Positions 1 through 64,000 of a stretch of 64,000 nucleotides of DNA are shown here, piece by piece (position 1 is the stretch's first letter; the number at the start of each line of letters is the position of its first letter). This DNA is from Delftia sp. PS-11. GTDB taxonomy: Bacteria > Pseudomonadota > Gammaproteobacteria > Burkholderiales > Burkholderiaceae_C. The notes under the pieces were generated by a model. It was not told where the DNA came from, ran no database searches, and worked only from the letters and a program-made list of their open reading frames with translations. The translations under genes were made by a program, and so were the position numbers. The stretch lies in contig NZ_JACSYA010000007.1 in NCBI RefSeq assembly GCF_029870285.1, positions 142,186 through 206,185 on the forward strand. Direction: 5' to 3'.

Positions 1-991
1 CCGCCTGGAAAGGATGCAGGCGGCCTTCGGCCATCTGCTGCTGCCGCTGCAGCACCTCCTGGCGCGCGGCAGCCGGCAGGCGGGGGCCGAAGCCCTCCAC
101 CCGGATCATGCCATCGCGCACGCCGCCCCAGGTGTCCTGGCTTTTCCAGGCGCCGTCCAGCACGGCCCTGGCGCGCGCCGTGTAGTAGTCGCCCCACTGG
201 TGGGTGACGGCCAGCAACTGGGCATCGGGCCCATCCTTGCGCATGTCCGAGTGGTAGGCGATGGCCATGCGGCCGCGCTCCTGGGCCGCCTGCATCACGG
301 CCGTGGAGGCGACCTGGAAAGACACCACGTCCACGTTCTCGTTGAACAGCGCCATGGCGGCCTCGCGCTCACGCGGCGGATCGAACCAGGTGTCAAGCCA
401 GACCACTTTGACCGTGGCCTGGGGATTGATCGAACGCATGCCCAGCGTGAAGGCATTGATGCCTTGCAGCACCTCGGGAATCGGAAAGCCGACCACGAAA
501 CCGGCCACGCCGGTCTTGCTGGCCCGTGCAGCCGCGATGCCCGACAGGTAGCGGCCTTCGTAGTAGCGTGCATTCGCAGTTGCCACGTTGTCGGCGCGCT
601 TGAATCCGGTGACCGACTCGAACTTCACCTGCGGGAAGTCGCGCGCCACGCGCATCACCGGCTCGGTATAGCCAAAGCTGGTCGTGAAGATCAGCCGGTT
701 GCCCGATGCCGCCAGATCGCGCAGCACGCGCTCGGCATCGGCGCCTTCGGGCACGCTGTCCACGGCGCTGGTCTGCACGCGCGTGCCCAGGGCCTGCTGC
801 AGCGCGCGCCGGCCTTCGTCATGCTGGCGCGTCCAGCCCGCATCGAGCACAGGCGTCAGATAGACGAAGGCCGCCTTGAGCGCAGGCGGCGATGCGGGGG
901 ATTGGGGGAGTTTGGGGGTGGCAGGGCCTTGGGCCCAGACCGTGGCGACGACACTGGCGGCCGCGAATGCGGCTGCGAGGTTTTTGTACAT
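1..991 (-). CDS. BMP-family ABC transporter substrate-binding protein (3' end outside window)
   Basis: Periplasmic receptor of the basic-membrane-protein (PnrA/Med) family, which binds nucleosides or purines for ABC importers. About 330 residues are visible and the frame runs open off the left edge, so the C-terminus is missing. The N-terminus is a Sec signal (basic start, Ala/Val-rich core, then VWAQG) with no lipobox cysteine, so this one should be a soluble periplasmic protein, unlike its two lipoprotein paralogues nearby. Family landmarks are present: a VPEGADAERVLRDL stretch, an FTTSFGYTEPV stretch and a ...VVWLDTWFDPPRE segment matching VVWVNEWFAPPKE of the paralogues. The start ATG lies 175 bases from the divergent HIT gene. 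Family assignment is firm; the ligand is inferred from neighbours. Confidence 0.9.
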   Translation of the reverse strand, partial: MYKNLAAAFAAASVVATVWAQGPATPKLPQSPASPPALKAAFVYLTPVLDAGWTRQHDEGRRALQQALGTRVQTSAVDSVPEGADAERVLRDLAASGNRLIFTTSFGYTEPVMRVARDFPQVKFESVTGFKRADNVATANARYYEGRYLSGIAAARASKTGVAGFVVGFPIPEVLQGINAFTLGMRSINPQATVKVVWLDTWFDPPREREAAMALFNENVDVVSFQVASTAVMQAAQERGRMAIAYHSDMRKDGPDAQLLAVTHQWGDYYTARARAVLDGAWKSQDTWGGVRDGMIRVEGFGPRLPAAARQEVLQRQQQMAEGRLHPFQA

Positions 992-1166
992 GGTGTTCCT
1001 CTACATGGCCCGCAAAGAAAGCGCGCCGGCCATGGGCAGTGGCCGGTGCGGGGCGCGATTATAGGCAGTGCCGCAGCGCGCGGCCCGGGCTGGCGCTTAT
1101 GGTCTGCATACGCTTTGGCAGATACTAGGCCGGACTGCAGATTCCCACTACCCAGGAGACAAGACC

Positions 1167-1607
1167 ATGCCAATGTTCGTCGATACCTCGCCCCCGGGCC
1201 AATGCATCTTCTGCCGCCTTGTGGCCGGGGAGATACCGTCCGCCAGGATCTGCGAGGACGAGCAGACCATCGCATTCATGGATATCGGCCAGGTCAACCC
1301 AGGCCATGTGCTGGTCGCCAGCAAGCGCCACGCGGTGACCTTGCTGGACCTGACGCCCGATGAAGCCGGTGCCGTGATGCGCACGGCGCAGCGTGTGGCA
1401 GGCGCCGTGCAGCAGGCCTTCGACCCCGATGGCATCAGCCTGTTCCAGGCCAATGGCGCAGCCGGCGGACAGACGGTTTTCCATTTCCACCTGCATGTGC
1501 TGCCGCGCCATGCCGGCGATGGCGTAGGCCTGTCCTGGCCGCGCCAGGAACCTGGCATGCAGGCTCTTGAGGACTATGCTGCGCGCCTGCGCCAGGCGCT
1601 GGTCTGA
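1167..1607 (+). CDS. HIT family nucleotide hydrolase/transferase
   Basis: A 146-residue histidine-triad protein. The triad HFHLHVLP places histidines at residues 106, 108 and 110, and a C13-x-x-C16 pair near the N-terminus matches the zinc site of Hint-type members. The family cleaves nucleoside phosphoramidates or dinucleotides; the substrate cannot be read from sequence. The ATG was chosen over upstream in-frame codons because AGGAGA sits seven bases before it. It converges on the adenine deaminase gene, the two stops being three bases apart, and is divergent from the first BMP receptor. Placement beside purine-uptake genes fits purine-nucleotide housekeeping, but that is inference. Confidence 0.9.
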   Translation: MPMFVDTSPPGQCIFCRLVAGEIPSARICEDEQTIAFMDIGQVNPGHVLVASKRHAVTLLDLTPDEAGAVMRTAQRVAGAVQQAFDPDGISLFQANGAAGGQTVFHFHLHVLPRHAGDGVGLSWPRQEPGMQALEDYAARLRQALV

Positions 1608-1610
1608 GTA

Positions 1611-3658
<2,048 letters not shown>

Positions 3659-3752
3659 GGGAAGGCATCTTTTGTTGTCCGCATCGGCCACACGGGCAAG
3701 GGGTACGGCAGGCAATGAGCATAAACCCAGCGGCCTGAGGGTGCCTGTACAA

Positions 3753-3782
3753 CAGCAAAGCCGCCCGGAGGCGGCCTTGCTG
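3753..3782 (-). terminator. Hairpin terminator after BMP receptor 2
   Basis: Inverted repeat with 13-base arms (one mismatch) around a four-base loop, lying just past the stop of the second BMP receptor on the minus strand and before the Rieske gene. The following T-rich stretch is short, so termination may be partial. Confidence 0.55.
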
Positions 3783-3826
3783 CTGTGCCGCCGCGCCCGG
3801 CAAAGACTGGGCGCGGCTGCTGCGGC

Positions 3827-4984
3827 TTACTTGCTGTCCTTGCCCGGCACCTTGCCTTCCACGCCCTTGACGTAGAAGTCGATGCCCGTGAGGAACTTGT
3901 CTTCGGCCACGGCGCCGGCGGCCAGCACTTCCTTGCCGTCCTGGCCGGCGATCGGGCCCTTCCAGATCTGGAACGTGCCGTCCTTCAGGCCCTTCTTGAC
4001 TTCCTCGATCTTGGCCTTGGCCTCGGCGGGCACGTCTTCAGCCAGCGAGACGATGTCGATCGCGCCTTCCTTGACGCCCCACCAGGTCTGCTGGCTGCTC
4101 CACTTGCCTTCCAGCATCTCGCGCACGGTCTTGGTGTAGTACGGCGTCCAGTTGATGATGGCCGATGCCAGGTGGGCCTTGGGACCATAGGCGGTCATGT
4201 CGGAATCCCAGCCAAAGGCGCGCTTGCCCTTTTCCTCGGCGGTCTTGAGCACGGCCGGCGAGTCGGTGTTCTGGAACAGAATGTCGGCGCCGCCGTTGAT
4301 CAGCGAGGTGGCCGCTTCGGTTTCCTTCGGAGGAGCGAACCATTCGTTGACCCAGACCACCTTGGTCGTGATCTTGGGGTTCACGGACTGGGCGCCCAGC
4401 GTGAAGCTGTTGATGTTGCGCAGCACTTCGGGGATCGGCACCGAGCCGACCACGCCCAGCACATTGGACTTGGTCATGGAGCCAGCGATGATGCCGGCCA
4501 GGTAGGCGCCTTCGTAGGTGCGGCTGTCATAGGTGCTGACATTGGCAGCGGTCTTGTAGCCGGTGGCGTGCTCGAACTTCACATCAGGGAAGTCGGGCGC
4601 GATCTTCTGGATGGGCTCCATGTAGCCGAAGGTGGTGCCGAACACCAGCTTGTTGCCGTTGGCGGCCATGTCGCGCAGCACGCGCTCGGCATCGGCGCCT
4701 TCGGGCACGCTCTCGACATAGGAGGTCTTGATCTTGTCGCCGAACTCCTTTTCCAGCGCCTGGCGGCCCTGGTCGTGGGCGAAGGTGTAGCCGCCGTCGC
4801 CGACAGGACCCACGTAGGCGAAGGCGATCTTCAGCGGCTCGGTCGCAGCGGCGGCGGGCGCCTCGGCAGCAGGAGCGGGCGCAGGCGCAGCCTCCTCCTT
4901 CTTGCCGCAGCCGGCCAGCGCGGCGGCGGCCAGAGCCGACAGCGCTGCCACCTTGATCAGGGAGCGTTTGTGAAGATCAGTCAT
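3827..4984 (-). CDS. BMP-family substrate-binding lipoprotein (receptor 2)
   Basis: A 385-residue purine/nucleoside-type ABC receptor. It has a lipoprotein signal ending in LAGC followed by GKK and an Ala/Pro-rich spacer, then the full BMP fold. It is strongly similar by eye to receptor 3 just upstream: long shared blocks include VKFEHATGY, YEGAYLAGI, VPIPEV, VVWVNEWFAPPKE and EAATSLINGG. The start ATG has GAGGAA upstream. Unlike receptor 3 it sits behind a terminator and has its own sigma-54 promoter and NtrC-like site, so it can be induced independently of the transporter. No permease is encoded beyond it, so it presumably docks on the BMP transporter encoded at 6.5-10.1 kb. Confidence 0.92.
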   Translation of the reverse strand: MTDLHKRSLIKVAALSALAAAALAGCGKKEEAAPAPAPAAEAPAAAATEPLKIAFAYVGPVGDGGYTFAHDQGRQALEKEFGDKIKTSYVESVPEGADAERVLRDMAANGNKLVFGTTFGYMEPIQKIAPDFPDVKFEHATGYKTAANVSTYDSRTYEGAYLAGIIAGSMTKSNVLGVVGSVPIPEVLRNINSFTLGAQSVNPKITTKVVWVNEWFAPPKETEAATSLINGGADILFQNTDSPAVLKTAEEKGKRAFGWDSDMTAYGPKAHLASAIINWTPYYTKTVREMLEGKWSSQQTWWGVKEGAIDIVSLAEDVPAEAKAKIEEVKKGLKDGTFQIWKGPIAGQDGKEVLAAGAVAEDKFLTGIDFYVKGVEGKVPGKDSK

Positions 4985-5071
4985 CGAAGTTTCCTCAAGT
5001 GATCCTGCCGCAGGCAGGAGAAAGACGGGCATGCACCAGCGCAGGCCCGCCGCGATGGGCCCCGAGAATAA

Positions 5072-5087
5072 AGCAAGAACGGCGCCA
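5072..5087 (-). promoter_or_regulatory. Sigma-54 (-24/-12) promoter for BMP receptor 2
   Basis: Read on the minus strand the element is TGGCGC-CGTTC-TTGCT: the GG and GC doublets are separated by exactly ten bases and it differs from the TGGCAC-N5-TTGCW consensus at one position. The predicted start of transcription is near 5061, about 77 bases before the ATG. An NtrC-like inverted repeat lies upstream. Confidence 0.75.
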
Positions 5088-5140
5088 GCCGGTATCGCCA
5101 TGGGCACCCTGCATGCAGGGAAACCACATTTTTGCCTGTT

Positions 5141-5157
5141 TGCACGGCCCTGGTGCA
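5141..5157 (-). promoter_or_regulatory. NtrC-like enhancer site upstream of BMP receptor 2
   Basis: TGCACG-GCCCT-GGTGCA matches the NtrC consensus TGCACC-N5-GGTGCA in 11 of 12 arm positions. Its centre is about 88 bases upstream of the predicted sigma-54 transcription start. Confidence 0.7.
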
Positions 5158-5181
5158 TGGGGCGAACCTCCGTCAAAAGCC

Positions 5182-5203
5182 AAAAGGCCCCGAAGGGCCC
5201 TTT
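5182..5203 (-). terminator. Terminator after BMP receptor 3
   Basis: Eight-base-pair stem with one bulge and a TTCG-type loop on the minus strand, followed by a TTTT run. It lies just past the stop of the third BMP receptor and separates it from receptor 2. Confidence 0.7.
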
Positions 5204-5234
5204 GCGATGTCAGGCATCAGACAGCAGCCAGTGC

Positions 5235-6383
5235 TTACTTTGCGCCAGGCACCTTGCCTTCGACGCCATGGACGTAGAAGTTGATGCCCGTCAGGAAGGC
5301 AAGGTCGCCAGCCTGGCCGGCGGGCAGCACTTCCTTGCCGGTGTTGTCCTTGATGGGGCCGGTCCAGACGGCAAAGCTGCCGTCCTTGAGGCCGTCGCGC
5401 GCCTTGGCGACGCGGTCCTTGATGTCCTGGGGCACATCGTCGGCGATCTTCACCAGGTCGATGGCGCCTTCCTTGACGCCCCACCAGAAAGAGCCGCCCT
5501 GCCACTTGCCATCCAGCGTGTCCTGGGTGACCTTGCTGTAGTAAGGCATCCAGTCGATCACGGCCGAGCCCAGATGGGCCTTGGGAGCGAAGGCGCTCAT
5601 GTCGCCGTCCTTGCCGAAGGCGCGCACGCCGCGCTCCTCGGCCGTCTTGAGCACGGCGGGCGAGTTGGTGTTCTGGTACATCACGTCCACGCCGCCGTTG
5701 ATCAGCGAAGTGGCGGCCTCCGACTCCTTGGGGGGCGCGAACCACTCGTTGACCCAGACCACCTTGGCCTTGATCGAGGGATCGACGCTTTGCGCGCCCA
5801 GCACGAAGCTGTTGATGTTGCGCACCACCTCCGGAATCGGCACCGAGGCCACGACGCCGATGGTCTTGGTCTTGGTCATGCCGCCAGCGACGATGCCGGC
5901 CAGGTAGGCGCCCTCGAAGGTCTTGGTGTCGTAGGTGGCGACGTTGTCGGCGTTCTTGTAGCCGGTGGCATGCTCGAACTTCACATCCTTGAGGTCGGCG
6001 GCCACCTTCTGCACGAACTCCTGGTAGCCGAAGCTGGTGGCGAAGATCAGCTTGTTGCCCTGGCCTGCCATGTCGCGCATCACGCGCTCGGCGTCGGCGC
6101 TCTCGGGCACGCTCTCGACAAAAGAGGTCTCGACCTTGTCGCCAAACTTCTCCTGGATGGCCTTGCGGCCCAGTTCATGCTGGAAGGTCCAGCCGCCGTC
6201 GCCGATGGGGCTGACGTACATGAAGCCGATCTTGAGCTTTTCGGCAGGTGCCGGTGCTGCAGGCGCCGCAGCGGGAGCGGGTTCGGCAGCCTCTTGCTTT
6301 TTGCCGCAGGCCGTCAGGGCCGCCATGGACAGGGCCGACAGGCCGATCATCTTGAACAAAGTGCGCTTGCGGGAGTGGTGCAC
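5235..6383 (-). CDS. BMP-family substrate-binding lipoprotein (receptor 3)
   Basis: A 382-residue lipoprotein receptor: basic N-terminus, hydrophobic core, LTAC lipobox, then GKK and an Ala/Pro spacer. BMP-family blocks include IGDGGWTF, VPESADAERVMRDM, VKFEHATGY and VVWVNEWFAPPKE. It follows the second permease gene with 125 bases between, in the usual ATPase-permease-permease-receptor order for BMP transporters, so it is the cognate receptor. The spacer holds a long nested inverted repeat that could stabilise the receptor message relative to the permease message. Ligand is expected to be a nucleoside, purine base or related heterocycle. Confidence 0.92.
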   Translation of the reverse strand: MHHSRKRTLFKMIGLSALSMAALTACGKKQEAAEPAPAAAPAAPAPAEKLKIGFMYVSPIGDGGWTFQHELGRKAIQEKFGDKVETSFVESVPESADAERVMRDMAGQGNKLIFATSFGYQEFVQKVAADLKDVKFEHATGYKNADNVATYDTKTFEGAYLAGIVAGGMTKTKTIGVVASVPIPEVVRNINSFVLGAQSVDPSIKAKVVWVNEWFAPPKESEAATSLINGGVDVMYQNTNSPAVLKTAEERGVRAFGKDGDMSAFAPKAHLGSAVIDWMPYYSKVTQDTLDGKWQGGSFWWGVKEGAIDLVKIADDVPQDIKDRVAKARDGLKDGSFAVWTGPIKDNTGKEVLPAGQAGDLAFLTGINFYVHGVEGKVPGAK

Positions 6384-6426
6384 GGGTATGTCCTTTTTAT
6401 GGTTCTGCGAAGGGAAGGCATCGGAA

Positions 6427-6505
6427 CCTGTTCATGATCTCTGCGCGATAGCCGCCGCTGCGGGAGCGACCCGCAGGGATGGCGCACGATGAGATCGTGA
6501 ACAGG
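6427..6505 (-). repeat. Nested inverted repeat between permease and receptor genes
   Basis: Outer arms CCTGTTCATGATCTC and GAGATCGTGAACAGG pair over 15 positions with one G-U. Inside, CTGCGGG and CCCGCAG form a second seven-base-pair hairpin with a five-base loop. As RNA this gives a stacked, very stable structure just after the permease stop and 44 bases before the receptor ATG, a place where mRNA-stabilising or attenuating hairpins are common in ABC operons. Confidence 0.6.
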
Positions 6506-6508
6506 CCG

Positions 6509-7429
6509 TCAGGAGCCCGGATAGAAGGGCTTGCCCAGAGAGGCCGGCATATTGGTGCGGATCCACGTCGGATTGCGCGAGATCAGCACCAGCACGACGA
6601 TGGTCGCCAGGTAAGGCAGCATGGACAGCAGCTGGCTGGCCACCTGCACGCCTGTGGCCTGCAGGTGGAACTGCAGCATGGTCACGCCGCCGAACAGATA
6701 GGCGCCCAGCAGCACACGAGCGGGTCGCCAGGTGGCAAAGGTGGTCAGTGCCAGCGCGATCCAGCCCCGGCCCGAGACCATGCCCTCGACCCACAGCGGC
6801 GTGTAAACGGTGGAGATGTAGGCACCGGCCAGGCCGCACAGCGCGCCGCCGAAGACCACGGCCGCCAGGCGGATGCGGCGCACCGGATAGCCCAGCGCAT
6901 GGGCCGACTGCGGCGACTCGCCCACGGCGCGCAGCACCAGGCCGGCGCGCGTGCGGTAGAGGAACCAGACCAGGGCCGCTGCCAGGATCACCGCGCCATA
7001 GACCAGCGGATGCAGGCGAAACAGCGCCGTGCCCACCACGGGCAGGTCGGACAGCAGGGGCACGGCGAACTTGGGCAGCTCGGGCAGGCGCGCCTGCACA
7101 TAGCCCAGGCCCAGGAAGGCCGAAAAGCCCGAACCGAACAGCGACAGCGCCAGGCCAGTCGCGTACTGGTTGGTGTTGAGCCAGATCACCAGCACGCCAA
7201 AGATGGCCGCCAGCAGCGCGCCCGCGCCCATGCCGGCCACAAAGCCCACGGCGGTGCTGCCCGTGTGGACCACGGCGGCAAAGCCCGCGATGGCCGCGCA
7301 CAGCATCATGCCCTCGGCGCCCAGATTGACGATGCCGGCCTTTTCATTGATCAGCAGGCCCAGTGCCGCCAGCGCCAGCACGGTGCCGGCGCTGAAGGTC
7401 GAACCCAGCAGCAGTGCGTAGGATTCCAT
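6509..7429 (-). CDS. BMP-type ABC transporter permease 2
   Basis: A 306-residue inner-membrane permease of the branched-chain-amino-acid/BPD_transp_2 superfamily (YufQ/NupQ type), with about eight or nine hydrophobic segments. Recognisable stretches are AGIVNLGAEGMML near the N-terminus, AVGESP in the coupling loop and a long run ending in RNP. Its ATG overlaps the stop of permease 1 by one base (TGATG), so the pair is translationally coupled. It partners permease 1 and the double-NBD ATPase. Confidence 0.93.
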   Translation of the reverse strand: MESYALLLGSTFSAGTVLALAALGLLINEKAGIVNLGAEGMMLCAAIAGFAAVVHTGSTAVGFVAGMGAGALLAAIFGVLVIWLNTNQYATGLALSLFGSGFSAFLGLGYVQARLPELPKFAVPLLSDLPVVGTALFRLHPLVYGAVILAAALVWFLYRTRAGLVLRAVGESPQSAHALGYPVRRIRLAAVVFGGALCGLAGAYISTVYTPLWVEGMVSGRGWIALALTTFATWRPARVLLGAYLFGGVTMLQFHLQATGVQVASQLLSMLPYLATIVVLVLISRNPTWIRTNMPASLGKPFYPGS

Positions 7430-8511
7430 CAGCGCACCTCCTTGGCCACGGGCGCGCGGGACACCCAGCGCAAGCGGTAGGCCACCAGCGTGTCGCAGGC
7501 CAGCAGCGTGAACAGCAAAAGGCCCTGGAACACGCCGGTCAGCGCCTTGGGCAGGCCCAGGCGCGACTGGGCGAGTTCGCCCCCGATATAGAACATGCTC
7601 ATGAGAATCGCGGAAAAGATCATGCCCACGGGATGCAGGCGGCCGACAAAGGCCACGATGATGGCTGCAAAGCCATAGCCGGCCGGTACATAAGGCGTGA
7701 GCTGGCCCAGGGGGCCTGCCACTTCCAGCGCGCCCGCCAGGCCCGCTGCTGCGCCCGAGATGAGCAGCGCCGTCCACAGCGCCCGGCGCGAGGAAAAGCC
7801 CGCGTAGCGCGCGGCAGCCGGGGCCAGGCCGCCGACCTGCAGCGCAAAGCCTGCGCGGGTGCGGAACAGGAACACCCACAGCAAGGCGGCGCCCGCCAGC
7901 GCCAGCAGCAGCCCGATGTTGGTGCGCATGCCCTGGAACAGCTTGGGCATTTGCGTGACGCGCTCGAAAGTCTTGGTCTGCGGGAAGTTGTAGCCCATGG
8001 GGTCCTTCCAGGGGCCGTAGACCAGAAAGCCCAGCACCAGGGTGGCCACATAGACCAGCATCAGGCTGACCAGGATTTCATTGGCGTTGAAGCGGTCGCG
8101 CAGCAGGGCCACGATGCCGGCCCAGGCCATGCCGCCCAGCATGCCGGCCAGCAAAATGGCCGGCACGATCCAGGGCCCCGTGTTCTTGTCGGCCAGCAGC
8201 GCGATGCCGCCTGCGGCCACAGCGCCGATCACGAACTGGCCCTCGGCGCCGATATTCCAGACGTTGGAGCGGAAACACACTGCCAGGCCCAGCGCGATCA
8301 GCAGCAGCGGCGTGGCCTTGATGGCCAGCTCGCCCAGCGCATAGGGCGTCTTGACAGGATCCCAGAAGAAAGCCTGCAGGCCACGCACCGGGTCCTTGCC
8401 CAGCAGCACGAACAGGCACACGCCGATCAGCACCGTGATGGCCAGCGCCAGCACGGGCGACCCATAGGTCCACAGCCGGGAGGCCTGGGGGCGTTGTTCA
8501 AGCTTGAACAT
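7429..8511 (-). CDS. BMP-type ABC transporter permease 1
   Basis: A 360-residue permease (YufP/NupP type) that forms the heteromeric channel with permease 2. The motif NVWNIGAEGQFVIG is the family hallmark of this subunit, and about nine hydrophobic segments are visible. The ATG was chosen over a GTG two codons upstream because GGGAGG is five bases before it. The gene overlaps the end of the ATPase gene by 14 bases, consistent with one transcript from the sigma-54 promoter ahead of the ATPase. Confidence 0.93.
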   Translation of the reverse strand: MFKLEQRPQASRLWTYGSPVLALAITVLIGVCLFVLLGKDPVRGLQAFFWDPVKTPYALGELAIKATPLLLIALGLAVCFRSNVWNIGAEGQFVIGAVAAGGIALLADKNTGPWIVPAILLAGMLGGMAWAGIVALLRDRFNANEILVSLMLVYVATLVLGFLVYGPWKDPMGYNFPQTKTFERVTQMPKLFQGMRTNIGLLLALAGAALLWVFLFRTRAGFALQVGGLAPAAARYAGFSSRRALWTALLISGAAAGLAGALEVAGPLGQLTPYVPAGYGFAAIIVAFVGRLHPVGMIFSAILMSMFYIGGELAQSRLGLPKALTGVFQGLLLFTLLACDTLVAYRLRWVSRAPVAKEVR

Positions 8512-10069
8512 GGACACCTCCCGAAGGGGCTGCGGCAGCGCCGTCCCACAGGCCGCTCATCCACTCACCGATCTGCTGCACGCTGGCATCGGCCCGCGCC
8601 ACCGAGGGCGACAGCCGGCCCTTGGCCACCACATGCAGGCGGTCACATATCTCGAACAATTCGTCCAACTCCTCGCTGAGCACCAGCACGGCGCAGCCCT
8701 CGTCGCGCAATTGCAGGATGGCGCCACGGATCTGCGCGGCCGCTCCCACGTCCACCCCCCAGGTCGGCTGAGAGATGATGAGCAGCGTGGGCCGGGCGTC
8801 GATCTCGCGGCCCACGATGAATTTCTGCAGGTTGCCCCCCGACAGCGACTGCGCCGCCGCGTTCGGGCCGCCAGCCTTGACGTTGAAGCGCGCGATGATG
8901 TCGCGCGCCTGCGCCTGCAGCTGGCCCATGCGGATCCAGCCACCCTTGCCCAGCGCCGTCTTGCGCGTGAGCAGCAGGTTGTGGGCCAGCCCCATGCTGG
9001 GCACGGCACCGCGGCCCAGGCGTTCCTCGGGCACGAAATGCAGGCCCAGCGCCCGGCGCCGGCCCGGCCCCAGGCGGCCTGCGTTGTGGCCGGCCACCTG
9101 CACCATCTCGGGCGCGGCGCGCGTGTCCTCGCCCGACAGCGCGTACATCAGCTCCTTCTGGCCATTGCCGGACACGCCAGCGATGCCCACGACCTCGCCC
9201 GCGCGCACATTCAGGTCAATGCCCTGCAGGTCCACGCCGAAGGGCTCGGCACGCGGCAGCGACAGGCCCTGCACGCGCAGCACGCTGGCGCCGACGCGGG
9301 CCTCGCGGTAGGTCAGCTCGGGCGGCTCGGCGCCGATCATCAGGCGCGACAGCGAGGCATTGCTCTCCTGGGACGGATTGCACACGCCCGTGACCTTGCC
9401 GCCGCGCAGCACCGTGCAGGCATTGCACAGCGAGCGGATTTCATGGAGCTTGTGGCTGATATAGAGGATGGAGCAGCCTTCGCTGGCCAGGCGGCGCAGC
9501 ACGATGAACAGCTTTTCGACGGCCTGCGGCGTCAGCACCGAGGTCGGCTCATCGAGAATCAGCACGCGCGGATGCGTGAGCAGGGCGCGGATGATCTCCA
9601 CACGCTGCATTTCGCCCACGCTCAGCGTGTGCACGGGGCGGTGCGGATCGACCTCCAGCCCATAGTCACGGGCAGTGGCCTCGATGCGCTGCACGACCTC
9701 GGCCAGCGGCAGGCTCTTGTCCAGGCCCAGCCAGACGTTCTCGGCCACGGACAGCGTATCGAACAGGCTGAAGTGCTGGAACACCATGGCGATGCCCAGC
9801 TGGCGCGCCTCCTGAGGGTTGCGGATGAGCACGGGCCGGCCATCGACTTCGATGCTGCCTTCGTCGGGCTTGACCGCGCCATAGATGATCTTCATCAGCG
9901 TGGACTTGCCCGCGCCGTTTTCACCGAGAATGGCATGGACTTCGCCGGCGCCGACGGTCAGCGAGATGCCGCTGTTGGCGACCACGGCCGGGTAGCGCTT
10001 GGTGATGCCCGCCAGCCGCAGCCGGGGCGGCGCTGCAGAGGGCGAACTGACTGTATCGGGGGGATTCAT
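8498..10069 (-). CDS. BMP-type ABC transporter ATPase (two nucleotide-binding domains)
   Basis: A 523-residue double ATPase energising purine/nucleoside import. The first domain has a full Walker A (GENGAGKST, residues 49-57), Q-loop, signature LSVGE and Walker B LILDEPTSVL. The second is degenerate: its P-loop reads GVSGNGQKE and its Walker B ends SQPTWGVD in place of a D-E pair, although LSGGN is kept. This asymmetry is usual for YufO/NupO-type ATPases, so only one site should hydrolyse ATP efficiently. It is the first gene of a transporter operon and is preceded by a sigma-54 promoter and an NtrC-like site. Confidence 0.93.
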   Translation of the reverse strand: MNPPDTVSSPSAAPPRLRLAGITKRYPAVVANSGISLTVGAGEVHAILGENGAGKSTLMKIIYGAVKPDEGSIEVDGRPVLIRNPQEARQLGIAMVFQHFSLFDTLSVAENVWLGLDKSLPLAEVVQRIEATARDYGLEVDPHRPVHTLSVGEMQRVEIIRALLTHPRVLILDEPTSVLTPQAVEKLFIVLRRLASEGCSILYISHKLHEIRSLCNACTVLRGGKVTGVCNPSQESNASLSRLMIGAEPPELTYREARVGASVLRVQGLSLPRAEPFGVDLQGIDLNVRAGEVVGIAGVSGNGQKELMYALSGEDTRAAPEMVQVAGHNAGRLGPGRRRALGLHFVPEERLGRGAVPSMGLAHNLLLTRKTALGKGGWIRMGQLQAQARDIIARFNVKAGGPNAAAQSLSGGNLQKFIVGREIDARPTLLIISQPTWGVDVGAAAQIRGAILQLRDEGCAVLVLSEELDELFEICDRLHVVAKGRLSPSVARADASVQQIGEWMSGLWDGAAAAPSGGVHVQA

Positions 10070-10160
10070 GGCGGGGATTGTCTTTCAATTCCGGCTTGCG
10101 CAAAAAGGAACGGGTGCAAGCGCCCGGCCTTGGGGCACAGTACGCTGCAGCAGCTCGTTT

Positions 10161-10177
10161 GCGCAAGTCCCGTGCCC
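10161..10177 (-). promoter_or_regulatory. Sigma-54 promoter of BMP transporter operon
   Basis: On the minus strand GGGCAC-GGGAC-TTGCG has the invariant GG and GC doublets ten bases apart and a perfect TTGC box; the first base of the -24 box is off consensus. Predicted transcription start is near 10151, about 82 bases before the ATPase ATG. Confidence 0.72.
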
Positions 10178-10263
10178 GCCATCGAAACCGCGTATTGTGC
10201 GGCACGCAATCGGTGGCCACCCACCCACCTGGCCCGCACGCGACAGGATGGCACGGCCTCAAA

Positions 10264-10280
10264 TGCACCAACACGGTGCA
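10264..10280 (-). promoter_or_regulatory. NtrC binding site (perfect consensus)
   Basis: TGCACC-AACAC-GGTGCA is a perfect six-base inverted repeat with a five-base spacer and equals the textbook NtrC operator. Its centre is about 121 bases upstream of the predicted sigma-54 start, the normal distance for an NtrC enhancer. Confidence 0.8.
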
Positions 10281-10379
10281 GATTGCGCACCAAAAGAACC
10301 CGCTGCGCTGCACGCGGGCCGGTGGCCAGTCCCGGCCCGGCAACACCGGCGGCTTGAAAGCAGCCAGAAGCGGGCGCTC

Positions 10380-11351
10380 TCAGTCTGGGGGGCACTGGAA
10401 GCTGTAGACATGCCTGGCCACCTGCGGCTGCTGCAGGCTCTGCCGGGTCGCCACGGCTGCGCCCGTGCGGATCAGCTGTTGCACCGGCCGGCCCTGCAGG
10501 GCGTTCAGGGCCTGCTCGCCAGCCATGCGTCCGCTGTCGTAGGGCTTGAGCACCACCTGCGCGGCGACTGTGCCTTTTTTCAGCGCCTCGATGCCGGGCG
10601 GATTGGCATTGAAGCCGACCAGCACTACCTGATCGCCCTTGCGTGCTGCGCGCAGCGCCGCCACGGCGCCTTCGGTATTGAAGGCCGCCGTCGAGAAGAT
10701 GCCCACCAGATCCGGGTTCGCCAGCAGCGAGGCCGAAACAATCTGGTCGGCCTTTTGCACGCTGTTGTTCGAGAACTGCTGGCCCAGGTAGCGCAGGCCC
10801 GCAGCCTGAATGGCCTGGGCAAAGCCGCGTTCCCGGTCGTCGGTGGTGGACACGCCGGGGCTGAGGTTGACGGTCAGCACCGCCCCCTTGCGACCGCCCA
10901 GCAGGCGCACCATCTCCTCGCCGGCCAGCCGGCCGGCCTCGGCGTTGTCGGAGGAGACGGCCGAGACCGCAATCGAGGCATCGTCCAGCGTGGTGTCCAC
11001 CAGCACCAGCGTGATACCCATTTCGGTGGCGCGCTTGAGTGGCGCAAACAGGGCCTTGCCATCGGTGGGCGCGATGATGATGGCATCGGGCTTTTTCGCG
11101 ACCATGGCCTCCAGGATGGGAATCTGGCTGGCGGGATCGAAGGACTTGGGCGCCTGCGTCTGCACCTGCGCTCCGCGCGCCCGGGCCGCTGCCTCGATGC
11201 CGCATTGCACGGAGCCGTAATAGGCATCGCCCCCGACGCCGGGAATGAAGGCGATCAGCGGCGCCTGGGCTGCCTGCGCACCAGCGTGCAGCAGCAAAGC
11301 CGCCAGGCCCAGCAGGCGGGCCGCCCTGTCAGCACTCGGGATCATTCGCAT
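10380..11351 (-). CDS. Sugar ABC transporter substrate-binding protein
   Basis: A 323-residue periplasmic binding protein of the ribose/galactofuranose class (Peripla_BP_4). A Sec signal ends near AQAAQAP; the mature part carries IEAAARARGAQVQ, DAIIIAPTDG and VLVDTTLD segments typical of the fold. It is the last gene of the sugar-acid operon, 57 bases after the permease. It probably delivers the sugar or sugar acid (galactonate, galactose or a derivative) degraded by the upstream enzymes; the exact ligand is not visible. Confidence 0.9.
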   Translation of the reverse strand: MRMIPSADRAARLLGLAALLLHAGAQAAQAPLIAFIPGVGGDAYYGSVQCGIEAAARARGAQVQTQAPKSFDPASQIPILEAMVAKKPDAIIIAPTDGKALFAPLKRATEMGITLVLVDTTLDDASIAVSAVSSDNAEAGRLAGEEMVRLLGGRKGAVLTVNLSPGVSTTDDRERGFAQAIQAAGLRYLGQQFSNNSVQKADQIVSASLLANPDLVGIFSTAAFNTEGAVAALRAARKGDQVVLVGFNANPPGIEALKKGTVAAQVVLKPYDSGRMAGEQALNALQGRPVQQLIRTGAAVATRQSLQQPQVARHVYSFQCPPD

Positions 11352-11408
11352 GTCTTGCTCCTGTCGTTGGCATGAATAAAACGCTGTGGCGCATTCCGCC
11401 GCCTCCAG

Positions 11409-12395
11409 CTACCGGGTTTGGCGGCGCCCGGCCTGGTCCAGATAGACCGCCGCCACCAGTACCACGCCCACCAGCACATCGCGCCAGAATGTGCTCAGGC
11501 CGAGCATGATCAGACCGCTCTCCAGCGTGGCCGGGATAAGCACACCCACCGCCGTGCCGAACAGGCTGCCGCGCCCGCCGAACAGGCTGGTGCCGCCGAT
11601 CACCACGGCAGCGATGACGGCCAGGTTGTCGGTGGCGTGGCCGGCGATGGTGGTCGATCCATAGCGCGCCAGCGACAGCAGCCCGGCCAGGCCCGCGAGC
11701 AGCCCGGCCAGGGCATAGACCCGGATCAGGTGCGCGTTGACCGCAATGCCCAGCTCGCGCGCGGCGCGGGGGTTGGAGCCGATGGCCAGGGTATGGCGGC
11801 CAAAGCGCGTATGGGCCAGCAGCAGGCCCAGCGCCAGCGCCACGGCCATGGCGATCAGCGCCAGCACCGGCACGCCGGCCAGGTCGCCGAAGCCCACGCT
11901 GTCGGCCAGCCAGGCGGGCACATCCTTGAGGTCCTCGCCGGCCACGATCCAGGCCAGCCCCTGGGCCGCGCCCATGCTGCCCAGCGTGGCGACCAGGGGC
12001 GGAATGCGCGCCAGCGTGACCAGCACGCCGTTGAGCGCACCCCAGGCCGTGCCGGCTGCCAGCGCGGCCAGCAGGCCCAGCAGGCTGGCCCCTATGCCCT
12101 CGCCGCCGACGGCGGCCATGGCTTTGGCCGCCATGACGCCGGAAAACACCAGCACGGCGCCCACCGACAGGTCCACCCCCGCCGTGCAGATCACCAGGCA
12201 GGCGCCACAGGCCATCACCAGCAGGATGGCCGCCGACATGGCGATATTGCGCAGGTTCGCAGCCGAGGCAAAACTGTCGAAGCGCCATGCGCTGAACAGC
12301 AGCGCCATCAGCGCCAGCACCAGGGCGATCCGCAGCGGCCCGTCCTGCAGCCTGGCGCCCAGCCATCGCCAGGCAGGATGCAGCGGCGGGCTCAT
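11409..12395 (-). CDS. Sugar ABC transporter permease (RbsC-like)
   Basis: A 328-residue inner-membrane permease with eight to ten hydrophobic stretches. The hallmark GVDLSVGAVLVFSG and the downstream ...GRHTLAIGSNPRAARELGI coupling-helix region place it with RbsC/YtfT/YjfF sugar permeases. Its ATG overlaps the ATPase stop by four bases (ATGA). With a single permease gene, the membrane domain should be a homodimer. Confidence 0.93.
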   Translation of the reverse strand: MSPPLHPAWRWLGARLQDGPLRIALVLALMALLFSAWRFDSFASAANLRNIAMSAAILLVMACGACLVICTAGVDLSVGAVLVFSGVMAAKAMAAVGGEGIGASLLGLLAALAAGTAWGALNGVLVTLARIPPLVATLGSMGAAQGLAWIVAGEDLKDVPAWLADSVGFGDLAGVPVLALIAMAVALALGLLLAHTRFGRHTLAIGSNPRAARELGIAVNAHLIRVYALAGLLAGLAGLLSLARYGSTTIAGHATDNLAVIAAVVIGGTSLFGGRGSLFGTAVGVLIPATLESGLIMLGLSTFWRDVLVGVVLVAAVYLDQAGRRQTR

Positions 12396-13210
12396 GGCAT
12401 ATCCTTGTGTGCGGCCATGTCGATGCCGATGGCCTCGCCGGACGCAGGCGGCTCCGTGACCAGCGCGCCGGTGATTGCGGCCACGATGCGGTCGGCACTG
12501 AACTCGCCGCGTGCAAAGCGCGCCGTGCGCCGGCCCAGGCGCAGCACCTCGACACGGTCCGCCACGGACATCACATCGGGCAGGTTGTGGCTGATCAGCA
12601 CGACGGCGCGGCCGCTGTCGCGGACGCGCACGATCAGCTCCAGCACCGCCCGCGTCTGCGCCACGCCCAGCGCCGCCGTGGGCTCATCCATGAAAACCAG
12701 GCGCTGCGCCCAGGTGGCGGCGCGCACCACAGCAATGCTCTGGCGCTGTCCGCCCGACAGCGATGCAATCGGCTCGCGCAGGCTGGGCAGCGTCACCTGC
12801 ATGCCGGCCAGGGCCTGGACCGTGCGCCGGCGCATCTCGCCATGGTCCAGCCAGGCCAGCCGCCGCCCCCAGCCGCCGCGCAGCAGTTCGCGGCCCAGAA
12901 AGAGGTTCGCCGCAGCATCCAGGTCAGGTGCCAGCGCCAGATCCTGGTAAACGGTTTCCATGCCCAGGGCCTGGGCATCGCGCGGCGAGCGCATGGTGAT
13001 GGGCCGGCCCTGGAAGAGGATCTCGCCCGCATCGGGCACGAAGCCGCCGCACAGGGCGCGCACCAGGGTGGACTTGCCAGCGCCGTTGTCGCCCATCAGC
13101 GCCACCACCTCGCCGGGGTAGACGCAGAAATCGGCGCCGCGCAGCGCCTGCACGCTGCCAAAGCGCTTGACCAGCTGGCAGGCTTGCAGCAAGGGTTTGG
13201 GTTCGGCCAT
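12392..13210 (-). CDS. Sugar ABC transporter ATPase (single NBD)
   Basis: A 272-residue ATPase with GDNGAGKST Walker A, LSGGQRQ signature and VFMDEPTAALG Walker B. Sugar importers of the RbsA class usually have a double ATPase of about 500 residues; this one has a single domain, as in FrcA-type fructose/sugar importers, and must dimerise. Its ATG is five bases after the dehydratase stop. It completes the transporter part of the operon with the permease and receptor that follow. Confidence 0.92.
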   Translation of the reverse strand: MAEPKPLLQACQLVKRFGSVQALRGADFCVYPGEVVALMGDNGAGKSTLVRALCGGFVPDAGEILFQGRPITMRSPRDAQALGMETVYQDLALAPDLDAAANLFLGRELLRGGWGRRLAWLDHGEMRRRTVQALAGMQVTLPSLREPIASLSGGQRQSIAVVRAATWAQRLVFMDEPTAALGVAQTRAVLELIVRVRDSGRAVVLISHNLPDVMSVADRVEVLRLGRRTARFARGEFSADRIVAAITGALVTEPPASGEAIGIDMAAHKDMP

Positions 13211-13215
13211 GGCGC

Positions 13216-14355
13216 TCACCAGTCGGCAATCGAGCCATCGGCCCGGAAGCTCTCGGCCACCCACTCGCCCTGTGACTGGCTGCGCAGGAAGTCCTCGTCG
13301 ATCTCCAGCCCCAGGCCGGGCCCCTGGGGCAGCGGCAGATAGCCCAGGCTGTCCACGCGCGGCACGTAGCTGCACAGCCGCGCCGTCCACTCGCTATGGG
13401 TGTGGCGCGTCTCCAGCAGCGAAAAGTTCTGCGCATAAGCCGCCAGGTTCAGGCTGGCGGCGGCCTGCACCGGGCCGTTGGGGTTGTGCGGCGCAAAACC
13501 GACGCCGTACATCTCGGCCAGGGCGGCAATGCGCTGCAGCTCGCTGATCCCGCCCGCGTTGGCGCAGTCGGGCTGGATCACCCCGGCCCAGCCGCGCTCC
13601 AGCACCTCGCGAAAGGCCCAGCGCGTGAAAAGCCGCTCGCCCACGGCGATGGGCGTGGCCGATTGCTGGGCCAGGCGCTCCAGCGCGGCATTGGACTCGG
13701 GCGGCACCGGCTCCTCGATCCACAGCGGCGCGGTATGGCGCACGGCCCGCTCGATCTGTATGGCCAGCGCCGCGCCAGGGCGGCCATGCAGGTCGATGGC
13801 GAAGTCGCCAGCGCTGCCCAGCGCGTCGCGCACGGCCTCGCAGCAGGCGGTGATCTGGCGAATGGTCGCCAGCCCCTCGCCCTGCGCCACGGCCGGCAGC
13901 GGATAGATTTTGACGGCCTGGAAACCCAGCGCCAGCGCGGCATGCGTGCGTTCGCGGAATTCGCCAGGGTCCAGCGACAGCCCCAGATTGGCATAGGCCT
14001 TGATGCGGTCGCGCACCGGCCCGCCCAGCAAGGCGGCCACGCTGCAGCCCGCCAGCTTGCCCCGGATGTCCCACAAGGCCATGTCCACGCCCGACAGGGC
14101 ACTGGTCTGTATCGGCCCGCCGCGCCAATAGCCATGGCGGTACATGCGCTGCCAGCACCATTCGACCCGCTGCGGGTCGGCGCCCCGCAGCAGCCGGGCC
14201 AGGTCATGCACCGCGCCCGCCACGCCGGAGGGCTTGCCCGGCAGAGAACATTCGCCCCAGCCGAACAGCCCTGGCTCATCGGTTTCGACCTTGACGAACA
14301 CCAGGTCCGTGAGCGGGCCATGGTAGGCCATGGGCGTGATGCGTGCGATCTTCAT
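13216..14355 (-). CDS. dgoD: D-galactonate dehydratase-like enzyme (enolase superfamily)
   Basis: A 379-residue member of the mandelate-racemase branch of the enolase superfamily, expected to dehydrate D-galactonate (or an epimer) to 2-keto-3-deoxygalactonate. Visible active-site elements are DLHGRPG and WIEEPV (metal ligands), GERLFTRW, and APHNPNGP carrying the general acid/base histidine; these match the DgoD-type signature. The start ATG overlaps the epimerase stop by four bases; an upstream TTG is less likely. The kinase (dgoK) in the same operon supports the galactonate assignment, but related aldonates cannot be excluded. Confidence 0.85.
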   Translation of the reverse strand: MKIARITPMAYHGPLTDLVFVKVETDEPGLFGWGECSLPGKPSGVAGAVHDLARLLRGADPQRVEWCWQRMYRHGYWRGGPIQTSALSGVDMALWDIRGKLAGCSVAALLGGPVRDRIKAYANLGLSLDPGEFRERTHAALALGFQAVKIYPLPAVAQGEGLATIRQITACCEAVRDALGSAGDFAIDLHGRPGAALAIQIERAVRHTAPLWIEEPVPPESNAALERLAQQSATPIAVGERLFTRWAFREVLERGWAGVIQPDCANAGGISELQRIAALAEMYGVGFAPHNPNGPVQAAASLNLAAYAQNFSLLETRHTHSEWTARLCSYVPRVDSLGYLPLPQGPGLGLEIDEDFLRSQSQGEWVAESFRADGSIADW

Positions 14356-15578
14356 GGGCAAAGCCCTCCCTCGCCAGACAGGCGCAGCAGCTCGGCGCAG
14401 GCGCCTATGTTGTGGTAATCGGGCTCAGGCTCGCTTTTTTCGCTGGAAGTCAGGCAGTTGCCTGCATCCAGGACCCGCAGCCAGGCGCCATGGCGGTGAT
14501 CGACCAGATGACGCCAGCAGTAGGACCAGAGCTGCTCGTACCACTGCCCGTAGCGCGCATCGCCCGTGGCGGCGGCCAGGTGGGCGGCGGCCGCCAGCGT
14601 CTCGGCATGCACCCATTGCTGCTTGCTGTCGTCATACAACACGCCGTCGGGCCCCCAGGAATAGAACAGGCCGCCTCGCGCGCCGTCCCAGCCGCGCTGC
14701 AAGGCGCCGTCGAACAGCGCCTGTGCGCGCTGCAAGTGCCAGGGCGCGCGGCGGTGGCGATCCAGCATCAGCAGCAGCTTGGCCCACTCGGTCTGGTGGC
14801 CGGACAAATGGCCCCAGGGCCGGTAGCCATCGCTGTGATCGTCGCGGTTGTACTGCCAGTCGGGCGACCAGTCGGCCCGGTAGTGCTCCCAGACCTCACC
14901 ACGCGCGCTCTGCCCGGCCAGCCGCACGGTGACGGCCTGCGCCAGGCTGTCGGCGCGCTCCAGGAACCAGGACCGGCCCGTGGCCTCGAACGCGCACAGC
15001 ATGGCCTCGCAGGCATGCATGTTGGCGTTCTGGCCCCGGTAGCCGTCCAGTTGCCAGTCGGCGCCGGCCAGGTCCGCATACAGGCCATGCGCCGGGTCAT
15101 AAAGACGCCGCTCCATGGTGACCACCAGTTCGTCCAGCCAAGGGGCGGCCTCGGACACGCCCGCCTTCAGCGCCATGGCAAAGGCCAGCACGGCAAAGCT
15201 CAGGCCATAGCCGATATTGCGCCCGTCCACCACCTCGATCCCCTGGTCCTGGCAGGACAGCAGCCAGGCATAGCCGCCGCTCAGGGGATTGCGGTGGGCC
15301 TGCGTCAGAAAGTCCAGGCCATGGCGCACGGCCTCGCGGTATTCGGCCCGGCCGAACAAACGGTAGGCCAGGGCCTCGATGACGACGAAGCGGCAGGTGC
15401 TGACCAGATTGCGCGGGCCCGCGTCCAGCAGCCTGCCGTCGTTGGCGAAGCGGTGCGCGAAACCGCCCCGGGGGTCAAGGGCGCGCGGATGATAGAAGTT
15501 CAGGCAGTGCTGGATATGCCCCAGCAGAAAACCGGGGCTGCGCCAGTCGGCGGGCGGCGGCGGGACCTGGATCGTCAT
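14352..15578 (-). CDS. AGE-family sugar epimerase/isomerase
   Basis: A 408-residue (alpha/alpha)6-barrel protein of the N-acylglucosamine 2-epimerase / aldose-ketose isomerase family. Characteristic histidine-containing segments are CRFVVIEALAY, NANMHACEAML, GHQTEWAKLLL and WVHAETLAAA. Members interconvert free sugars such as mannose, glucose, fructose or N-acylglucosamines. In this operon it could convert an incoming sugar into the substrate of the SDR dehydrogenase. It starts 12 bases after the SDR stop and overlaps the dehydratase start. Family is clear; substrate is not. Confidence 0.85.
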   Translation of the reverse strand: MTIQVPPPPADWRSPGFLLGHIQHCLNFYHPRALDPRGGFAHRFANDGRLLDAGPRNLVSTCRFVVIEALAYRLFGRAEYREAVRHGLDFLTQAHRNPLSGGYAWLLSCQDQGIEVVDGRNIGYGLSFAVLAFAMALKAGVSEAAPWLDELVVTMERRLYDPAHGLYADLAGADWQLDGYRGQNANMHACEAMLCAFEATGRSWFLERADSLAQAVTVRLAGQSARGEVWEHYRADWSPDWQYNRDDHSDGYRPWGHLSGHQTEWAKLLLMLDRHRRAPWHLQRAQALFDGALQRGWDGARGGLFYSWGPDGVLYDDSKQQWVHAETLAAAAHLAAATGDARYGQWYEQLWSYCWRHLVDHRHGAWLRVLDAGNCLTSSEKSEPEPDYHNIGACAELLRLSGEGGLCP

Positions 15579-15590
15579 GGCGCGCTCCGT

Positions 15591-16406
15591 TCAAAAACCC
15601 AGTTGGGCCAGCAGGCCGCCATCGGCCACGAAATCCGCCCCGGTGCAAAAGGAAGCCTGCGGGCTGACCAGGAACACGATCAACTCGGCGATTTCCTCGG
15701 CGCAGGCAATGCGCCGCAGGGGCAGGCGCTGGCTCCAGTCGGCATACACCGCGTCCAGGCCGACCGCGTCTATGCCGACCGCGTCCCGGCCGCGCCCCGC
15801 GCCGAACTGGCCGGCGGCGGCGCGCAGCATGGGCGTATCGACAGGCCCCGGGCTGACCGTATTGGCGCGCACGCCCTGCGGCCCGAAGTCCACCGCCAGG
15901 CTGCGGGTGAAGGCCAGCGCCGCGCCCTTGCTGGCCGCATAGGCCGCCACATCCGGGTTGCAGGCGCTGCCCTGGTTGGACGCCACGTTGACGATAGCGC
16001 CGCCGCCCCGGCGCAGCAGGTGGGGCACGCCGTGGTGCGCCGTGAGATACATGCTCTTGAGGTTGACCGCCAGCGCGCGGTCCCAGCTGGCCTCGGAGGT
16101 GCTGACCGCCGTGCCGTAGGGATGGACCGCCGCCGCGCAGACCAGCATGTCCAGCCCCCCTGCAGCCTGCACCGTCTGCGCGATGGCCTCCTGCACCTGG
16201 GCGCTGACGCTGCCGTCGCCGCGAAACACCTGCAGCCCCGGCTGGCTGGCGATCTCGTCCTCGGGACTGCTCCCCCCCGCGCCAAACACGCCCACCTGGG
16301 CGCCGCGCGCCCGCAGCAACTCGGCCGTGGCGCGGCCGATGCCCGTGGTGCCGCCCATCACGAAGGCAGCGCGGCCCTGCAGGGACAGTGCATCTGCATC
16401 ACGCAT
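15591..16406 (-). CDS. SDR-family sugar dehydrogenase
   Basis: A 271-residue short-chain dehydrogenase. Cofactor motif GGTTGIGRA lies near residues 17-25, the NAG-equivalent region is CAAAV, and the catalytic Ser-Tyr-Lys set is in NVASNQGS and YAASKGA. In the pathway it would oxidise an aldose to the lactone used by the neighbouring SMP-30 enzyme. The substrate-binding loop contains an unusual tandem DAVGIDAVGLDAV stretch encoded by 15-base repeats. It overlaps the lactonase stop by eight bases. An upstream in-frame extension was rejected because SDR homology begins just after the chosen ATG. Confidence 0.88.
   Translation of the reverse strand: MRDADALSLQGRAAFVMGGTTGIGRATAELLRARGAQVGVFGAGGSSPEDEIASQPGLQVFRGDGSVSAQVQEAIAQTVQAAGGLDMLVCAAAVHPYGTAVSTSEASWDRALAVNLKSMYLTAHHGVPHLLRRGGGAIVNVASNQGSACNPDVAAYAASKGAALAFTRSLAVDFGPQGVRANTVSPGPVDTPMLRAAAGQFGAGRGRDAVGIDAVGLDAVYADWSQRLPLRRIACAEEIAELIVFLVSPQASFCTGADFVADGGLLAQLGF
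15749..15793. repeat. Tandem 15-bp repeat inside the SDR gene
   Basis: Three adjacent 15-base units share CCGCGTC and a following CCG; they differ at the central positions. They encode successive DAV(G/Y) pentapeptides in the SDR substrate loop. Being in phase, copy-number change would keep the frame. Confidence 0.7.
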
Positions 16407-17313
16407 GGTCCGCCCCTCCCGACACGCCAAAGCGCGACTCTGGCAGGCCCAGCGGCTGCCCCAGCGACACGCCGAACATGCCGCCCGCCTGCGGCTGCTG
16501 GCTGCGCTGCTGCGCCGACAGGCCCCAATGGGCCGAACTGATGCACAGCTGGTCCCACCCCGCGCCGCCGATGGCCACGCAACTGGGCTGGGAAACCGGC
16601 ACGGCAATCTCGGCATCCAGCTGCCCATCGGGCCGCAAGCGCTGCACCTTGCCTGCGCCCCAGCGCGCATTCCACAAACAGCCCTGCGCGTCGATGCAGG
16701 AGCCATCGGGCACGCCCTCCTGGCCGCTGGTATCGGCGAAAACGCGCAGATTGCCGATGCGCCCGCTGTGCGGCTCATAGTCGCAGGCCATGATGCGCCT
16801 GGCCGGCGAATCACAGAAATAAAAGGTGCCGCCATCGGGACTGAAGCAGCTGCTGTTGGAAATCACCACGGCCGGCAGCGCCAGCGCCAGCAGCCTGCCA
16901 TCGGGCTGATAGCGCCACCACTGCCCCAAGGCGTGCGTGCAGGCCAGGTCCATACTGCCGAACACGAAATTGCCGGCGCGGTCGCAGCGCCCATCATTGA
17001 GCCGCGTGCCGGCACGCAACTGCAGGCCCGCATCGATCATGTCCAGCCGGCCGCTGGCCCAGTGGCAGTGCGCCAGCCCGCCCTCCATGGCCAGTACCAG
17101 CTGGTCGGGCTCGCCAGTCAGCGCAAAACTGCCCACCCCCTGCGGCAGCGCGCGCGACTGCGGGGGCGCCCCAGGCGCAGCGCGCCACAGCCGGGCGCCG
17201 GCGATATCGGTCCACCACCACAGGCCCTGCTGCTCATCCCACAGCACGCACTCGCCCAGCGCATGGCCCTGGTCCCAGAGCAGGCTGGCACGCTTGTCTT
17301 GTGTGTTTTCCAT
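16399..17313 (-). CDS. SMP-30/gluconolactonase family lactonase
   Basis: A 304-residue six-bladed propeller lactonase. Metal-binding landmarks of the family are visible: LGECVLWD (Glu ligand), GTRLNDGRCDRAGNFVFGSM (Asn and Asp region), and VPDGSCIDAQGCLWNARWG (Asp ligand). It would open a galactono-, glucono- or related lactone made by the SDR enzyme into the aldonate dehydrated by DgoD. It follows dgoK by 25 bases. Start ATG beginning MENTQDK chosen because homology begins a few residues later. Confidence 0.88.
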   Translation of the reverse strand: MENTQDKRASLLWDQGHALGECVLWDEQQGLWWWTDIAGARLWRAAPGAPPQSRALPQGVGSFALTGEPDQLVLAMEGGLAHCHWASGRLDMIDAGLQLRAGTRLNDGRCDRAGNFVFGSMDLACTHALGQWWRYQPDGRLLALALPAVVISNSSCFSPDGGTFYFCDSPARRIMACDYEPHSGRIGNLRVFADTSGQEGVPDGSCIDAQGCLWNARWGAGKVQRLRPDGQLDAEIAVPVSQPSCVAIGGAGWDQLCISSAHWGLSAQQRSQQPQAGGMFGVSLGQPLGLPESRFGVSGGADHA

Positions 17314-17338
17314 CAGATGACCTCCTCTCCCACTGCGT

Positions 17339-18355
17339 TCACCACACCGCGCCGCACGGGCCCAGCAGTCCGCGCTCGGCAGCCAGCGCCTGGGCCCCCA
17401 GGCTGGCCAGATGCGATTGCTGCGCATCCGTCAGCGTGACCACCGGCCCGGAAAAGAAATCGTCGTCCCGCACCAGCAGGCTCAATGCCTCGCGCAGCAA
17501 GGGCTTGCCGGTGATGTAGAAGGCCGTGCCGGGGTTGACGTGGATCGCGCTGCTGTTCTTCAGCGTCAGCAGATCGGCTCCCAGCACGGCACCCAGCAGG
17601 AAGTTGGCGCGCGCGTTGCGGTCGTAGATCGTGAACAGGTCCAGCGCACGCACCACGAAGCAGGCCCGGCCCAGGCCGATCTGGCGCGCCGAACGGGCGC
17701 CGGCCAGCAGCATCTCGGCATCGATGTCGCTGGCAAAGTCGCTGTGCAAGGAGTCGGCCAGGATGGTGTTGTGGGTCAGCACCTGCAGCATCTCACCGGC
17801 CAGCGTCGTCACGCAGCCGCTGATCCTCCCCTGCGCGTCCAGGTGGACGAACTTGGAATGCGAGCCCGGCAGCACGATGACAGCCGGCGTGGCAACGTGC
17901 ACGCGCGCCAGCAGGCCCATGGTCTCGGTTTCCTCGCCGCGCATCATGTCCATCGACTCGCAGTTGTGCAGGCCGATATTGCGCACCGGATTGCAGACGC
18001 CGGGCACGAACCAGATCGGCTGCCCGAACACCTCGGGCAGCCTGACGGCAGCCATCGCGCAGGCCAGTTCGCTGCGCCCCGCAGGGGCCACCAGATGGGG
18101 CAGCTCATGCAGGCCAACATTGGAGGTGATCATGCCGGACGCCAGCGCCAGACCAATGTCGCAGGCCTGCATGCCGCAGCGCGCCAGCGCAGCCTCGATG
18201 GTGTCGCGCACGCCGGCTTGCAGCGTGGCCCTATTGCCGGAGATGGCGGTATCGCGTACACCCACCTGACGGGCGGCCTGACCCAGCACGCGGCTGCCAT
18301 GCCAGACCGTCGCCCGGGTATTCGTGGTGCCGGTATCTACCGTCAGTATGTTCAT
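17339..18355 (-). CDS. dgoK: 2-dehydro-3-deoxygalactonokinase
   Basis: A 338-residue sugar-acid kinase that phosphorylates 2-keto-3-deoxygalactonate. The phosphate-binding DTGTTNTRA opens the protein, and VPGVCNP, LPGSHSKFV, GEMLQVL and VNPGTAFYITG are the conserved DgoK blocks. It is the first gene of an eight-gene minus-strand operon and has a good sigma-70 promoter. The next enzyme, 2-keto-3-deoxy-6-phosphogalactonate aldolase (DgoA), is not encoded in the operon or elsewhere in the window. Confidence 0.9.
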   Translation of the reverse strand: MNILTVDTGTTNTRATVWHGSRVLGQAARQVGVRDTAISGNRATLQAGVRDTIEAALARCGMQACDIGLALASGMITSNVGLHELPHLVAPAGRSELACAMAAVRLPEVFGQPIWFVPGVCNPVRNIGLHNCESMDMMRGEETETMGLLARVHVATPAVIVLPGSHSKFVHLDAQGRISGCVTTLAGEMLQVLTHNTILADSLHSDFASDIDAEMLLAGARSARQIGLGRACFVVRALDLFTIYDRNARANFLLGAVLGADLLTLKNSSAIHVNPGTAFYITGKPLLREALSLLVRDDDFFSGPVVTLTDAQQSHLASLGAQALAAERGLLGPCGAVW

Positions 18356-18387
18356 GGTGCGGCCCAACCTCCTTTTGCCTGAAACAC

Positions 18388-18416
18388 ACTATAGGCAGCG
18401 ACCCATAAAGGAGCAA
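18388..18416 (-). promoter_or_regulatory. Sigma-70 promoter of the dgoK operon
   Basis: On the minus strand TTGCTC and TATAGT are separated by 17 bases. A ribosome-binding AAGGAGG lies further down, 13 bases before the dgoK ATG. Confidence 0.65.
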
Positions 18417-18458
18417 TTGATGAAAATTAGTCGATTGCATTACTTTTTTTTGTGCAAT
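18413..18458. promoter_or_regulatory. AT-rich inverted repeats between dgoK and its LysR gene
   Basis: The divergent 205-base spacer holds GCAAT ... ATTGC 16 bases apart and, overlapping it, ATTGCA ... TGCAAT 13 bases apart. They abut the dgoK -35 box, the position expected for a LysR-type activator site. Confidence 0.45.
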
Positions 18459-18560
18459 TCCCGGGATTATTCGGATACCCCGTCAGAAGACTGCAGAATA
18501 TGCTGTCCATTCTGGCGGATAGCACGGTACCAGACGTGATCCATCCTCAGAAGGAAATCC

Positions 18561-19496
18561 ATGAATCGCAGATTGCCTCCTTTGAATGCGCTCCGTGTCT
18601 TTGAAGTGGCCGCACGCCACATGAGTTTTTCCAAGGCAGCTGCAGAAATATGCGTCACCAATGCTGCCATCAGCCACCAGATACGGCTTCTTGAAAGCAG
18701 CCTGGGGGTTTCGTTATTCAAGAGAAATCACAACCGTCTGGCATTGACGCCTGCCGGCGAAAATTATGTGCCACGCATTCGCGATGCCTTGCGCGCCATC
18801 GAGCAGGCGACCTCGGCCATCCGGGCGCCCTGCGAAACCGTGCTGCGCATAGGCAGTCCGCCGGGCTTCGCCAGCAAATGGCTGGTCCCCAGAATGTACC
18901 GTTTCTTCAACCTGCACCCGGAGATACGGCTGGAGTTGACGGCGCAGGCCAGCCCGGACCCCAACGCCTGCGACCTGTGCCTGGACGAGCAGATCATGGC
19001 AGATCGCGCATTCACTTCGGAACATCTGGTGACGACGGATTTCATCCCGGTCTGCTCACCGGCGCTGGGATCGAGAATCCATCGAATCAACGACCTGAAG
19101 GATTGCATGCTGCTGCATATCCGCTCCATCCATGGCCCGGAGCATCACAGCGCATGGAAAGAATGGCTCCATGAAGCAGGCGCCCATGATTTCGATGCCA
19201 GCCAGGGCCTTTTTCTTTCCGATGAAATCATGGCACTGCAATTTGCCATCGAGGGCCAGGGGATCATGCTGGGAAAACGCATTCTCGTGGACTATGATGT
19301 CACGGCAAACAGATTATGCCTGCCGCTGGATATTCAATCCTCCATGCGCATGGCATATTACATGGTGAGTGCCAACAATGCACAGGACAATCCTGCACTT
19401 TCCATTCTGAAGAATTGGCTGATCAGCGAGATGCGGGCACAGGGATTTCCAGAGAAATCCCATTTCCGGCATTTGCAAAATAACCCACTCGGATGA
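18561..19496 (+). CDS. LysR-family regulator of the galactonate-type operon (GcvA-like)
   Basis: A 311-residue LysR regulator. The N-terminal winged helix (LNALRVFEVAARHMSFSKAAAEI...AISHQIRLLE) and the LFKRNHNRLALTPAG segment are of the GcvA/AmpR branch; the rest is a periplasmic-binding-type sensor. AAGGAA precedes the ATG. It is divergent from dgoK with inverted repeats between, so it probably controls the sugar-acid operon in response to an intermediate. The C-terminal third is noticeably richer in A/T than its neighbours, a hint of different ancestry. Galactonate operons elsewhere often use GntR (DgoR), so a LysR here is an alternative wiring. Confidence 0.9.
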   Translation: MNRRLPPLNALRVFEVAARHMSFSKAAAEICVTNAAISHQIRLLESSLGVSLFKRNHNRLALTPAGENYVPRIRDALRAIEQATSAIRAPCETVLRIGSPPGFASKWLVPRMYRFFNLHPEIRLELTAQASPDPNACDLCLDEQIMADRAFTSEHLVTTDFIPVCSPALGSRIHRINDLKDCMLLHIRSIHGPEHHSAWKEWLHEAGAHDFDASQGLFLSDEIMALQFAIEGQGIMLGKRILVDYDVTANRLCLPLDIQSSMRMAYYMVSANNAQDNPALSILKNWLISEMRAQGFPEKSHFRHLQNNPLG

Positions 19497-19516
19497 CGCC
19501 TGGCAACCTGGCTTCA

Positions 19517-20437
19517 TCACCAGCTGCGGTCATAAGCCAGATAGCGGGCCATATATTCGTCAAAAGTCCAATGCTGGGTATACCAGCGAAAACGCATGCC
19601 CGGCTCGCAGAACTTCAGTCCCAGCCCTTCGGCCACGGCAGGCTCGATGGGATCTTCCAGGTTGTCCATGTCTGGCAAGACATCAATGGCCGCCTGCAGC
19701 CGCTGCCGCGCGGCACCCGCATCACCGCCCAGCAAGGGCTGCACGGCATCAAACAGGCGCTGCGCAAGCTCACCCATGGCCTCGGCCCGGACATGGGCAT
19801 AGGACAGAAACAGATGCCGCTCACGAAAATTCGCCCACACATAGTCGGCAATCTTGATATCGCAGTGGGCATCGCGCTCTTGCAGTTTGCGCCGGGCACG
19901 CTCCAGTACGGCGCCAGGATTGGTCCAGCGCTCGGCAGACAAGCGATGGTAGGCATCCAGCGCAGCAGGCCCGCTCAACCCGCGCGCCAGCACCTCCAGC
20001 GCCAGCCGGTTGCCATACGGATAGCGCCCCCATACATAGCCTGGCTCGGGCACATTGCGGGGATCGCCAACGCTGGCGAACGGCCACATGCAAGTCATGA
20101 CGAAGCTGGGAAAAATCAGCGTGGGGCAGCCTGCCGGGCAATGCTCGCGCAGATAGCGCCGCAGCGGCAGCCCGTAGTGGCGCATGTCCGGAGCCACATC
20201 CGAGCCAGCAGGCAGGTCGGGCTGGCTGTCGTATTGCTCCAGATAGACACGGCAGCGCTGCATCTGCTCGGGCGTGGGCCGTTCGGCCACCTGACCTGGC
20301 GGCGCATGGTTGAGCACACACAGATAGCCCTTGTCGCCGCAGGCGGCTGCCAGCAGGCTGGCCAGAAACGGTGTCTGGCAGTTGCCATACAGGATCACCA
20401 GTTCGGCGTCCGGCGCCGGGTTGCCATAAAACATCAT
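19517..20437 (-). CDS. WcbI-like polysaccharide biosynthesis protein
   Basis: A 306-residue protein beginning with an ILYGNCQTPFLASLL stretch. The GNCQ motif near the N-terminus is the hallmark of WcbI-domain proteins, suspected acetyltransferases or esterases of capsule biosynthesis. Further features are a PSFVMTCMWPF segment and a C-terminal WYTQHWTFDEYMARY. No signal peptide is seen. Usually such genes lie in capsule clusters; here it is alone, convergent with the LysR gene and followed by no glycan genes. Two adjacent ATGs are possible starts. Function is only inferred from the domain. Confidence 0.7.
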   Translation of the reverse strand: MMFYGNPAPDAELVILYGNCQTPFLASLLAAACGDKGYLCVLNHAPPGQVAERPTPEQMQRCRVYLEQYDSQPDLPAGSDVAPDMRHYGLPLRRYLREHCPAGCPTLIFPSFVMTCMWPFASVGDPRNVPEPGYVWGRYPYGNRLALEVLARGLSGPAALDAYHRLSAERWTNPGAVLERARRKLQERDAHCDIKIADYVWANFRERHLFLSYAHVRAEAMGELAQRLFDAVQPLLGGDAGAARQRLQAAIDVLPDMDNLEDPIEPAVAEGLGLKFCEPGMRFRWYTQHWTFDEYMARYLAYDRSW

Positions 20438-20559
20438 GATGCGCTGCGTACTCCAGCGGGTTCAGGCGGCACAAGACAAGAGGCCATCCACGGCCGTGGA
20501 TTCCACCATGAAATGGTGCCCGTTTTCAAATGGCGCCTGTTTTTGCCAGGCAGCCGCCA

Positions 20560-21492
20560 TCAGCGGCTGCGCGACATCATGGCCACCTGGCGCACCAGAT
20601 CGCGCAGCCAGCGCGTGGAAGCGCCCATGTGGGTGCGTGCATGCCACAGCTGGTAGTACACCAGCGGCGCGAATGCCACAGGACAGGGCAGTATCACCAG
20701 CGGCAGGCGCTGGCAGAAGCGCTCGCAGAACAGCCGGCCCGTAGTGAGAACGAACAGGCTGGAGGCCACCATGTCGGGGATGAGGCTGAAATGCGCGCAG
20801 CGCGCCGCCACCTGGCGCTGCAGGCCCATGCGCGCCAACTGGTCGTCGATCACCCCGCGCGCGCCCGGATAGGTCGGCGTAGGCGCGATGTGTTCGGCCT
20901 GCAGCCACTGGGCCGTGTCCCAGCCACGGCGCACGGCCGGATGCTGGGGGCTGACCAGGCAGACCACCTCATCCTCGAACAGGCTGGCACGGTGCAGGCC
21001 CTGAGGCGGCTCCAGCCAGTTGCCGATCACCACATCCACCTCGCCCTGGGCCAGTTGCACCTCGTAGTGCGCATCGCCGTTGAGCGGCAGGATGTCCACC
21101 GGACAGGTCGGCGCCTGCGTCTTCACATGCGAGACGAGGCGCGGCAGGAACAAAGGGTCCAGATAGTCGCTGGCTGCGATGCGAAAGGTCCGCGTGGAGG
21201 TGCGGGGGTCGAAATGGCGCGCATCGCTGAACAGGCCCTCGGCCGCGCGCAGTATGTCTGCGGCAGGGTGGATCATGCGCAGGCCGGCCTCGGTCGGCTG
21301 CATGTGCGCCCCCGAGCGCACGAGCAGTGCATCGCCTGACAGCTCGCGCAGGCGCTTGAGCGCCGCCGACACCGCCGGCTGGTGCATGCCCAGGCGCAGC
21401 GCGGCGCGGGAAACGCTGCGCTCGGTCAGCACAGTGTGCAGCACCCGGATCAGGTGCAAATCAATCTTGTCGAACAGGGCCTGGTCGCGCAT
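20560..21492 (-). CDS. LysR-family regulator (NodD/LinR-like branch)
   Basis: A 310-residue LysR protein with the DLHLIRVLHTVLTERSVSRAA and MHQPAVSAALKRLRE helix-turn-helix typical of the NodD/LinR/PcaQ-like group and a full effector domain. The ATG starting MRDQALFDKID was chosen over an upstream TTG. It lies between the WcbI-like gene and phnW on the same strand but is separated from phnW by 222 bases. No target is obvious. A GCAGCCGC-CATCA-GCGGCTGC hairpin spans its stop codon. Confidence 0.88.
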   Translation of the reverse strand: MRDQALFDKIDLHLIRVLHTVLTERSVSRAALRLGMHQPAVSAALKRLRELSGDALLVRSGAHMQPTEAGLRMIHPAADILRAAEGLFSDARHFDPRTSTRTFRIAASDYLDPLFLPRLVSHVKTQAPTCPVDILPLNGDAHYEVQLAQGEVDVVIGNWLEPPQGLHRASLFEDEVVCLVSPQHPAVRRGWDTAQWLQAEHIAPTPTYPGARGVIDDQLARMGLQRQVAARCAHFSLIPDMVASSLFVLTTGRLFCERFCQRLPLVILPCPVAFAPLVYYQLWHARTHMGASTRWLRDLVRQVAMMSRSR

Positions 21493-21593
21493 GGGGCGAA
21501 GCAATCACCGAGGGGGGCAGAAAAGGGCGCGCAAACGCCGCGCGGGAAGCACGCCGCGCGAGTCATGGCAAACCCGCAGCGTAACTCAGCCCC

Positions 21594-21627
21594 GCACCCT
21601 GCCAGCTAGATACAAGCACCAGGGTGC
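21594..21627. repeat. Inverted repeat upstream of the LysR gene
   Basis: GCACCCTG and CAGGGTGC are perfect eight-base arms separated by 18 bases, in the spacer between phnW and the LysR gene. It could be an operator or a weak terminator for phnW; no T-run follows. Confidence 0.35.
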
Positions 21628-21714
21628 GCACAATGCCCCTGTCAAAACACCTGTGAGCACAGCGCACGCAATATGCGGGCCGGTGGTATTTTCGCCGATG
21701 CAGGCCCTGGGAGC

Positions 21715-22824
21715 CTAGGGCCGCACCCCCATGGCCTGCAGCGCCTGGGCCACAGCATCGACCGCGCCGCGCATGCCCGCCTCGCCCAGCTGCCCCATGC
21801 AGCCTATGCGGAAAGTCTCCAGCTGGGTCAGCTTGCCGGGGTAGAGAATGTAGCCGCGCTTTTTGACCTCCTGGTAGAAGGTGCGGAACTCGTAGGCGGG
21901 GTCCTGCGGGGCGTGGAAGGTGACGATGATGGGCGCCTGGACGCTGTCATCCAGATAGGTGCGAAAGCCCAGGGCGCGCATGCCATCGATCAGTTCCCGG
22001 CAATTGCGCGCATACCGGGCGCCGCGCGCTGTCAGCCCCCCCTCCTCCTGATACTGGGCGATTGCGGCATCCAGCGCTGCCACCACATGGGTGGGTGGCG
22101 TGAAACGCCATTGCGCGGTCTTTTCCATGTAGGTCCACTGCTCGTGCAAATCCAGGGCCAGGGAATGGCTGTGGCCCCGGGCTTGCTCCAGCACGGTGCG
22201 CCGCACGATCACGAAGCCCATGCCGGGAACGCCTTCGAGGCACTTGCCCGAGGCCGCCACCACGGCATCGAACGGCGTGCTGCGCGCATCGATGCCGATG
22301 GCGCCGAACGAGCTCATCGCATCGACGATCAGGCTGCGCCCATGGCGGGCGGTCACGGCGGCCACTTCGTGCAGGGGATTGAGCACTCCGGTGCCCGTTT
22401 CGCAATGCACCAGCGCCACATGGGTGATGCTCTCATCGGCGGTCAGGGCTTGCTCCACATCGAGGGCACGCACCGGCTGTGATTCGCTGTAGCCAATGGT
22501 GGTGACCCGGCGGCCCAGCGTTGCGCACAGGCGTTCGATGCGCGCGCAATAGGCGCCATTGCTGGGCACCAGCACATGGCCGCCGCGCGGCACCAGGGTG
22601 CCGATGGCCGCTTCCACCGCGAATGTGCCGCTGCCTTGCATGGGCACGCATTCATGCGTGGCCTCTGCCGCAGCAATGGCCAGCAGCCGCTGGCGGATGC
22701 GCCGGGTGATCTGGTTGAAGTCCTCGTCCCATGATCCCCAGTCGCGCAGCATCGCGGCGCGGGTGCGCTCCGAGGTGGTCAGCGGACCGGGCGTGAGCAA
22801 AATGGGGGATGCGGCAGGGCTCAT
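21715..22824 (-). CDS. phnW: 2-aminoethylphosphonate:pyruvate transaminase
   Basis: A 369-residue PLP enzyme converting 2-aminoethylphosphonate (AEP) and pyruvate to phosphonoacetaldehyde and alanine. It starts [11 protein letters not shown], has [11 protein letters not shown] and [10 protein letters not shown], and the PLP lysine in [11 protein letters not shown], all PhnW signatures that separate it from plain serine-glyoxylate transaminases. It is last in the operon phnS-phnT-permease-phnW, 67 bases after the permease. PhnA and PhnY encoded divergently complete the pathway, which supports the name over alanine-glyoxylate transaminase. Confidence 0.92.
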
Positions 22825-22891
22825 GGCAATCTCCTGGAGGATGGGCAAACGGGTGGACCGCCGGGCGCGGCGAACCAGGGCAAGCAAAGCG

Positions 22892-24628
22892 CTAGGCACT
22901 GCGCGGCACGCGCCAGGCCTGCGTGCGCGCCAGCAGCGCCCGGGTGGCCAGCGAATACGCCACATAGACCACGATGGATGTCGCGACAATCAGGCTCGCC
23001 AGCGCGGCCGCAGGCCCGATGTCGCCGGCCTCGTCCATCTGCATGATGGCCACCGAAGCCAGGATGGTCTCGGGCGTGTAGAGGAAGATCGCGCATGACA
23101 GGCTGGCCATGGACACCACGAAGAAGTAGCGGCCGATATCGAGAATGGCCGGAAGGCAGACCGGAATGGTCACGCGCACGAACGTCCTGAAGAACGGCAC
23201 CTTGAGCGAAGCCGACACCGCCTCGAACTCGTTGTCGATCTGCTGCAGCGCGGTCACCGCCGTGAGGTGGCTGGAGGTGTAGTAATGCACGACCATCGAC
23301 ACGACCAGAATGGCCATGGTCTGGTACAGGGCATTGAGCGGATTGGCCGGATGATTGAAAAACATCACATAGCCCAGGCCCAGCACAAGGCCGGGCACGG
23401 CCATGGACAGCATGGCCATCAGGTGCATGGCGCGGCGCATCCAGCCCAGGCCACGGGTCTTCTCGACCAGGTAGGCCCCCAGAAACACAGCCAGCGAACC
23501 GGCCAGCGCCGTGGCCAGCGCGACGAGCAGGCTGTTGGAGTAGGCTGCGGCCATGTCGCTCTCCAGCAGGGCGAAGCGGTAGTGCGCCAGCGTCAGGCCC
23601 AGATCGTAGGGCCACAGCCGGATGAACGAGGTGTAGACCGCCATGCCGATGGTGGCCAGCAGCAGGACGCAGACCAGCACGCAAAACAGCGCCAGCAGCG
23701 CATCCGCCAGGCGATGGGGCTGGGGCACATGGGGCACCGAGCGCGCCGAGAGCTGGGCACGCAGCTGGCGCCGCACGCGGTAGTCGATGAAGAACGACAG
23801 CACGGAAGGCGCCAGCAGCAGCAGGCCGATGACGGCACCCATGGAGAAATTCTGCTGGCCGACGACCTGCTTGAACACATCCACCGACAGCATGTTGAAG
23901 CTGCCGCCGATCACCTTGGGCGCGCCGAAGTCGCTCACCACATAGGTGAACACCACGGTGCAGGCACTGATGAGGCCGTATTTGCACGATGGCAGCGTGA
24001 TCGTGGCGAACTGGCGCCACCCCGGCGTGCGCAATGCGGCAGCCGCCTCGTACAGCCGCCCGTCGGCCAGCGACAGCGCAGTCACCAGGATCATCAGCGC
24101 ATGCGGAAAGGTGTTGTACACCTCGGCCAGGATGATGCCCGGCGCGCCATAGATGGAGACGCCGCCCAGCAGGAACTTGAGCACCCCCTGGTTGCCGAAC
24201 CACTGCACGAATGCGATCGCCGACAGCAGCGAGGGCGCCAGCAGCGGTATCAGCGCAATCAGGCGCACCGTGGCCTTGAAGGGGGCCGGCAGGCAGGTGC
24301 GCGTGAGCGCGTAGGCGCAGACAAAGGCCATGGGCACGGAAATCGACACCACCACCAGAGCCACCCAGACCGAGTTCCAGGTCGCGCGCAGCAGGCCGGG
24401 CGACTGCAGATAGGCAGAAAAATGCGCCAGCCCTGCAAAGCGCCCCTGCCGGTCGAGCACGGCATTGACCAGGATGGCAGCCAGCGGCGCGGCCAGGAAA
24501 AGCAGCAGCAGCGCCAGCATGGCCAGCAGCAGCGCGCGTGCGATCCACCCGTCGCGGCTCCAGCGCATGCGGCCCTGGAGCATGGGAGCCGGCGTGGCCG
24601 CAGGCCGGCGATGGAATACGGCGCTCAT
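22892..24628 (-). CDS. AEP ABC transporter permease, two fused membrane domains (PhnU/PhnV-like)
   Basis: A 578-residue permease with about 12 hydrophobic segments and two BPD_transp_1 halves in one chain. Each half has an EAA-type coupling loop ([21 protein letters not shown] in the first, [22 protein letters not shown] in the second). Enterobacterial AEP importers use two separate proteins, PhnU and PhnV; the fused form is the one commonly seen in Burkholderiales. Its ATG overlaps the stop of the ATPase gene by four bases. Substrate inferred from the operon. Confidence 0.9.
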
Positions 24629-25737
24629 GGGCGTGCCTGACTGGGCGATGCGAACACCCGGATGCGCTGGGCACGCAGCGCGATATCGATGCGCCGGCCC
24701 TCGCAAAGGCCCAGGTCATGCATCTGGTTCAGCGAAAACTGCAGTCCCAGGCGCTGGCCGTCGAGTGCCTCGCTGGTGACCTCGGCAATGCACAGCCCGC
24801 CCAGGAACTCGACCCGGGTGACCAGCGCATCCAGCCGGTGCGGCGTATCGGCCGGCAGGTGCTGCGCCAGCCGGTCTTCAGGGCGCAGATACAGGCTGAC
24901 GCCCTGCCCCCGCTCGAAGTGGCCGTCGCAGGACGGGCACTCGATTTCCATGGAACCGACGCGAAAGCGCTTGCCGCCCAGCGCCTGCCCATGCAGCACA
25001 TTGACCTTGCCCACGAAGTCGGCCACGAACGGCGTGGCAGGACGCTCGTAAATGTCCATGGGCGTGCCCACCTGCTCGATCTGCCCATGGTTCATGACCA
25101 CGATGCGGTCGGCCATGGACAGGGCCTCCTCCTGATCGTGCGTGACCATGATGGCCGTGATGCCCACCTGCTTTTGCAGCTGCCGGATCTCGTCGCGCAG
25201 ACGCACGCGCTCCAGCGCATCGAGCGCGGACAACGGCTCATCGAGCAGCAGCAGTCCGGGCCGGGCCGCCAGCGCACGCGCCAGTGCCACGCGCTGCTGC
25301 TGGCCGCCCGACAGTTGGCTGGGGTACTTGCCGCCCGACTCCGGCAGGCCCACCAGCTGCAGCAGCTCCTGCACGCGCGCGCGGATCTCCGGTTTGCGCA
25401 GCTTGCCGTTGACCAGTCCGTAGCCCACATTGTCGGCAACCGTCAGATTGGGAAACAGCGCATACGACTGGAACACGATGCCATAGTCACGCTGCTCGGG
25501 CGGCAGCCACGAAATGTCGCGTCCGTTTTGCACGATGCGGCCACCGGTTTGCACCTCCAGGCCGGCGATGATGCGCAGCAGCGTGGTCTTGCCGCAGCCC
25601 GAGGGGCCGAGAAAGCACAGCATCTCGCCAGGCGCCACGCACAGGTTGACATCGCGCAGCGCACTGAATGTCTCGAAATTCTTGTGGATGCCGGCCACCT
25701 CAAGGGCGGCGGGGGCAGGAGAAGCCATCGTGTCCAT
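24625..25737 (-). CDS. phnT: AEP ABC transporter ATPase
   Basis: A 370-residue iron/spermidine-type importer ATPase: Walker [10 protein letters not shown], signature LSGGQQQR, Walker [13 protein letters not shown]-loop VTHDQEEAL, and a C-terminal TOBE-like domain (about residues 285-365) used for regulation. Two nearby in-frame ATGs (MDTM...) exist; the first is used. The gene lies 77 bases after the receptor gene and overlaps the permease. Assigned to AEP by its neighbours phnW, phnA and phnY. Confidence 0.9.
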
Positions 25738-25814
25738 GGTCTGCCTCGCTGGTGGGGTTGGAGCGGGCACGGCACGGGGCCGCGCAGGACAGAAATCAGC
25801 AAGCGCAAGCGTGC

Positions 25815-26858
25815 CTAGCGGGCCTCGGATTTGCCTTCGTAGCGGCGGCTCCACTCGGCCAGAATGCGTTCGCGGTTACGGGCCGCCCAGGCCAGATCGT
25901 TTTTGGCCAGCAGGGACTCGTAGTTGTCGGGCATGCCTTCCAGCGGGCTGGCCACGCCCGGATGGGCCACGACAGCCCACCAGGTGGCGCTGATCTCGTT
26001 GGCCTGCCGGCTGGCCATCCAGTCCGCCAGCCGCTGGGCCTGCGCCATCTTCTGGCTGGACTTCATGATGGCCGTGCCCTCGATGTCCCAGCCCAGGCCC
26101 TCGCTGGGAAACACCAGTTCCACGGGTGCGCCCGACTTCCTGACCTGGTGGGCCCGGAACTCGAACGAGATGCCGATGGGAAACTCACCCGCCCCTGCCT
26201 GCTTGCAGGGCTTGGAGCCCGAATGCACGTACTGGGCGATGTTCTCGTGCAGCGCATCCATGTACTTCCAGCCCTCGGCCTCGCCCCACATCTGCAGCCA
26301 GGACGAGACATCGAGAAAGCCCGTTCCGCTGGAGGCCGGGTGCGGCATCACGATCGCGCCCTTGTAGACGGGCAAAGTCAGGTCCTTCCAGCTCTGCGGC
26401 CTGGGCAGGCCGCGCTTTTTCGCCTCGGCCGTGTTGAAGCAGATGGTGGCAGCCCAGACATCCATGCCCACCCAGGCAGGCGGGCGGGCGCTGTCGGAAT
26501 AGGCCGGAGTGAGCGCCTTGAAGCCTTTGGGCTCGTAGGGCTGCAGCAGTCCTTCCTGCTGCAGCAGGGCCAGGCTGCTGGCCGCAACGCCGGCCACCAC
26601 ATCGGCCTGGGGGTTGGCTTTCTCGGCCAGCAGCCTGGCCGTGATGATGCCCGTGGAATCACGTACCCATTTGATCTCGATGTCGGGGTGGGCTTTCTCG
26701 AATCCGCTCTTGTAGCGCCGCATGGCATCGGTTTCGAGCGCTGTATAGACCAGCAGCGGCGTGCGCTGTCGGGCAGATGCCGTGGACGCGGCCCATCCCA
26801 GTGCCACGGCACACAGGGTCAGGCAGACGTGGCGGCGGATGCCGGGGATCGTTTTCAT
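25815..26858 (-). CDS. phnS: AEP ABC transporter substrate-binding protein
   Basis: A 347-residue periplasmic receptor of the iron/thiamine/AEP class (type-2 fold). A Sec signal ends near STASARQ; the mature part begins [10 protein letters not shown] and contains the typical [16 protein letters not shown] and [18 protein letters not shown] stretches. First gene of the uptake/transaminase operon, with its own sigma-70 promoter overlapped by inverted repeats. Ligand inferred from context. Confidence 0.9.
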
Positions 26859-26927
26859 CGTCGTATCTCCTGTCGTGTAAGGGCCCTCGGGCCTTGCCAG
26901 CAACGGCCGCAGCATGTCGGCGATTTC

Positions 26928-26956
26928 AATGTAGATGGTCAACTGAAAACTGTCAA
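26928..26956 (-). promoter_or_regulatory. Sigma-70 promoter of phnS
   Basis: On the minus strand a perfect TTGACA box is followed after 17 bases by TACATT. Predicted start is about 63 bases before the phnS ATG. The -35 region overlaps the AAACTGT repeats. Confidence 0.75.
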
Positions 26957-26983
26957 TAGAAAACTGTTGACAGTTTACAGTTT
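26947..26983. promoter_or_regulatory. AAACTGT inverted/direct repeats, probable PhnR operator
   Basis: A perfect inverted repeat AAACTGT-TG-ACAGTTT lies in the middle of the divergent spacer. It is flanked by a further AAACTGT copy on the phnS side and a further ACAGTTT copy on the phnR side. The cluster overlaps the phnS -35 box and the predicted phnR promoter, as expected for a GntR repressor acting on both sides. Confidence 0.65.
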
Positions 26984-26995
26984 CGAGAAAACAAT
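26967..26995 (+). promoter_or_regulatory. Probable sigma-70 promoter of phnR
   Basis: TTGACA and AACAAT are 17 bases apart; the TTGACA is inside the AAACTGT palindrome. The predicted start falls only one to three bases before the phnR ATG, so the message would be almost leaderless; no Shine-Dalgarno is visible. Confidence 0.5.
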
Positions 26996-27003
26996 GCATT
27001 CCC

Positions 27004-28972
<1,969 letters not shown>

Positions 28973-29000
28973 TCCACCCCACCCTGCGGAGCCTCCTGCC

Positions 29001-30446
29001 ATGAGCATGCACCTGCCCCAGATCGAGATCCGCCGCGAGGCGCTGCGCATCGCCGGCGAGCGCGTACAGCGCCCTGAAACCATCGAAGTGACCTACCCCT
29101 ACACGGGCCAGGTCATTGGCACCGTGCCCCGGGCCACGCTGGAAGATGTGCGCCGGGCCTGCCGCATTGCGCGCGGCTACCGGCCCGCGCTGACGCGCCA
29201 TGACCGCTACCGCATCCTGATGCGCGCCGGCGAGCTGCTGGCGGCGCGCCGCGACGAGGTCTCGCGGCTGATCACACTCGAATCGGGCCTGTCGCTCAAA
29301 GACACGCTCTACGAGGCAGGCCGCGCCAGCGATGTGCTGCTGTTCGCGGCCAACCAGGCACTGGTCGATGACGGCCAGGTCTTTTCCTGCGACCTCACCC
29401 ACCACGGCAAGAGCCGCAAGGTGTACACCCTGCGCGAGCCGCTGCAGGGCGTGATCACCGCCATCACCCCCTTCAACCATCCGCTCAACCAAGTGATCCA
29501 CAAAGTGGCGCCGGCCGTGGCCACCAACAACCGGATGGTGCTCAAGCCCAGCGAAAAAACCCCGCTGACCGCCCTGCTGCTGGCCGACGTGCTGTACGAG
29601 GCCGGCCTGCCGCCCGAGATGCTCTCGGTGCTGACAGGCGAGCCGCGCGAGATCGCCGACGAGATGCTGACCCACCCCGATGTGGACATGGTGACCTTCA
29701 CCGGCGGCGTGGCCATTGGCAAGCACATCGCGGCGCGGGCCGCCTACAAGCGCCAGGTGCTGGAGCTGGGTGGCAACGACCCGCTCATCGTGATGGAGGA
29801 TGCCGATGTGGAGGAAGCCGCCATGCTGGCCGCCAGCGGCTCCTACAAGAACTCGGGCCAGCGCTGCACCGCCATCAAGCGCATGCTGGTGCATGAAAGC
29901 CTGGCCGACCGCTTCGTGGAGCGGCTGGTGGCCCACACCGAAGCCGTGCGGCATGGCGACCCGATGGACCCGGCCACCGACATGGGCACGGTGATCGACG
30001 AGGCCGCTGCGCGCTACTGCGAGCAGGTGGTCGGCGAGGCCATCGCCGAGGGCGCACGGCTGCGGCACGGCAATGTCCGCCGGGGAGCACTGTACGCCCC
30101 CACGGTGCTGGACCATGTGCGGCCCGAAATGGCCGTGGTCCGGCAGGAAACCTTCGGCCCCGTCTCCCCCGTGATCCGCTTCAAGACCATCGAGGAGGCC
30201 ATCGCGCTGTCCAACGGCACGGCCTACGGCCTCTCGTCCTCGGTGTGCACAAACCGGCTCGACTACATCACCCGGTTCGTGCGCGAACTTGCCGTGGGCA
30301 GTGTCAACATCCGCGAAGTGCCCGGCTACCGGCTCGAACTCACGCCCTTCGGCGGCATCAAAGACTCAGGCCTGGGCTACAAGGAGGGCGTACTCGAAGC
30401 CATGAAAAGCTTCACCCACACCAAGACCTACTCGCTGCCCTGGTGA
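29001..30446 (+). CDS. phnY: Phosphonoacetaldehyde dehydrogenase
   Basis: A 481-residue NAD-dependent aldehyde dehydrogenase converting phosphonoacetaldehyde to phosphonoacetate. Catalytic C289 lies in NSGQRCTAIKR and E255 in LELGGNDP; FTGGVAIGK forms the nucleotide fold turn. The TPFNHPLNQVIHK and YRLELTPFGGIKDSG segments are typical of the PhnY/glyceraldehyde-type branch. It starts 28 bases after phnA. Name rests on the phnA/phnW neighbourhood as well as family. Confidence 0.92.
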   Translation: MSMHLPQIEIRREALRIAGERVQRPETIEVTYPYTGQVIGTVPRATLEDVRRACRIARGYRPALTRHDRYRILMRAGELLAARRDEVSRLITLESGLSLKDTLYEAGRASDVLLFAANQALVDDGQVFSCDLTHHGKSRKVYTLREPLQGVITAITPFNHPLNQVIHKVAPAVATNNRMVLKPSEKTPLTALLLADVLYEAGLPPEMLSVLTGEPREIADEMLTHPDVDMVTFTGGVAIGKHIAARAAYKRQVLELGGNDPLIVMEDADVEEAAMLAASGSYKNSGQRCTAIKRMLVHESLADRFVERLVAHTEAVRHGDPMDPATDMGTVIDEAAARYCEQVVGEAIAEGARLRHGNVRRGALYAPTVLDHVRPEMAVVRQETFGPVSPVIRFKTIEEAIALSNGTAYGLSSSVCTNRLDYITRFVRELAVGSVNIREVPGYRLELTPFGGIKDSGLGYKEGVLEAMKSFTHTKTYSLPW

Positions 30447-30452
30447 GCCGCC

Positions 30453-31841
30453 ATGCGTGCCTTCTGGCTGGAACAGGCACTGTCCGGGGACGGCGGACTC
30501 GCGCCCGCCCTGCAGGGCGAACAGGTGGCCGATGTGTGCATCGTCGGCGGCGGCTTCACGGGCCTGTGGACGGCCATCGCGCTCAAGCAGCAGCACAGCG
30601 CGCTGGACATCGCCGTGCTGGAGCGCGACCTGTGCGGCGCCGGAGCCAGCGGCCGCAACGGCGGCTGCCTGCTGACCTGGTGCGCCAAATTCCTGACCCT
30701 GCAGCGGCTTTTCGGCGAGGCCGAAGCCGTGCGCCTGGTGCGCGCATCGCAAGAGGCGGTGGACCATATCGGCCGCTTTGTGCGAGAGCACGGGATCGAT
30801 GCCGAATTCCGGCGCGACGGCACGCTGTACACAGCTACCACCCGTGCGCAGGTGGGCACGATGGAGCCCGTGATGCGCGCGCTGCAGGCACACGGCCTGT
30901 GCAGCTACCACAACGTGCCACCCGATGAGGTCGTGCAGCGCGCAGGCTCGGCGCGCCACCTCGCGGGCGTGTACTCGCCGGTGGCCGCCACGGTCCACCC
31001 TGGCAAGCTCGTGCGCGGCCTGCGCCGCGTGGCATTGCAAATGGGCGTGCGCATTTACGAGCGCAGCCCGATGCAGCAGCTGCGCCATGGCCCCCCGGCC
31101 GTGGTGCAGACACCCTGGGGCAGCATCCGCGCTGGCAAGGTGGTGCTGGCGCTCAATGCCTGGATGGCCGAGGCCCTGCCCGCTTTCGAGCGCAGCATTG
31201 CCATCGTATCGAGCGACATGGTCATCACCGAACGCTGCCCCGAACTGCTGCACGCCACGGGCCTGCGCGACGGGATTGCGGTGCTCGACTCGCGCATCTT
31301 CGTCTACTACTACCGCAGCACGCCCGATGGCCGCCTCATGCTGGGCAAGGGCGGCAACACCTTTGCGCGCGGCGGACGCATCACGCCGGTCTTCGACCAG
31401 AGGTCACCCTGCGAAGCCGAACTCGAACAGGCGCTGCACGGCTTTTTTCCCTCGCTGCGCGGCGTACCGCTGACCGCCAGCTGGAATGGTCCGTCGGACC
31501 GCTCGGTCAGCGGCCTGCCGTTTTTCGGACGCCTGCCCGGCGCGCCGCATATCTGCTATGGGCTGGGCTACTCGGGCAACGGCGTCGGCCCCAGCCACAT
31601 GGGCGGGCGCATTCTGGCATCGCTGGTGCTGGAGCGCGACGACGCCTGGAGCCGCAGCCCGCTCGTCCAGGGCCCCGTGGGCTGGTTCCCGCCCGAGCCG
31701 ATCCGGTATGCGGGCTCGCTGCTGGTGCGCAACGCGATACGCCGCAAGGAGCGCGCCGAGGAACAGGACCGCCAGCCCTGGTGGATCGACCGCATGCTCA
31801 GTAGCTTCGCCAGCGCGGCAGGCAAGTCGGACAAGCAATAG
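30453..31841 (+). CDS. FAD-dependent aminophosphonate oxidoreductase (DAO family)
   Basis: A 462-residue D-amino-acid-oxidase-type flavoprotein. The dinucleotide motif CIVGGGFTGLW lies at residues 29-39, followed by ASGRNGG, an ATVHPGKLVRG segment and a C-terminal GYSGNGVGPSHMGGRIL flavin motif. This subgroup is recurrent in AEP clusters (TIGR 'putative aminophosphonate oxidoreductase') and has been proposed to act on N-methylated or other modified AEP. It starts six bases after phnY. It probably widens the substrate range of the pathway; the exact substrate is not visible. Confidence 0.85.
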   Translation: MRAFWLEQALSGDGGLAPALQGEQVADVCIVGGGFTGLWTAIALKQQHSALDIAVLERDLCGAGASGRNGGCLLTWCAKFLTLQRLFGEAEAVRLVRASQEAVDHIGRFVREHGIDAEFRRDGTLYTATTRAQVGTMEPVMRALQAHGLCSYHNVPPDEVVQRAGSARHLAGVYSPVAATVHPGKLVRGLRRVALQMGVRIYERSPMQQLRHGPPAVVQTPWGSIRAGKVVLALNAWMAEALPAFERSIAIVSSDMVITERCPELLHATGLRDGIAVLDSRIFVYYYRSTPDGRLMLGKGGNTFARGGRITPVFDQRSPCEAELEQALHGFFPSLRGVPLTASWNGPSDRSVSGLPFFGRLPGAPHICYGLGYSGNGVGPSHMGGRILASLVLERDDAWSRSPLVQGPVGWFPPEPIRYAGSLLVRNAIRRKERAEEQDRQPWWIDRMLSSFASAAGKSDKQ

Positions 31842-31844
31842 GCA

Positions 31845-31868
31845 AAGCGGGCATATGGCGGCCCGCTT
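31845..31868. terminator. Bidirectional hairpin between convergent genes
   Basis: AAGCGGGC and GCCCGCTT are perfect eight-base arms around an eight-base loop, between the oxidoreductase stop and the GGDEF gene stop. No long T-run on either side. Confidence 0.5.
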
Positions 31869-34099
31869 CAACCCACCGGCAGCACCTCGACGCGGTTGCG
31901 GCCCTTGCGCTTGGCGGCATAGCAGGCCATGTCGGCACAGCGCAGCACGTCGCTGACCGTGTGCTGGCCGGCATCGAGCACGACCATGCCCACGCTGGCC
32001 CCCATCAGATAGCGCTGCCCGCCATGCGAGCCCTCCCAGTCCTGCACCGCCATGCACAGGCCCTGCGCCAGCTGCATGCCCTGCTCGGCAGACATGCCGG
32101 CCAGCAGGATGGCGAATTCATCACCACCCAGCCGCGCCACCCAGCCCAGCGGCCGCACCACGCTTTCGATGAGCCGCGCCATGTGGCACAGCACCTCGTC
32201 GCCAGCGGCATGGCCGCCCTGCTGGTTGACGTGGGCGAAATGGTCCAGATCCAGGAACAGGACCACGCCATGATGGCGTATGAGGCCGGGCACCGCTGCG
32301 GCAGGCTCCGCAGCAGGCTGCGGTGCGCCACCTTGCGGTGCGCCACCTTGCTGTGCGCCACATTCCTGCAGCCATTCGTTGAGCCGCATGGCGAAGGCTT
32401 CCCGGTTGGGCAAAAGGGTCAGCGGATCATGCAGGGCCTTCCAGACCGGCTGCTCGCGCATCGCCCGCTGCACTGTCACATCCTCGACCACCCAGACCAG
32501 GGCCATGTCGGCCGCCGCCGTGGCCCGTGGCTCCACGCCGCGGCTCAGCCGCTGCACGCTCTGGCCATGCATGCGCACCCAGATCTGGCGGCCGTCCTTG
32601 CGCACAAAGCATTGCTCGCTGTCGAACTGACCGTACATGTCCAGGTCCTTGTGGACATGCGCGATCAGCTGCTCATGGGCCTTGTCGCTGGCGCACAGCA
32701 TGCGGATGGGCCGGCCCTGCAGTTCGCCGGGCCGGTAGCCCAGCATGCGAGCAGCCTGCAGGCCCACCAGGTCCAGCCGGAATGCCTGGGTCACCACCAG
32801 GCCGATAGGGGCGTAGTCCATCAGTGTCTGTATCTGCAGCTGAAGCCGGCGCATTTCCTGGGCCTGCTCGCCGCTGCGCAGGCGCAGCCGGTGAAGGGCC
32901 TGCCACAGCGTGGCGGCCTCGCCCCAGGCGAGCACTGCGGGCAGATGCCATCCGGCATCTGCCTGCCCTGCGTCACGGGTGTCGTGGATATCACGGCCAT
33001 CGGACGGGCTGCCGGACACGGGCGGCGGCTGGCTGGCCAGCCAGCGGCGCGCCCCCTGGTGCAGCGCCGCCAGAGGATGCATGACCAGCGCCAGCGCCAG
33101 CACCAGCAGTACCGTGGCGGCCAGGACCAGGGCTGCGAGCCACCACATGCCCCGCGTGGACAGGCCCGGCGCAACGGCAGCCAGCGGCGTGACCTTGACC
33201 ACCAGCCACTGGGGCAGCGGCATGCCGGCCGTCGTGACCAGATAGCCTTCGCGCTGCGCGCTGTCGGGGCGTGCCTGCAGTCCATGGGCCTGGACTGTCA
33301 CCAGCCAGTCGCCGCCCAGACCGGGCTCCGTCTCGGCACGCGCCAGCCAGCGCGCGGGATCCTGGTGCGCGAGCAATTGGCCGTCGCGCTGGATGAGCAG
33401 CAGCCGGCTGCCCATGCGCCCGGCATCCATGCCGGGGGGCAGCAGCGCCTGCGCCGACATGCGCACACTGGCAGAGAGCACGCCCGCCCCCGATCCGTTG
33501 ACCAGGCGCAACGGCACGGCATAGAGCAGTTCCACCATGCCCGCATCGGCGCCCTGCCTTGGCAGGGTGGCAATCACGGGCTTGCCGTCGGCCAGGCTGC
33601 GGCGCATGGCATCGCGCACGGCGGGGTCCAGATCAGCCAGCCGCTCGGAGCGCCCGCCGCGCAGGCTGACCTGCAACTGCCCCTGGGCATCGGCCAGCTG
33701 CAGACTGTCAAACAGCCTTGCCGGTGACGCCTCACCATGCAACGCTTCGCTCAGCAGCCAGGAAGCATCGCCCGCATGCGATGCCAGGCCCTGCGCCAGC
33801 ACCCACAGCAGGCGCTGCGGCTGCTCCAGCCGCGCCGCCAGCAGCCGCGCTACCGTATCGACCTCTTCGGCCTGACGGGCCTGCGCCTGTTCAAGCGTCT
33901 GCTGCTGCAAACCCCGGACCACCCACCAGCTGGCGCCCGCCCCCAGCAGCAGCATGGCCATGGCCGCCAGCGCCAGCACGGCGCGCAGCATGGCGCCATA
34001 TCCCAGGGGAGAGCGCACTGGCCCCGACCGCGCCCAGGATGGCGTCGGCGAAGCCACCAGCGCCTGCAAGGGAGGAGGTTGACGGGCGTCCAAGGACAT
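31868..34099 (-). CDS. Membrane-anchored PAS-GGDEF diguanylate cyclase
   Basis: A 743-residue c-di-GMP synthase. Order: membrane segment about 39-61, a periplasmic Cache-like sensor of about 250 residues, second membrane segment about 317-340, PAS domain about 420-540 (LMDYAPIGLVV), then GGDEF domain with intact RLGGDEF near 658-662. The residue set before it reads RPLG rather than RxxD, so the product-inhibition I-site appears absent. Between PAS and GGDEF core sits a Gln/Gly/Pro insertion encoded by 15-base tandem repeats. Start ATG begins MSLDARQ; upstream extension lacks a ribosome site. Confidence 0.9.
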   Translation of the reverse strand: MSLDARQPPPLQALVASPTPSWARSGPVRSPLGYGAMLRAVLALAAMAMLLLGAGASWWVVRGLQQQTLEQAQARQAEEVDTVARLLAARLEQPQRLLWVLAQGLASHAGDASWLLSEALHGEASPARLFDSLQLADAQGQLQVSLRGGRSERLADLDPAVRDAMRRSLADGKPVIATLPRQGADAGMVELLYAVPLRLVNGSGAGVLSASVRMSAQALLPPGMDAGRMGSRLLLIQRDGQLLAHQDPARWLARAETEPGLGGDWLVTVQAHGLQARPDSAQREGYLVTTAGMPLPQWLVVKVTPLAAVAPGLSTRGMWWLAALVLAATVLLVLALALVMHPLAALHQGARRWLASQPPPVSGSPSDGRDIHDTRDAGQADAGWHLPAVLAWGEAATLWQALHRLRLRSGEQAQEMRRLQLQIQTLMDYAPIGLVVTQAFRLDLVGLQAARMLGYRPGELQGRPIRMLCASDKAHEQLIAHVHKDLDMYGQFDSEQCFVRKDGRQIWVRMHGQSVQRLSRGVEPRATAAADMALVWVVEDVTVQRAMREQPVWKALHDPLTLLPNREAFAMRLNEWLQECGAQQGGAPQGGAPQPAAEPAAAVPGLIRHHGVVLFLDLDHFAHVNQQGGHAAGDEVLCHMARLIESVVRPLGWVARLGGDEFAILLAGMSAEQGMQLAQGLCMAVQDWEGSHGGQRYLMGASVGMVVLDAGQHTVSDVLRCADMACYAAKRKGRNRVEVLPVG
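32321..32365. repeat. Tandem 15-bp repeat in the GGDEF gene
   Basis: Two identical 15-base units (CGGTGCGCCACCTTG) followed by a third with three to four changes. They encode the repeated GGAPQ-type pentapeptide in a linker near the start of the GGDEF domain. Copy-number change keeps frame. Confidence 0.75.
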
Positions 34100-34240
34100 G
34101 ACACCCCAATATATGCAGACGCGCAGCGCAACCCACTGGGTCGAACCCGCAACTGCGGGCATGTCCCAGGGCCTGCTGCGCACGCCCGTCCAGGCTGCGC
34201 AGGCCCTGCTGCCGGGCCGCAAGAGCTGCCGCGTGCGGGG

Positions 34241-34876
34241 TCAGCCGATGGCCAGCACTTCCAGTGCAGCAGGCTGAGGCAGGTCGATCACGTTGCCACG
34301 GCCCGCGATCAGCCCCAGGTCGCGCAGCTGGCGCAGCACACGGGAGAAGGTCTCCGGCGCAATCCCCAGCTGCGCGGCGATCAGGCGCTTGCGCAGATGC
34401 AGGGTCACGCGCAGGCCGCCGGCCTCGTGCGGCATGGCGTGGCGCAGCAGCCACTGGGCACAGCGGGCCTCGGCATCCTTGGACAGCCGGCTCACGGCCA
34501 GCTCGGTCTGGGCGCAATAGGCACGGGCCATATCCTGCAGCAGCGACCGGGCCGCTTCGGGCAGTTCATCGACAGCCCGCAGGAAATCCGCCTGGGGCAC
34601 CTGAGCGATGCGCACCTCGGTGTCAGCCTGCATGTCCAGGCAACTGCCACGGCTCTGCAGCACAAAGGCGGCATCGAGCCAGGCGGGACCCTCGACCGCA
34701 CCGAGCTGGTGGCGCATCTGCCCGCTCTGGCCAATGCCCAGCAGTACGCGGCCGCGTTCCAGATACAGCACCTGGTCCGGCACATGCCGGCGATGCCTCA
34801 GCCAGGTTCCTGCGGCAAGAACCTGGATAGCAGCGGGTGCGAAGGCGAATGCTTGCAGTGAGGACAGGGCGAACAT
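34241..34876 (-). CDS. Crp/Fnr-family transcription regulator
   Basis: A 211-residue regulator: a degenerate cyclic-nucleotide-type beta-roll (about 15-110) followed by a helix-turn-helix RLIAAQLGIAPETFSRVLRQL. There is no N-terminal cysteine cluster, so it is not a canonical oxygen-sensing Fnr. The ATG is used although no strong ribosome site is visible; a GTG three codons upstream is the alternative. It lies between two c-di-GMP genes, on the same strand as the GGDEF gene and divergent from the EAL-GGDEF gene. Effector unknown. Confidence 0.85.
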   Translation of the reverse strand: MFALSSLQAFAFAPAAIQVLAAGTWLRHRRHVPDQVLYLERGRVLLGIGQSGQMRHQLGAVEGPAWLDAAFVLQSRGSCLDMQADTEVRIAQVPQADFLRAVDELPEAARSLLQDMARAYCAQTELAVSRLSKDAEARCAQWLLRHAMPHEAGGLRVTLHLRKRLIAAQLGIAPETFSRVLRQLRDLGLIAGRGNVIDLPQPAALEVLAIG

Positions 34877-35017
34877 GCAGCCCACTGTGCCGTCTTTGGC
34901 AAATTCGCGTTTTGAGCCATGTCAACCCTCTCGCAGCACTCCCCTGCTGCGGTGACATACTTGTCACAAGCACGTCACCAATGATACGTAATGTATCCAT
35001 CGTGAAAAGATGACCCC

Positions 35018-36898
35018 ATGATCGACCCCCAGAAGCTCGCCAGACTGCCTGCCGCCACGGCAGTGCTGTCTGCTGCGGTGCACAGCGGACAAGGCCCGGT
35101 GGCGCAGCTGATGCGTTCGGGCGGTCTGTACTGTGTCTTTCAGCCGCTGGCGGACCTGCGCAGCGGCAGCGTCTATGCGCACGAAGCTCTGATACGAGGC
35201 CCCAGGGCGACGCCGCTGCATACGCCCGACAGCCTGCTCAAGGGGGCCGCTGCCGAAGGCATTCTGCGCGAATTCGAGCTGCTGGCAGTCTGCGTCGCAC
35301 TGCAGGACTGGGGGAAGCAGAATGCGCCTGGCCGGCTGTTCATCAACCTCAGCGCCGAAGCGCTGGTGCAGGCCGTGCGCGTCTGCGGACCGGACATGGT
35401 GGGCGACACCGTGCGCAGCTTCGGCGTGCAGGCCCGCTCCCTGGTGCTCGAAATCACCGAGCATGACCGGGTCAGCGACATGCCTGCCGTCTGTGCCGCC
35501 GTCAAGGCAGTGCACGCCACAGGAGCGCGGCTTGCCCTGGATGATTTTGGCGACGGGCGTTCCAGCCTGCGCCTGTGGTCGGAGGCCAAGCCCGATTTCG
35601 TCAAAATCGACAAGTATTTCATCCACCAGATCGAGCAGCGCCCTGCCAACCTGCAACTGCTGCAGGCCATCAAGGGCATTGCCGAGGTCTTCGGCACCAC
35701 GCTGATCGCCGAGGGCATCGAGACCGAAGACGAATTGCGCACGCTGCGCGACCTGGGCATTCCCTATGGCCAGGGCTGGCTGCTGGGGCGCCCCTGCGAG
35801 ATGGCGCAGCAGCAGGTGCTAGCGCAGGCGCTGGATGTGGTCCAGGACCCGCGCGTGGCAGTGCTGCCGCACCAGGGGCACAGTGCGCGGCCCGGTGTTC
35901 TGCGCAACCTGCTGGTCATGCAGGCGCCCTGTGTTGCGCCTTCCACCAGCAACGACGAGGTGGCCTCGCTGTTCAAGGCCCAGCAGCAGCTGCACGCCAT
36001 CGCCGTCGTGGAAGGTGTGCGCCCGCTGGCGCTGATCAACCGCCAGCAGTTCATGAACCACTACGCAACCCTGTATTTCCGTGAAGTGCATGGGCGCAAG
36101 TCCTGCATGGCGTTCGCCAATACGCAGCCGCGCATCGTCGAGCTGGACTGCGATGTGGACCAGCTCGTGGGCATCCTGACCTCCCAGGACCAGCGCTACC
36201 TGAACGACGGCTTCATCGTCATCGACAACGGCCGCTATGTGGGCCTGGGTACGGGCGAGCAGCTGGTGCGCAGCGTGACCGAAGCCCGCATCGAGGCTGC
36301 GCGCCATGCCAATCCGCTGACCTTCCTGCCTGGCAATATCCCGATCAGCCTGCACATGCAGCGCCTGATCGACAGCGGCGCGGGGTTCGTGGCCTGCTAT
36401 GCCGACCTCAACCACTTCAAGCCGTTCAACGATCACTATGGATACTGGCGCGGCGACCAGATGATCCGGCTGGTGGCACGGCTGGCAACAGCACGCTGCG
36501 ATGCGCGCCGCGACTTCGTGGGCCACGTGGGCGGAGATGATTTCATGCTGCTGCTGCAAAGCGAGGACTGGTTGCAGCGCTGCGAGGACATCGTGGACAC
36601 CTTTGCCAGCGAGGCGCTGCAGCTGTTCGATGCCCAGGCACGCGAGGATGGCGGCATCTGGGCCGAGGACCGCCACGGCATACGCCGCTTTTTTGCCTGC
36701 ACCACGCTGTCCATCGGCGTGGTGCGCATTGCGCCAGGCAGCCAGCTGGCGCCCGAGGAGATCGCCAATCTTGCAGCTCTGGCAAAGCAGCAGGCCAAGG
36801 CCCGGCACGCTCCCGGGCGCAGAGCCATTGCGGTGCATACACCGTTGGATGGCGCGCTGAGGGCGCCACGCGGCCACAGTGCAGCAGAACCCCTGTGA
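35018..36898 (+). CDS. EAL-CBS-GGDEF protein, probable c-di-GMP phosphodiesterase
   Basis: A 626-residue cytosolic protein. The EAL domain (about 35-265) keeps the catalytic set: HEALIRG, FINLSAE, LEITEHD, DDFGDG, KIDKYF, AEGIETEDE and QGWLLGRP. CBS-like repeats occupy about 280-420. The C-terminal GGDEF domain has GGDDF near 504-508, the catalytic Glu replaced by Asp, so cyclase activity is doubtful and the domain may be regulatory. No membrane segments. Divergent from the Crp/Fnr gene. Confidence 0.9.
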   Translation: MIDPQKLARLPAATAVLSAAVHSGQGPVAQLMRSGGLYCVFQPLADLRSGSVYAHEALIRGPRATPLHTPDSLLKGAAAEGILREFELLAVCVALQDWGKQNAPGRLFINLSAEALVQAVRVCGPDMVGDTVRSFGVQARSLVLEITEHDRVSDMPAVCAAVKAVHATGARLALDDFGDGRSSLRLWSEAKPDFVKIDKYFIHQIEQRPANLQLLQAIKGIAEVFGTTLIAEGIETEDELRTLRDLGIPYGQGWLLGRPCEMAQQQVLAQALDVVQDPRVAVLPHQGHSARPGVLRNLLVMQAPCVAPSTSNDEVASLFKAQQQLHAIAVVEGVRPLALINRQQFMNHYATLYFREVHGRKSCMAFANTQPRIVELDCDVDQLVGILTSQDQRYLNDGFIVIDNGRYVGLGTGEQLVRSVTEARIEAARHANPLTFLPGNIPISLHMQRLIDSGAGFVACYADLNHFKPFNDHYGYWRGDQMIRLVARLATARCDARRDFVGHVGGDDFMLLLQSEDWLQRCEDIVDTFASEALQLFDAQAREDGGIWAEDRHGIRRFFACTTLSIGVVRIAPGSQLAPEEIANLAALAKQQAKARHAPGRRAIAVHTPLDGALRAPRGHSAAEPL

Positions 36899-36914
36899 CC
36901 GCCGGCTGGCGCGT

Positions 36915-38249
36915 TTACTTCACGGATGCGCCCGATTCATACCAGCGCTTGACCATGTTGCGCTCGTCATCGCTCAGGGCCCCTGGATTGCCGAAAGGCA
37001 TCTTGCGCAGCTGCACCACCTGCTGGTAGATCTGCTGGGCATGGGCCTGCACCTGCTCGGGCGAGTCCAGGCGCACATTCTTTTGCTGCAGTGCCGCGCC
37101 GTGGCAAACCACGCAGTGCTGCTGGAAGAAAGGTGCCATCTGGGCATAGCCCACCGCGCCATCGGCAGCGGGGGCCGCAGGCGCAGCCGGAGCCGGAGCC
37201 TCGGGCGCCGCTGCCGGGGCGGCGGCTTCTCCCCCAGGAGCGGCAGCCGGGGACTGGGCCTCGGCAGGCGCTGCTGCAGGCGCGGCGGCGGGCACGGCAG
37301 CCGGGGCGGCGGCAGGCGCGGCGGGCTTGAGCCAGGCAGCCGTGCCGATCAGCACCAGCACGCCCACCAGGGCATAGGGCCAGGGATGGGGATTGCGGCC
37401 CAGCTTGAAGCCATGGCGCATCACGAAGAACTGGCGGATGGCGGCGCCGGCGAACATCATCAGAATCAGCACCAGCCAGTTCTGCGCATGGCTGTAGAGC
37501 CAGCCATAGTGGTTGGACAGCATGGCGAACAGCACGGGCAGCGTGAAATAGGTGTTGTGCACGCTGCGCTGCTTGCCGCGCTTGCCGTGGATGGGGTCCA
37601 CGGGCTGGCCTTCCTTGAGCGCCTTCACCACCGTGCGCTGGCCAGGAATGATCCAGAAGAACACGTTGGCGCTCATTGAGGTGGCCAGCATGGCGCCCAT
37701 CAGCAGGAAGGCCGCCTGACCGGGGAAGATATGGCAGGCCAGATAGGCTGCGATACACACCAGCACCAGCACCATAGCGCCGACCGTGGCATCGCCATTC
37801 TTGCGCTGGCCAAAGACGCGGCAGATGCCGTCGTACAGCAGCCAGAACACCACCAGGAAGGCCAGGGCCGATGCAATGGCCGCGCCCGAGCTCATGGCAT
37901 TGGGGTCGGCCGGGTTGACCAGGTAGATCTTGGCGTTCCAGAGATACGACACCGTCAGCAGCGCGAAGCCGCTGAGCCAGGTGGTGTAGCTTTCCCAATA
38001 GAACCAGTGCAGGTGGTCGGGCAGCTTCGGCGGCGAGACATTGAACTTGACGGGATGGTAGAAGCCCCCGCCGTGCACGGCCCAGAGTTCGCCGTTGACG
38101 CCCTGCTTCTTGAGATCCTCATCGACGGGCGGCGTCAGGCTGCTGTCGAGGAACACGAAGTAGAAGGAGGAACCGACCCAGGCGATGGCCGTGATGACGT
38201 GGAGCCACCGCAACAGCAGGTTGGCCCAGTCGAGAATGTAGCTTTCCAT
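36915..38249 (-). CDS. puuD: Membrane-bound urate oxidase fused to cytochrome c
   Basis: A 444-residue urate hydroxylase of the PuuD family, oxidising urate to 5-hydroxyisourate with electrons passed to a cytochrome rather than to oxygen as in soluble uricase. About residues 1-300 are the membrane domain with many helices (RWLHVITAIAWVGSSFYFVF, WFYWESYTTWLSG, GQRTVV); about 312-365 is an Ala/Pro linker; the C-terminal domain has haem motif CVVCH near 376-380. ATG beginning MESYIL replaces an upstream weak start. It is controlled from a spacer carrying the shared GntR-type motif. Product goes to UraH and UraD encoded elsewhere in the window. Confidence 0.93.
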   Translation of the reverse strand: MESYILDWANLLLRWLHVITAIAWVGSSFYFVFLDSSLTPPVDEDLKKQGVNGELWAVHGGGFYHPVKFNVSPPKLPDHLHWFYWESYTTWLSGFALLTVSYLWNAKIYLVNPADPNAMSSGAAIASALAFLVVFWLLYDGICRVFGQRKNGDATVGAMVLVLVCIAAYLACHIFPGQAAFLLMGAMLATSMSANVFFWIIPGQRTVVKALKEGQPVDPIHGKRGKQRSVHNTYFTLPVLFAMLSNHYGWLYSHAQNWLVLILMMFAGAAIRQFFVMRHGFKLGRNPHPWPYALVGVLVLIGTAAWLKPAAPAAAPAAVPAAAPAAAPAEAQSPAAAPGGEAAAPAAAPEAPAPAAPAAPAADGAVGYAQMAPFFQQHCVVCHGAALQQKNVRLDSPEQVQAHAQQIYQQVVQLRKMPFGNPGALSDDERNMVKRWYESGASVK

Positions 38250-38379
38250 AGCTCTCAACCTTGGCAGCGTGGGGGCTGCCGGTGTACAACCTGCTCACCA
38301 CTGCGGGCGCTCTGAGCAGAAGAAAAAGGCCGCGCACCCGGTGACAATACCGCCGGTGCACCGCTGCGACCATTCTGTA

Positions 38380-38396
38380 GACACAAAGTGTATGCA
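38380..38396 (-). promoter_or_regulatory. Putative GntR operator before puuD
   Basis: On the minus strand TGCATACACTTTGTGTC, one of four related elements in the window (consensus TGYATACASTTTNTGK). It lies about 130 bases before the puuD ATG and shares CATACACTTTGTG with the copy before uraH in the same orientation. Confidence 0.6.
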
Positions 38397-38435
38397 ATTT
38401 CCTGGCAACACTGTGGTTTGCGCAGCATCAATACA

Positions 38436-39299
38436 CTAGAGATTTCCCTGATTCTGCACCAGGAATGCACTGCGTCGCTGCAAAAGCTGTGCCGCCACGG
38501 CCACAGCGATGACCTCGGGCTCCTTGCCCCGGATGCCGGGCACGCCGATGGGACAGGTTACATGGTCCAGCTCCTGGTCGCTGAAGCCGCGCTCGCGCAG
38601 CCGGCGCCGGAAGGTGGCCCACTTGGTGGCGCTGCCGATCAGGCCCACATACGGCAGGTCTGCCTGCTCGCGCTGGCGGCGCAGGCACTGGGCCACCACC
38701 TCCAGGTCTTCGGCGTGGCTGAAACTCATGATCAGCACCTGGGCGCCGGCCGGCAGGTCGGCCACGGCGGACTGCACGGGATCGGAGTACTCGCACTGCA
38801 CCAGCTCGTGCGGCGCTTCGGGAAAGACTTCATCGCGGCTGTCCACCCAGACCACGCGGTAAGGCAGCTGGCACAGCAGGCGCACCAGCGCATGGCCGAC
38901 ATGGCCCGCGCCGAACAGGGCCACGCAGTCACGCGGCGGCTGAAGGCGCTCCCGCAGCAGGTCCATGCGGCCCTGGGGCACGAAGCGAAAGCCCAGCACC
39001 ACCACGCCGCCGCAGCACTGGCCCAGGCTGGGCCCCAGCGGATAGCGGTGCTGGCGCATGGCTGGCGGCTCTTGCTGCGGGCCCTGCACCGCCCCATCGC
39101 GCAAAAAGCCACGGGCCTGGTCCAGGGCATCGAACTCCAGATGCCCCCCGCCAATGGTGCCCACCGTGCGGTCGGCAAATACCGCCATCCAGGCACCGCG
39201 CTCGCGGGGGACGGAACCTCGCGAATCCAGAACCTCCACCCAGCACAGCGGCCCCTGCTCCAGGCCCTGCTCCACTGTCTTGAATGTGTCACTCCACAT
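38436..39299 (-). CDS. xdhC: Xanthine dehydrogenase accessory protein
   Basis: A 287-residue XdhC, which inserts sulfurated molybdenum cofactor into xanthine dehydrogenase. CWVEVLDSRGSVPRERGAWM at the N-terminus, GTIGGGHLEF, GQCCGGVV and the Rossmann motif LFGAGHVGHAL are diagnostic. ATG beginning MWSDTF is preferred; earlier in-frame codons encode non-homologous sequence. It lies upstream of puuD on the same strand (186 bases apart). The enzyme genes xdhA and xdhB are not in the window, so xdhC is separated from its partners here. Confidence 0.9.
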   Translation of the reverse strand: MWSDTFKTVEQGLEQGPLCWVEVLDSRGSVPRERGAWMAVFADRTVGTIGGGHLEFDALDQARGFLRDGAVQGPQQEPPAMRQHRYPLGPSLGQCCGGVVVLGFRFVPQGRMDLLRERLQPPRDCVALFGAGHVGHALVRLLCQLPYRVVWVDSRDEVFPEAPHELVQCEYSDPVQSAVADLPAGAQVLIMSFSHAEDLEVVAQCLRRQREQADLPYVGLIGSATKWATFRRRLRERGFSDQELDHVTCPIGVPGIRGKEPEVIAVAVAAQLLQRRSAFLVQNQGNL

Positions 39300-39431
39300 G
39301 CGCGCACCTGCCAGCCCGTCGTGGCGCCTGCGGGCTTCGTTGTTGTTGGTTGCGAGATTTTTTCCCTGCGGCGCCCTGGTGTTGCGCTCCGACTGCATGG
39401 CGCCGCATTGTTTCAGGATACGCTTGCCATC

Positions 39432-39920
39432 ATGCCTGATTCTTCCGATTCTTCTCAGCACAGTTCCCCATCCAGGTCACATGCCGGCCGGCCCTGGCTG
39501 TGGGCCGGCGTGGTGGCCGCCATCGCCTCCCTGGTGACCGCCTGCAAATCGCCTCCGGGCCCCGGCCCGCGCGGCGGCGATGCGCCGTCCAGCACCCAGG
39601 CCGAATACCGCCAGAGCGCGGCCCGCCACCTGTATGCCCGCAACGCCGACCGCATCTACCAGGGCAAGCTGCCCCCCATGCTCTATGCGATCGGCGTGCT
39701 GCAGCTGCAGATCGACCGCAGCGGCCAGGTCCAGCGCGTGCAGTGGATGCGCGCGCCCAGCCACGCCCCCGAGGTCGTGGCCGAGATCGAACGGCTGGTG
39801 CGCGCAGCAGCGCCATTTCCCGTTCCCGCAGGCGCCAGCCGAATCACCTATACCGACACCTGGCTCTGGGACAAGTCTGGGCGTTTCCAGCTCGATACGC
39901 TGACGGAAGGGCAGCTGTAA
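39432..39920 (+). CDS. Small lipoprotein with TonB C-terminal-like domain
   Basis: A 162-residue protein with an N-terminal hydrophobic segment ending in a VTAC lipobox, a short Gly/Pro linker and a domain (about 75-150) with VLQLQIDRSGQVQRVQWMRAP followed by AAPFPVP, the pattern of TonB C-terminal domains. It lacks the usual long Pro-rich periplasm-spanning region, so it is not a standard energy transducer. Divergent from xdhC with 132 bases between; no exbB/exbD nearby. Function unknown. Confidence 0.7.
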   Translation: MPDSSDSSQHSSPSRSHAGRPWLWAGVVAAIASLVTACKSPPGPGPRGGDAPSSTQAEYRQSAARHLYARNADRIYQGKLPPMLYAIGVLQLQIDRSGQVQRVQWMRAPSHAPEVVAEIERLVRAAAPFPVPAGASRITYTDTWLWDKSGRFQLDTLTEGQL

Positions 39921-39972
39921 CCAGCTGAAAAGCCAGCAAGGCCGGCCAGGTGCAGGCAGGGCGGCTGGCGCT

Positions 39973-40557
39973 CTACTCGACGACCTTGGTGATCTTGGAG
40001 CCCTGCAGCGAGACGCCAGCCTCCAGGCCCGCGTTAGTCAGCACATAGCTGGCCACGGGGCCTTCGGCGGTCGTGGTGTCCACGCTGCCGTTGGCACCGA
40101 CCCGGCCCACGGCCACAGTGGCGTCGGCACCGACCGACCAGCCGTCGCTGGCCAGGAACTTGTTCAGTGCCTGCTGGGTGTTGAAGACATAGATCACGGC
40201 CTTGGACTGGCCGCCAGCCTGCCAGCCCACCGACGCGCCCGTGGTGCTGTAAAAGCCCTTGTTGTGGCCGCCCACACGCAGCACGCCACGGCCATGCTCG
40301 ACACCGACGATGAAGCTGCCGCCAATCACCGAGGGGAAGATCAGCACGCCCTTGGCGCGTGCCACCATTTCCCGGGCGCCGGGAGCCGTCTGGTACAGCC
40401 GCTCCAGCGCGGCATTGGCGCGCGCATTGACCGTGGTGCTGTCCGCACGCGGTGCGGCCTGTGTCTCGGGCCTGGTGGTCGTGCAGCCGACCATGGCCAG
40501 GCTGCCAGCCGCCAGGGCCATGACCAGTGCGGTGGTACGCAAAGAAAACTCACGCAT
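39973..40557 (-). CDS. YSC84/SYLF-domain lipoprotein
   Basis: A 194-residue lipoprotein: signal ending in MVGC, then a SYLF lipid-binding domain with AKGVLIFPSVIGGSFIVG and an NKFLASDGWSVGADATVAVG stretch. Bacterial members are abundant envelope proteins of unclear role. Convergent with the TonB-like gene. A 282-base spacer separates it from the divergent DoxX gene and holds an inverted repeat. Confidence 0.88.
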   Translation of the reverse strand: MREFSLRTTALVMALAAGSLAMVGCTTTRPETQAAPRADSTTVNARANAALERLYQTAPGAREMVARAKGVLIFPSVIGGSFIVGVEHGRGVLRVGGHNKGFYSTTGASVGWQAGGQSKAVIYVFNTQQALNKFLASDGWSVGADATVAVGRVGANGSVDTTTAEGPVASYVLTNAGLEAGVSLQGSKITKVVE

Positions 40558-40688
40558 GTTTGAACCTGCCTTTCGTCGCTATGTCGGGCATCAGGGCAAA
40601 ACCTGCCGGCCTGGCGCGCGCCCTCTCACGTGCACCAAGCCCCTCTGCGTCCATATGGCGGCACGCATGAGGCCGGGCAGATGCTAGA

Positions 40689-40717
40689 CATCTTGTGCTC
40701 GGGCAGATCGCAAGATG
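40689..40717. repeat. Inverted repeat CATCTTG/CAAGATG in the YSC84-DoxX spacer
   Basis: Perfect seven-base arms separated by 15 bases, midway between two divergent envelope genes. Operator or hairpin; nothing else identifies it. Confidence 0.35.
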
Positions 40718-40839
40718 CGCCATAGGACTACAGGCGCAAGGTTCGCGCCTGCATGCACAGGCAAGCACAGCGCATTCAGGACACAAAGTGCCAGAATGCA
40801 GCATCCGGGCCATGCTTTGCATCCCAGGCGAGAGAGTCC

Positions 40840-41229
40840 ATGAAGTTCTGGAACCACTTCCACCACCCCCGTGCCGCCATGGCACTGCTGCGCACCACGC
40901 TGGCGGTGTTGATGCTGCTGCATGGCTGGGCCAAGCTGCGCTACGGCATCGGCGGCATCGAGAGCATGGTGCAAGCTGCCGGCGCTCCTGGCTGGCTGGC
41001 ATATGCGGTCTATCTGGGGGAGGTGGTCGCACCCCTGATGCTGCTGGTTGGCCTGTGGGTGGTGCCTGCAGCTTTGGTGGTCGCCATCAATATGGCCGTG
41101 GCCTTCGCATTGGCGCACACGGGCCAGGTGCTGCAGCTGCACAGCTCCGGCGGCTGGGCGCTGGAGCTGCAGGCGCTTTTCCTGGTCTGCGCGCTGGTGG
41201 TGGCCTTGGGCCATCCACAGGGCCGGTAA
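40840..41229 (+). CDS. DoxX family membrane protein
   Basis: A 129-residue protein with four hydrophobic segments and the DoxX-type LHGWAKLRYGIGGIESM stretch followed by a GxxE motif (YLGEVVAPLMLLVG). Members are small inner-membrane proteins often linked to redox or quinone chemistry; no specific role can be assigned. Convergent with uraH, a hairpin lying between. Confidence 0.85.
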   Translation: MKFWNHFHHPRAAMALLRTTLAVLMLLHGWAKLRYGIGGIESMVQAAGAPGWLAYAVYLGEVVAPLMLLVGLWVVPAALVVAINMAVAFALAHTGQVLQLHSSGGWALELQALFLVCALVVALGHPQGR

Positions 41230-41239
41230 AGGCCCAATG

Positions 41240-41270
41240 GCAGGAAGGGCGACAGCAGCGCCCTTCTTGC
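41240..41270. terminator. Hairpin between DoxX and uraH
   Basis: Twelve-base arms (one G-U) around a seven-base loop between convergent genes. No T-run on either side. Confidence 0.45.
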
Positions 41271-41326
41271 AGGTCAAGTCACTCCAGGCCATCCCCCGAC
41301 AGCCTGTCTGCGCCAGTGGGCCGGGG

Positions 41327-41677
41327 TCAGGAGCCCCGGTATGTGGAATAGCTCCAGGGGCTGACCAGCAGCGGCACGTGGTAGTGCTGGTCGGCATGGG
41401 CCACGCCGAAGTCCAGGCTGACACGGTTCAGGAAGTTGGGCTCGGGCAGTTGCACGCCGCGCGCCTTGAAATAGGCCGCCACATCGAAGGTCAGCCGGTA
41501 GGTGCCTGTCTTGAGGCTGTGGTTGTCAAACAGCGGCGCATCGGTGCGGCCATCGTGGTTGAGCACCAGGCTCTTGATCAGCGTGGCCTGTTCGCCATCA
41601 GTGGAATACAGCGCGACGGCCATGCCCGCTGCGGGGCAGCCGTTCATGGTGTCAAGGACGTGGGTGCTCAGGCCCAT
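41327..41677 (-). CDS. uraH: 5-hydroxyisourate hydrolase (transthyretin-like)
   Basis: A 116-residue HIU hydrolase, the step after PuuD. The N-terminal GLSTHVLDT, central LNHDGRTDAPL, and C-terminal HYHVPLLVSPWSYSTYRGS carry the conserved catalytic His, Arg, His and the YRGS tail that distinguishes the enzyme from vertebrate transthyretin. A GGAGA ribosome site precedes the ATG. It is a single-gene unit with the shared GntR-type motif in its promoter region. Confidence 0.95.
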   Translation of the reverse strand: MGLSTHVLDTMNGCPAAGMAVALYSTDGEQATLIKSLVLNHDGRTDAPLFDNHSLKTGTYRLTFDVAAYFKARGVQLPEPNFLNRVSLDFGVAHADQHYHVPLLVSPWSYSTYRGS

Positions 41678-41771
41678 GGGAATCTCCTGTGCGGCGGGCA
41701 CCGGCCCGCCCTGGTTGTCATTGAAGGCATCATGCAGTCCAGGGCCCGCGACAGCACTCGCGGCCCTGCTG

Positions 41772-41788
41772 TGCACCCACAAAGTGTA
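41772..41788 (+). promoter_or_regulatory. NtrC-like site upstream of ggt, overlapping the GntR motif
   Basis: TGCACC-CACAA-AGTGTA: left arm perfect, right arm two mismatches from the NtrC consensus. Its centre is about 97 bases upstream of the predicted ggt sigma-54 start and it overlaps the GntR-type motif shared with uraH. Confidence 0.4.
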
Positions 41789-41801
41789 TACAGTTTTTGT
41801 A
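41776..41801. promoter_or_regulatory. Putative GntR operator between uraH and ggt
   Basis: Centred on TGTATACA. Reading plus gives TGTATACAGTTTTTGTA; reading minus gives TGTATACACTTTGTGGG, so both arms match the element seen at the other three loci. On the minus strand a TTGCTT box lies 17 bases ahead of TGTATA, so the motif may occupy the uraH -10 region. Confidence 0.6.
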
Positions 41802-41850
41802 CTCTCTTGAAGCAATACTGCCGTGATCCATCTAGGCAGATACCCGGCCC

Positions 41851-41866
41851 TGGCACCGCTTTTGCA
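41851..41866 (+). promoter_or_regulatory. Sigma-54 promoter of ggt
   Basis: TGGCAC-CGCTT-TTGCA is a full match to the -24/-12 consensus with GG and GC ten bases apart. Predicted start near 41877, about 79 bases before the ggt ATG. Confidence 0.82.
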
Positions 41867-41955
41867 AGTGGCCGCATCGCCTATGCTTTCGCTTGCGCCC
41901 GGACCGCGCCAACAGCCGGTGCCGGGCCTTTTTCCATCCTCACCAGGAGACTTCG

Positions 41956-43788
<1,833 letters not shown>

Positions 43789-43795
43789 AGCCAGA

Positions 43796-43827
43796 AAAAG
43801 CCGCGCCCGTTGCCAGGCGCGGCTTTT
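43796..43827. terminator. Rho-independent terminator, bidirectional
   Basis: Perfect 12-base arms AAAAGCCGCGCC / GGCGCGGCTTTT around an eight-base loop, with A-run and T-run on the two sides, between convergent ggt and glxR. Confidence 0.85.
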
Positions 43828-43885
43828 CACAACAGGGCGGCGCCAGGCCGCCCAACCCCACCCACCGGGGTTCAGAGGGCAGGCA

Positions 43886-44803
43886 TCACGCCTGCGCAGC
43901 TTTCTGGCCGACTTCGAAGTTGGCCTGGATCTCCAGGGCGCGCACCAGGGCCGAGTGGTCCCAGCCCGCGCCGCCATGGGCCACGCAGCTGTTGAACAGC
44001 TCCTGGGCCTGGGCCGTGTTGGGCAGGGACACGCCGAGCTGGCGTGCGCTGCTCAGGGCCAGATTCAAGTCTTTTTGGTGCAGCGAAATGCGGAAGCCCG
44101 GCTCGAACGTGCGCCGGATCATGCGCTCGGCATGCACTTCCAGGATCTTGGACGAGGCAAAGCCGCCCAGCAGCGCCTCGCGCACGCGGGCCGGATCGGC
44201 GCCTGCGCGCGATGCGAACAGCAGGGCCTCGGCCACAGCTTCGATGTTCAGCGCCACGATGATCTGATTGGCCACCTTGGCGGTCTGGCCATCGCCATTG
44301 CCGCCCACCAGGGTGATGTTCTTGCCCATGCGCTCGAACAGCGGCCTGACGCGGGCGAACACCTCCTCGGGGCCACCGACCATGATGGACAGCGTGGCGT
44401 TCTTGGCGCCCACCTCGCCGCCGGAGACCGGCGCGTCCAGGTACTGCGCGCCGATGGCCTCGATGCGGCGTGCGAAGTCCTTGGTGGCCACGGGCGAGAT
44501 GGAGCTCATGTCCACCACCACCTTGCCGCTGCTGCCCTTGAGCCCGGCGGCCACGCCGTCTTCGCCGAACAGCACTTTCTCAACATCGGGCGTGTCGGGC
44601 AGCATCAGGAAGATGATGTCGGCGCGCTCGGCCACGCCGCGCGCCGTGGTGCATTGGGTCGCGCTGCTTTCGGCGATCTGCGCGGGGACCTTGCCCAGGG
44701 TGTTGACGTACAGCTGGTGGCCCGCCGAGATCAGGTGGCCTGCCATGGGTGCGCCCATGATGCCCAGGCCGACGAAACCGAGCTTGAGGGAAGATGCATT
44801 CAT
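43886..44803 (-). CDS. glxR: Tartronate semialdehyde reductase
   Basis: A 305-residue beta-hydroxyacid dehydrogenase (GlxR/GarR) reducing tartronate semialdehyde to D-glycerate. The cofactor motif GFVGLGIMGAPMAGHL, the DAPVSGGEVGA substrate loop and the catalytic lysine in GQTAKVANQIIVALNIEAV are all present. Last gene of gcl-hyi-glxR, 53 bases after hyi. The D-glycerate can be phosphorylated by the TtuD/GckA product encoded 4 kb away. Confidence 0.94.
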   Translation of the reverse strand: MNASSLKLGFVGLGIMGAPMAGHLISAGHQLYVNTLGKVPAQIAESSATQCTTARGVAERADIIFLMLPDTPDVEKVLFGEDGVAAGLKGSSGKVVVDMSSISPVATKDFARRIEAIGAQYLDAPVSGGEVGAKNATLSIMVGGPEEVFARVRPLFERMGKNITLVGGNGDGQTAKVANQIIVALNIEAVAEALLFASRAGADPARVREALLGGFASSKILEVHAERMIRRTFEPGFRISLHQKDLNLALSSARQLGVSLPNTAQAQELFNSCVAHGGAGWDHSALVRALEIQANFEVGQKAAQA

Positions 44804-44856
44804 ACGGTGTACTCCTTGTGGTTCTTGGGAAATCTTGGAAAAAATCGCTGCAGCGC

Positions 44857-45645
44857 TCAGGCGGCGACCGCCACCTGTGTGCGCAGCCAGCCCAGGCCCG
44901 ACTCGGTCTCGCGCGCAGGCTTGTACTCGCAGCCCACCCAGCCCTGGTAGCCGATGCGGTCCAGGTGCGCAAAAAGGAAGGGGTAGTTGATCTCGCCCGT
45001 GCCCGGTTCGTTGCGGCCCGGGTTGTCGGCCAGCTGCACATGGCCGATGCGCCCCAGGTGCTTTTGCAGCGTGGCGGCCAGTTCACCCTCGGTGCGCTGC
45101 GCGTGGTAAATGTCGTATTGCACGAAGGCGTTGGAGGCCCCCACTTCATCGAGGATGGACAGGGCCTGGTCCGTGCGGTTCAGGTAGAAACCGGGGATAT
45201 CGAAGGGGTTGATGGGCTCGATCAGCAGGCGCAGCCCGGCATCCGCCAGTTCGGTGGCGGCAAAGCGCAGGTTATCGACCAGCGTGCGGCGCAGCGTGGC
45301 GGCATCGGCACCTGCCGGGGCCTTGCCGGCCAGGCAGTTGAGCTGGGGCACCTCCAACGCCTTGGCATAGGCCACGGCCTTGGCCACGCCGGCACGGAAC
45401 TCATTGACGCGACCGGGGTCGCAGGCAATGCCGCGCTCGCCCGCGTCCCAGTCGCCTGCGGGCAGGTTGTGCAGCACGATGCGCAGGCCATGGGCGTCGA
45501 TGCGTTCCTTGATCTCCTGGGCCGTGTGGGCGTAGGGGAACAGGAACTCCACGGCCTCGAAGCCGGCGCGCGCCGCGCGCTCGAAACGGTCGAGGAAAGG
45601 CACCTCGGTGAACAGCATGCTGAGGTTGGCTGCGAAACGGGGCAT
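44857..45645 (-). CDS. hyi: Hydroxypyruvate isomerase
   Basis: A 262-residue TIM-barrel isomerase interconverting hydroxypyruvate and tartronate semialdehyde. Diagnostic segments: FAANLSMLFTEVPFLDRF at the start, EPINPFDIPGFYLNRT and VQYDIYHAQRTEG (metal-binding Glu, Asp, His), and VGCEYKP near the end. Middle gene of the glyoxylate operon, 81 bases after gcl. Confidence 0.94.
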   Translation of the reverse strand: MPRFAANLSMLFTEVPFLDRFERAARAGFEAVEFLFPYAHTAQEIKERIDAHGLRIVLHNLPAGDWDAGERGIACDPGRVNEFRAGVAKAVAYAKALEVPQLNCLAGKAPAGADAATLRRTLVDNLRFAATELADAGLRLLIEPINPFDIPGFYLNRTDQALSILDEVGASNAFVQYDIYHAQRTEGELAATLQKHLGRIGHVQLADNPGRNEPGTGEINYPFLFAHLDRIGYQGWVGCEYKPARETESGLGWLRTQVAVAA

Positions 45646-45726
45646 GTCAGAAGTCTCCGGTTGTCATTGGGCGGGTTGATAGCGGCAAGGCGCGGACGCC
45701 CTGCCGGCAGAAAATCAGCAGAGGGT

Positions 45727-47517
<1,791 letters not shown>

Positions 47518-47591
47518 GGGAGGTCTCCTTCAAACTGGAGACAACTCTAGGCAGACCGGGCCGCTGGCGGAACGCCTGCACGGACCATAAA

Positions 47592-47614
47592 ATTTATTCC
47601 GCACAGGAATAAAT
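47592..47614. promoter_or_regulatory. Palindromic operator between gcl and LysR
   Basis: ATTTATTCC-GCACA-GGAATAAAT: perfect nine-base arms with a five-base spacer in a 121-base divergent spacer. The core fits a LysR-type T-N11-A box. Confidence 0.65.
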
Positions 47615-47638
47615 ATCAATGCAAAAGGAGACCGTGCA

Positions 47639-48556
47639 ATGGACAGACTCGATGCCATGCACATGTTTGTGCGCGTGGTGGAAACCGGCAGCTTCACCAA
47701 GGTGGCGCATGAATTCGCCACCACCCAGCCCACAGTGACCAAGCAGGTTGCGGCCATGGAGGCGCGGCTGAAGGTGCGCCTGCTCAACCGCAACACGCGG
47801 GGCGTGAGCCTGACCGAAGCGGGCGCGCTGTACTACGAGAAATGCAAGGCCATCGTCAACGATGTGGCCGAAGCGGACAAAGTGGTGCAGGTGCGCCAGA
47901 CCCAGGTGCAGGGCCAGCTGCGCATCGGCAGCTCAGTGGCTTTCGGGCGGCGCGTGCTGATCCCTCTGGCGCTGGAATTCATGACGCACAACCCTCAGGT
48001 ACAGATCGATCTGAGCTTCGAGGACCGCTACACCGACCTGGTGGCCAACGGCATCGATGTGGCGCTGCGCCTGGGCAAGCTGGCGGACTCCAGCCTGGGT
48101 GCACGCACGCTGGGCGTCAACCCCTGGGTGCTGGTGGCCTCGCCCAGCTACCTGCGCAAGCGCGGCACACCGCGCAGGCCCTCGGACCTCAAGGAGCATG
48201 CGACGCTGATCTACAGCAGCGTGCAGGGCAACGATATCTGGCGCCTGCGCAACGCCAGCGGCGAGCCCGTCTCCGTGCCCGTCACGGGCCGGCTGCGCTC
48301 CAACAACCTCTCGGCACTGCTGGCCGCCACGCGCTCGCACATGGGCATCGCCGCCCTGCCCCGCTACGTGGCCCACGACTCACTGCAGGCCGGACGCGTG
48401 GTCGAAGTGCTCAAGACCTGCCGCCTGCCCGAGCAGGAAATCCACGCCGTCTACCCATCCCCGCGCCTGGTGCCGCAGAAGGTGCAGTCCTTCATCGCCT
48501 TCCTGCAGGGCAGGTTCGACGCCGACTGGTGGGAGACGTTGCCGCGCGGGGCGTGA
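47639..48556 (+). CDS. LysR-family regulator of the gcl operon
   Basis: A 305-residue LysR protein of the CrgA/DmlR-like branch: HTH MHMFVRVVETGSFTKVAHEFATTQPTVTKQVAAME, followed by LLNRNTRGVSLTEAG and a full effector domain. AAGGAG precedes the ATG. Divergent from gcl, with a palindrome in between, so the glyoxylate operon is its probable target, and its own gene by autoregulation. Confidence 0.9.
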   Translation: MDRLDAMHMFVRVVETGSFTKVAHEFATTQPTVTKQVAAMEARLKVRLLNRNTRGVSLTEAGALYYEKCKAIVNDVAEADKVVQVRQTQVQGQLRIGSSVAFGRRVLIPLALEFMTHNPQVQIDLSFEDRYTDLVANGIDVALRLGKLADSSLGARTLGVNPWVLVASPSYLRKRGTPRRPSDLKEHATLIYSSVQGNDIWRLRNASGEPVSVPVTGRLRSNNLSALLAATRSHMGIAALPRYVAHDSLQAGRVVEVLKTCRLPEQEIHAVYPSPRLVPQKVQSFIAFLQGRFDADWWETLPRGA

Positions 48557-48571
48557 GCGCCTGAAACAAGC

Positions 48572-48592
48572 GGCCGGGCGCACATCCCGGCC
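48572..48592. terminator. Hairpin between LysR and ttuD
   Basis: GGCCGGG and CCCGGCC around a seven-base loop between convergent stops; only a weak T-rich stretch follows on the minus strand. Confidence 0.4.
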
Positions 48593-48624
48593 TCGAAAAA
48601 CAACCACCCGGCAGGGGCAAAAAC

Positions 48625-49947
48625 CTAGAGAACCAAAATTGCCCGAAAGTCATTCACATTGGTATGCGTAGGCCCGGTCACCACCAGGTCCCCCAACGCA
48701 TCAAAGAACCCATACGCATCATTGCGGTCCAGATACTCCGCAATCCGCATGCCCTGCTCCTGCGCACGCAGCAAGGTATCGGGCGACACGCGTGCGCCCG
48801 CGTTGTCCTCGACACCGTCGATGCCATCGGTATCGGCTGCCAGCGCCCAGACCCGTTCCTGCCCCTGCAGGGCCTGGGCCAGCCCCATGCAGAACTCGCC
48901 AGCGCGCCCGCCGCGCCCTTTGGGAGTGCCTGCAGGGCGCTGGCGTATCGTGACCGTGGTCTCGCCGCCGGACAGGATCACGCAGGGCCGCGCAAACAGC
49001 TGGCCGTGGCGTGCCACGGCGCGCGCCAGCGCGGCATGGACCTTGGCCACCTCGCGTGATTCGCCCTCGATCTCGTCGGACAGCACATGGGCGCGCAGGC
49101 CTGCGGCTTCAGCCACGCGCGCGGCAGCGTGCAGCGACTGCAGGGGCGTGGCGATCATATGGACCTCGTGGCCCGCGAAGCGCGCATCGCCGGGCTTGGG
49201 AGTTTCCAGCGCGCCCGCCTGCAGCGCGCTGCGCACGGATTCAGGCACTTCGATGCGGTAGCGCGCCAGAATGGCCAGCGCATCGGCGCAGCTGCTGGCA
49301 TCCGGCACCGTGGGGCCGCTGGCGATGACGGAGGGGTCGTCGCCCGGCACATCGCTGATGGTCAGCGTGACCACGCGCGCCGGCGCGCAGGCTGCGCCCA
49401 GACGCCCGCCCTTGATGCGCGACAGGTGCTTGCGCACACAGTTCATCTCGCCTATGGCTGCGCCGCTCTCCAGCAGGGCCCGGTTGATGCGCTGCTTTTC
49501 CTCCAGGCTGATGCCCTCGGCAGGCAAAGTCAGCAAAGCCGAGCCGCCGCCCGAAATCAGGCACAGCACCAGATCATCCTCGGTCAGTCCTTCGGTCAGC
49601 GCCAGAATGCGCTCGGCAGCCGCCAGGCCGGCGGCGTCGGGCACGGGGTGGGCCGCCTCGACCACTTCGATGCGCTGGGCAAGACCTTCGGGACGCGGCG
49701 GGATATGGCCGTAGCGCGTGACCACCAGGCCCGAAAGCGGCGCATCGGCCGGCCACAGCGCCTCCAGGGCCTGGGCCATGGAGCCGCCCGCCTTGCCCGC
49801 GCCCAGCACCACGGTGCGCCCTTTGGGCGGCGCGGGCAGGCATTTGGCCATGCTGTACTGGGGCTGCGCGTCCTGGACCGCAGCGCGGTAGAGGTCGAGC
49901 AGGAAGGCTTGGGGATCGGTGATGTGCTGGTCCGTGGTGCTGGTCAT
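48625..49947 (-). CDS. ttuD: Glycerate 2-kinase / hydroxypyruvate reductase-type protein (MOFRL family)
   Basis: A 440-residue protein of the GckA/TtuD family, which phosphorylates D-glycerate to 2-phosphoglycerate (older annotations call TtuD a hydroxypyruvate reductase). Landmarks: VVLGAGKAGGSMAQAL, LCLISGGGSALL, NCVRKHLSRIKGG, SDVPGDDPSVIASGPT and the MOFRL block with DGIDG and a terminal TGPTHTNVNDF. It lies last in ttuC-receptor-ttuD, 112 bases after the receptor. It closes both the tartrate route and the glyoxylate route of the adjacent operon. Confidence 0.9.
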   Translation of the reverse strand: MTSTTDQHITDPQAFLLDLYRAAVQDAQPQYSMAKCLPAPPKGRTVVLGAGKAGGSMAQALEALWPADAPLSGLVVTRYGHIPPRPEGLAQRIEVVEAAHPVPDAAGLAAAERILALTEGLTEDDLVLCLISGGGSALLTLPAEGISLEEKQRINRALLESGAAIGEMNCVRKHLSRIKGGRLGAACAPARVVTLTISDVPGDDPSVIASGPTVPDASSCADALAILARYRIEVPESVRSALQAGALETPKPGDARFAGHEVHMIATPLQSLHAAARVAEAAGLRAHVLSDEIEGESREVAKVHAALARAVARHGQLFARPCVILSGGETTVTIRQRPAGTPKGRGGRAGEFCMGLAQALQGQERVWALAADTDGIDGVEDNAGARVSPDTLLRAQEQGMRIAEYLDRNDAYGFFDALGDLVVTGPTHTNVNDFRAILVL

Positions 49948-50059
49948 GGTATGGGGTCTCCGCCGGCCATTATGGAATTTCCCGCGCCGGCGGTGGCATG
50001 CGGCCAGGTCAAAACTGATTCGCCCGCTTCGCCAGGCGCCGGGCACCGGGCACCGGGCG

Positions 50060-51025
50060 CTACTCCAGCGTCACCTTGGCCTCCTTGACCAGCTTGGCGA
50101 AACGGGCCGTGTCGTCACGGATCTGGCGGGCCATCTGCTCGGGCGAGCCGCCGATGGGCTCCGCGCCGATCTCTTCCATCTTGCGGCGAAACGGCGGCGA
50201 CTCGATGATGCGGTTCATGTCAGTCCCCAGCCGCGCCAGCACCTCCTTGGGCGTGGCGACAGGCGCCAGCACGCCGAACCAGGTGCCCATGTCAAAGCCC
50301 TTGAGGCCCGCTTCGTCCATCGTGGGTACATCGGGCAGCGCCACCGACCGCCTGGCCGTGGTCACGGCCAGCGGGCGCAGCTTGCCGGCCTTGATGTGGG
50401 GCAGCACGGGCGTGACGGTATCGAAGGACATGGTGACCTGCCCGCCCAGCAGGTCCGTGGTCAGCGGCCCGCTGCCCTTGTAGGGAATGTGCAGCAGATC
50501 CACGCCACCCTGGCTCGCGAATTGCGAGCCGATCAGGTGCTGGCCCGTGCCTGCGCCGTTGGAGCCATAGGTGAGCTTGCCTGGCTGGGCCTTGGCCTGG
50601 GCCAGCAACTCCTGCACGTTCCTGGCTGGCACCTGGGGGTTGACCACCAGCACATTGGGCACCACCGCAACCATGGTGATGGGGGCAAAGTCCTTTTGCA
50701 GGTCGTAGCCCAGCTTGCGGTAGACGCTGGTGGCGATGGTGTGGTGCACAGCCCCCATCAGCAGCGTATAGCCGTCAGGCCGGGCCTTGGCCACATGGTC
50801 AGCGCCCAGAGTGGCGCCCGCGCCGGGACGGTTCTCGACGATCACAGGCTGGCCCAGGCTCTTGGACAGCTCCTGGCCCAGGGCCCGCGCCAGCACGTCG
50901 GTCGTGCCGCCCGCTGGAAAGGGAACGATGAGGCTGACCGGGCGCGCGGGCCAGGCCTGGGCCCAGGCTGCAGGAATGGCGCCTGCGACGAGTGCGCATG
51001 CGACGGCGTGGGTGATGCGGTGCAT
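50060..51025 (-). CDS. Bug-family tripartite tricarboxylate receptor
   Basis: A 321-residue TTT-type periplasmic binding protein: Sec signal ending AWAQA, then WPARPVSLIVPFPAGGTTDVLAR, the Bug-family start, and LTYGSNGAGTGQHL and IPYKGSGPL. No TctA or TctB membrane genes are near, as is common for Bug proteins, which may act with a transporter elsewhere. Sandwiched between ttuC and ttuD, so a dicarboxylate such as tartrate or malate is a reasonable ligand guess. Confidence 0.9.
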   Translation of the reverse strand: MHRITHAVACALVAGAIPAAWAQAWPARPVSLIVPFPAGGTTDVLARALGQELSKSLGQPVIVENRPGAGATLGADHVAKARPDGYTLLMGAVHHTIATSVYRKLGYDLQKDFAPITMVAVVPNVLVVNPQVPARNVQELLAQAKAQPGKLTYGSNGAGTGQHLIGSQFASQGGVDLLHIPYKGSGPLTTDLLGGQVTMSFDTVTPVLPHIKAGKLRPLAVTTARRSVALPDVPTMDEAGLKGFDMGTWFGVLAPVATPKEVLARLGTDMNRIIESPPFRRKMEEIGAEPIGGSPEQMARQIRDDTARFAKLVKEAKVTLE

Positions 51026-51070
51026 GGCTTGTCTCCTTGATGTTGTTGTACGGACCATGGCCGGTCACAT

Positions 51071-52165
51071 TCAGGCGGCCACGGCCTCTGCCACCTGAGC
51101 CTTCAGCCGTGCACATACGGCATCGGTCACCTGCTGGGTGGTAGCACGGCCGCCCAGGTCGCGCGTGTGCAGCGCGGCATCGGCCGTAACCTGCTCCACC
51201 GCCTGCATCAGCCGCTGCGCGGCCTGCTGCTCGCCCAGATGCTCCAGCAGCATCACGCAGCTCCAGAAAGTGCCCACGGGATTGGCCAGTCCCTGGCCCA
51301 TGATGTCGAAGGCCGAGCCATGGATGGGCTCGAACATGCTGGGGTAGCGGCGCTCGGGGTCGATGTTGCCCGTAGGCGCAATCCCCAGGCTGCCGGCCAG
51401 CGCGGCAGCCAGGTCGCTGAGGATGTCGGCATGCAGGTTGGTGGCGACAATGGTGTCCAGCGTGGCCGGGCGATTGACCATGCGCGCCGTGGCGGCGTCC
51501 ACCAGTTCCTTGTCCCAGCGCACATCGGGGAACTCGGCGGAGATCTGGGTGGCGATTTCATCCCACATCACCATGGCATGGCGCTGGGCGTTGGACTTGG
51601 TGATCACCGTCAGCTGCTTGCGCGGCCGCGATTGCGCCAGCCGGAAGGCAAAACGCATGATGCGCTCCACGCCCGCGCGGGTCATCATGCTCACATCGGT
51701 GGCCACCTCGATGGGGTGGCCCTGGTGGGCGCGTCCACCCACGCCCGCATACTCGCCCTCGGAGTTCTCGCGCACGATGACCCAGTCCAGATCCTGGGGG
51801 GTGCAGCGCTTGAGCGGCGCATCGATGCCAGGCAGGATGCGCGTGGGCCGCACATTGGCGTACTGGTCAAAGCCCTGGCAGATTTTCAGGCGCAGGCCCC
51901 ACAGCGTCACATGGTCGGGGATGTGCGGATCACCGGCCGAACCGAACAAGATGGCGTCCTTGTCGCGCAGCGCGTCCAGCCCGTCGGCCGGCATCATCTC
52001 GCCATGGGCGCGGTACCAGTCGCCGCCCCAGCCGTAGCTGGTGAAGTCAAAGCCCAGGCCCGGCTGGGTATCGGCCAGCGCCTGCAGCACGGCCTGCCCT
52101 GCGGGCACCACCTCCTTGCCGATGCCATCACCGGGGATGCAGGCGATGCGATAGATCTTGCTCAT
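51071..52165 (-). CDS. ttuC: Tartrate dehydrogenase / D-malate dehydrogenase (decarboxylating)
   Basis: A 364-residue member of the isocitrate/isopropylmalate dehydrogenase family of TtuC/DmlA type. IPGDGIGKEVVPAG at the N-terminus, RENSEGEYAGVGGR, the catalytic lysine in TKSNAQRHAMVMWDE, and the metal-binding Asp in NLHADILSDLAAAL, with FEPIHGSAFDIMGQG near the end. The enzyme oxidises tartrate or decarboxylates D-malate. First gene of its operon, divergent from a LysR gene, the arrangement known for ttu and dmlA/dmlR loci. Confidence 0.9.
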   Translation of the reverse strand: MSKIYRIACIPGDGIGKEVVPAGQAVLQALADTQPGLGFDFTSYGWGGDWYRAHGEMMPADGLDALRDKDAILFGSAGDPHIPDHVTLWGLRLKICQGFDQYANVRPTRILPGIDAPLKRCTPQDLDWVIVRENSEGEYAGVGGRAHQGHPIEVATDVSMMTRAGVERIMRFAFRLAQSRPRKQLTVITKSNAQRHAMVMWDEIATQISAEFPDVRWDKELVDAATARMVNRPATLDTIVATNLHADILSDLAAALAGSLGIAPTGNIDPERRYPSMFEPIHGSAFDIMGQGLANPVGTFWSCVMLLEHLGEQQAAQRLMQAVEQVTADAALHTRDLGGRATTQQVTDAVCARLKAQVAEAVAA

Positions 52166-52260
52166 GAATGTGCTCCTTGTGTGCTTGTTGTCTCAAGGGC
52201 CACGGCAATCCATGGCCTTGTCCGTGAATCTATCGATGCGCCATGCAGATGGATGCTTCT

Positions 52261-52283
52261 AAAGTGATGGCATTGTTTACTTT
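52261..52283. promoter_or_regulatory. Possible LysR operator between ttuC and its regulator
   Basis: AAAGT and ACTTT arms 13 bases apart, overlapped by an ATTG ... CAAT pair, just before the LysR ATG in the 127-base divergent spacer. Confidence 0.4.
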
Positions 52284-52292
52284 GATTCAATA

Positions 52293-53219
52293 ATGAGTAC
52301 TCCTGTCTCGGCGCCATCGGAGATGGCCTTCTTCAGCCTGCTGGCGCGTTGTGCCAGTCTCTCGGCCACCGCCCGCGAACTGGGCATCAGCACGCCTGCA
52401 GCCAGCAAGCGGCTGTCGCAGCTGGAAGCGCGCCTGGGCGTGCAGCTGGTCAGCCGCACGACCCGGCGCCTGGGACTGACCGAGGAAGGGCAGACCTACC
52501 TGGAGCATGCGCGCCGTATCCTCAATGACATTGCCGCCATGGAGCAGGCCGTGACAGGGCTGCACTCCAGGCCGCAGGGGCTGCTGCGCATCAATGCCAC
52601 CCTGGGTTTCGGCCGCAGCCATATCGCACCGCTGATCGCCAGCTTTGTGCGCAGGCACCCGCAGATCCAGGTGCAGCTGCAACTGTCGGCATCGCCCCCT
52701 GCGCTGATCGATGACAGCTTCGACCTGTGCATACGCTTTGGCGAGCCGCCCGATGCGCGCGTCATTGCCCGGCGCCTGGCCCCCAACCGGCGCCTGCTGT
52801 GCGCATCGCCGGCCTATCTGGCCCGGCGCGGCACGCCTGCCACGCCCAGGGAGCTGGTGCAGCATGACTGCATTGATATCCGCCAGGGCGACGAGGCCCA
52901 TGGCGTGTGGCGCTTCACCCAGGACACACAGGGCCGCAGCAAGACCGAAACCATCCGCCTGCGCGACAGCCTGAGCACCAACGACGGAGAGATCGCCGTC
53001 AGCTGGGCGCTGGCGGGCCTGGGCATCGTCATGCGTGCCGAATGGGACATCGCCCGCTACCTGCGCAGCGGCCGGCTGGTGCAGGTGCTGGCCGACCACG
53101 CCACCGCAGCGGCAGACATCCATGTGGTCTACCCGCAGCGCCACGCATCCACGCAGCGTGTGCAGCGCTTCATAGAGCATCTGGCGCGCCACTTCGATGC
53201 GGCATCGCCTGGTTTCTGA
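52293..53219 (+). CDS. LysR-family regulator (DmlR/TtuA-like)
   Basis: A 308-residue LysR protein: helix-turn-helix LLARCASLSATARELGISTPAASKRLSQLE, then LVSRTTRRLGLTEEG and an effector domain. Divergent from ttuC, mirroring dmlR-dmlA and ttuA-ttuC arrangements, so it probably activates ttuC in response to tartrate or malate. It ends 80 bases before the purine-locus GntR gene and on the same strand. Confidence 0.9.
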   Translation: MSTPVSAPSEMAFFSLLARCASLSATARELGISTPAASKRLSQLEARLGVQLVSRTTRRLGLTEEGQTYLEHARRILNDIAAMEQAVTGLHSRPQGLLRINATLGFGRSHIAPLIASFVRRHPQIQVQLQLSASPPALIDDSFDLCIRFGEPPDARVIARRLAPNRRLLCASPAYLARRGTPATPRELVQHDCIDIRQGDEAHGVWRFTQDTQGRSKTETIRLRDSLSTNDGEIAVSWALAGLGIVMRAEWDIARYLRSGRLVQVLADHATAAADIHVVYPQRHASTQRVQRFIEHLARHFDAASPGF

Positions 53220-53252
53220 GCGCCTTATCCGGGGAAACGCCAATAATCAGTA

Positions 53253-53269
53253 GACAGAAACTGTATACA
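53253..53269 (-). promoter_or_regulatory. Putative GntR autoregulatory operator
   Basis: On the minus strand TGTATACAGTTTCTGTC, matching the element found before puuD, uraH/ggt and the NCS2 permease. It lies 31 bases ahead of the GntR ATG; a TATGAT box lies between. Confidence 0.6.
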
Positions 53270-53299
53270 ACTCTTGACCTCTGCCGCTATGATGAAGGC

Positions 53300-53977
53300 A
53301 TGGAGACCTCCACCACCAGTTTCATTGTCGAGAGCCTGACGCGGGCGATCGTCGAGCACCGCCTGCTGCCCGGCACCAAGCTGGCCGAGCAGAAATTGGC
53401 CGACCATTTCGGCGTCTCGCGCACCCTGGTGCGGCAGGCGCTGTTCCAGTTGTCGCAAAACCGCCTGATCCGGCTGGAGCCTGCGCGCGGCGCCTTCGTG
53501 GCCACACCCTCGGTGGACGAGGCGCGCCAGGTTTTCGCGGTGCGCCGCATGCTGGAAGCCGAAATGGTGCGCGCCTTCATTGCCCAGGGCACGCCAGCCA
53601 AGATCCGCGCGCTGCGCCAGCACGTCGCGGCCGAAAAGAAAGCCATGGACGGCAACGATGTCGGCCAGCGCACCGAGCTGCTGGGCGACTTCCACGTGCG
53701 CATGGCAGAACTCATGGGCAACGAAGTGCTGGCCCAGTTGCTGGGCGAACTGATCTCGCGCTGCGCGCTGATCACGCTGATGTACCAGTCGAGCAGCGCC
53801 GCAGCGCATTCCCACGAGGAGCACGCCGAAATCGTCACCGCCCTGGCCAGTGGCGATGCCGACCAGGCAGTGCGCCTCATGCAACAGCACCTGGACCATG
53901 TCGAGGCCGGCCTGACCTTCGACCGCGACATGCCGACCAGCGATCTTTCGATGGCCCTTTCCTCTGTATCCGCATGA
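53300..53977 (+). CDS. GntR-family regulator of allantoin/urate catabolism (FCD type)
   Basis: A 225-residue regulator: winged helix about residues 8-72 (AIVEHRLLPGTKLAEQKLADHFGVSRTLVRQALFQL), FCD domain about 80-205. It is the first gene of a four-gene unit with puuE, uraD-allC and an M20 hydrolase; its TGA overlaps the puuE ATG (ATGA). A copy of the shared TGTATACA motif directly precedes it, suggesting autoregulation, and further copies precede the other urate genes, making this the likely pathway regulator. No clear Shine-Dalgarno; the ATG begins METSTT. Confidence 0.9.
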   Translation: METSTTSFIVESLTRAIVEHRLLPGTKLAEQKLADHFGVSRTLVRQALFQLSQNRLIRLEPARGAFVATPSVDEARQVFAVRRMLEAEMVRAFIAQGTPAKIRALRQHVAAEKKAMDGNDVGQRTELLGDFHVRMAELMGNEVLAQLLGELISRCALITLMYQSSSAAAHSHEEHAEIVTALASGDADQAVRLMQQHLDHVEAGLTFDRDMPTSDLSMALSSVSA

Positions 53978-54930
53978 CCTACGACGCCACTGCCCCCTAT
54001 CCCCGCGACCTGATCGGCTACGGCCGCACTCCCCCGCATGCCCGCTGGCCCGGCCAGGCCCGCGTGGCTGTGCAGTTCGTGCTCAACTATGAAGAAGGCG
54101 GCGAAAACAGCGTGCTGCACGGCGATGCCGCCAGCGAGCAGTTCCTGTCCGAGATGTTCAATCCGGCTGCCTATCCTGAGCGCCACATGAGCATGGAGGG
54201 CATCTACGAATACGGTTCGCGCGCCGGTGTCTGGCGCATCCTGCGCGAGTTCGAAAAGCGTGGCCTGCCGCTGACCGTCTTCGGCGTGGCCACGGCACTG
54301 CAAAAGCACCGCGAGCTGGCAGCTGCCTTCCACGAGCTGGGCCATGAGGTCGCCTGCCACGGCCTCAAGTGGATCCACTACCAGAACATTCCCGCCGAAG
54401 CCGAACGTGCCCACATGCAGCAATGCATGGAGATCTTTGGCGAACTGTACGGCCACGATGGCGACCACGGCCTGGGCTGGTACACAGGCCGCGACAGCCC
54501 CAACACCCACCGACTGGTCGCCGACGACGGCCGCTTCACCTACGACAGCGACTACTACGGCGATGACCTTCCCTTCTGGATGAAGGTGCAAAAGAGCGAC
54601 GGCAGCACGCACAGCCAGCTCATCGTGCCCTACACCCTGGACTGCAACGACATGCGCTTCGCACTGCCCCAGGGCTACTCGCACGCCGACCCGTTCTTCC
54701 AGTACATGAAGGACACGTTCGACGCGCTGTACGCCGAGGGCGACCCGCAGGGCGACGACTCGCCCAAGATGATGAGCATCGGCATGCACTGCCGCCTGCT
54801 GGGCCGGCCCGGACGCATCACCGCGCTGCAGCGCTTCCTCGATCACATCCAGCGGCACGACAAGGTCTGGGTCTGCCGCCGCATCGACCTCGCGCGCCAC
54901 TGGGCAAGCAACCACCCCGAAAAGGAATGA
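53974..54930 (+). CDS. puuE: Allantoinase, PuuE type
   Basis: A 318-residue allantoinase of the polysaccharide-deacetylase fold, converting allantoin to allantoate without the binuclear metal centre of AllB. Diagnostic stretches are RDLIGYGRTPPHARWPG, QFVLNYEEGGENSVLHGD, SMEGIYEYGSRAGVWR and HGLKWIHYQN. Start overlaps the GntR stop by four bases and its stop overlaps the next ATG by four bases, so the whole unit is translationally chained. Confidence 0.95.
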   Translation: MTYDATAPYPRDLIGYGRTPPHARWPGQARVAVQFVLNYEEGGENSVLHGDAASEQFLSEMFNPAAYPERHMSMEGIYEYGSRAGVWRILREFEKRGLPLTVFGVATALQKHRELAAAFHELGHEVACHGLKWIHYQNIPAEAERAHMQQCMEIFGELYGHDGDHGLGWYTGRDSPNTHRLVADDGRFTYDSDYYGDDLPFWMKVQKSDGSTHSQLIVPYTLDCNDMRFALPQGYSHADPFFQYMKDTFDALYAEGDPQGDDSPKMMSIGMHCRLLGRPGRITALQRFLDHIQRHDKVWVCRRIDLARHWASNHPEKE

Positions 54931-56711
54931 CGAGCATGGCACTGACGCTGGAACAACTCAACGCCGCCGATCTGGCAACCGCCGCAGGCCTGCTCGACGG
55001 CCTCTACGAACATTCGCCCTGGATCGCCGAAGCCGCACTGGCCCAGCGCCCTTTCCGTTCGCTGGCCCAGATCAAGTACGCCATGGCACAGGTGCTGGAC
55101 AAGGCACCGCTGCAGGCCAAGCTCGACCTGATCCGCGCCCACCCGGAACTGGCGGGCAAGGCCATGGAGGCCAACACGCTCACGGCCGAATCCACCAACG
55201 AGCAGACCAAGGCCGGCCTGACGCGCTGCACGCCCGAAGAACTGGAGCACATCCGCGCGCTCAACGCCGAGTACGGCAAGCGCTTCGGCTTTCCCTTCAT
55301 CCTGGCGGTGCGCGGGCCGCGCGGCACGGGCCTTGCCAAAGCCGAAATCATCGAGACCTTCGAGCGCCGCCTGCACAACCACCCCGACTTCGAGCTGGGC
55401 GAGGCGCTGCGCAACATCCACCGCATCGCGGAGATCCGGCTCAATGACAAGTTCGGCTACACGCCCGAACTGGGCAACGATGTCTGGGACTGGCAGGAAA
55501 AGCTGGCACAGCACAGCGACCCCGGCTATGCCGAAAAAGGCCAGCTCACCGTCACCTACCTGACCGATGCCCACCGTGCCTGCGCCCAGCGCATCAGCCA
55601 CTGGATGCGTGACTGCGGCTTCGACGAGGTCGAGATTGACGCCGTGGGCAACGTCGTGGGCCGCTACAAGGCTGCCACCGAGGACGCCAGGACCCTGCTG
55701 ACCGGCAGCCACTACGACACCGTGCGCAACGGCGGCAAGTACGACGGCCGCCTGGGCATCTTCGTGCCCATGGCCTGCGTGCGCGAACTGCACCGCCAGG
55801 GCAAGCGACTGCCCTTCCACATCGAAGTCGTGGGCTTCTCGGAAGAGGAAGGCCAGCGCTACAAAGCCACCTTCCTGGGCTCGGGCGCGCTGATCGGCGA
55901 CTTCAAGCAGCAGTGGCTGGAGCAAAAGGACGCCGACGGCATCACCCTGCGCGAAGCCATGCAGCACGCGGGCCTGTGCATCGACGACATCCCCAAGCTG
56001 CAGCGCGATCCGGCCCGCTACCTGGGCTTCATCGAGGTACACATCGAGCAGGGCCCGGTGCTCAACGAGCTGGACATTCCCCTGGGCATCGTCACCTCGA
56101 TCAACGGCAGCGCGCGCTATATCTGCGAGATGACCGGCATGGCCAGCCATGCAGGCACTACACCCATGGACCGCCGCCGCGACGCCGCCACCGGCGTGGC
56201 GGAACTGGCGCTGTACATGGAGCAGCGCGCAGCGCGCGACGGCACCTCGGTGGCCACCATGGGACAGCTCCATGTGCCTAGCGGCTCGGTCAACGTCGTG
56301 CCTGGCCGCTGCCAGTTCAGCCTGGACCTGCGCGCACCCACCGATGCGCAGCGCGATGCGCTGGTGGCCGATATCCTGGCCGAGCTGGACGCCATCGCCC
56401 GGCGCCGGGGCCTGCGCTACACCACCGAACTGGCCATGCAGGCCGCCGCCGCGCCCAGCGCCCCCGAATGGCAGCAGCGCTGGGAAGCCGCCGTGGACGC
56501 ACTGGGCGTGCAGCTGCACCGCATGCCCAGCGGCGCAGGCCACGATGCCATGAAGCTGCACGAAATCATGCCCCAGGCCATGCTCTTCGTGCGCGGCCTC
56601 AACGCGGGCATCAGCCACAACCCGCTGGAAAGCTCCACGGCCGACGACATGCAGCTGTCCGTCGACGCCTTCTCCCACGTACTGAACCAACTGGCCCAAG
56701 AGCAGCAATGA
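54927..56711 (+). CDS. Fused OHCU decarboxylase (UraD) - allantoate amidohydrolase (AllC)
   Basis: A 594-residue bifunctional enzyme. Residues about 1-170 are UraD, decarboxylating OHCU to S-allantoin, with the catalytic histidine near 72 in RAHPELAGK. Residues about 185-590 are an M20/AllC amidohydrolase with GSHYDTVRNGGKYDG (His near 262, Asp near 273), EEEGQRY near 309, HIEQGPVL near 373 and SHNPLESS near 562. It thus performs the steps just before and just after PuuE. The fusion is established in related Burkholderiales. Four-base overlaps join it to both neighbours. Confidence 0.94.
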   Translation: MTSMALTLEQLNAADLATAAGLLDGLYEHSPWIAEAALAQRPFRSLAQIKYAMAQVLDKAPLQAKLDLIRAHPELAGKAMEANTLTAESTNEQTKAGLTRCTPEELEHIRALNAEYGKRFGFPFILAVRGPRGTGLAKAEIIETFERRLHNHPDFELGEALRNIHRIAEIRLNDKFGYTPELGNDVWDWQEKLAQHSDPGYAEKGQLTVTYLTDAHRACAQRISHWMRDCGFDEVEIDAVGNVVGRYKAATEDARTLLTGSHYDTVRNGGKYDGRLGIFVPMACVRELHRQGKRLPFHIEVVGFSEEEGQRYKATFLGSGALIGDFKQQWLEQKDADGITLREAMQHAGLCIDDIPKLQRDPARYLGFIEVHIEQGPVLNELDIPLGIVTSINGSARYICEMTGMASHAGTTPMDRRRDAATGVAELALYMEQRAARDGTSVATMGQLHVPSGSVNVVPGRCQFSLDLRAPTDAQRDALVADILAELDAIARRRGLRYTTELAMQAAAAPSAPEWQQRWEAAVDALGVQLHRMPSGAGHDAMKLHEIMPQAMLFVRGLNAGISHNPLESSTADDMQLSVDAFSHVLNQLAQEQQ

Positions 56712-57985
56712 CCCCCATGAACCACGACAAGCAAGCCACCTACGCCGCACTGGACGCCTGGATCGACCAGCACTTCGACGAGCAGGTGCAATTCCTGCAG
56801 GCCCTGGTGCAAGTGCCTACCGACACCCCGCCCGGCAACAACGCACCGCACGCCGAGCGCACCGCCGAGCTGCTCAAGACCTTTGGCTACGACGCTGAAA
56901 AGCACAGCGTGCCCGAAGCCGAAGTCCAGGCCTACGGCATGCAGTCCATCACCAACCTCATCGTGCGCCGCCCCTACGGCGACGGTGGCCGCACCATCGC
57001 GCTGAACGCCCACGGCGACGTGGTGCCACCCGGCGAAGGCTGGACCAAGGAACCCTACGGCGCCACCATCGAGGACGGCAAGCTCTACGGTCGCGCCGCT
57101 GCCGTGAGCAAGAGCGACTTTGCCAGCTTCACCTACGCCGTGCGCGCGCTCGAAGCCGTGGCGCGCCCCGCCAAGGGCGCCGTGGAACTGCACTTCACCT
57201 ACGACGAGGAATTCGGCGGCATCCTGGGCCCCGGCTGGCTGCTTGCCAACAACCTGACCCGGCCCGACCTGATGGTCGCGGCAGGCTTCAGCTACGAAGT
57301 CGTCACCGCCCACAACGGCTGCCTGCAGATGGAAGTGACCGTGCACGGCAAGATGGCCCACGCAGCCGTTCCGCATACCGGCGTGGACGCTCTGCAGGCC
57401 GCCGTGGCACTGATGAATGCGCTGTACGCGGAAAACACCAAGTACCAGCAGGTCACCTCGAAGGTGCCGGGCATCAAGCACCCCTACCTGAACATCGGCC
57501 GCATCGAAGGCGGCACCAACACCAACGTGGTGCCGGGCAAGGTCGTGCTCAAGCTCGACCGCCGCATGATCCCCGAAGAAAACCCCGCAGAGGTCGAGGC
57601 CAGCATCCGCGCCGTCATTGCCCAGGCCGTGGCCGACTTCAACACCCGGGGCGGGTACGCGGGCGAAGACGCCGTGCGCGTGGACATCAAGCGCCTGTTG
57701 CTGGCCAACGCCATGACCCCCCTGCCCGGCAACCAGCCCCTGGTGGACGCCATCCAGACCCACGCAGAGGCCGTCTTCGGCGAAAAGCCGCCAGCCGTCG
57801 GCACACCGCTGTACACCGACGTGCGCCTGTACGTGGAGCGCGGCATTCCCGGCGTCATCTATGGCGCGGGTCCCCGCACCGTGCTGGAGTCCCACGCCAA
57901 GCGCGCCGACGAACGCCTGGTGCTCGAAGACCTGCGCCGCGCCACCAAGGTGGTGGCACGCATGCTCAGCGACCTGACTGCCTGA
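56708..57985 (+). CDS. M20-family amidohydrolase in the allantoin operon
   Basis: A 425-residue zinc hydrolase of the ArgE/DapE branch: metal ligand motif NAHGDVVPPGEGW near 100, a GRAAAVSKSDFASF segment in place of the usual GRGxxDMKGG, YDEEFGG near 165, and a C-terminal SHAKRADERL. It overlaps the previous gene by four bases and ends the operon before a strong terminator. Its place suggests action on a ureido compound, for example ureidoglycolate or ureidoglycine, since no ureidoglycolate lyase (AllA) is in the window. That function is inference; family membership is firm. Confidence 0.85.
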   Translation: MTPMNHDKQATYAALDAWIDQHFDEQVQFLQALVQVPTDTPPGNNAPHAERTAELLKTFGYDAEKHSVPEAEVQAYGMQSITNLIVRRPYGDGGRTIALNAHGDVVPPGEGWTKEPYGATIEDGKLYGRAAAVSKSDFASFTYAVRALEAVARPAKGAVELHFTYDEEFGGILGPGWLLANNLTRPDLMVAAGFSYEVVTAHNGCLQMEVTVHGKMAHAAVPHTGVDALQAAVALMNALYAENTKYQQVTSKVPGIKHPYLNIGRIEGGTNTNVVPGKVVLKLDRRMIPEENPAEVEASIRAVIAQAVADFNTRGGYAGEDAVRVDIKRLLLANAMTPLPGNQPLVDAIQTHAEAVFGEKPPAVGTPLYTDVRLYVERGIPGVIYGAGPRTVLESHAKRADERLVLEDLRRATKVVARMLSDLTA

Positions 57986-58011
57986 CGCGGCACGCCTGCC
58001 CCGCCTCCCCC

Positions 58012-58035
58012 AACCCGGCTGCGCCGGGTTTTTTT
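58012..58035 (+). terminator. Rho-independent terminator of the puuE operon
   Basis: AACCCGGC-TGC-GCCGGGTT perfect hairpin followed by a seven-T run. Confidence 0.92.
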
Positions 58036-58042
58036 ACGCCCC

Positions 58043-58059
58043 TGCACTGCCTCGGGGCA
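58043..58059 (+). promoter_or_regulatory. NtrC-like site 1 upstream of the NCS2 permease
   Basis: TGCACT-GCCTC-GGGGCA, close to TGCACY-N5-RGTGCA with one clear mismatch. Centre about 126 bases upstream of the predicted sigma-54 start. Confidence 0.55.
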
Positions 58060-58116
58060 TGCGCACCACCGAGGCGCCCCAGCCACGCCTGCCACCGCCC
58101 TGGCCGCACGGCGGCA

Positions 58117-58133
58117 GGCACCAGCACAGTGCC
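58117..58133 (+). promoter_or_regulatory. NtrC-like site 2 upstream of the NCS2 permease
   Basis: GGCACC-AGCAC-AGTGCC, an inverted repeat matching the NtrC core GCAC-N7-GTGC. Centre about 52 bases upstream of the predicted start, closer than usual. Confidence 0.4.
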
Positions 58134-58150
58134 TGCGGCCTCACCGGCGC

Positions 58151-58166
58151 TGGCACCCGTCTTGCA
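58151..58166 (+). promoter_or_regulatory. Sigma-54 promoter of the NCS2 permease
   Basis: TGGCAC-CCGTC-TTGCA is a full -24/-12 consensus match with GG and GC ten bases apart. Predicted start near 58177, giving a leader of about 160 bases that carries the GntR-type motif. Confidence 0.85.
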
Positions 58167-58252
58167 ATGCTGATGCATGCCTGCAGCCCTGCCAGCAGGA
58201 TTGGCACGCCAGCCGCCACAGGGTTTACCGGGAGCAGAAATCCCCCATGAGT

Positions 58253-58269
58253 TGTATACACTTTTTGTA
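58253..58269 (+). promoter_or_regulatory. Putative GntR operator in the NCS2 permease leader
   Basis: TGTATACACTTTTTGTA, differing at one base from the copy between uraH and ggt. It lies about 77 bases downstream of the sigma-54 start, a roadblock position. Confidence 0.65.
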
Positions 58270-58337
58270 TGGATGCCGGCCTGAAAATGTGCCATGCCAG
58301 CATCCGTTGCCATAAATCCACGAGGAGACAAGTCCCC

Positions 58338-59825
58338 ATGAAATCGTCCGTTCACCCCGTCGATGAGATGCTGCCCATGGGCAAGCTCACGGCACTCGGC
58401 CTGCAGCACGTGCTCGTGATGTATGCCGGCGCCGTGGCCGTTCCGCTCATTGTCGGACGCGCGCTCAACCTGCCGCCCGATCAGGTGGCACACCTGATCT
58501 CGGCCGACCTGTTCTGCTGCGGCCTGATCACCCTGATCCAGGCCATGGGCGCCACCCAATGGTTCGGCATCAAGCTGCCCGTAATGATGGGCGTGACCTT
58601 CGCCAGCGTGGCCCCCATGGTGTCCATGGCTCAGACCACGGGCGGCTCGGCGGGGGCCGGGCTGATCTTCGGCTCAGTCATCGGGGCGGGGGTGGTATCC
58701 ATCCTCATTGCGCCGCTGATCAGCCGCATGCTGCGCTTTTTCCCGCCCGTGGTGACCGGCACCATCATCGCCGTCATCGGCATCAGCCTGATGCGCGTGG
58801 GCATCAACTGGATCTTCGGCAACCCCGTGGGACCGACCGCCCCCAGCGTCCCCAACCCCGAACACCTCAAGTGGCTGGCTGATGCCCAGGCCGCCGCCGG
58901 CGCGCCGGGCTCCTCGCTGCCGCCCGTGCCCAAGGGCTTCTCGGTCGTCCCCACCATTCCCAATCCCAAGTACGCAGACCTGACCGGCGTGGGCATCTCG
59001 GCCGTCGTGCTGCTGTCCATCCTGCTGATCGCGCGCTTTGCCAAGGGCTTCCTGGCCAACGTCTCGGTGCTCATGGGTATCCTGATCGGCGGCGTGCTGT
59101 CCGTGGCCATGGGCCTGATGGACTTCAGCAAAGTGGCCAAGGCCGAGTGGTTCACCATGGTGCTGCCCTTCGAGATCGCCGCACCCGTGTTCGACCCCAT
59201 CCTGATACTGACCATGAGCCTGGTGATGGTCGTGGTCATGATCGAGTCCACCGGCATGTTCCTGGCACTGGGCGACATGACGCAGCGCGAAATCAGCCAG
59301 GACGAGCTGACCCGGGGCCTGCGCACCGATGGCCTGGGCACGCTGATCGGCGGCATCTTCAACACCTTCCCCTACACCAGCTTCTCGCAGAACGTGGGCC
59401 TGGTCGCCGTCACCGGCGTCAAGAGCCGCTGGGTCTGCGTGGCCGGCGGCGCCATCCTCATCGTGCTGGGCCTGCTGCCCAAGATGGGCGCACTGGTCGA
59501 ATCCCTGCCCACCGTGGTGCTGGGCGGCGCGGGCCTGGTGATGTTCGGCATGGTCGCAGCCACCGGCATCCGCATTCTCAGCAATGTGGATTTCCAGACA
59601 AATCGCAATAATGCAATGGTAGTAGCTGTCTCCATCGGCGTTGGCATGATTCCGCTGGTGGCACCTAATTTCCGCCAATGGATGCCCCACAGCATTCATC
59701 CACTGATTGAATCCGGTATCCTGCTTGCCTCGATTACCGCCGTGGCATTGAACATTTTCTTCAACGGAGCCAGCAGCGACACCTCCGCTGCCGTCCGGGC
59801 CGCGCGCCAGGCAGATGCACACTGA
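58338..59825 (+). CDS. NCS2-family urate/xanthine permease
   Basis: A 495-residue nucleobase:cation symporter-2 with about 12-14 membrane segments. The family signature SFSQNVGLVAVTGVKSR sits in the TM10 region, with ESTGMFLALGDMT before it; these match bacterial xanthine/urate carriers of the UacT/PbuX type. GAGGAGA lies nine bases before the chosen ATG (MKSSVHP); an upstream ATG near 58269 lacks a ribosome site. The C-terminal 200 bases are more A/T-rich in codon choice than the rest. Urate or xanthine uptake fits the adjacent catabolic operon. Confidence 0.92.
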   Translation: MKSSVHPVDEMLPMGKLTALGLQHVLVMYAGAVAVPLIVGRALNLPPDQVAHLISADLFCCGLITLIQAMGATQWFGIKLPVMMGVTFASVAPMVSMAQTTGGSAGAGLIFGSVIGAGVVSILIAPLISRMLRFFPPVVTGTIIAVIGISLMRVGINWIFGNPVGPTAPSVPNPEHLKWLADAQAAAGAPGSSLPPVPKGFSVVPTIPNPKYADLTGVGISAVVLLSILLIARFAKGFLANVSVLMGILIGGVLSVAMGLMDFSKVAKAEWFTMVLPFEIAAPVFDPILILTMSLVMVVVMIESTGMFLALGDMTQREISQDELTRGLRTDGLGTLIGGIFNTFPYTSFSQNVGLVAVTGVKSRWVCVAGGAILIVLGLLPKMGALVESLPTVVLGGAGLVMFGMVAATGIRILSNVDFQTNRNNAMVVAVSIGVGMIPLVAPNFRQWMPHSIHPLIESGILLASITAVALNIFFNGASSDTSAAVRAARQADAH

Positions 59826-60008
59826 TGAAGCCGTGCCCGCCTGGCGGGCACCCCAACACACGTCCGGCCTACCCGCCGTACTGTCCGCCCCCCTGTTGCC
59901 CATAGGCACAGGGGATTTGTTGTCAAAATCCCTGAAGGCAAATTGTCCTGCCGCTCATAGGCTGCAGCCATCCGGTAAGCTCCGAGAGCATTTGCAGAGA
60001 AATCCTGT

Positions 60009-62303
<2,295 letters not shown>

Positions 62304-62329
62304 GCCCCGCCTCAGGCGAGGCACTGAAT

Positions 62330-62355
62330 GGCACCCCGCAACGGGGTGCCTTTTT
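62330..62355 (+). terminator. Rho-independent terminator of maeB
   Basis: GGCACCCCG-CAA-CGGGGTGCC perfect nine-base-pair hairpin followed by five T. Confidence 0.92.
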
Positions 62356-62397
62356 CATGCCCGGGCGCCTGCAAGCACGGCTAGAATAGAGGGCTAC

Positions 62398-62487
62398 GGA
62401 GGTTTGGGTGAGTGGTTTAAACCAGCAGTCTTGAAAACTGCCGAAGGGGTGACCCTTCCGTGAGTTCGAATCTCACAGCCTCCGCCA
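62398..62487 (+). tRNA. tRNA-Ser (anticodon UGA)
   Basis: A 90-base class II tRNA with encoded CCA. The acceptor stem pairs GGAGGTT with AGCCTCC, the anticodon stem GCAGT with ACTGC around loop CTTGAAA (TGA at 62432-62434), a long variable arm pairs GGGT with ACCC, and the T arm contains GTTCGAATC. Confidence 0.96.
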
Positions 62488-62551
62488 GATACGTTGATCA
62501 GGCAACAGGCTACGCGATGGCTTGGCATCATGCCTACATGCGTGCCCACAT

Positions 62552-62590
62552 AAAAAGCCCCCACGCCAATAGGCGCAGGGGCTTTTTTAT
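62552..62590 (+). terminator. Terminator downstream of tRNA-Ser
   Basis: Outer stem AAAAAGCCCC / GGGGCTTTTT with an inner CGCC/GGCG stem and a T-rich tail. Confidence 0.85.
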
Positions 62591-62599
62591 TTTCAGGGT

Positions 62600-62765
62600 T
62601 CATTTCTGCACAAGGTGCAGCCAGGCATCGCACACCACAATGTCTGCACCGCGCTCTGCCAGCCCGGCCTTGGCCTGCTGGTTCTCCAGCATCTTTGTCT
62701 TCTGGCCACAGCGCTGGCCCTGCACCCCCATCAGGCACCCGATGCGCCGATGACCAGAGCCAACC
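62600..62765 (-). pseudogene. Short 3' coding remnant, unidentified
   Basis: On the minus strand a frame of about 50 codons (with HRRIGCLMG ... ERGADIVVCDAWLHLVQ, then stop) has protein-like composition but no start and no recognisable family. It directly follows the decayed SDR gene and may be the tail of a neighbouring lost gene. The rest of 62.5-63.3 kb outside the SDR remnant and this fragment shows no gene. Confidence 0.3.
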
Positions 62766-62767
62766 AG

Positions 62768-63110
62768 CTACGACCAGGCGGGTATAGAGCGAGGAGGGCG
62801 CCGCGGTGCACTCACACATGACCCCAAATGCCTGCTGCAGGCCATAGAACATGCCATTGAGGCTGACATCGACGACATGGCTCCATTGCTGAGAGGGATC
62901 CTTTCAATCAACGCACTCCTGAGAATTACCCTCGCTTGCGTTGTTGAACAAGAAGCCACACGGCCAAAATGCGCAACTGTCTGCTCAAACAAGGCCCGCA
63001 CCACCTGACAGCCGTCCGCCAGCAGCACCTGTGCCACCGCCTTGCCAATCTGAGCGTGCGTCCGTGATGCCTGCCACTTTTCTGGAAGCCACCTCGCACT
63101 TCAGACAAGA
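62768..63110 (-). pseudogene. Decayed short-chain dehydrogenase (SDR) gene
   Basis: Pieces of an SDR can be followed across three frames on the minus strand. The start region reads RKVAGITDARS then, after an indel, IGKAVAQVLLADGCQVV, fused directly to RALFEQTVAHFGRV (the segment normally between is deleted). After a frameshift comes FNNASEGNSQECVD, a stop, then QQWSHVVDVSLNGMFYGLQQAFGVM. Glycine-rich motif, NNA motif and the helix after it are in the right order, so the parent gene is clear; frameshifts, an in-frame stop and loss of the catalytic half make it dead. Confidence 0.75.
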
Positions 63111-63304
63111 ACACGTGATCCCCATGATCCCAAAGGGTGGGACTGCGCCTTGACGCAAGAGATCACGGCAGCGGTGACTTCATGTCCGCCCCAATAGTTC
63201 AATCGGATTTACACACAAATACTCACATTAAAATTTTCAATAGAAATTTATGGAAACAAAATGTAAGATCAATCATTTACGGATAAAGACTTCTATAAAT
63301 TTTT

Positions 63305-64000
63305 ATGCAAGAAATTTTGTCAGCTCCCTCTTCATCCATCCTTGCACAGCGCTCTTTCGGGTGGAATACGCTATCGCTGCGAACCCGATTTTTCGCTGCA
63401 GCTGCGATTGCACTGGGTATAACGGTTTTGCTGGTCATTCTGCTGCAATCGGCCCTGGCAAATCGGCAGCAATTGCAGCGCCTGCACGACTACGAACTGC
63501 CGGCACAGCTGCAATCCGTGGCCTCGCGCATACAGGCACAGCTCAATACGGCGATCACAGGCTCCGAGGCGCTGGCCAACAATACCTTCATCCAGGCGTG
63601 GATCGCCGCTGGCAGTCCTGCAGAGCAGTTGCCCGCCGTCGAGGCGGCCATGGCGCGCGTACAGCGCTCATTGCGTGCCAAAGCCGTTTTCCTGGCCACG
63701 GCTCAGCCAGCCGGCGTGCACTACTATTTTTACGAAAATGGCAGACTGCAAAGCAGAAACATTCAGCTGGATGATCCCCAGGACGGCTGGTATGCCAAAT
63801 TCGTGAAAAGTCAGAATGCTTATGAGCTCAATCTGGACAGCAATCCACTGAGCCACAAGCTGCTCATGTTCATCAACTACCGAGGTGAACCCATGAGCGC
63901 CGATGGCCGCTTCCCGGCGGCAGTTGCCGGCGGCGGCATGGGCATGGACCAATTGGCAGAGCTCATTCGAGCCAACAAGGTCGGCGGCTCCGGCAGCGTG
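63305..64000 (+). CDS. Membrane sensor protein, N-terminal part (runs off right edge)
   Basis: 232 residues are visible and the frame is open at the edge. A membrane segment at about 35-57 (RFFAAAAIALGITVLLVILLQ) is followed by a periplasmic region predicted to be a Cache-like sensor (LQSVASRIQAQLNTAITGSEALANNTFIQAWIAAG...YYFYENGRLQSRN...DGWYAKFV). The output domain lies outside the window; a methyl-accepting chemotaxis protein, diguanylate cyclase or histidine kinase are all possible. The upstream 150 bases are strikingly AT-rich, with TATAAA six bases before the ATG and no Shine-Dalgarno. Confidence 0.75.
   Translation, partial: MQEILSAPSSSILAQRSFGWNTLSLRTRFFAAAAIALGITVLLVILLQSALANRQQLQRLHDYELPAQLQSVASRIQAQLNTAITGSEALANNTFIQAWIAAGSPAEQLPAVEAAMARVQRSLRAKAVFLATAQPAGVHYYFYENGRLQSRNIQLDDPQDGWYAKFVKSQNAYELNLDSNPLSHKLLMFINYRGEPMSADGRFPAAVAGGGMGMDQLAELIRANKVGGSGSV

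Follow-up and report, generated by a model that had tools for sequence, protein, structure and literature searches.

How genes for urate and allantoin use that lie dispersed along a genome might be switched on together is the question raised by this locus. In the window, the whole stretch of 64,000 nt of DNA that was analysed, the original prediction placed one 17-nt motif at four such loci and named as its reader the FCD-domain GntR whose gene heads the puuE operon.

Urate genes and candidate operators of the window

The presumed reader, gntR (53300..53977, + strand), encodes a 225-aa protein whose Pfam GntR (1.9e-15; 56.7 bits, cut-off 27) and FCD (5.5e-25; 88.6 bits, cut-off 24.3) domains place it among the FCD-GntRs. 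Its stop codon is overlapped by the start of the allantoinase gene puuE (53974..54930, +; TIGR03212, 483 bits over a cut-off of 425), so puuE probably belongs to the gntR operon. There follow a fusion of uraD to an allantoate-type M20 amidohydrolase (54927..56711, +; Pfam OHCU_decarbox and Peptidase_M20, NF010373 over its cut-off) and a second M20-family hydrolase (56708..57985, +; Pfam) with an overlapping ATG, presumably the last gene of the operon. The start of the NCS2 xanthine/urate-type permease (58338..59825, +; TIGR03173 pbuX, 507 bits over a cut-off of 414) was placed from its relatives, and the open reading frame start at 58269 was rejected because conservation among them begins only at 58338. 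Elsewhere in the window, puuD (36915..38249, −; Pfam Urate_ox_N, 5.6e-125) encodes a membrane urate oxidase whose C-terminal part is cytochrome c-like (Cytochrome_CBB3, 24.8 bits, under the cut-off of 27), while the hydroxyisourate hydrolase gene uraH (41327..41677, −; TIGR02962 over its cut-off) diverges from the gamma-glutamyltransferase gene ggt (41956..43788 from its probable start, +; TIGR00066 over its cut-off).

The pattern TGYATACASTTTNTGTM occurs in the window at exactly four places, 38380-38396 (−), 41785-41801 (+), 53253-53269 (−) and 58253-58269 (+), and at none in 100 dinucleotide shuffles. Across the whole genome (5.44 Mb; 5,442,357 bases in 80 contigs), TGYATACASTTTNTGT likewise has four matches, all of them the window elements, against none for its reversed control and about 0.002 exact matches expected from base composition alone. 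The four 17-mers are thus all present at the predicted loci, as the sole exact matches in the genome. Two of the matches, overlapping on opposite strands at 41777-41801, form a palindrome, and the 17-mer is the core and one arm of a longer predicted operator of about ACMAAARTGTATACAYTTTKGT; the four sites stand, but the 17-mer as their unit does not.

The sites were scored with a matrix built from the gntR promoters alone of 80 other loci (44 distinct 24-mers), the window being held out. The four highest scores in the window fall on the four candidate operators, and the next place reaches 8.1 bits. Operator 1 (38381..38404; ACACAAAGTGTATGCAATTTCCTG on the + strand) is the weakest at 24.0 bits; since its spacer is bounded by the end of xdhC (−) and the start of puuD (−), puuD is the only gene it precedes. 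Operator 2 (41777..41800; CCACAAAGTGTATACAGTTTTTGT; 34.9 bits) has both arms and sits between the divergent uraH and ggt, and Operator 3 (53254..53277; ACAGAAACTGTATACAACTCTTGA; 29.3 bits) is upstream of gntR. Operator 4 (58245..58268; CCATGAGTTGTATACACTTTTTGT; 29.3 bits), 69 nt 5' of the permease start, retains the core and right arm only, a one-armed form that is also the consensus of 27 distinct permease sites. With the ATG at 58338 as the start common to relatives, the element at 58253-58269 is clear of the permease gene.

Few further genomic matches had been predicted, and allowing TGTATACASTTTNTGT up to two mismatches adds a single off-window place, C3:28268. It falls between the genes of a SAM-methyltransferase and a LysE translocator, and no link to the pathway was seen there. 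The further sites expected at xdh did not appear: with up to two mismatches, the genome-wide pattern search turned up nothing linked to the pathway beyond the window. MoCoBD_2 matches number nine in the genome, all outside the window and three of them strong; the four whose loci (3.4-3.9 kb) were scored carry no site (best 2.4 bits), their promoters possibly falling outside these loci. Up to three mismatches, TGTATACASTTTNTGT has 36 places against 52 for its reversed control, so this level is noise. Of the 31 such places outside the window, 25 had loci that could be scored with the matrix; the best were L024 (22.5 bits, rich in A/T and next to a gene with a toxin domain), L028 (18.8 bits) and L006 (16.7 bits, also the best place of the overlapping L011), and they were rejected as operators.

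Conservation of the site with its probable regulator

Counting as sites those that score 14 bits or more in the 350 nt before a gene, the 80 loci carry one before gntR in 79/79 cases (the training class of the matrix), before uraH in 73/73, before puuD in 50/57 and before the NCS2 permease in 29/37, the remaining seven and eight having none over threshold. Sites precede ggt in 9/14 loci and xdhC in 3/58. None were found upstream of puuE (0/79), the uraD/M20 fusion (0/74), the second M20 gene (0/70), maeB (0/32) or gcl (0/18), and the gcl spacer of the window itself scores at best 1.7 bits. In total there are 197 site positions, compared with a mean of 1.9 (maximum 32) for 100 column-permuted palindromic matrices; 17 over-threshold sites lie away from recognised regulon genes. 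The 80 loci behind these counts are related and non-independent, ten of them having a GntR at least 90% identical to that of the window.

Among 37 genomes at the genus level, site and gntR orthologue are both present in 31 and both absent in four, with one exception each way (Fisher p 4e-4, kinship ignored), and the same four genomes also lack puuD. The exceptions are G031, which has gntR but no match with up to one mismatch, its promoter carrying AAAATTGTATACAATTTT, and G034 (75% complete), which has motif matches but no gntR that could be found. The pattern search over these genomes gave 109 matches, versus 12 for the reversed control. A sample spanning the order shows the near-palindrome AAAGTGTATACASTTT, with at most one mismatch, in 11/12 genomes of the same family and 10/387 others; in G205, the only member of the family to lack it, the closest GntR reaches 43%. 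The genomes outside the family thus make up 10/21 carriers, and of the four inspected among their ten places, two lie near a urate cluster and two near the other GntR cluster.

More distant GntRs (<60% identity) carry the site in 15/18 cases with urate-gene neighbours and 5/20 without, conservation that supports the regulon more weakly. Sites of the TGTATACA type also occur at FCD-GntRs without urate neighbours (L237, 22.4 bits; L200, 20.4 bits; L205 and L206, beside a GntR-Bug-TPP enzyme cluster); by sequence, the TGTATACA core alone is not specific to the urate GntR. In the tree, urate-linked GntRs cluster but do not form one clade (7 changes versus a shuffled mean of 15). Homologues of the GntR are also found on plasmids (377 records, mostly rhizobial), at about 42% identity, with one from Variovorax at 78%, among the matches listed.

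The probable reader of the sites and its proposed mode of action

Together, genome uniqueness, footprinting over the 80 loci and genus-level co-occurrence strongly support the predicted reading of the motif at urate/allantoin genes by the FCD-GntR heading the puuE operon, and we hold it very probable that the protein encoded at 53300-53977 has these four elements as its operators. The mode of action and the effector are less certain. Within Operator 3, the −35 box of gntR is probably TATACA (53264-53269), with TATGAT (53288..53293, +) as the likely −10 box 18 nt after it and 6 nt before the ATG. The arrangement TATACA, 16 to 19 nt, TATNAT, 6 to 9 nt, ATG recurs in 76/81 gntR promoters, which places the predicted operator core at the −35 position; the promoter is probably leaderless, with the transcript starting, and translation presumably beginning, at the ATG.

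A GntR dimer would most likely bind the central TGTATACA palindrome, while the A/T arms, and the outer TKGT-like half-boxes lying roughly a helical turn away from the centre, may contribute affinity or specificity. When inducer is lacking, repression by GntR would extend to the gntR-puuE-uraD/M20-M20 operon that encodes it, to uraH (perhaps also ggt), to puuD and to the NCS2 permease, and since the core occupies the −35 position, RNA polymerase would be sterically excluded at gntR. By analogy with UgmR, the purine intermediate that releases GntR is most likely urate; release would therefore switch on uptake and the urate-to-allantoate steps together.

The sites could instead be read by a paralogous FCD-GntR or a neighbouring LysR, gntR being merely one target, and the genome does encode further FCD-GntR homologues, two at least (47% and 41%), and the region two LysR genes. 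This is improbable given that the site stands before this gntR in 79/79 loci but before neither LysR gene (0/23 and 0/7) nor GntR paralogues below 60% identity (0/14); moreover, the loci of the two paralogues from the same genome (L196, L223) contain no 14-bit site, and site and gntR are jointly missing in four genomes. Activation, alone or combined with repression, is somewhat less far-fetched and would alter the mode without affecting the regulon. Site distances do vary (medians of about 35 nt for gntR, 55 for uraH and 146 for puuD), and the one-armed permease site could work differently, yet the overlap of the gntR core with the −35 position and the description of the related UgmR as a repressor (PMC12694930) make activation unlikely.

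That same −35 placement, with its TATNAT −10, might suggest a common promoter element that belongs to a sigma-factor site, in place of an operator. A 24-nt palindrome with conserved arms, at varying distances from gene starts, whose exact form in this genome occurs at pathway genes only and which is missing where gntR is missing, renders this very improbable. Chance resemblance in A/T-rich spacers could invoke the weak matches in such places, L024 among them, but with four exact matches against the genome-wide expectation, all at one pathway, and conservation across the family, its probability is negligible; the shuffles, genome uniqueness, held-out matrix ranking and 80-locus counts rule it out. 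Control by the window GntR, most plausibly as a repressor, is thus the preferred reading.

The possible place of ggt and comparison with known regulators

Across loci ggt adjoins the regulon in several arrangements, and it is a possible member. It may have the uraH operator in common, lie between two operators or follow the last gene of the gntR operon. An ancestral divergent uraH-gntR spacer may have been split by inserted genes, one switch becoming several dispersed ones. That the Comamonadaceae urate regulon includes ggt in these arrangements, the operator having been duplicated upon gene insertion, is a tentative proposal to which we give slightly less than an even chance. If true, it would imply that a GGT-family enzyme takes part in urate use, and hint at an unexplained step. 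More broadly, the predicted operator and regulon offer a compact, testable system for uric-acid use in a large family of environmental bacteria; the 44 distinct 24-mers at gntR alone are natural variants for mapping FCD-GntR specificity, and the GntR, if released by urate, is a candidate part for uric-acid sensing.

FadR/VanR-type operators are palindromes in which two or three nucleotides separate GT from AC (PMC4494728). As sequence, the sites of the 80 loci follow this rule, with a GTATAC-type core and symmetrical flanks. HpxS functions in hypoxanthine and purine use. It represents an orthologue group of FadR-subfamily GntRs whose operator has two nucleotides between GT and AC, as does GTATAC here (PMC4494728). 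In Agrobacterium fabrum, the tetrameric FCD/VanR-type GntR Atu1419 binds ATGTATACAT and contacts DNA through Glu34, Arg45, Thr46 and Arg49 (PMC7797058); the set read from the window protein, Glu30, Arg41, Thr42 and Arg45, has identical spacing. Unlike the urate genes here, its target is a hydroxycinnamic-acid degradation region, and its published 10-mer operator is without the AAAG/CTTT arms of the window operators (PMC7797058). In Burkholderia cenocepacia, the GntR gene I35_1967/BCAL2043, a few locus tags from urate oxidase (I35_1963), is lower in an ntrC mutant; the accessible text gives no operator for it (PMC5491218).

The closest known system by description, as opposed to sequence or operator, is UgmR (PA1520) of Pseudomonas, a GntR repressor of the urate/allantoin genes PA1513-PA1518 that is relieved by uric acid (PMC12694930, through which the primary study of 2022, doi 10.1111/1462-2920.16088, is known). 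A urate-pathway GntR is consequently not novel in itself. Judged by sites, comparable control extends in the window to uraH, puuD, the gntR-puuE-uraD operon and the permease, whereas the gcl cluster, also controlled by UgmR (PMC12694930), has no site here. The main text of a P. aeruginosa transcription factor atlas contains no PA1520 motif, the accessible text of a ChIP-seq study from 2026 mentions PA1520 a single time, in a different context, and that of a comparison of 33 proteobacterial regulons includes no urate GntR. The prediction that no operator of this form had been published thus holds in part: the open-access literature searched yielded, among the papers listed, no urate operator of the ACMAAARTGTATACAYTTTKGT form, but the TGTATACA core equals the published FCD operator of Atu1419 (PMC7797058). 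Relative to these systems, what is apparently new is the operator with its regulon in Comamonadaceae and the recurrent recruitment of ggt.

The urate gene set and its four operator-like elements

Genes for a pathway leading from urate to allantoate share the window with glyoxylate genes. On the minus strand lie puuD for a membrane urate oxidase (36915-38249), xdhC (38436-39461), uraH (41327-41677) and the glyoxylate genes glxR, hyi and gcl (43886-47517). On the plus strand lie ggt for a gamma-glutamyltransferase (41956-43788), gntR for an FCD-domain regulator, the presumed reader of the elements (53300-53977), puuE (53974-54930), a uraD-M20 fusion (54927-56711), a second M20 hydrolase gene (56708-57985) and an NCS2 permease gene (58338-59825). 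An NCBIfam match identifies gcl; glxR and hyi are presumptive names, given by gene position and by dehydrogenase and TIM-barrel domains in Pfam. The elements upstream of puuD, between uraH and ggt, and upstream of gntR and the permease occur with exactly the sequences and positions originally noted, and within this gene set they appear to be confined to transport and the steps from urate to allantoate. The pattern TGYATACASTTTNTGT has four matches in the entire 5.44-Mb genome, all inside the window, where base composition predicts 0.002; the reversed control (the pattern written backwards) has none in the same genome.

The 17-mer put forward as the unit is exact in sequence, but it amounts to a TGTATACA core plus a single arm. 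The consensus of gntR and uraH sites (52 and 48 distinct sites) is two-armed, approximately ACMAAARTGTATACAYTTTKGT. Sites of puuD also have two arms, more weakly (46 distinct sites), and permease sites retain the core and the gene-facing arm (27 distinct sites). Outer TKGT-like boxes lie ∼10 nt from the centre of the site.

Conservation of the site and its association with gntR

The site set is real and well conserved, and a held-out matrix and co-occurrence across genomes indicate that the four sites very probably form the GntR regulon for urate genes that had been proposed. In the best 80 of at least 503 confirmed GntR relatives in named genomes, a G(T/C)ATAC or GTATGC core lies within 130 nt upstream of gntR at all 80 loci. 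A symmetric matrix built solely from these gntR promoters (44 distinct 24-mers), with the window excluded, ranks the four sites highest in the window at 34.9, 29.3, 29.3 and 24.0 bits, the next place scoring 8.1. Counting sites of at least 14 bits within 350 nt upstream, and leaving out upstreams cut by the locus end, a site precedes gntR at 79/79 loci (the training class), uraH at 73/73 (in most cases a site it shares with gntR), puuD at 50/57, the permease at 29/37, ggt at 9/14 and xdhC at 3/58. The DUF4147/MOFRL gene, which we take to be of glycerate-kinase type, has one at 12/45 loci; it can be divergent from gntR, whose own site then falls inside its 350 nt. No such site precedes the operon-internal puuE (0/79), uraD-M20 (0/74) or M20 (0/70) genes, nor gcl (n=18), hyi (n=14), glxR (n=13), two LysR genes (n=23 and n=7) or maeB (n=32). 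Over-threshold positions number 197 in the 1.46 Mb of the 80 loci, 17 of them away from recognised regulon genes; with 100 palindromic matrices whose columns were permuted, the same sequence has on average 1.9 such positions and at most 32.

In a genus-level set of 37 genomes (36 besides that of the window), the site within one mismatch is present in 32, an orthologue of gntR (identity 73% or higher) in 32 and puuD in 33. Site and gntR occur together in 31 and are both missing from four (G011, G024, G027, G036), which also lack puuD (Fisher p 4e-4 for site and gntR, relatedness uncorrected). G034, 75% complete, has the site without gntR; G031 has gntR without a site at this threshold, its gntR promoter carrying AAAATTGTATACAATTTT at 35.0 bits. 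Summed over the 61 genomes searched in this way, 109 matches, not every place vetted, compare with 12 for the reversed control. Of 399 genomes sampled order-wide, 21 contain AAAGTGTATACASTTT when at most one mismatch is allowed, comprising 11/12 in the window's family vs 10/387 others; the closest GntR of G205, the sole family member without it, reaches only 43%.

More distantly, 38 GntR homologue loci below 60% identity were considered, a subset of the matches listed; five belong to the genome or family of the window. Sites scoring 14 bits or more are found at 15/18 loci with urate neighbours (puuE, uraH, puuD or NCS2 genes within ∼1.5 kb, some NCS2 matches reaching only 27-28%) vs 5/20 without (p 4e-4, rows partly related). 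L217 (10.9 bits), L232 and L245 miss it despite urate neighbours, and L236, L237, L244, L248 and L249 have it without them. L195 was scored as neighbourless solely through its short locus; its longer version, L204, holds a urate cluster and a site scoring 14.1 bits. In a 46-protein tree (27 labelled urate-linked, 19 not; several branches long and some placements unsure), urate-linked GntRs cluster, needing seven changes vs a shuffled mean of 15, and thus are not shown as one clade.

A second gntR, 80-84% identical, is present in six genus-mates. In the one examined (L209, G019:C1:4275000-4293000), a second puuE follows, another, divergent FCD-GntR adjoins, and the core site in front is weak (11.4 bits). 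At L205 and L206 (G133, G172), AAAGTGCATACACTTT or its complement, a near-identical palindrome, precedes a different GntR (27-28%) located in a Bug/TPP-enzyme cluster; the same operator shape apparently serves another pathway there. Elsewhere in the window's own genome (C23 near 71359, L024), an A/T-rich stretch contains a small gene whose product has an Ntox50 domain (bacterial toxin 50).

The gntR promoter, locus layout and ggt

The gap from TATACA of the core to a TATNAT box is 17 nt in 46 gntR promoters, 18 in 22, 19 in five and 16 in three, and TATNAT precedes the gntR ATG by 6 nt (40), 7 nt (34) or 9 nt (2). This geometry holds in 76/81 promoters (L060-L139 and the window, at 53288-53302), the others being L079, L084, L091, L113 and L130. 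With the TATNAT -10 ending 6-7 nt before the ATG in 74/81, transcription probably starts at the ATG, from which we infer a leaderless gntR mRNA. A repressor bound to the core would sit over the -35 position, and gntR is probably autoregulated.

Divergent uraH and gntR share one common spacer at 60/80 loci and are separated at 13, with ggt among the intervening genes in 10/13; at seven, uraH lies outside the fetched stretch. In the window ∼12 kb separates them, and each has a site of its own. The most economical interpretation is that genes were inserted into the common spacer and the operator was duplicated or re-created.

The ggt gene is present in 16/80 loci. Seven have it beside divergent uraH; in four it adjoins the final gene of the operon, in the same orientation; in two it stands between uraH and gntR, within ∼2 kb; in one it immediately precedes gntR, uraH being more distant; and in two it sits at a cut locus end where uraH is not seen. 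The window's ggt (41956-43788) likewise lies beside the regulon gene uraH. That ggt recurs in such varied positions speaks for a functional link to the urate regulon. Loci with ggt adjoining or inside that regulon are L062-L065, L069, L070, L075, L080, L087, L088, L100, L106, L109 and L112.

Comparison with known GntR systems

These sites provide a useful operator definition for the probable urate regulon. No urate operator of such form was found in an open-access library, a scope too narrow to establish the exact motif as new. By analogy with UgmR (PA1520) of P. aeruginosa, GntR would most likely be a repressor that releases DNA when urate is present. According to PMC12694930, citing Xu et al. 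2022, UgmR is reported to bind upstream of gcl and PA1513-PA1518 and to be relieved by uric acid. The window's system differs from UgmR in this respect: as far as sites show, gcl is left out, and glxR, hyi and gcl lie inside the urate island without a regulon site. PMC4494728 describes extra half-sites 7-12 nt out in GntR operators, a range that includes the TKGT-like boxes. In the Agrobacterium fabrum FCD-GntR Atu1419, the operator is ATGTATACAT, and the helix-turn-helix residues Glu30, Arg41, Thr42 and Arg45 of GntR have the spacing of the Atu1419 contact residues described in PMC7797058.
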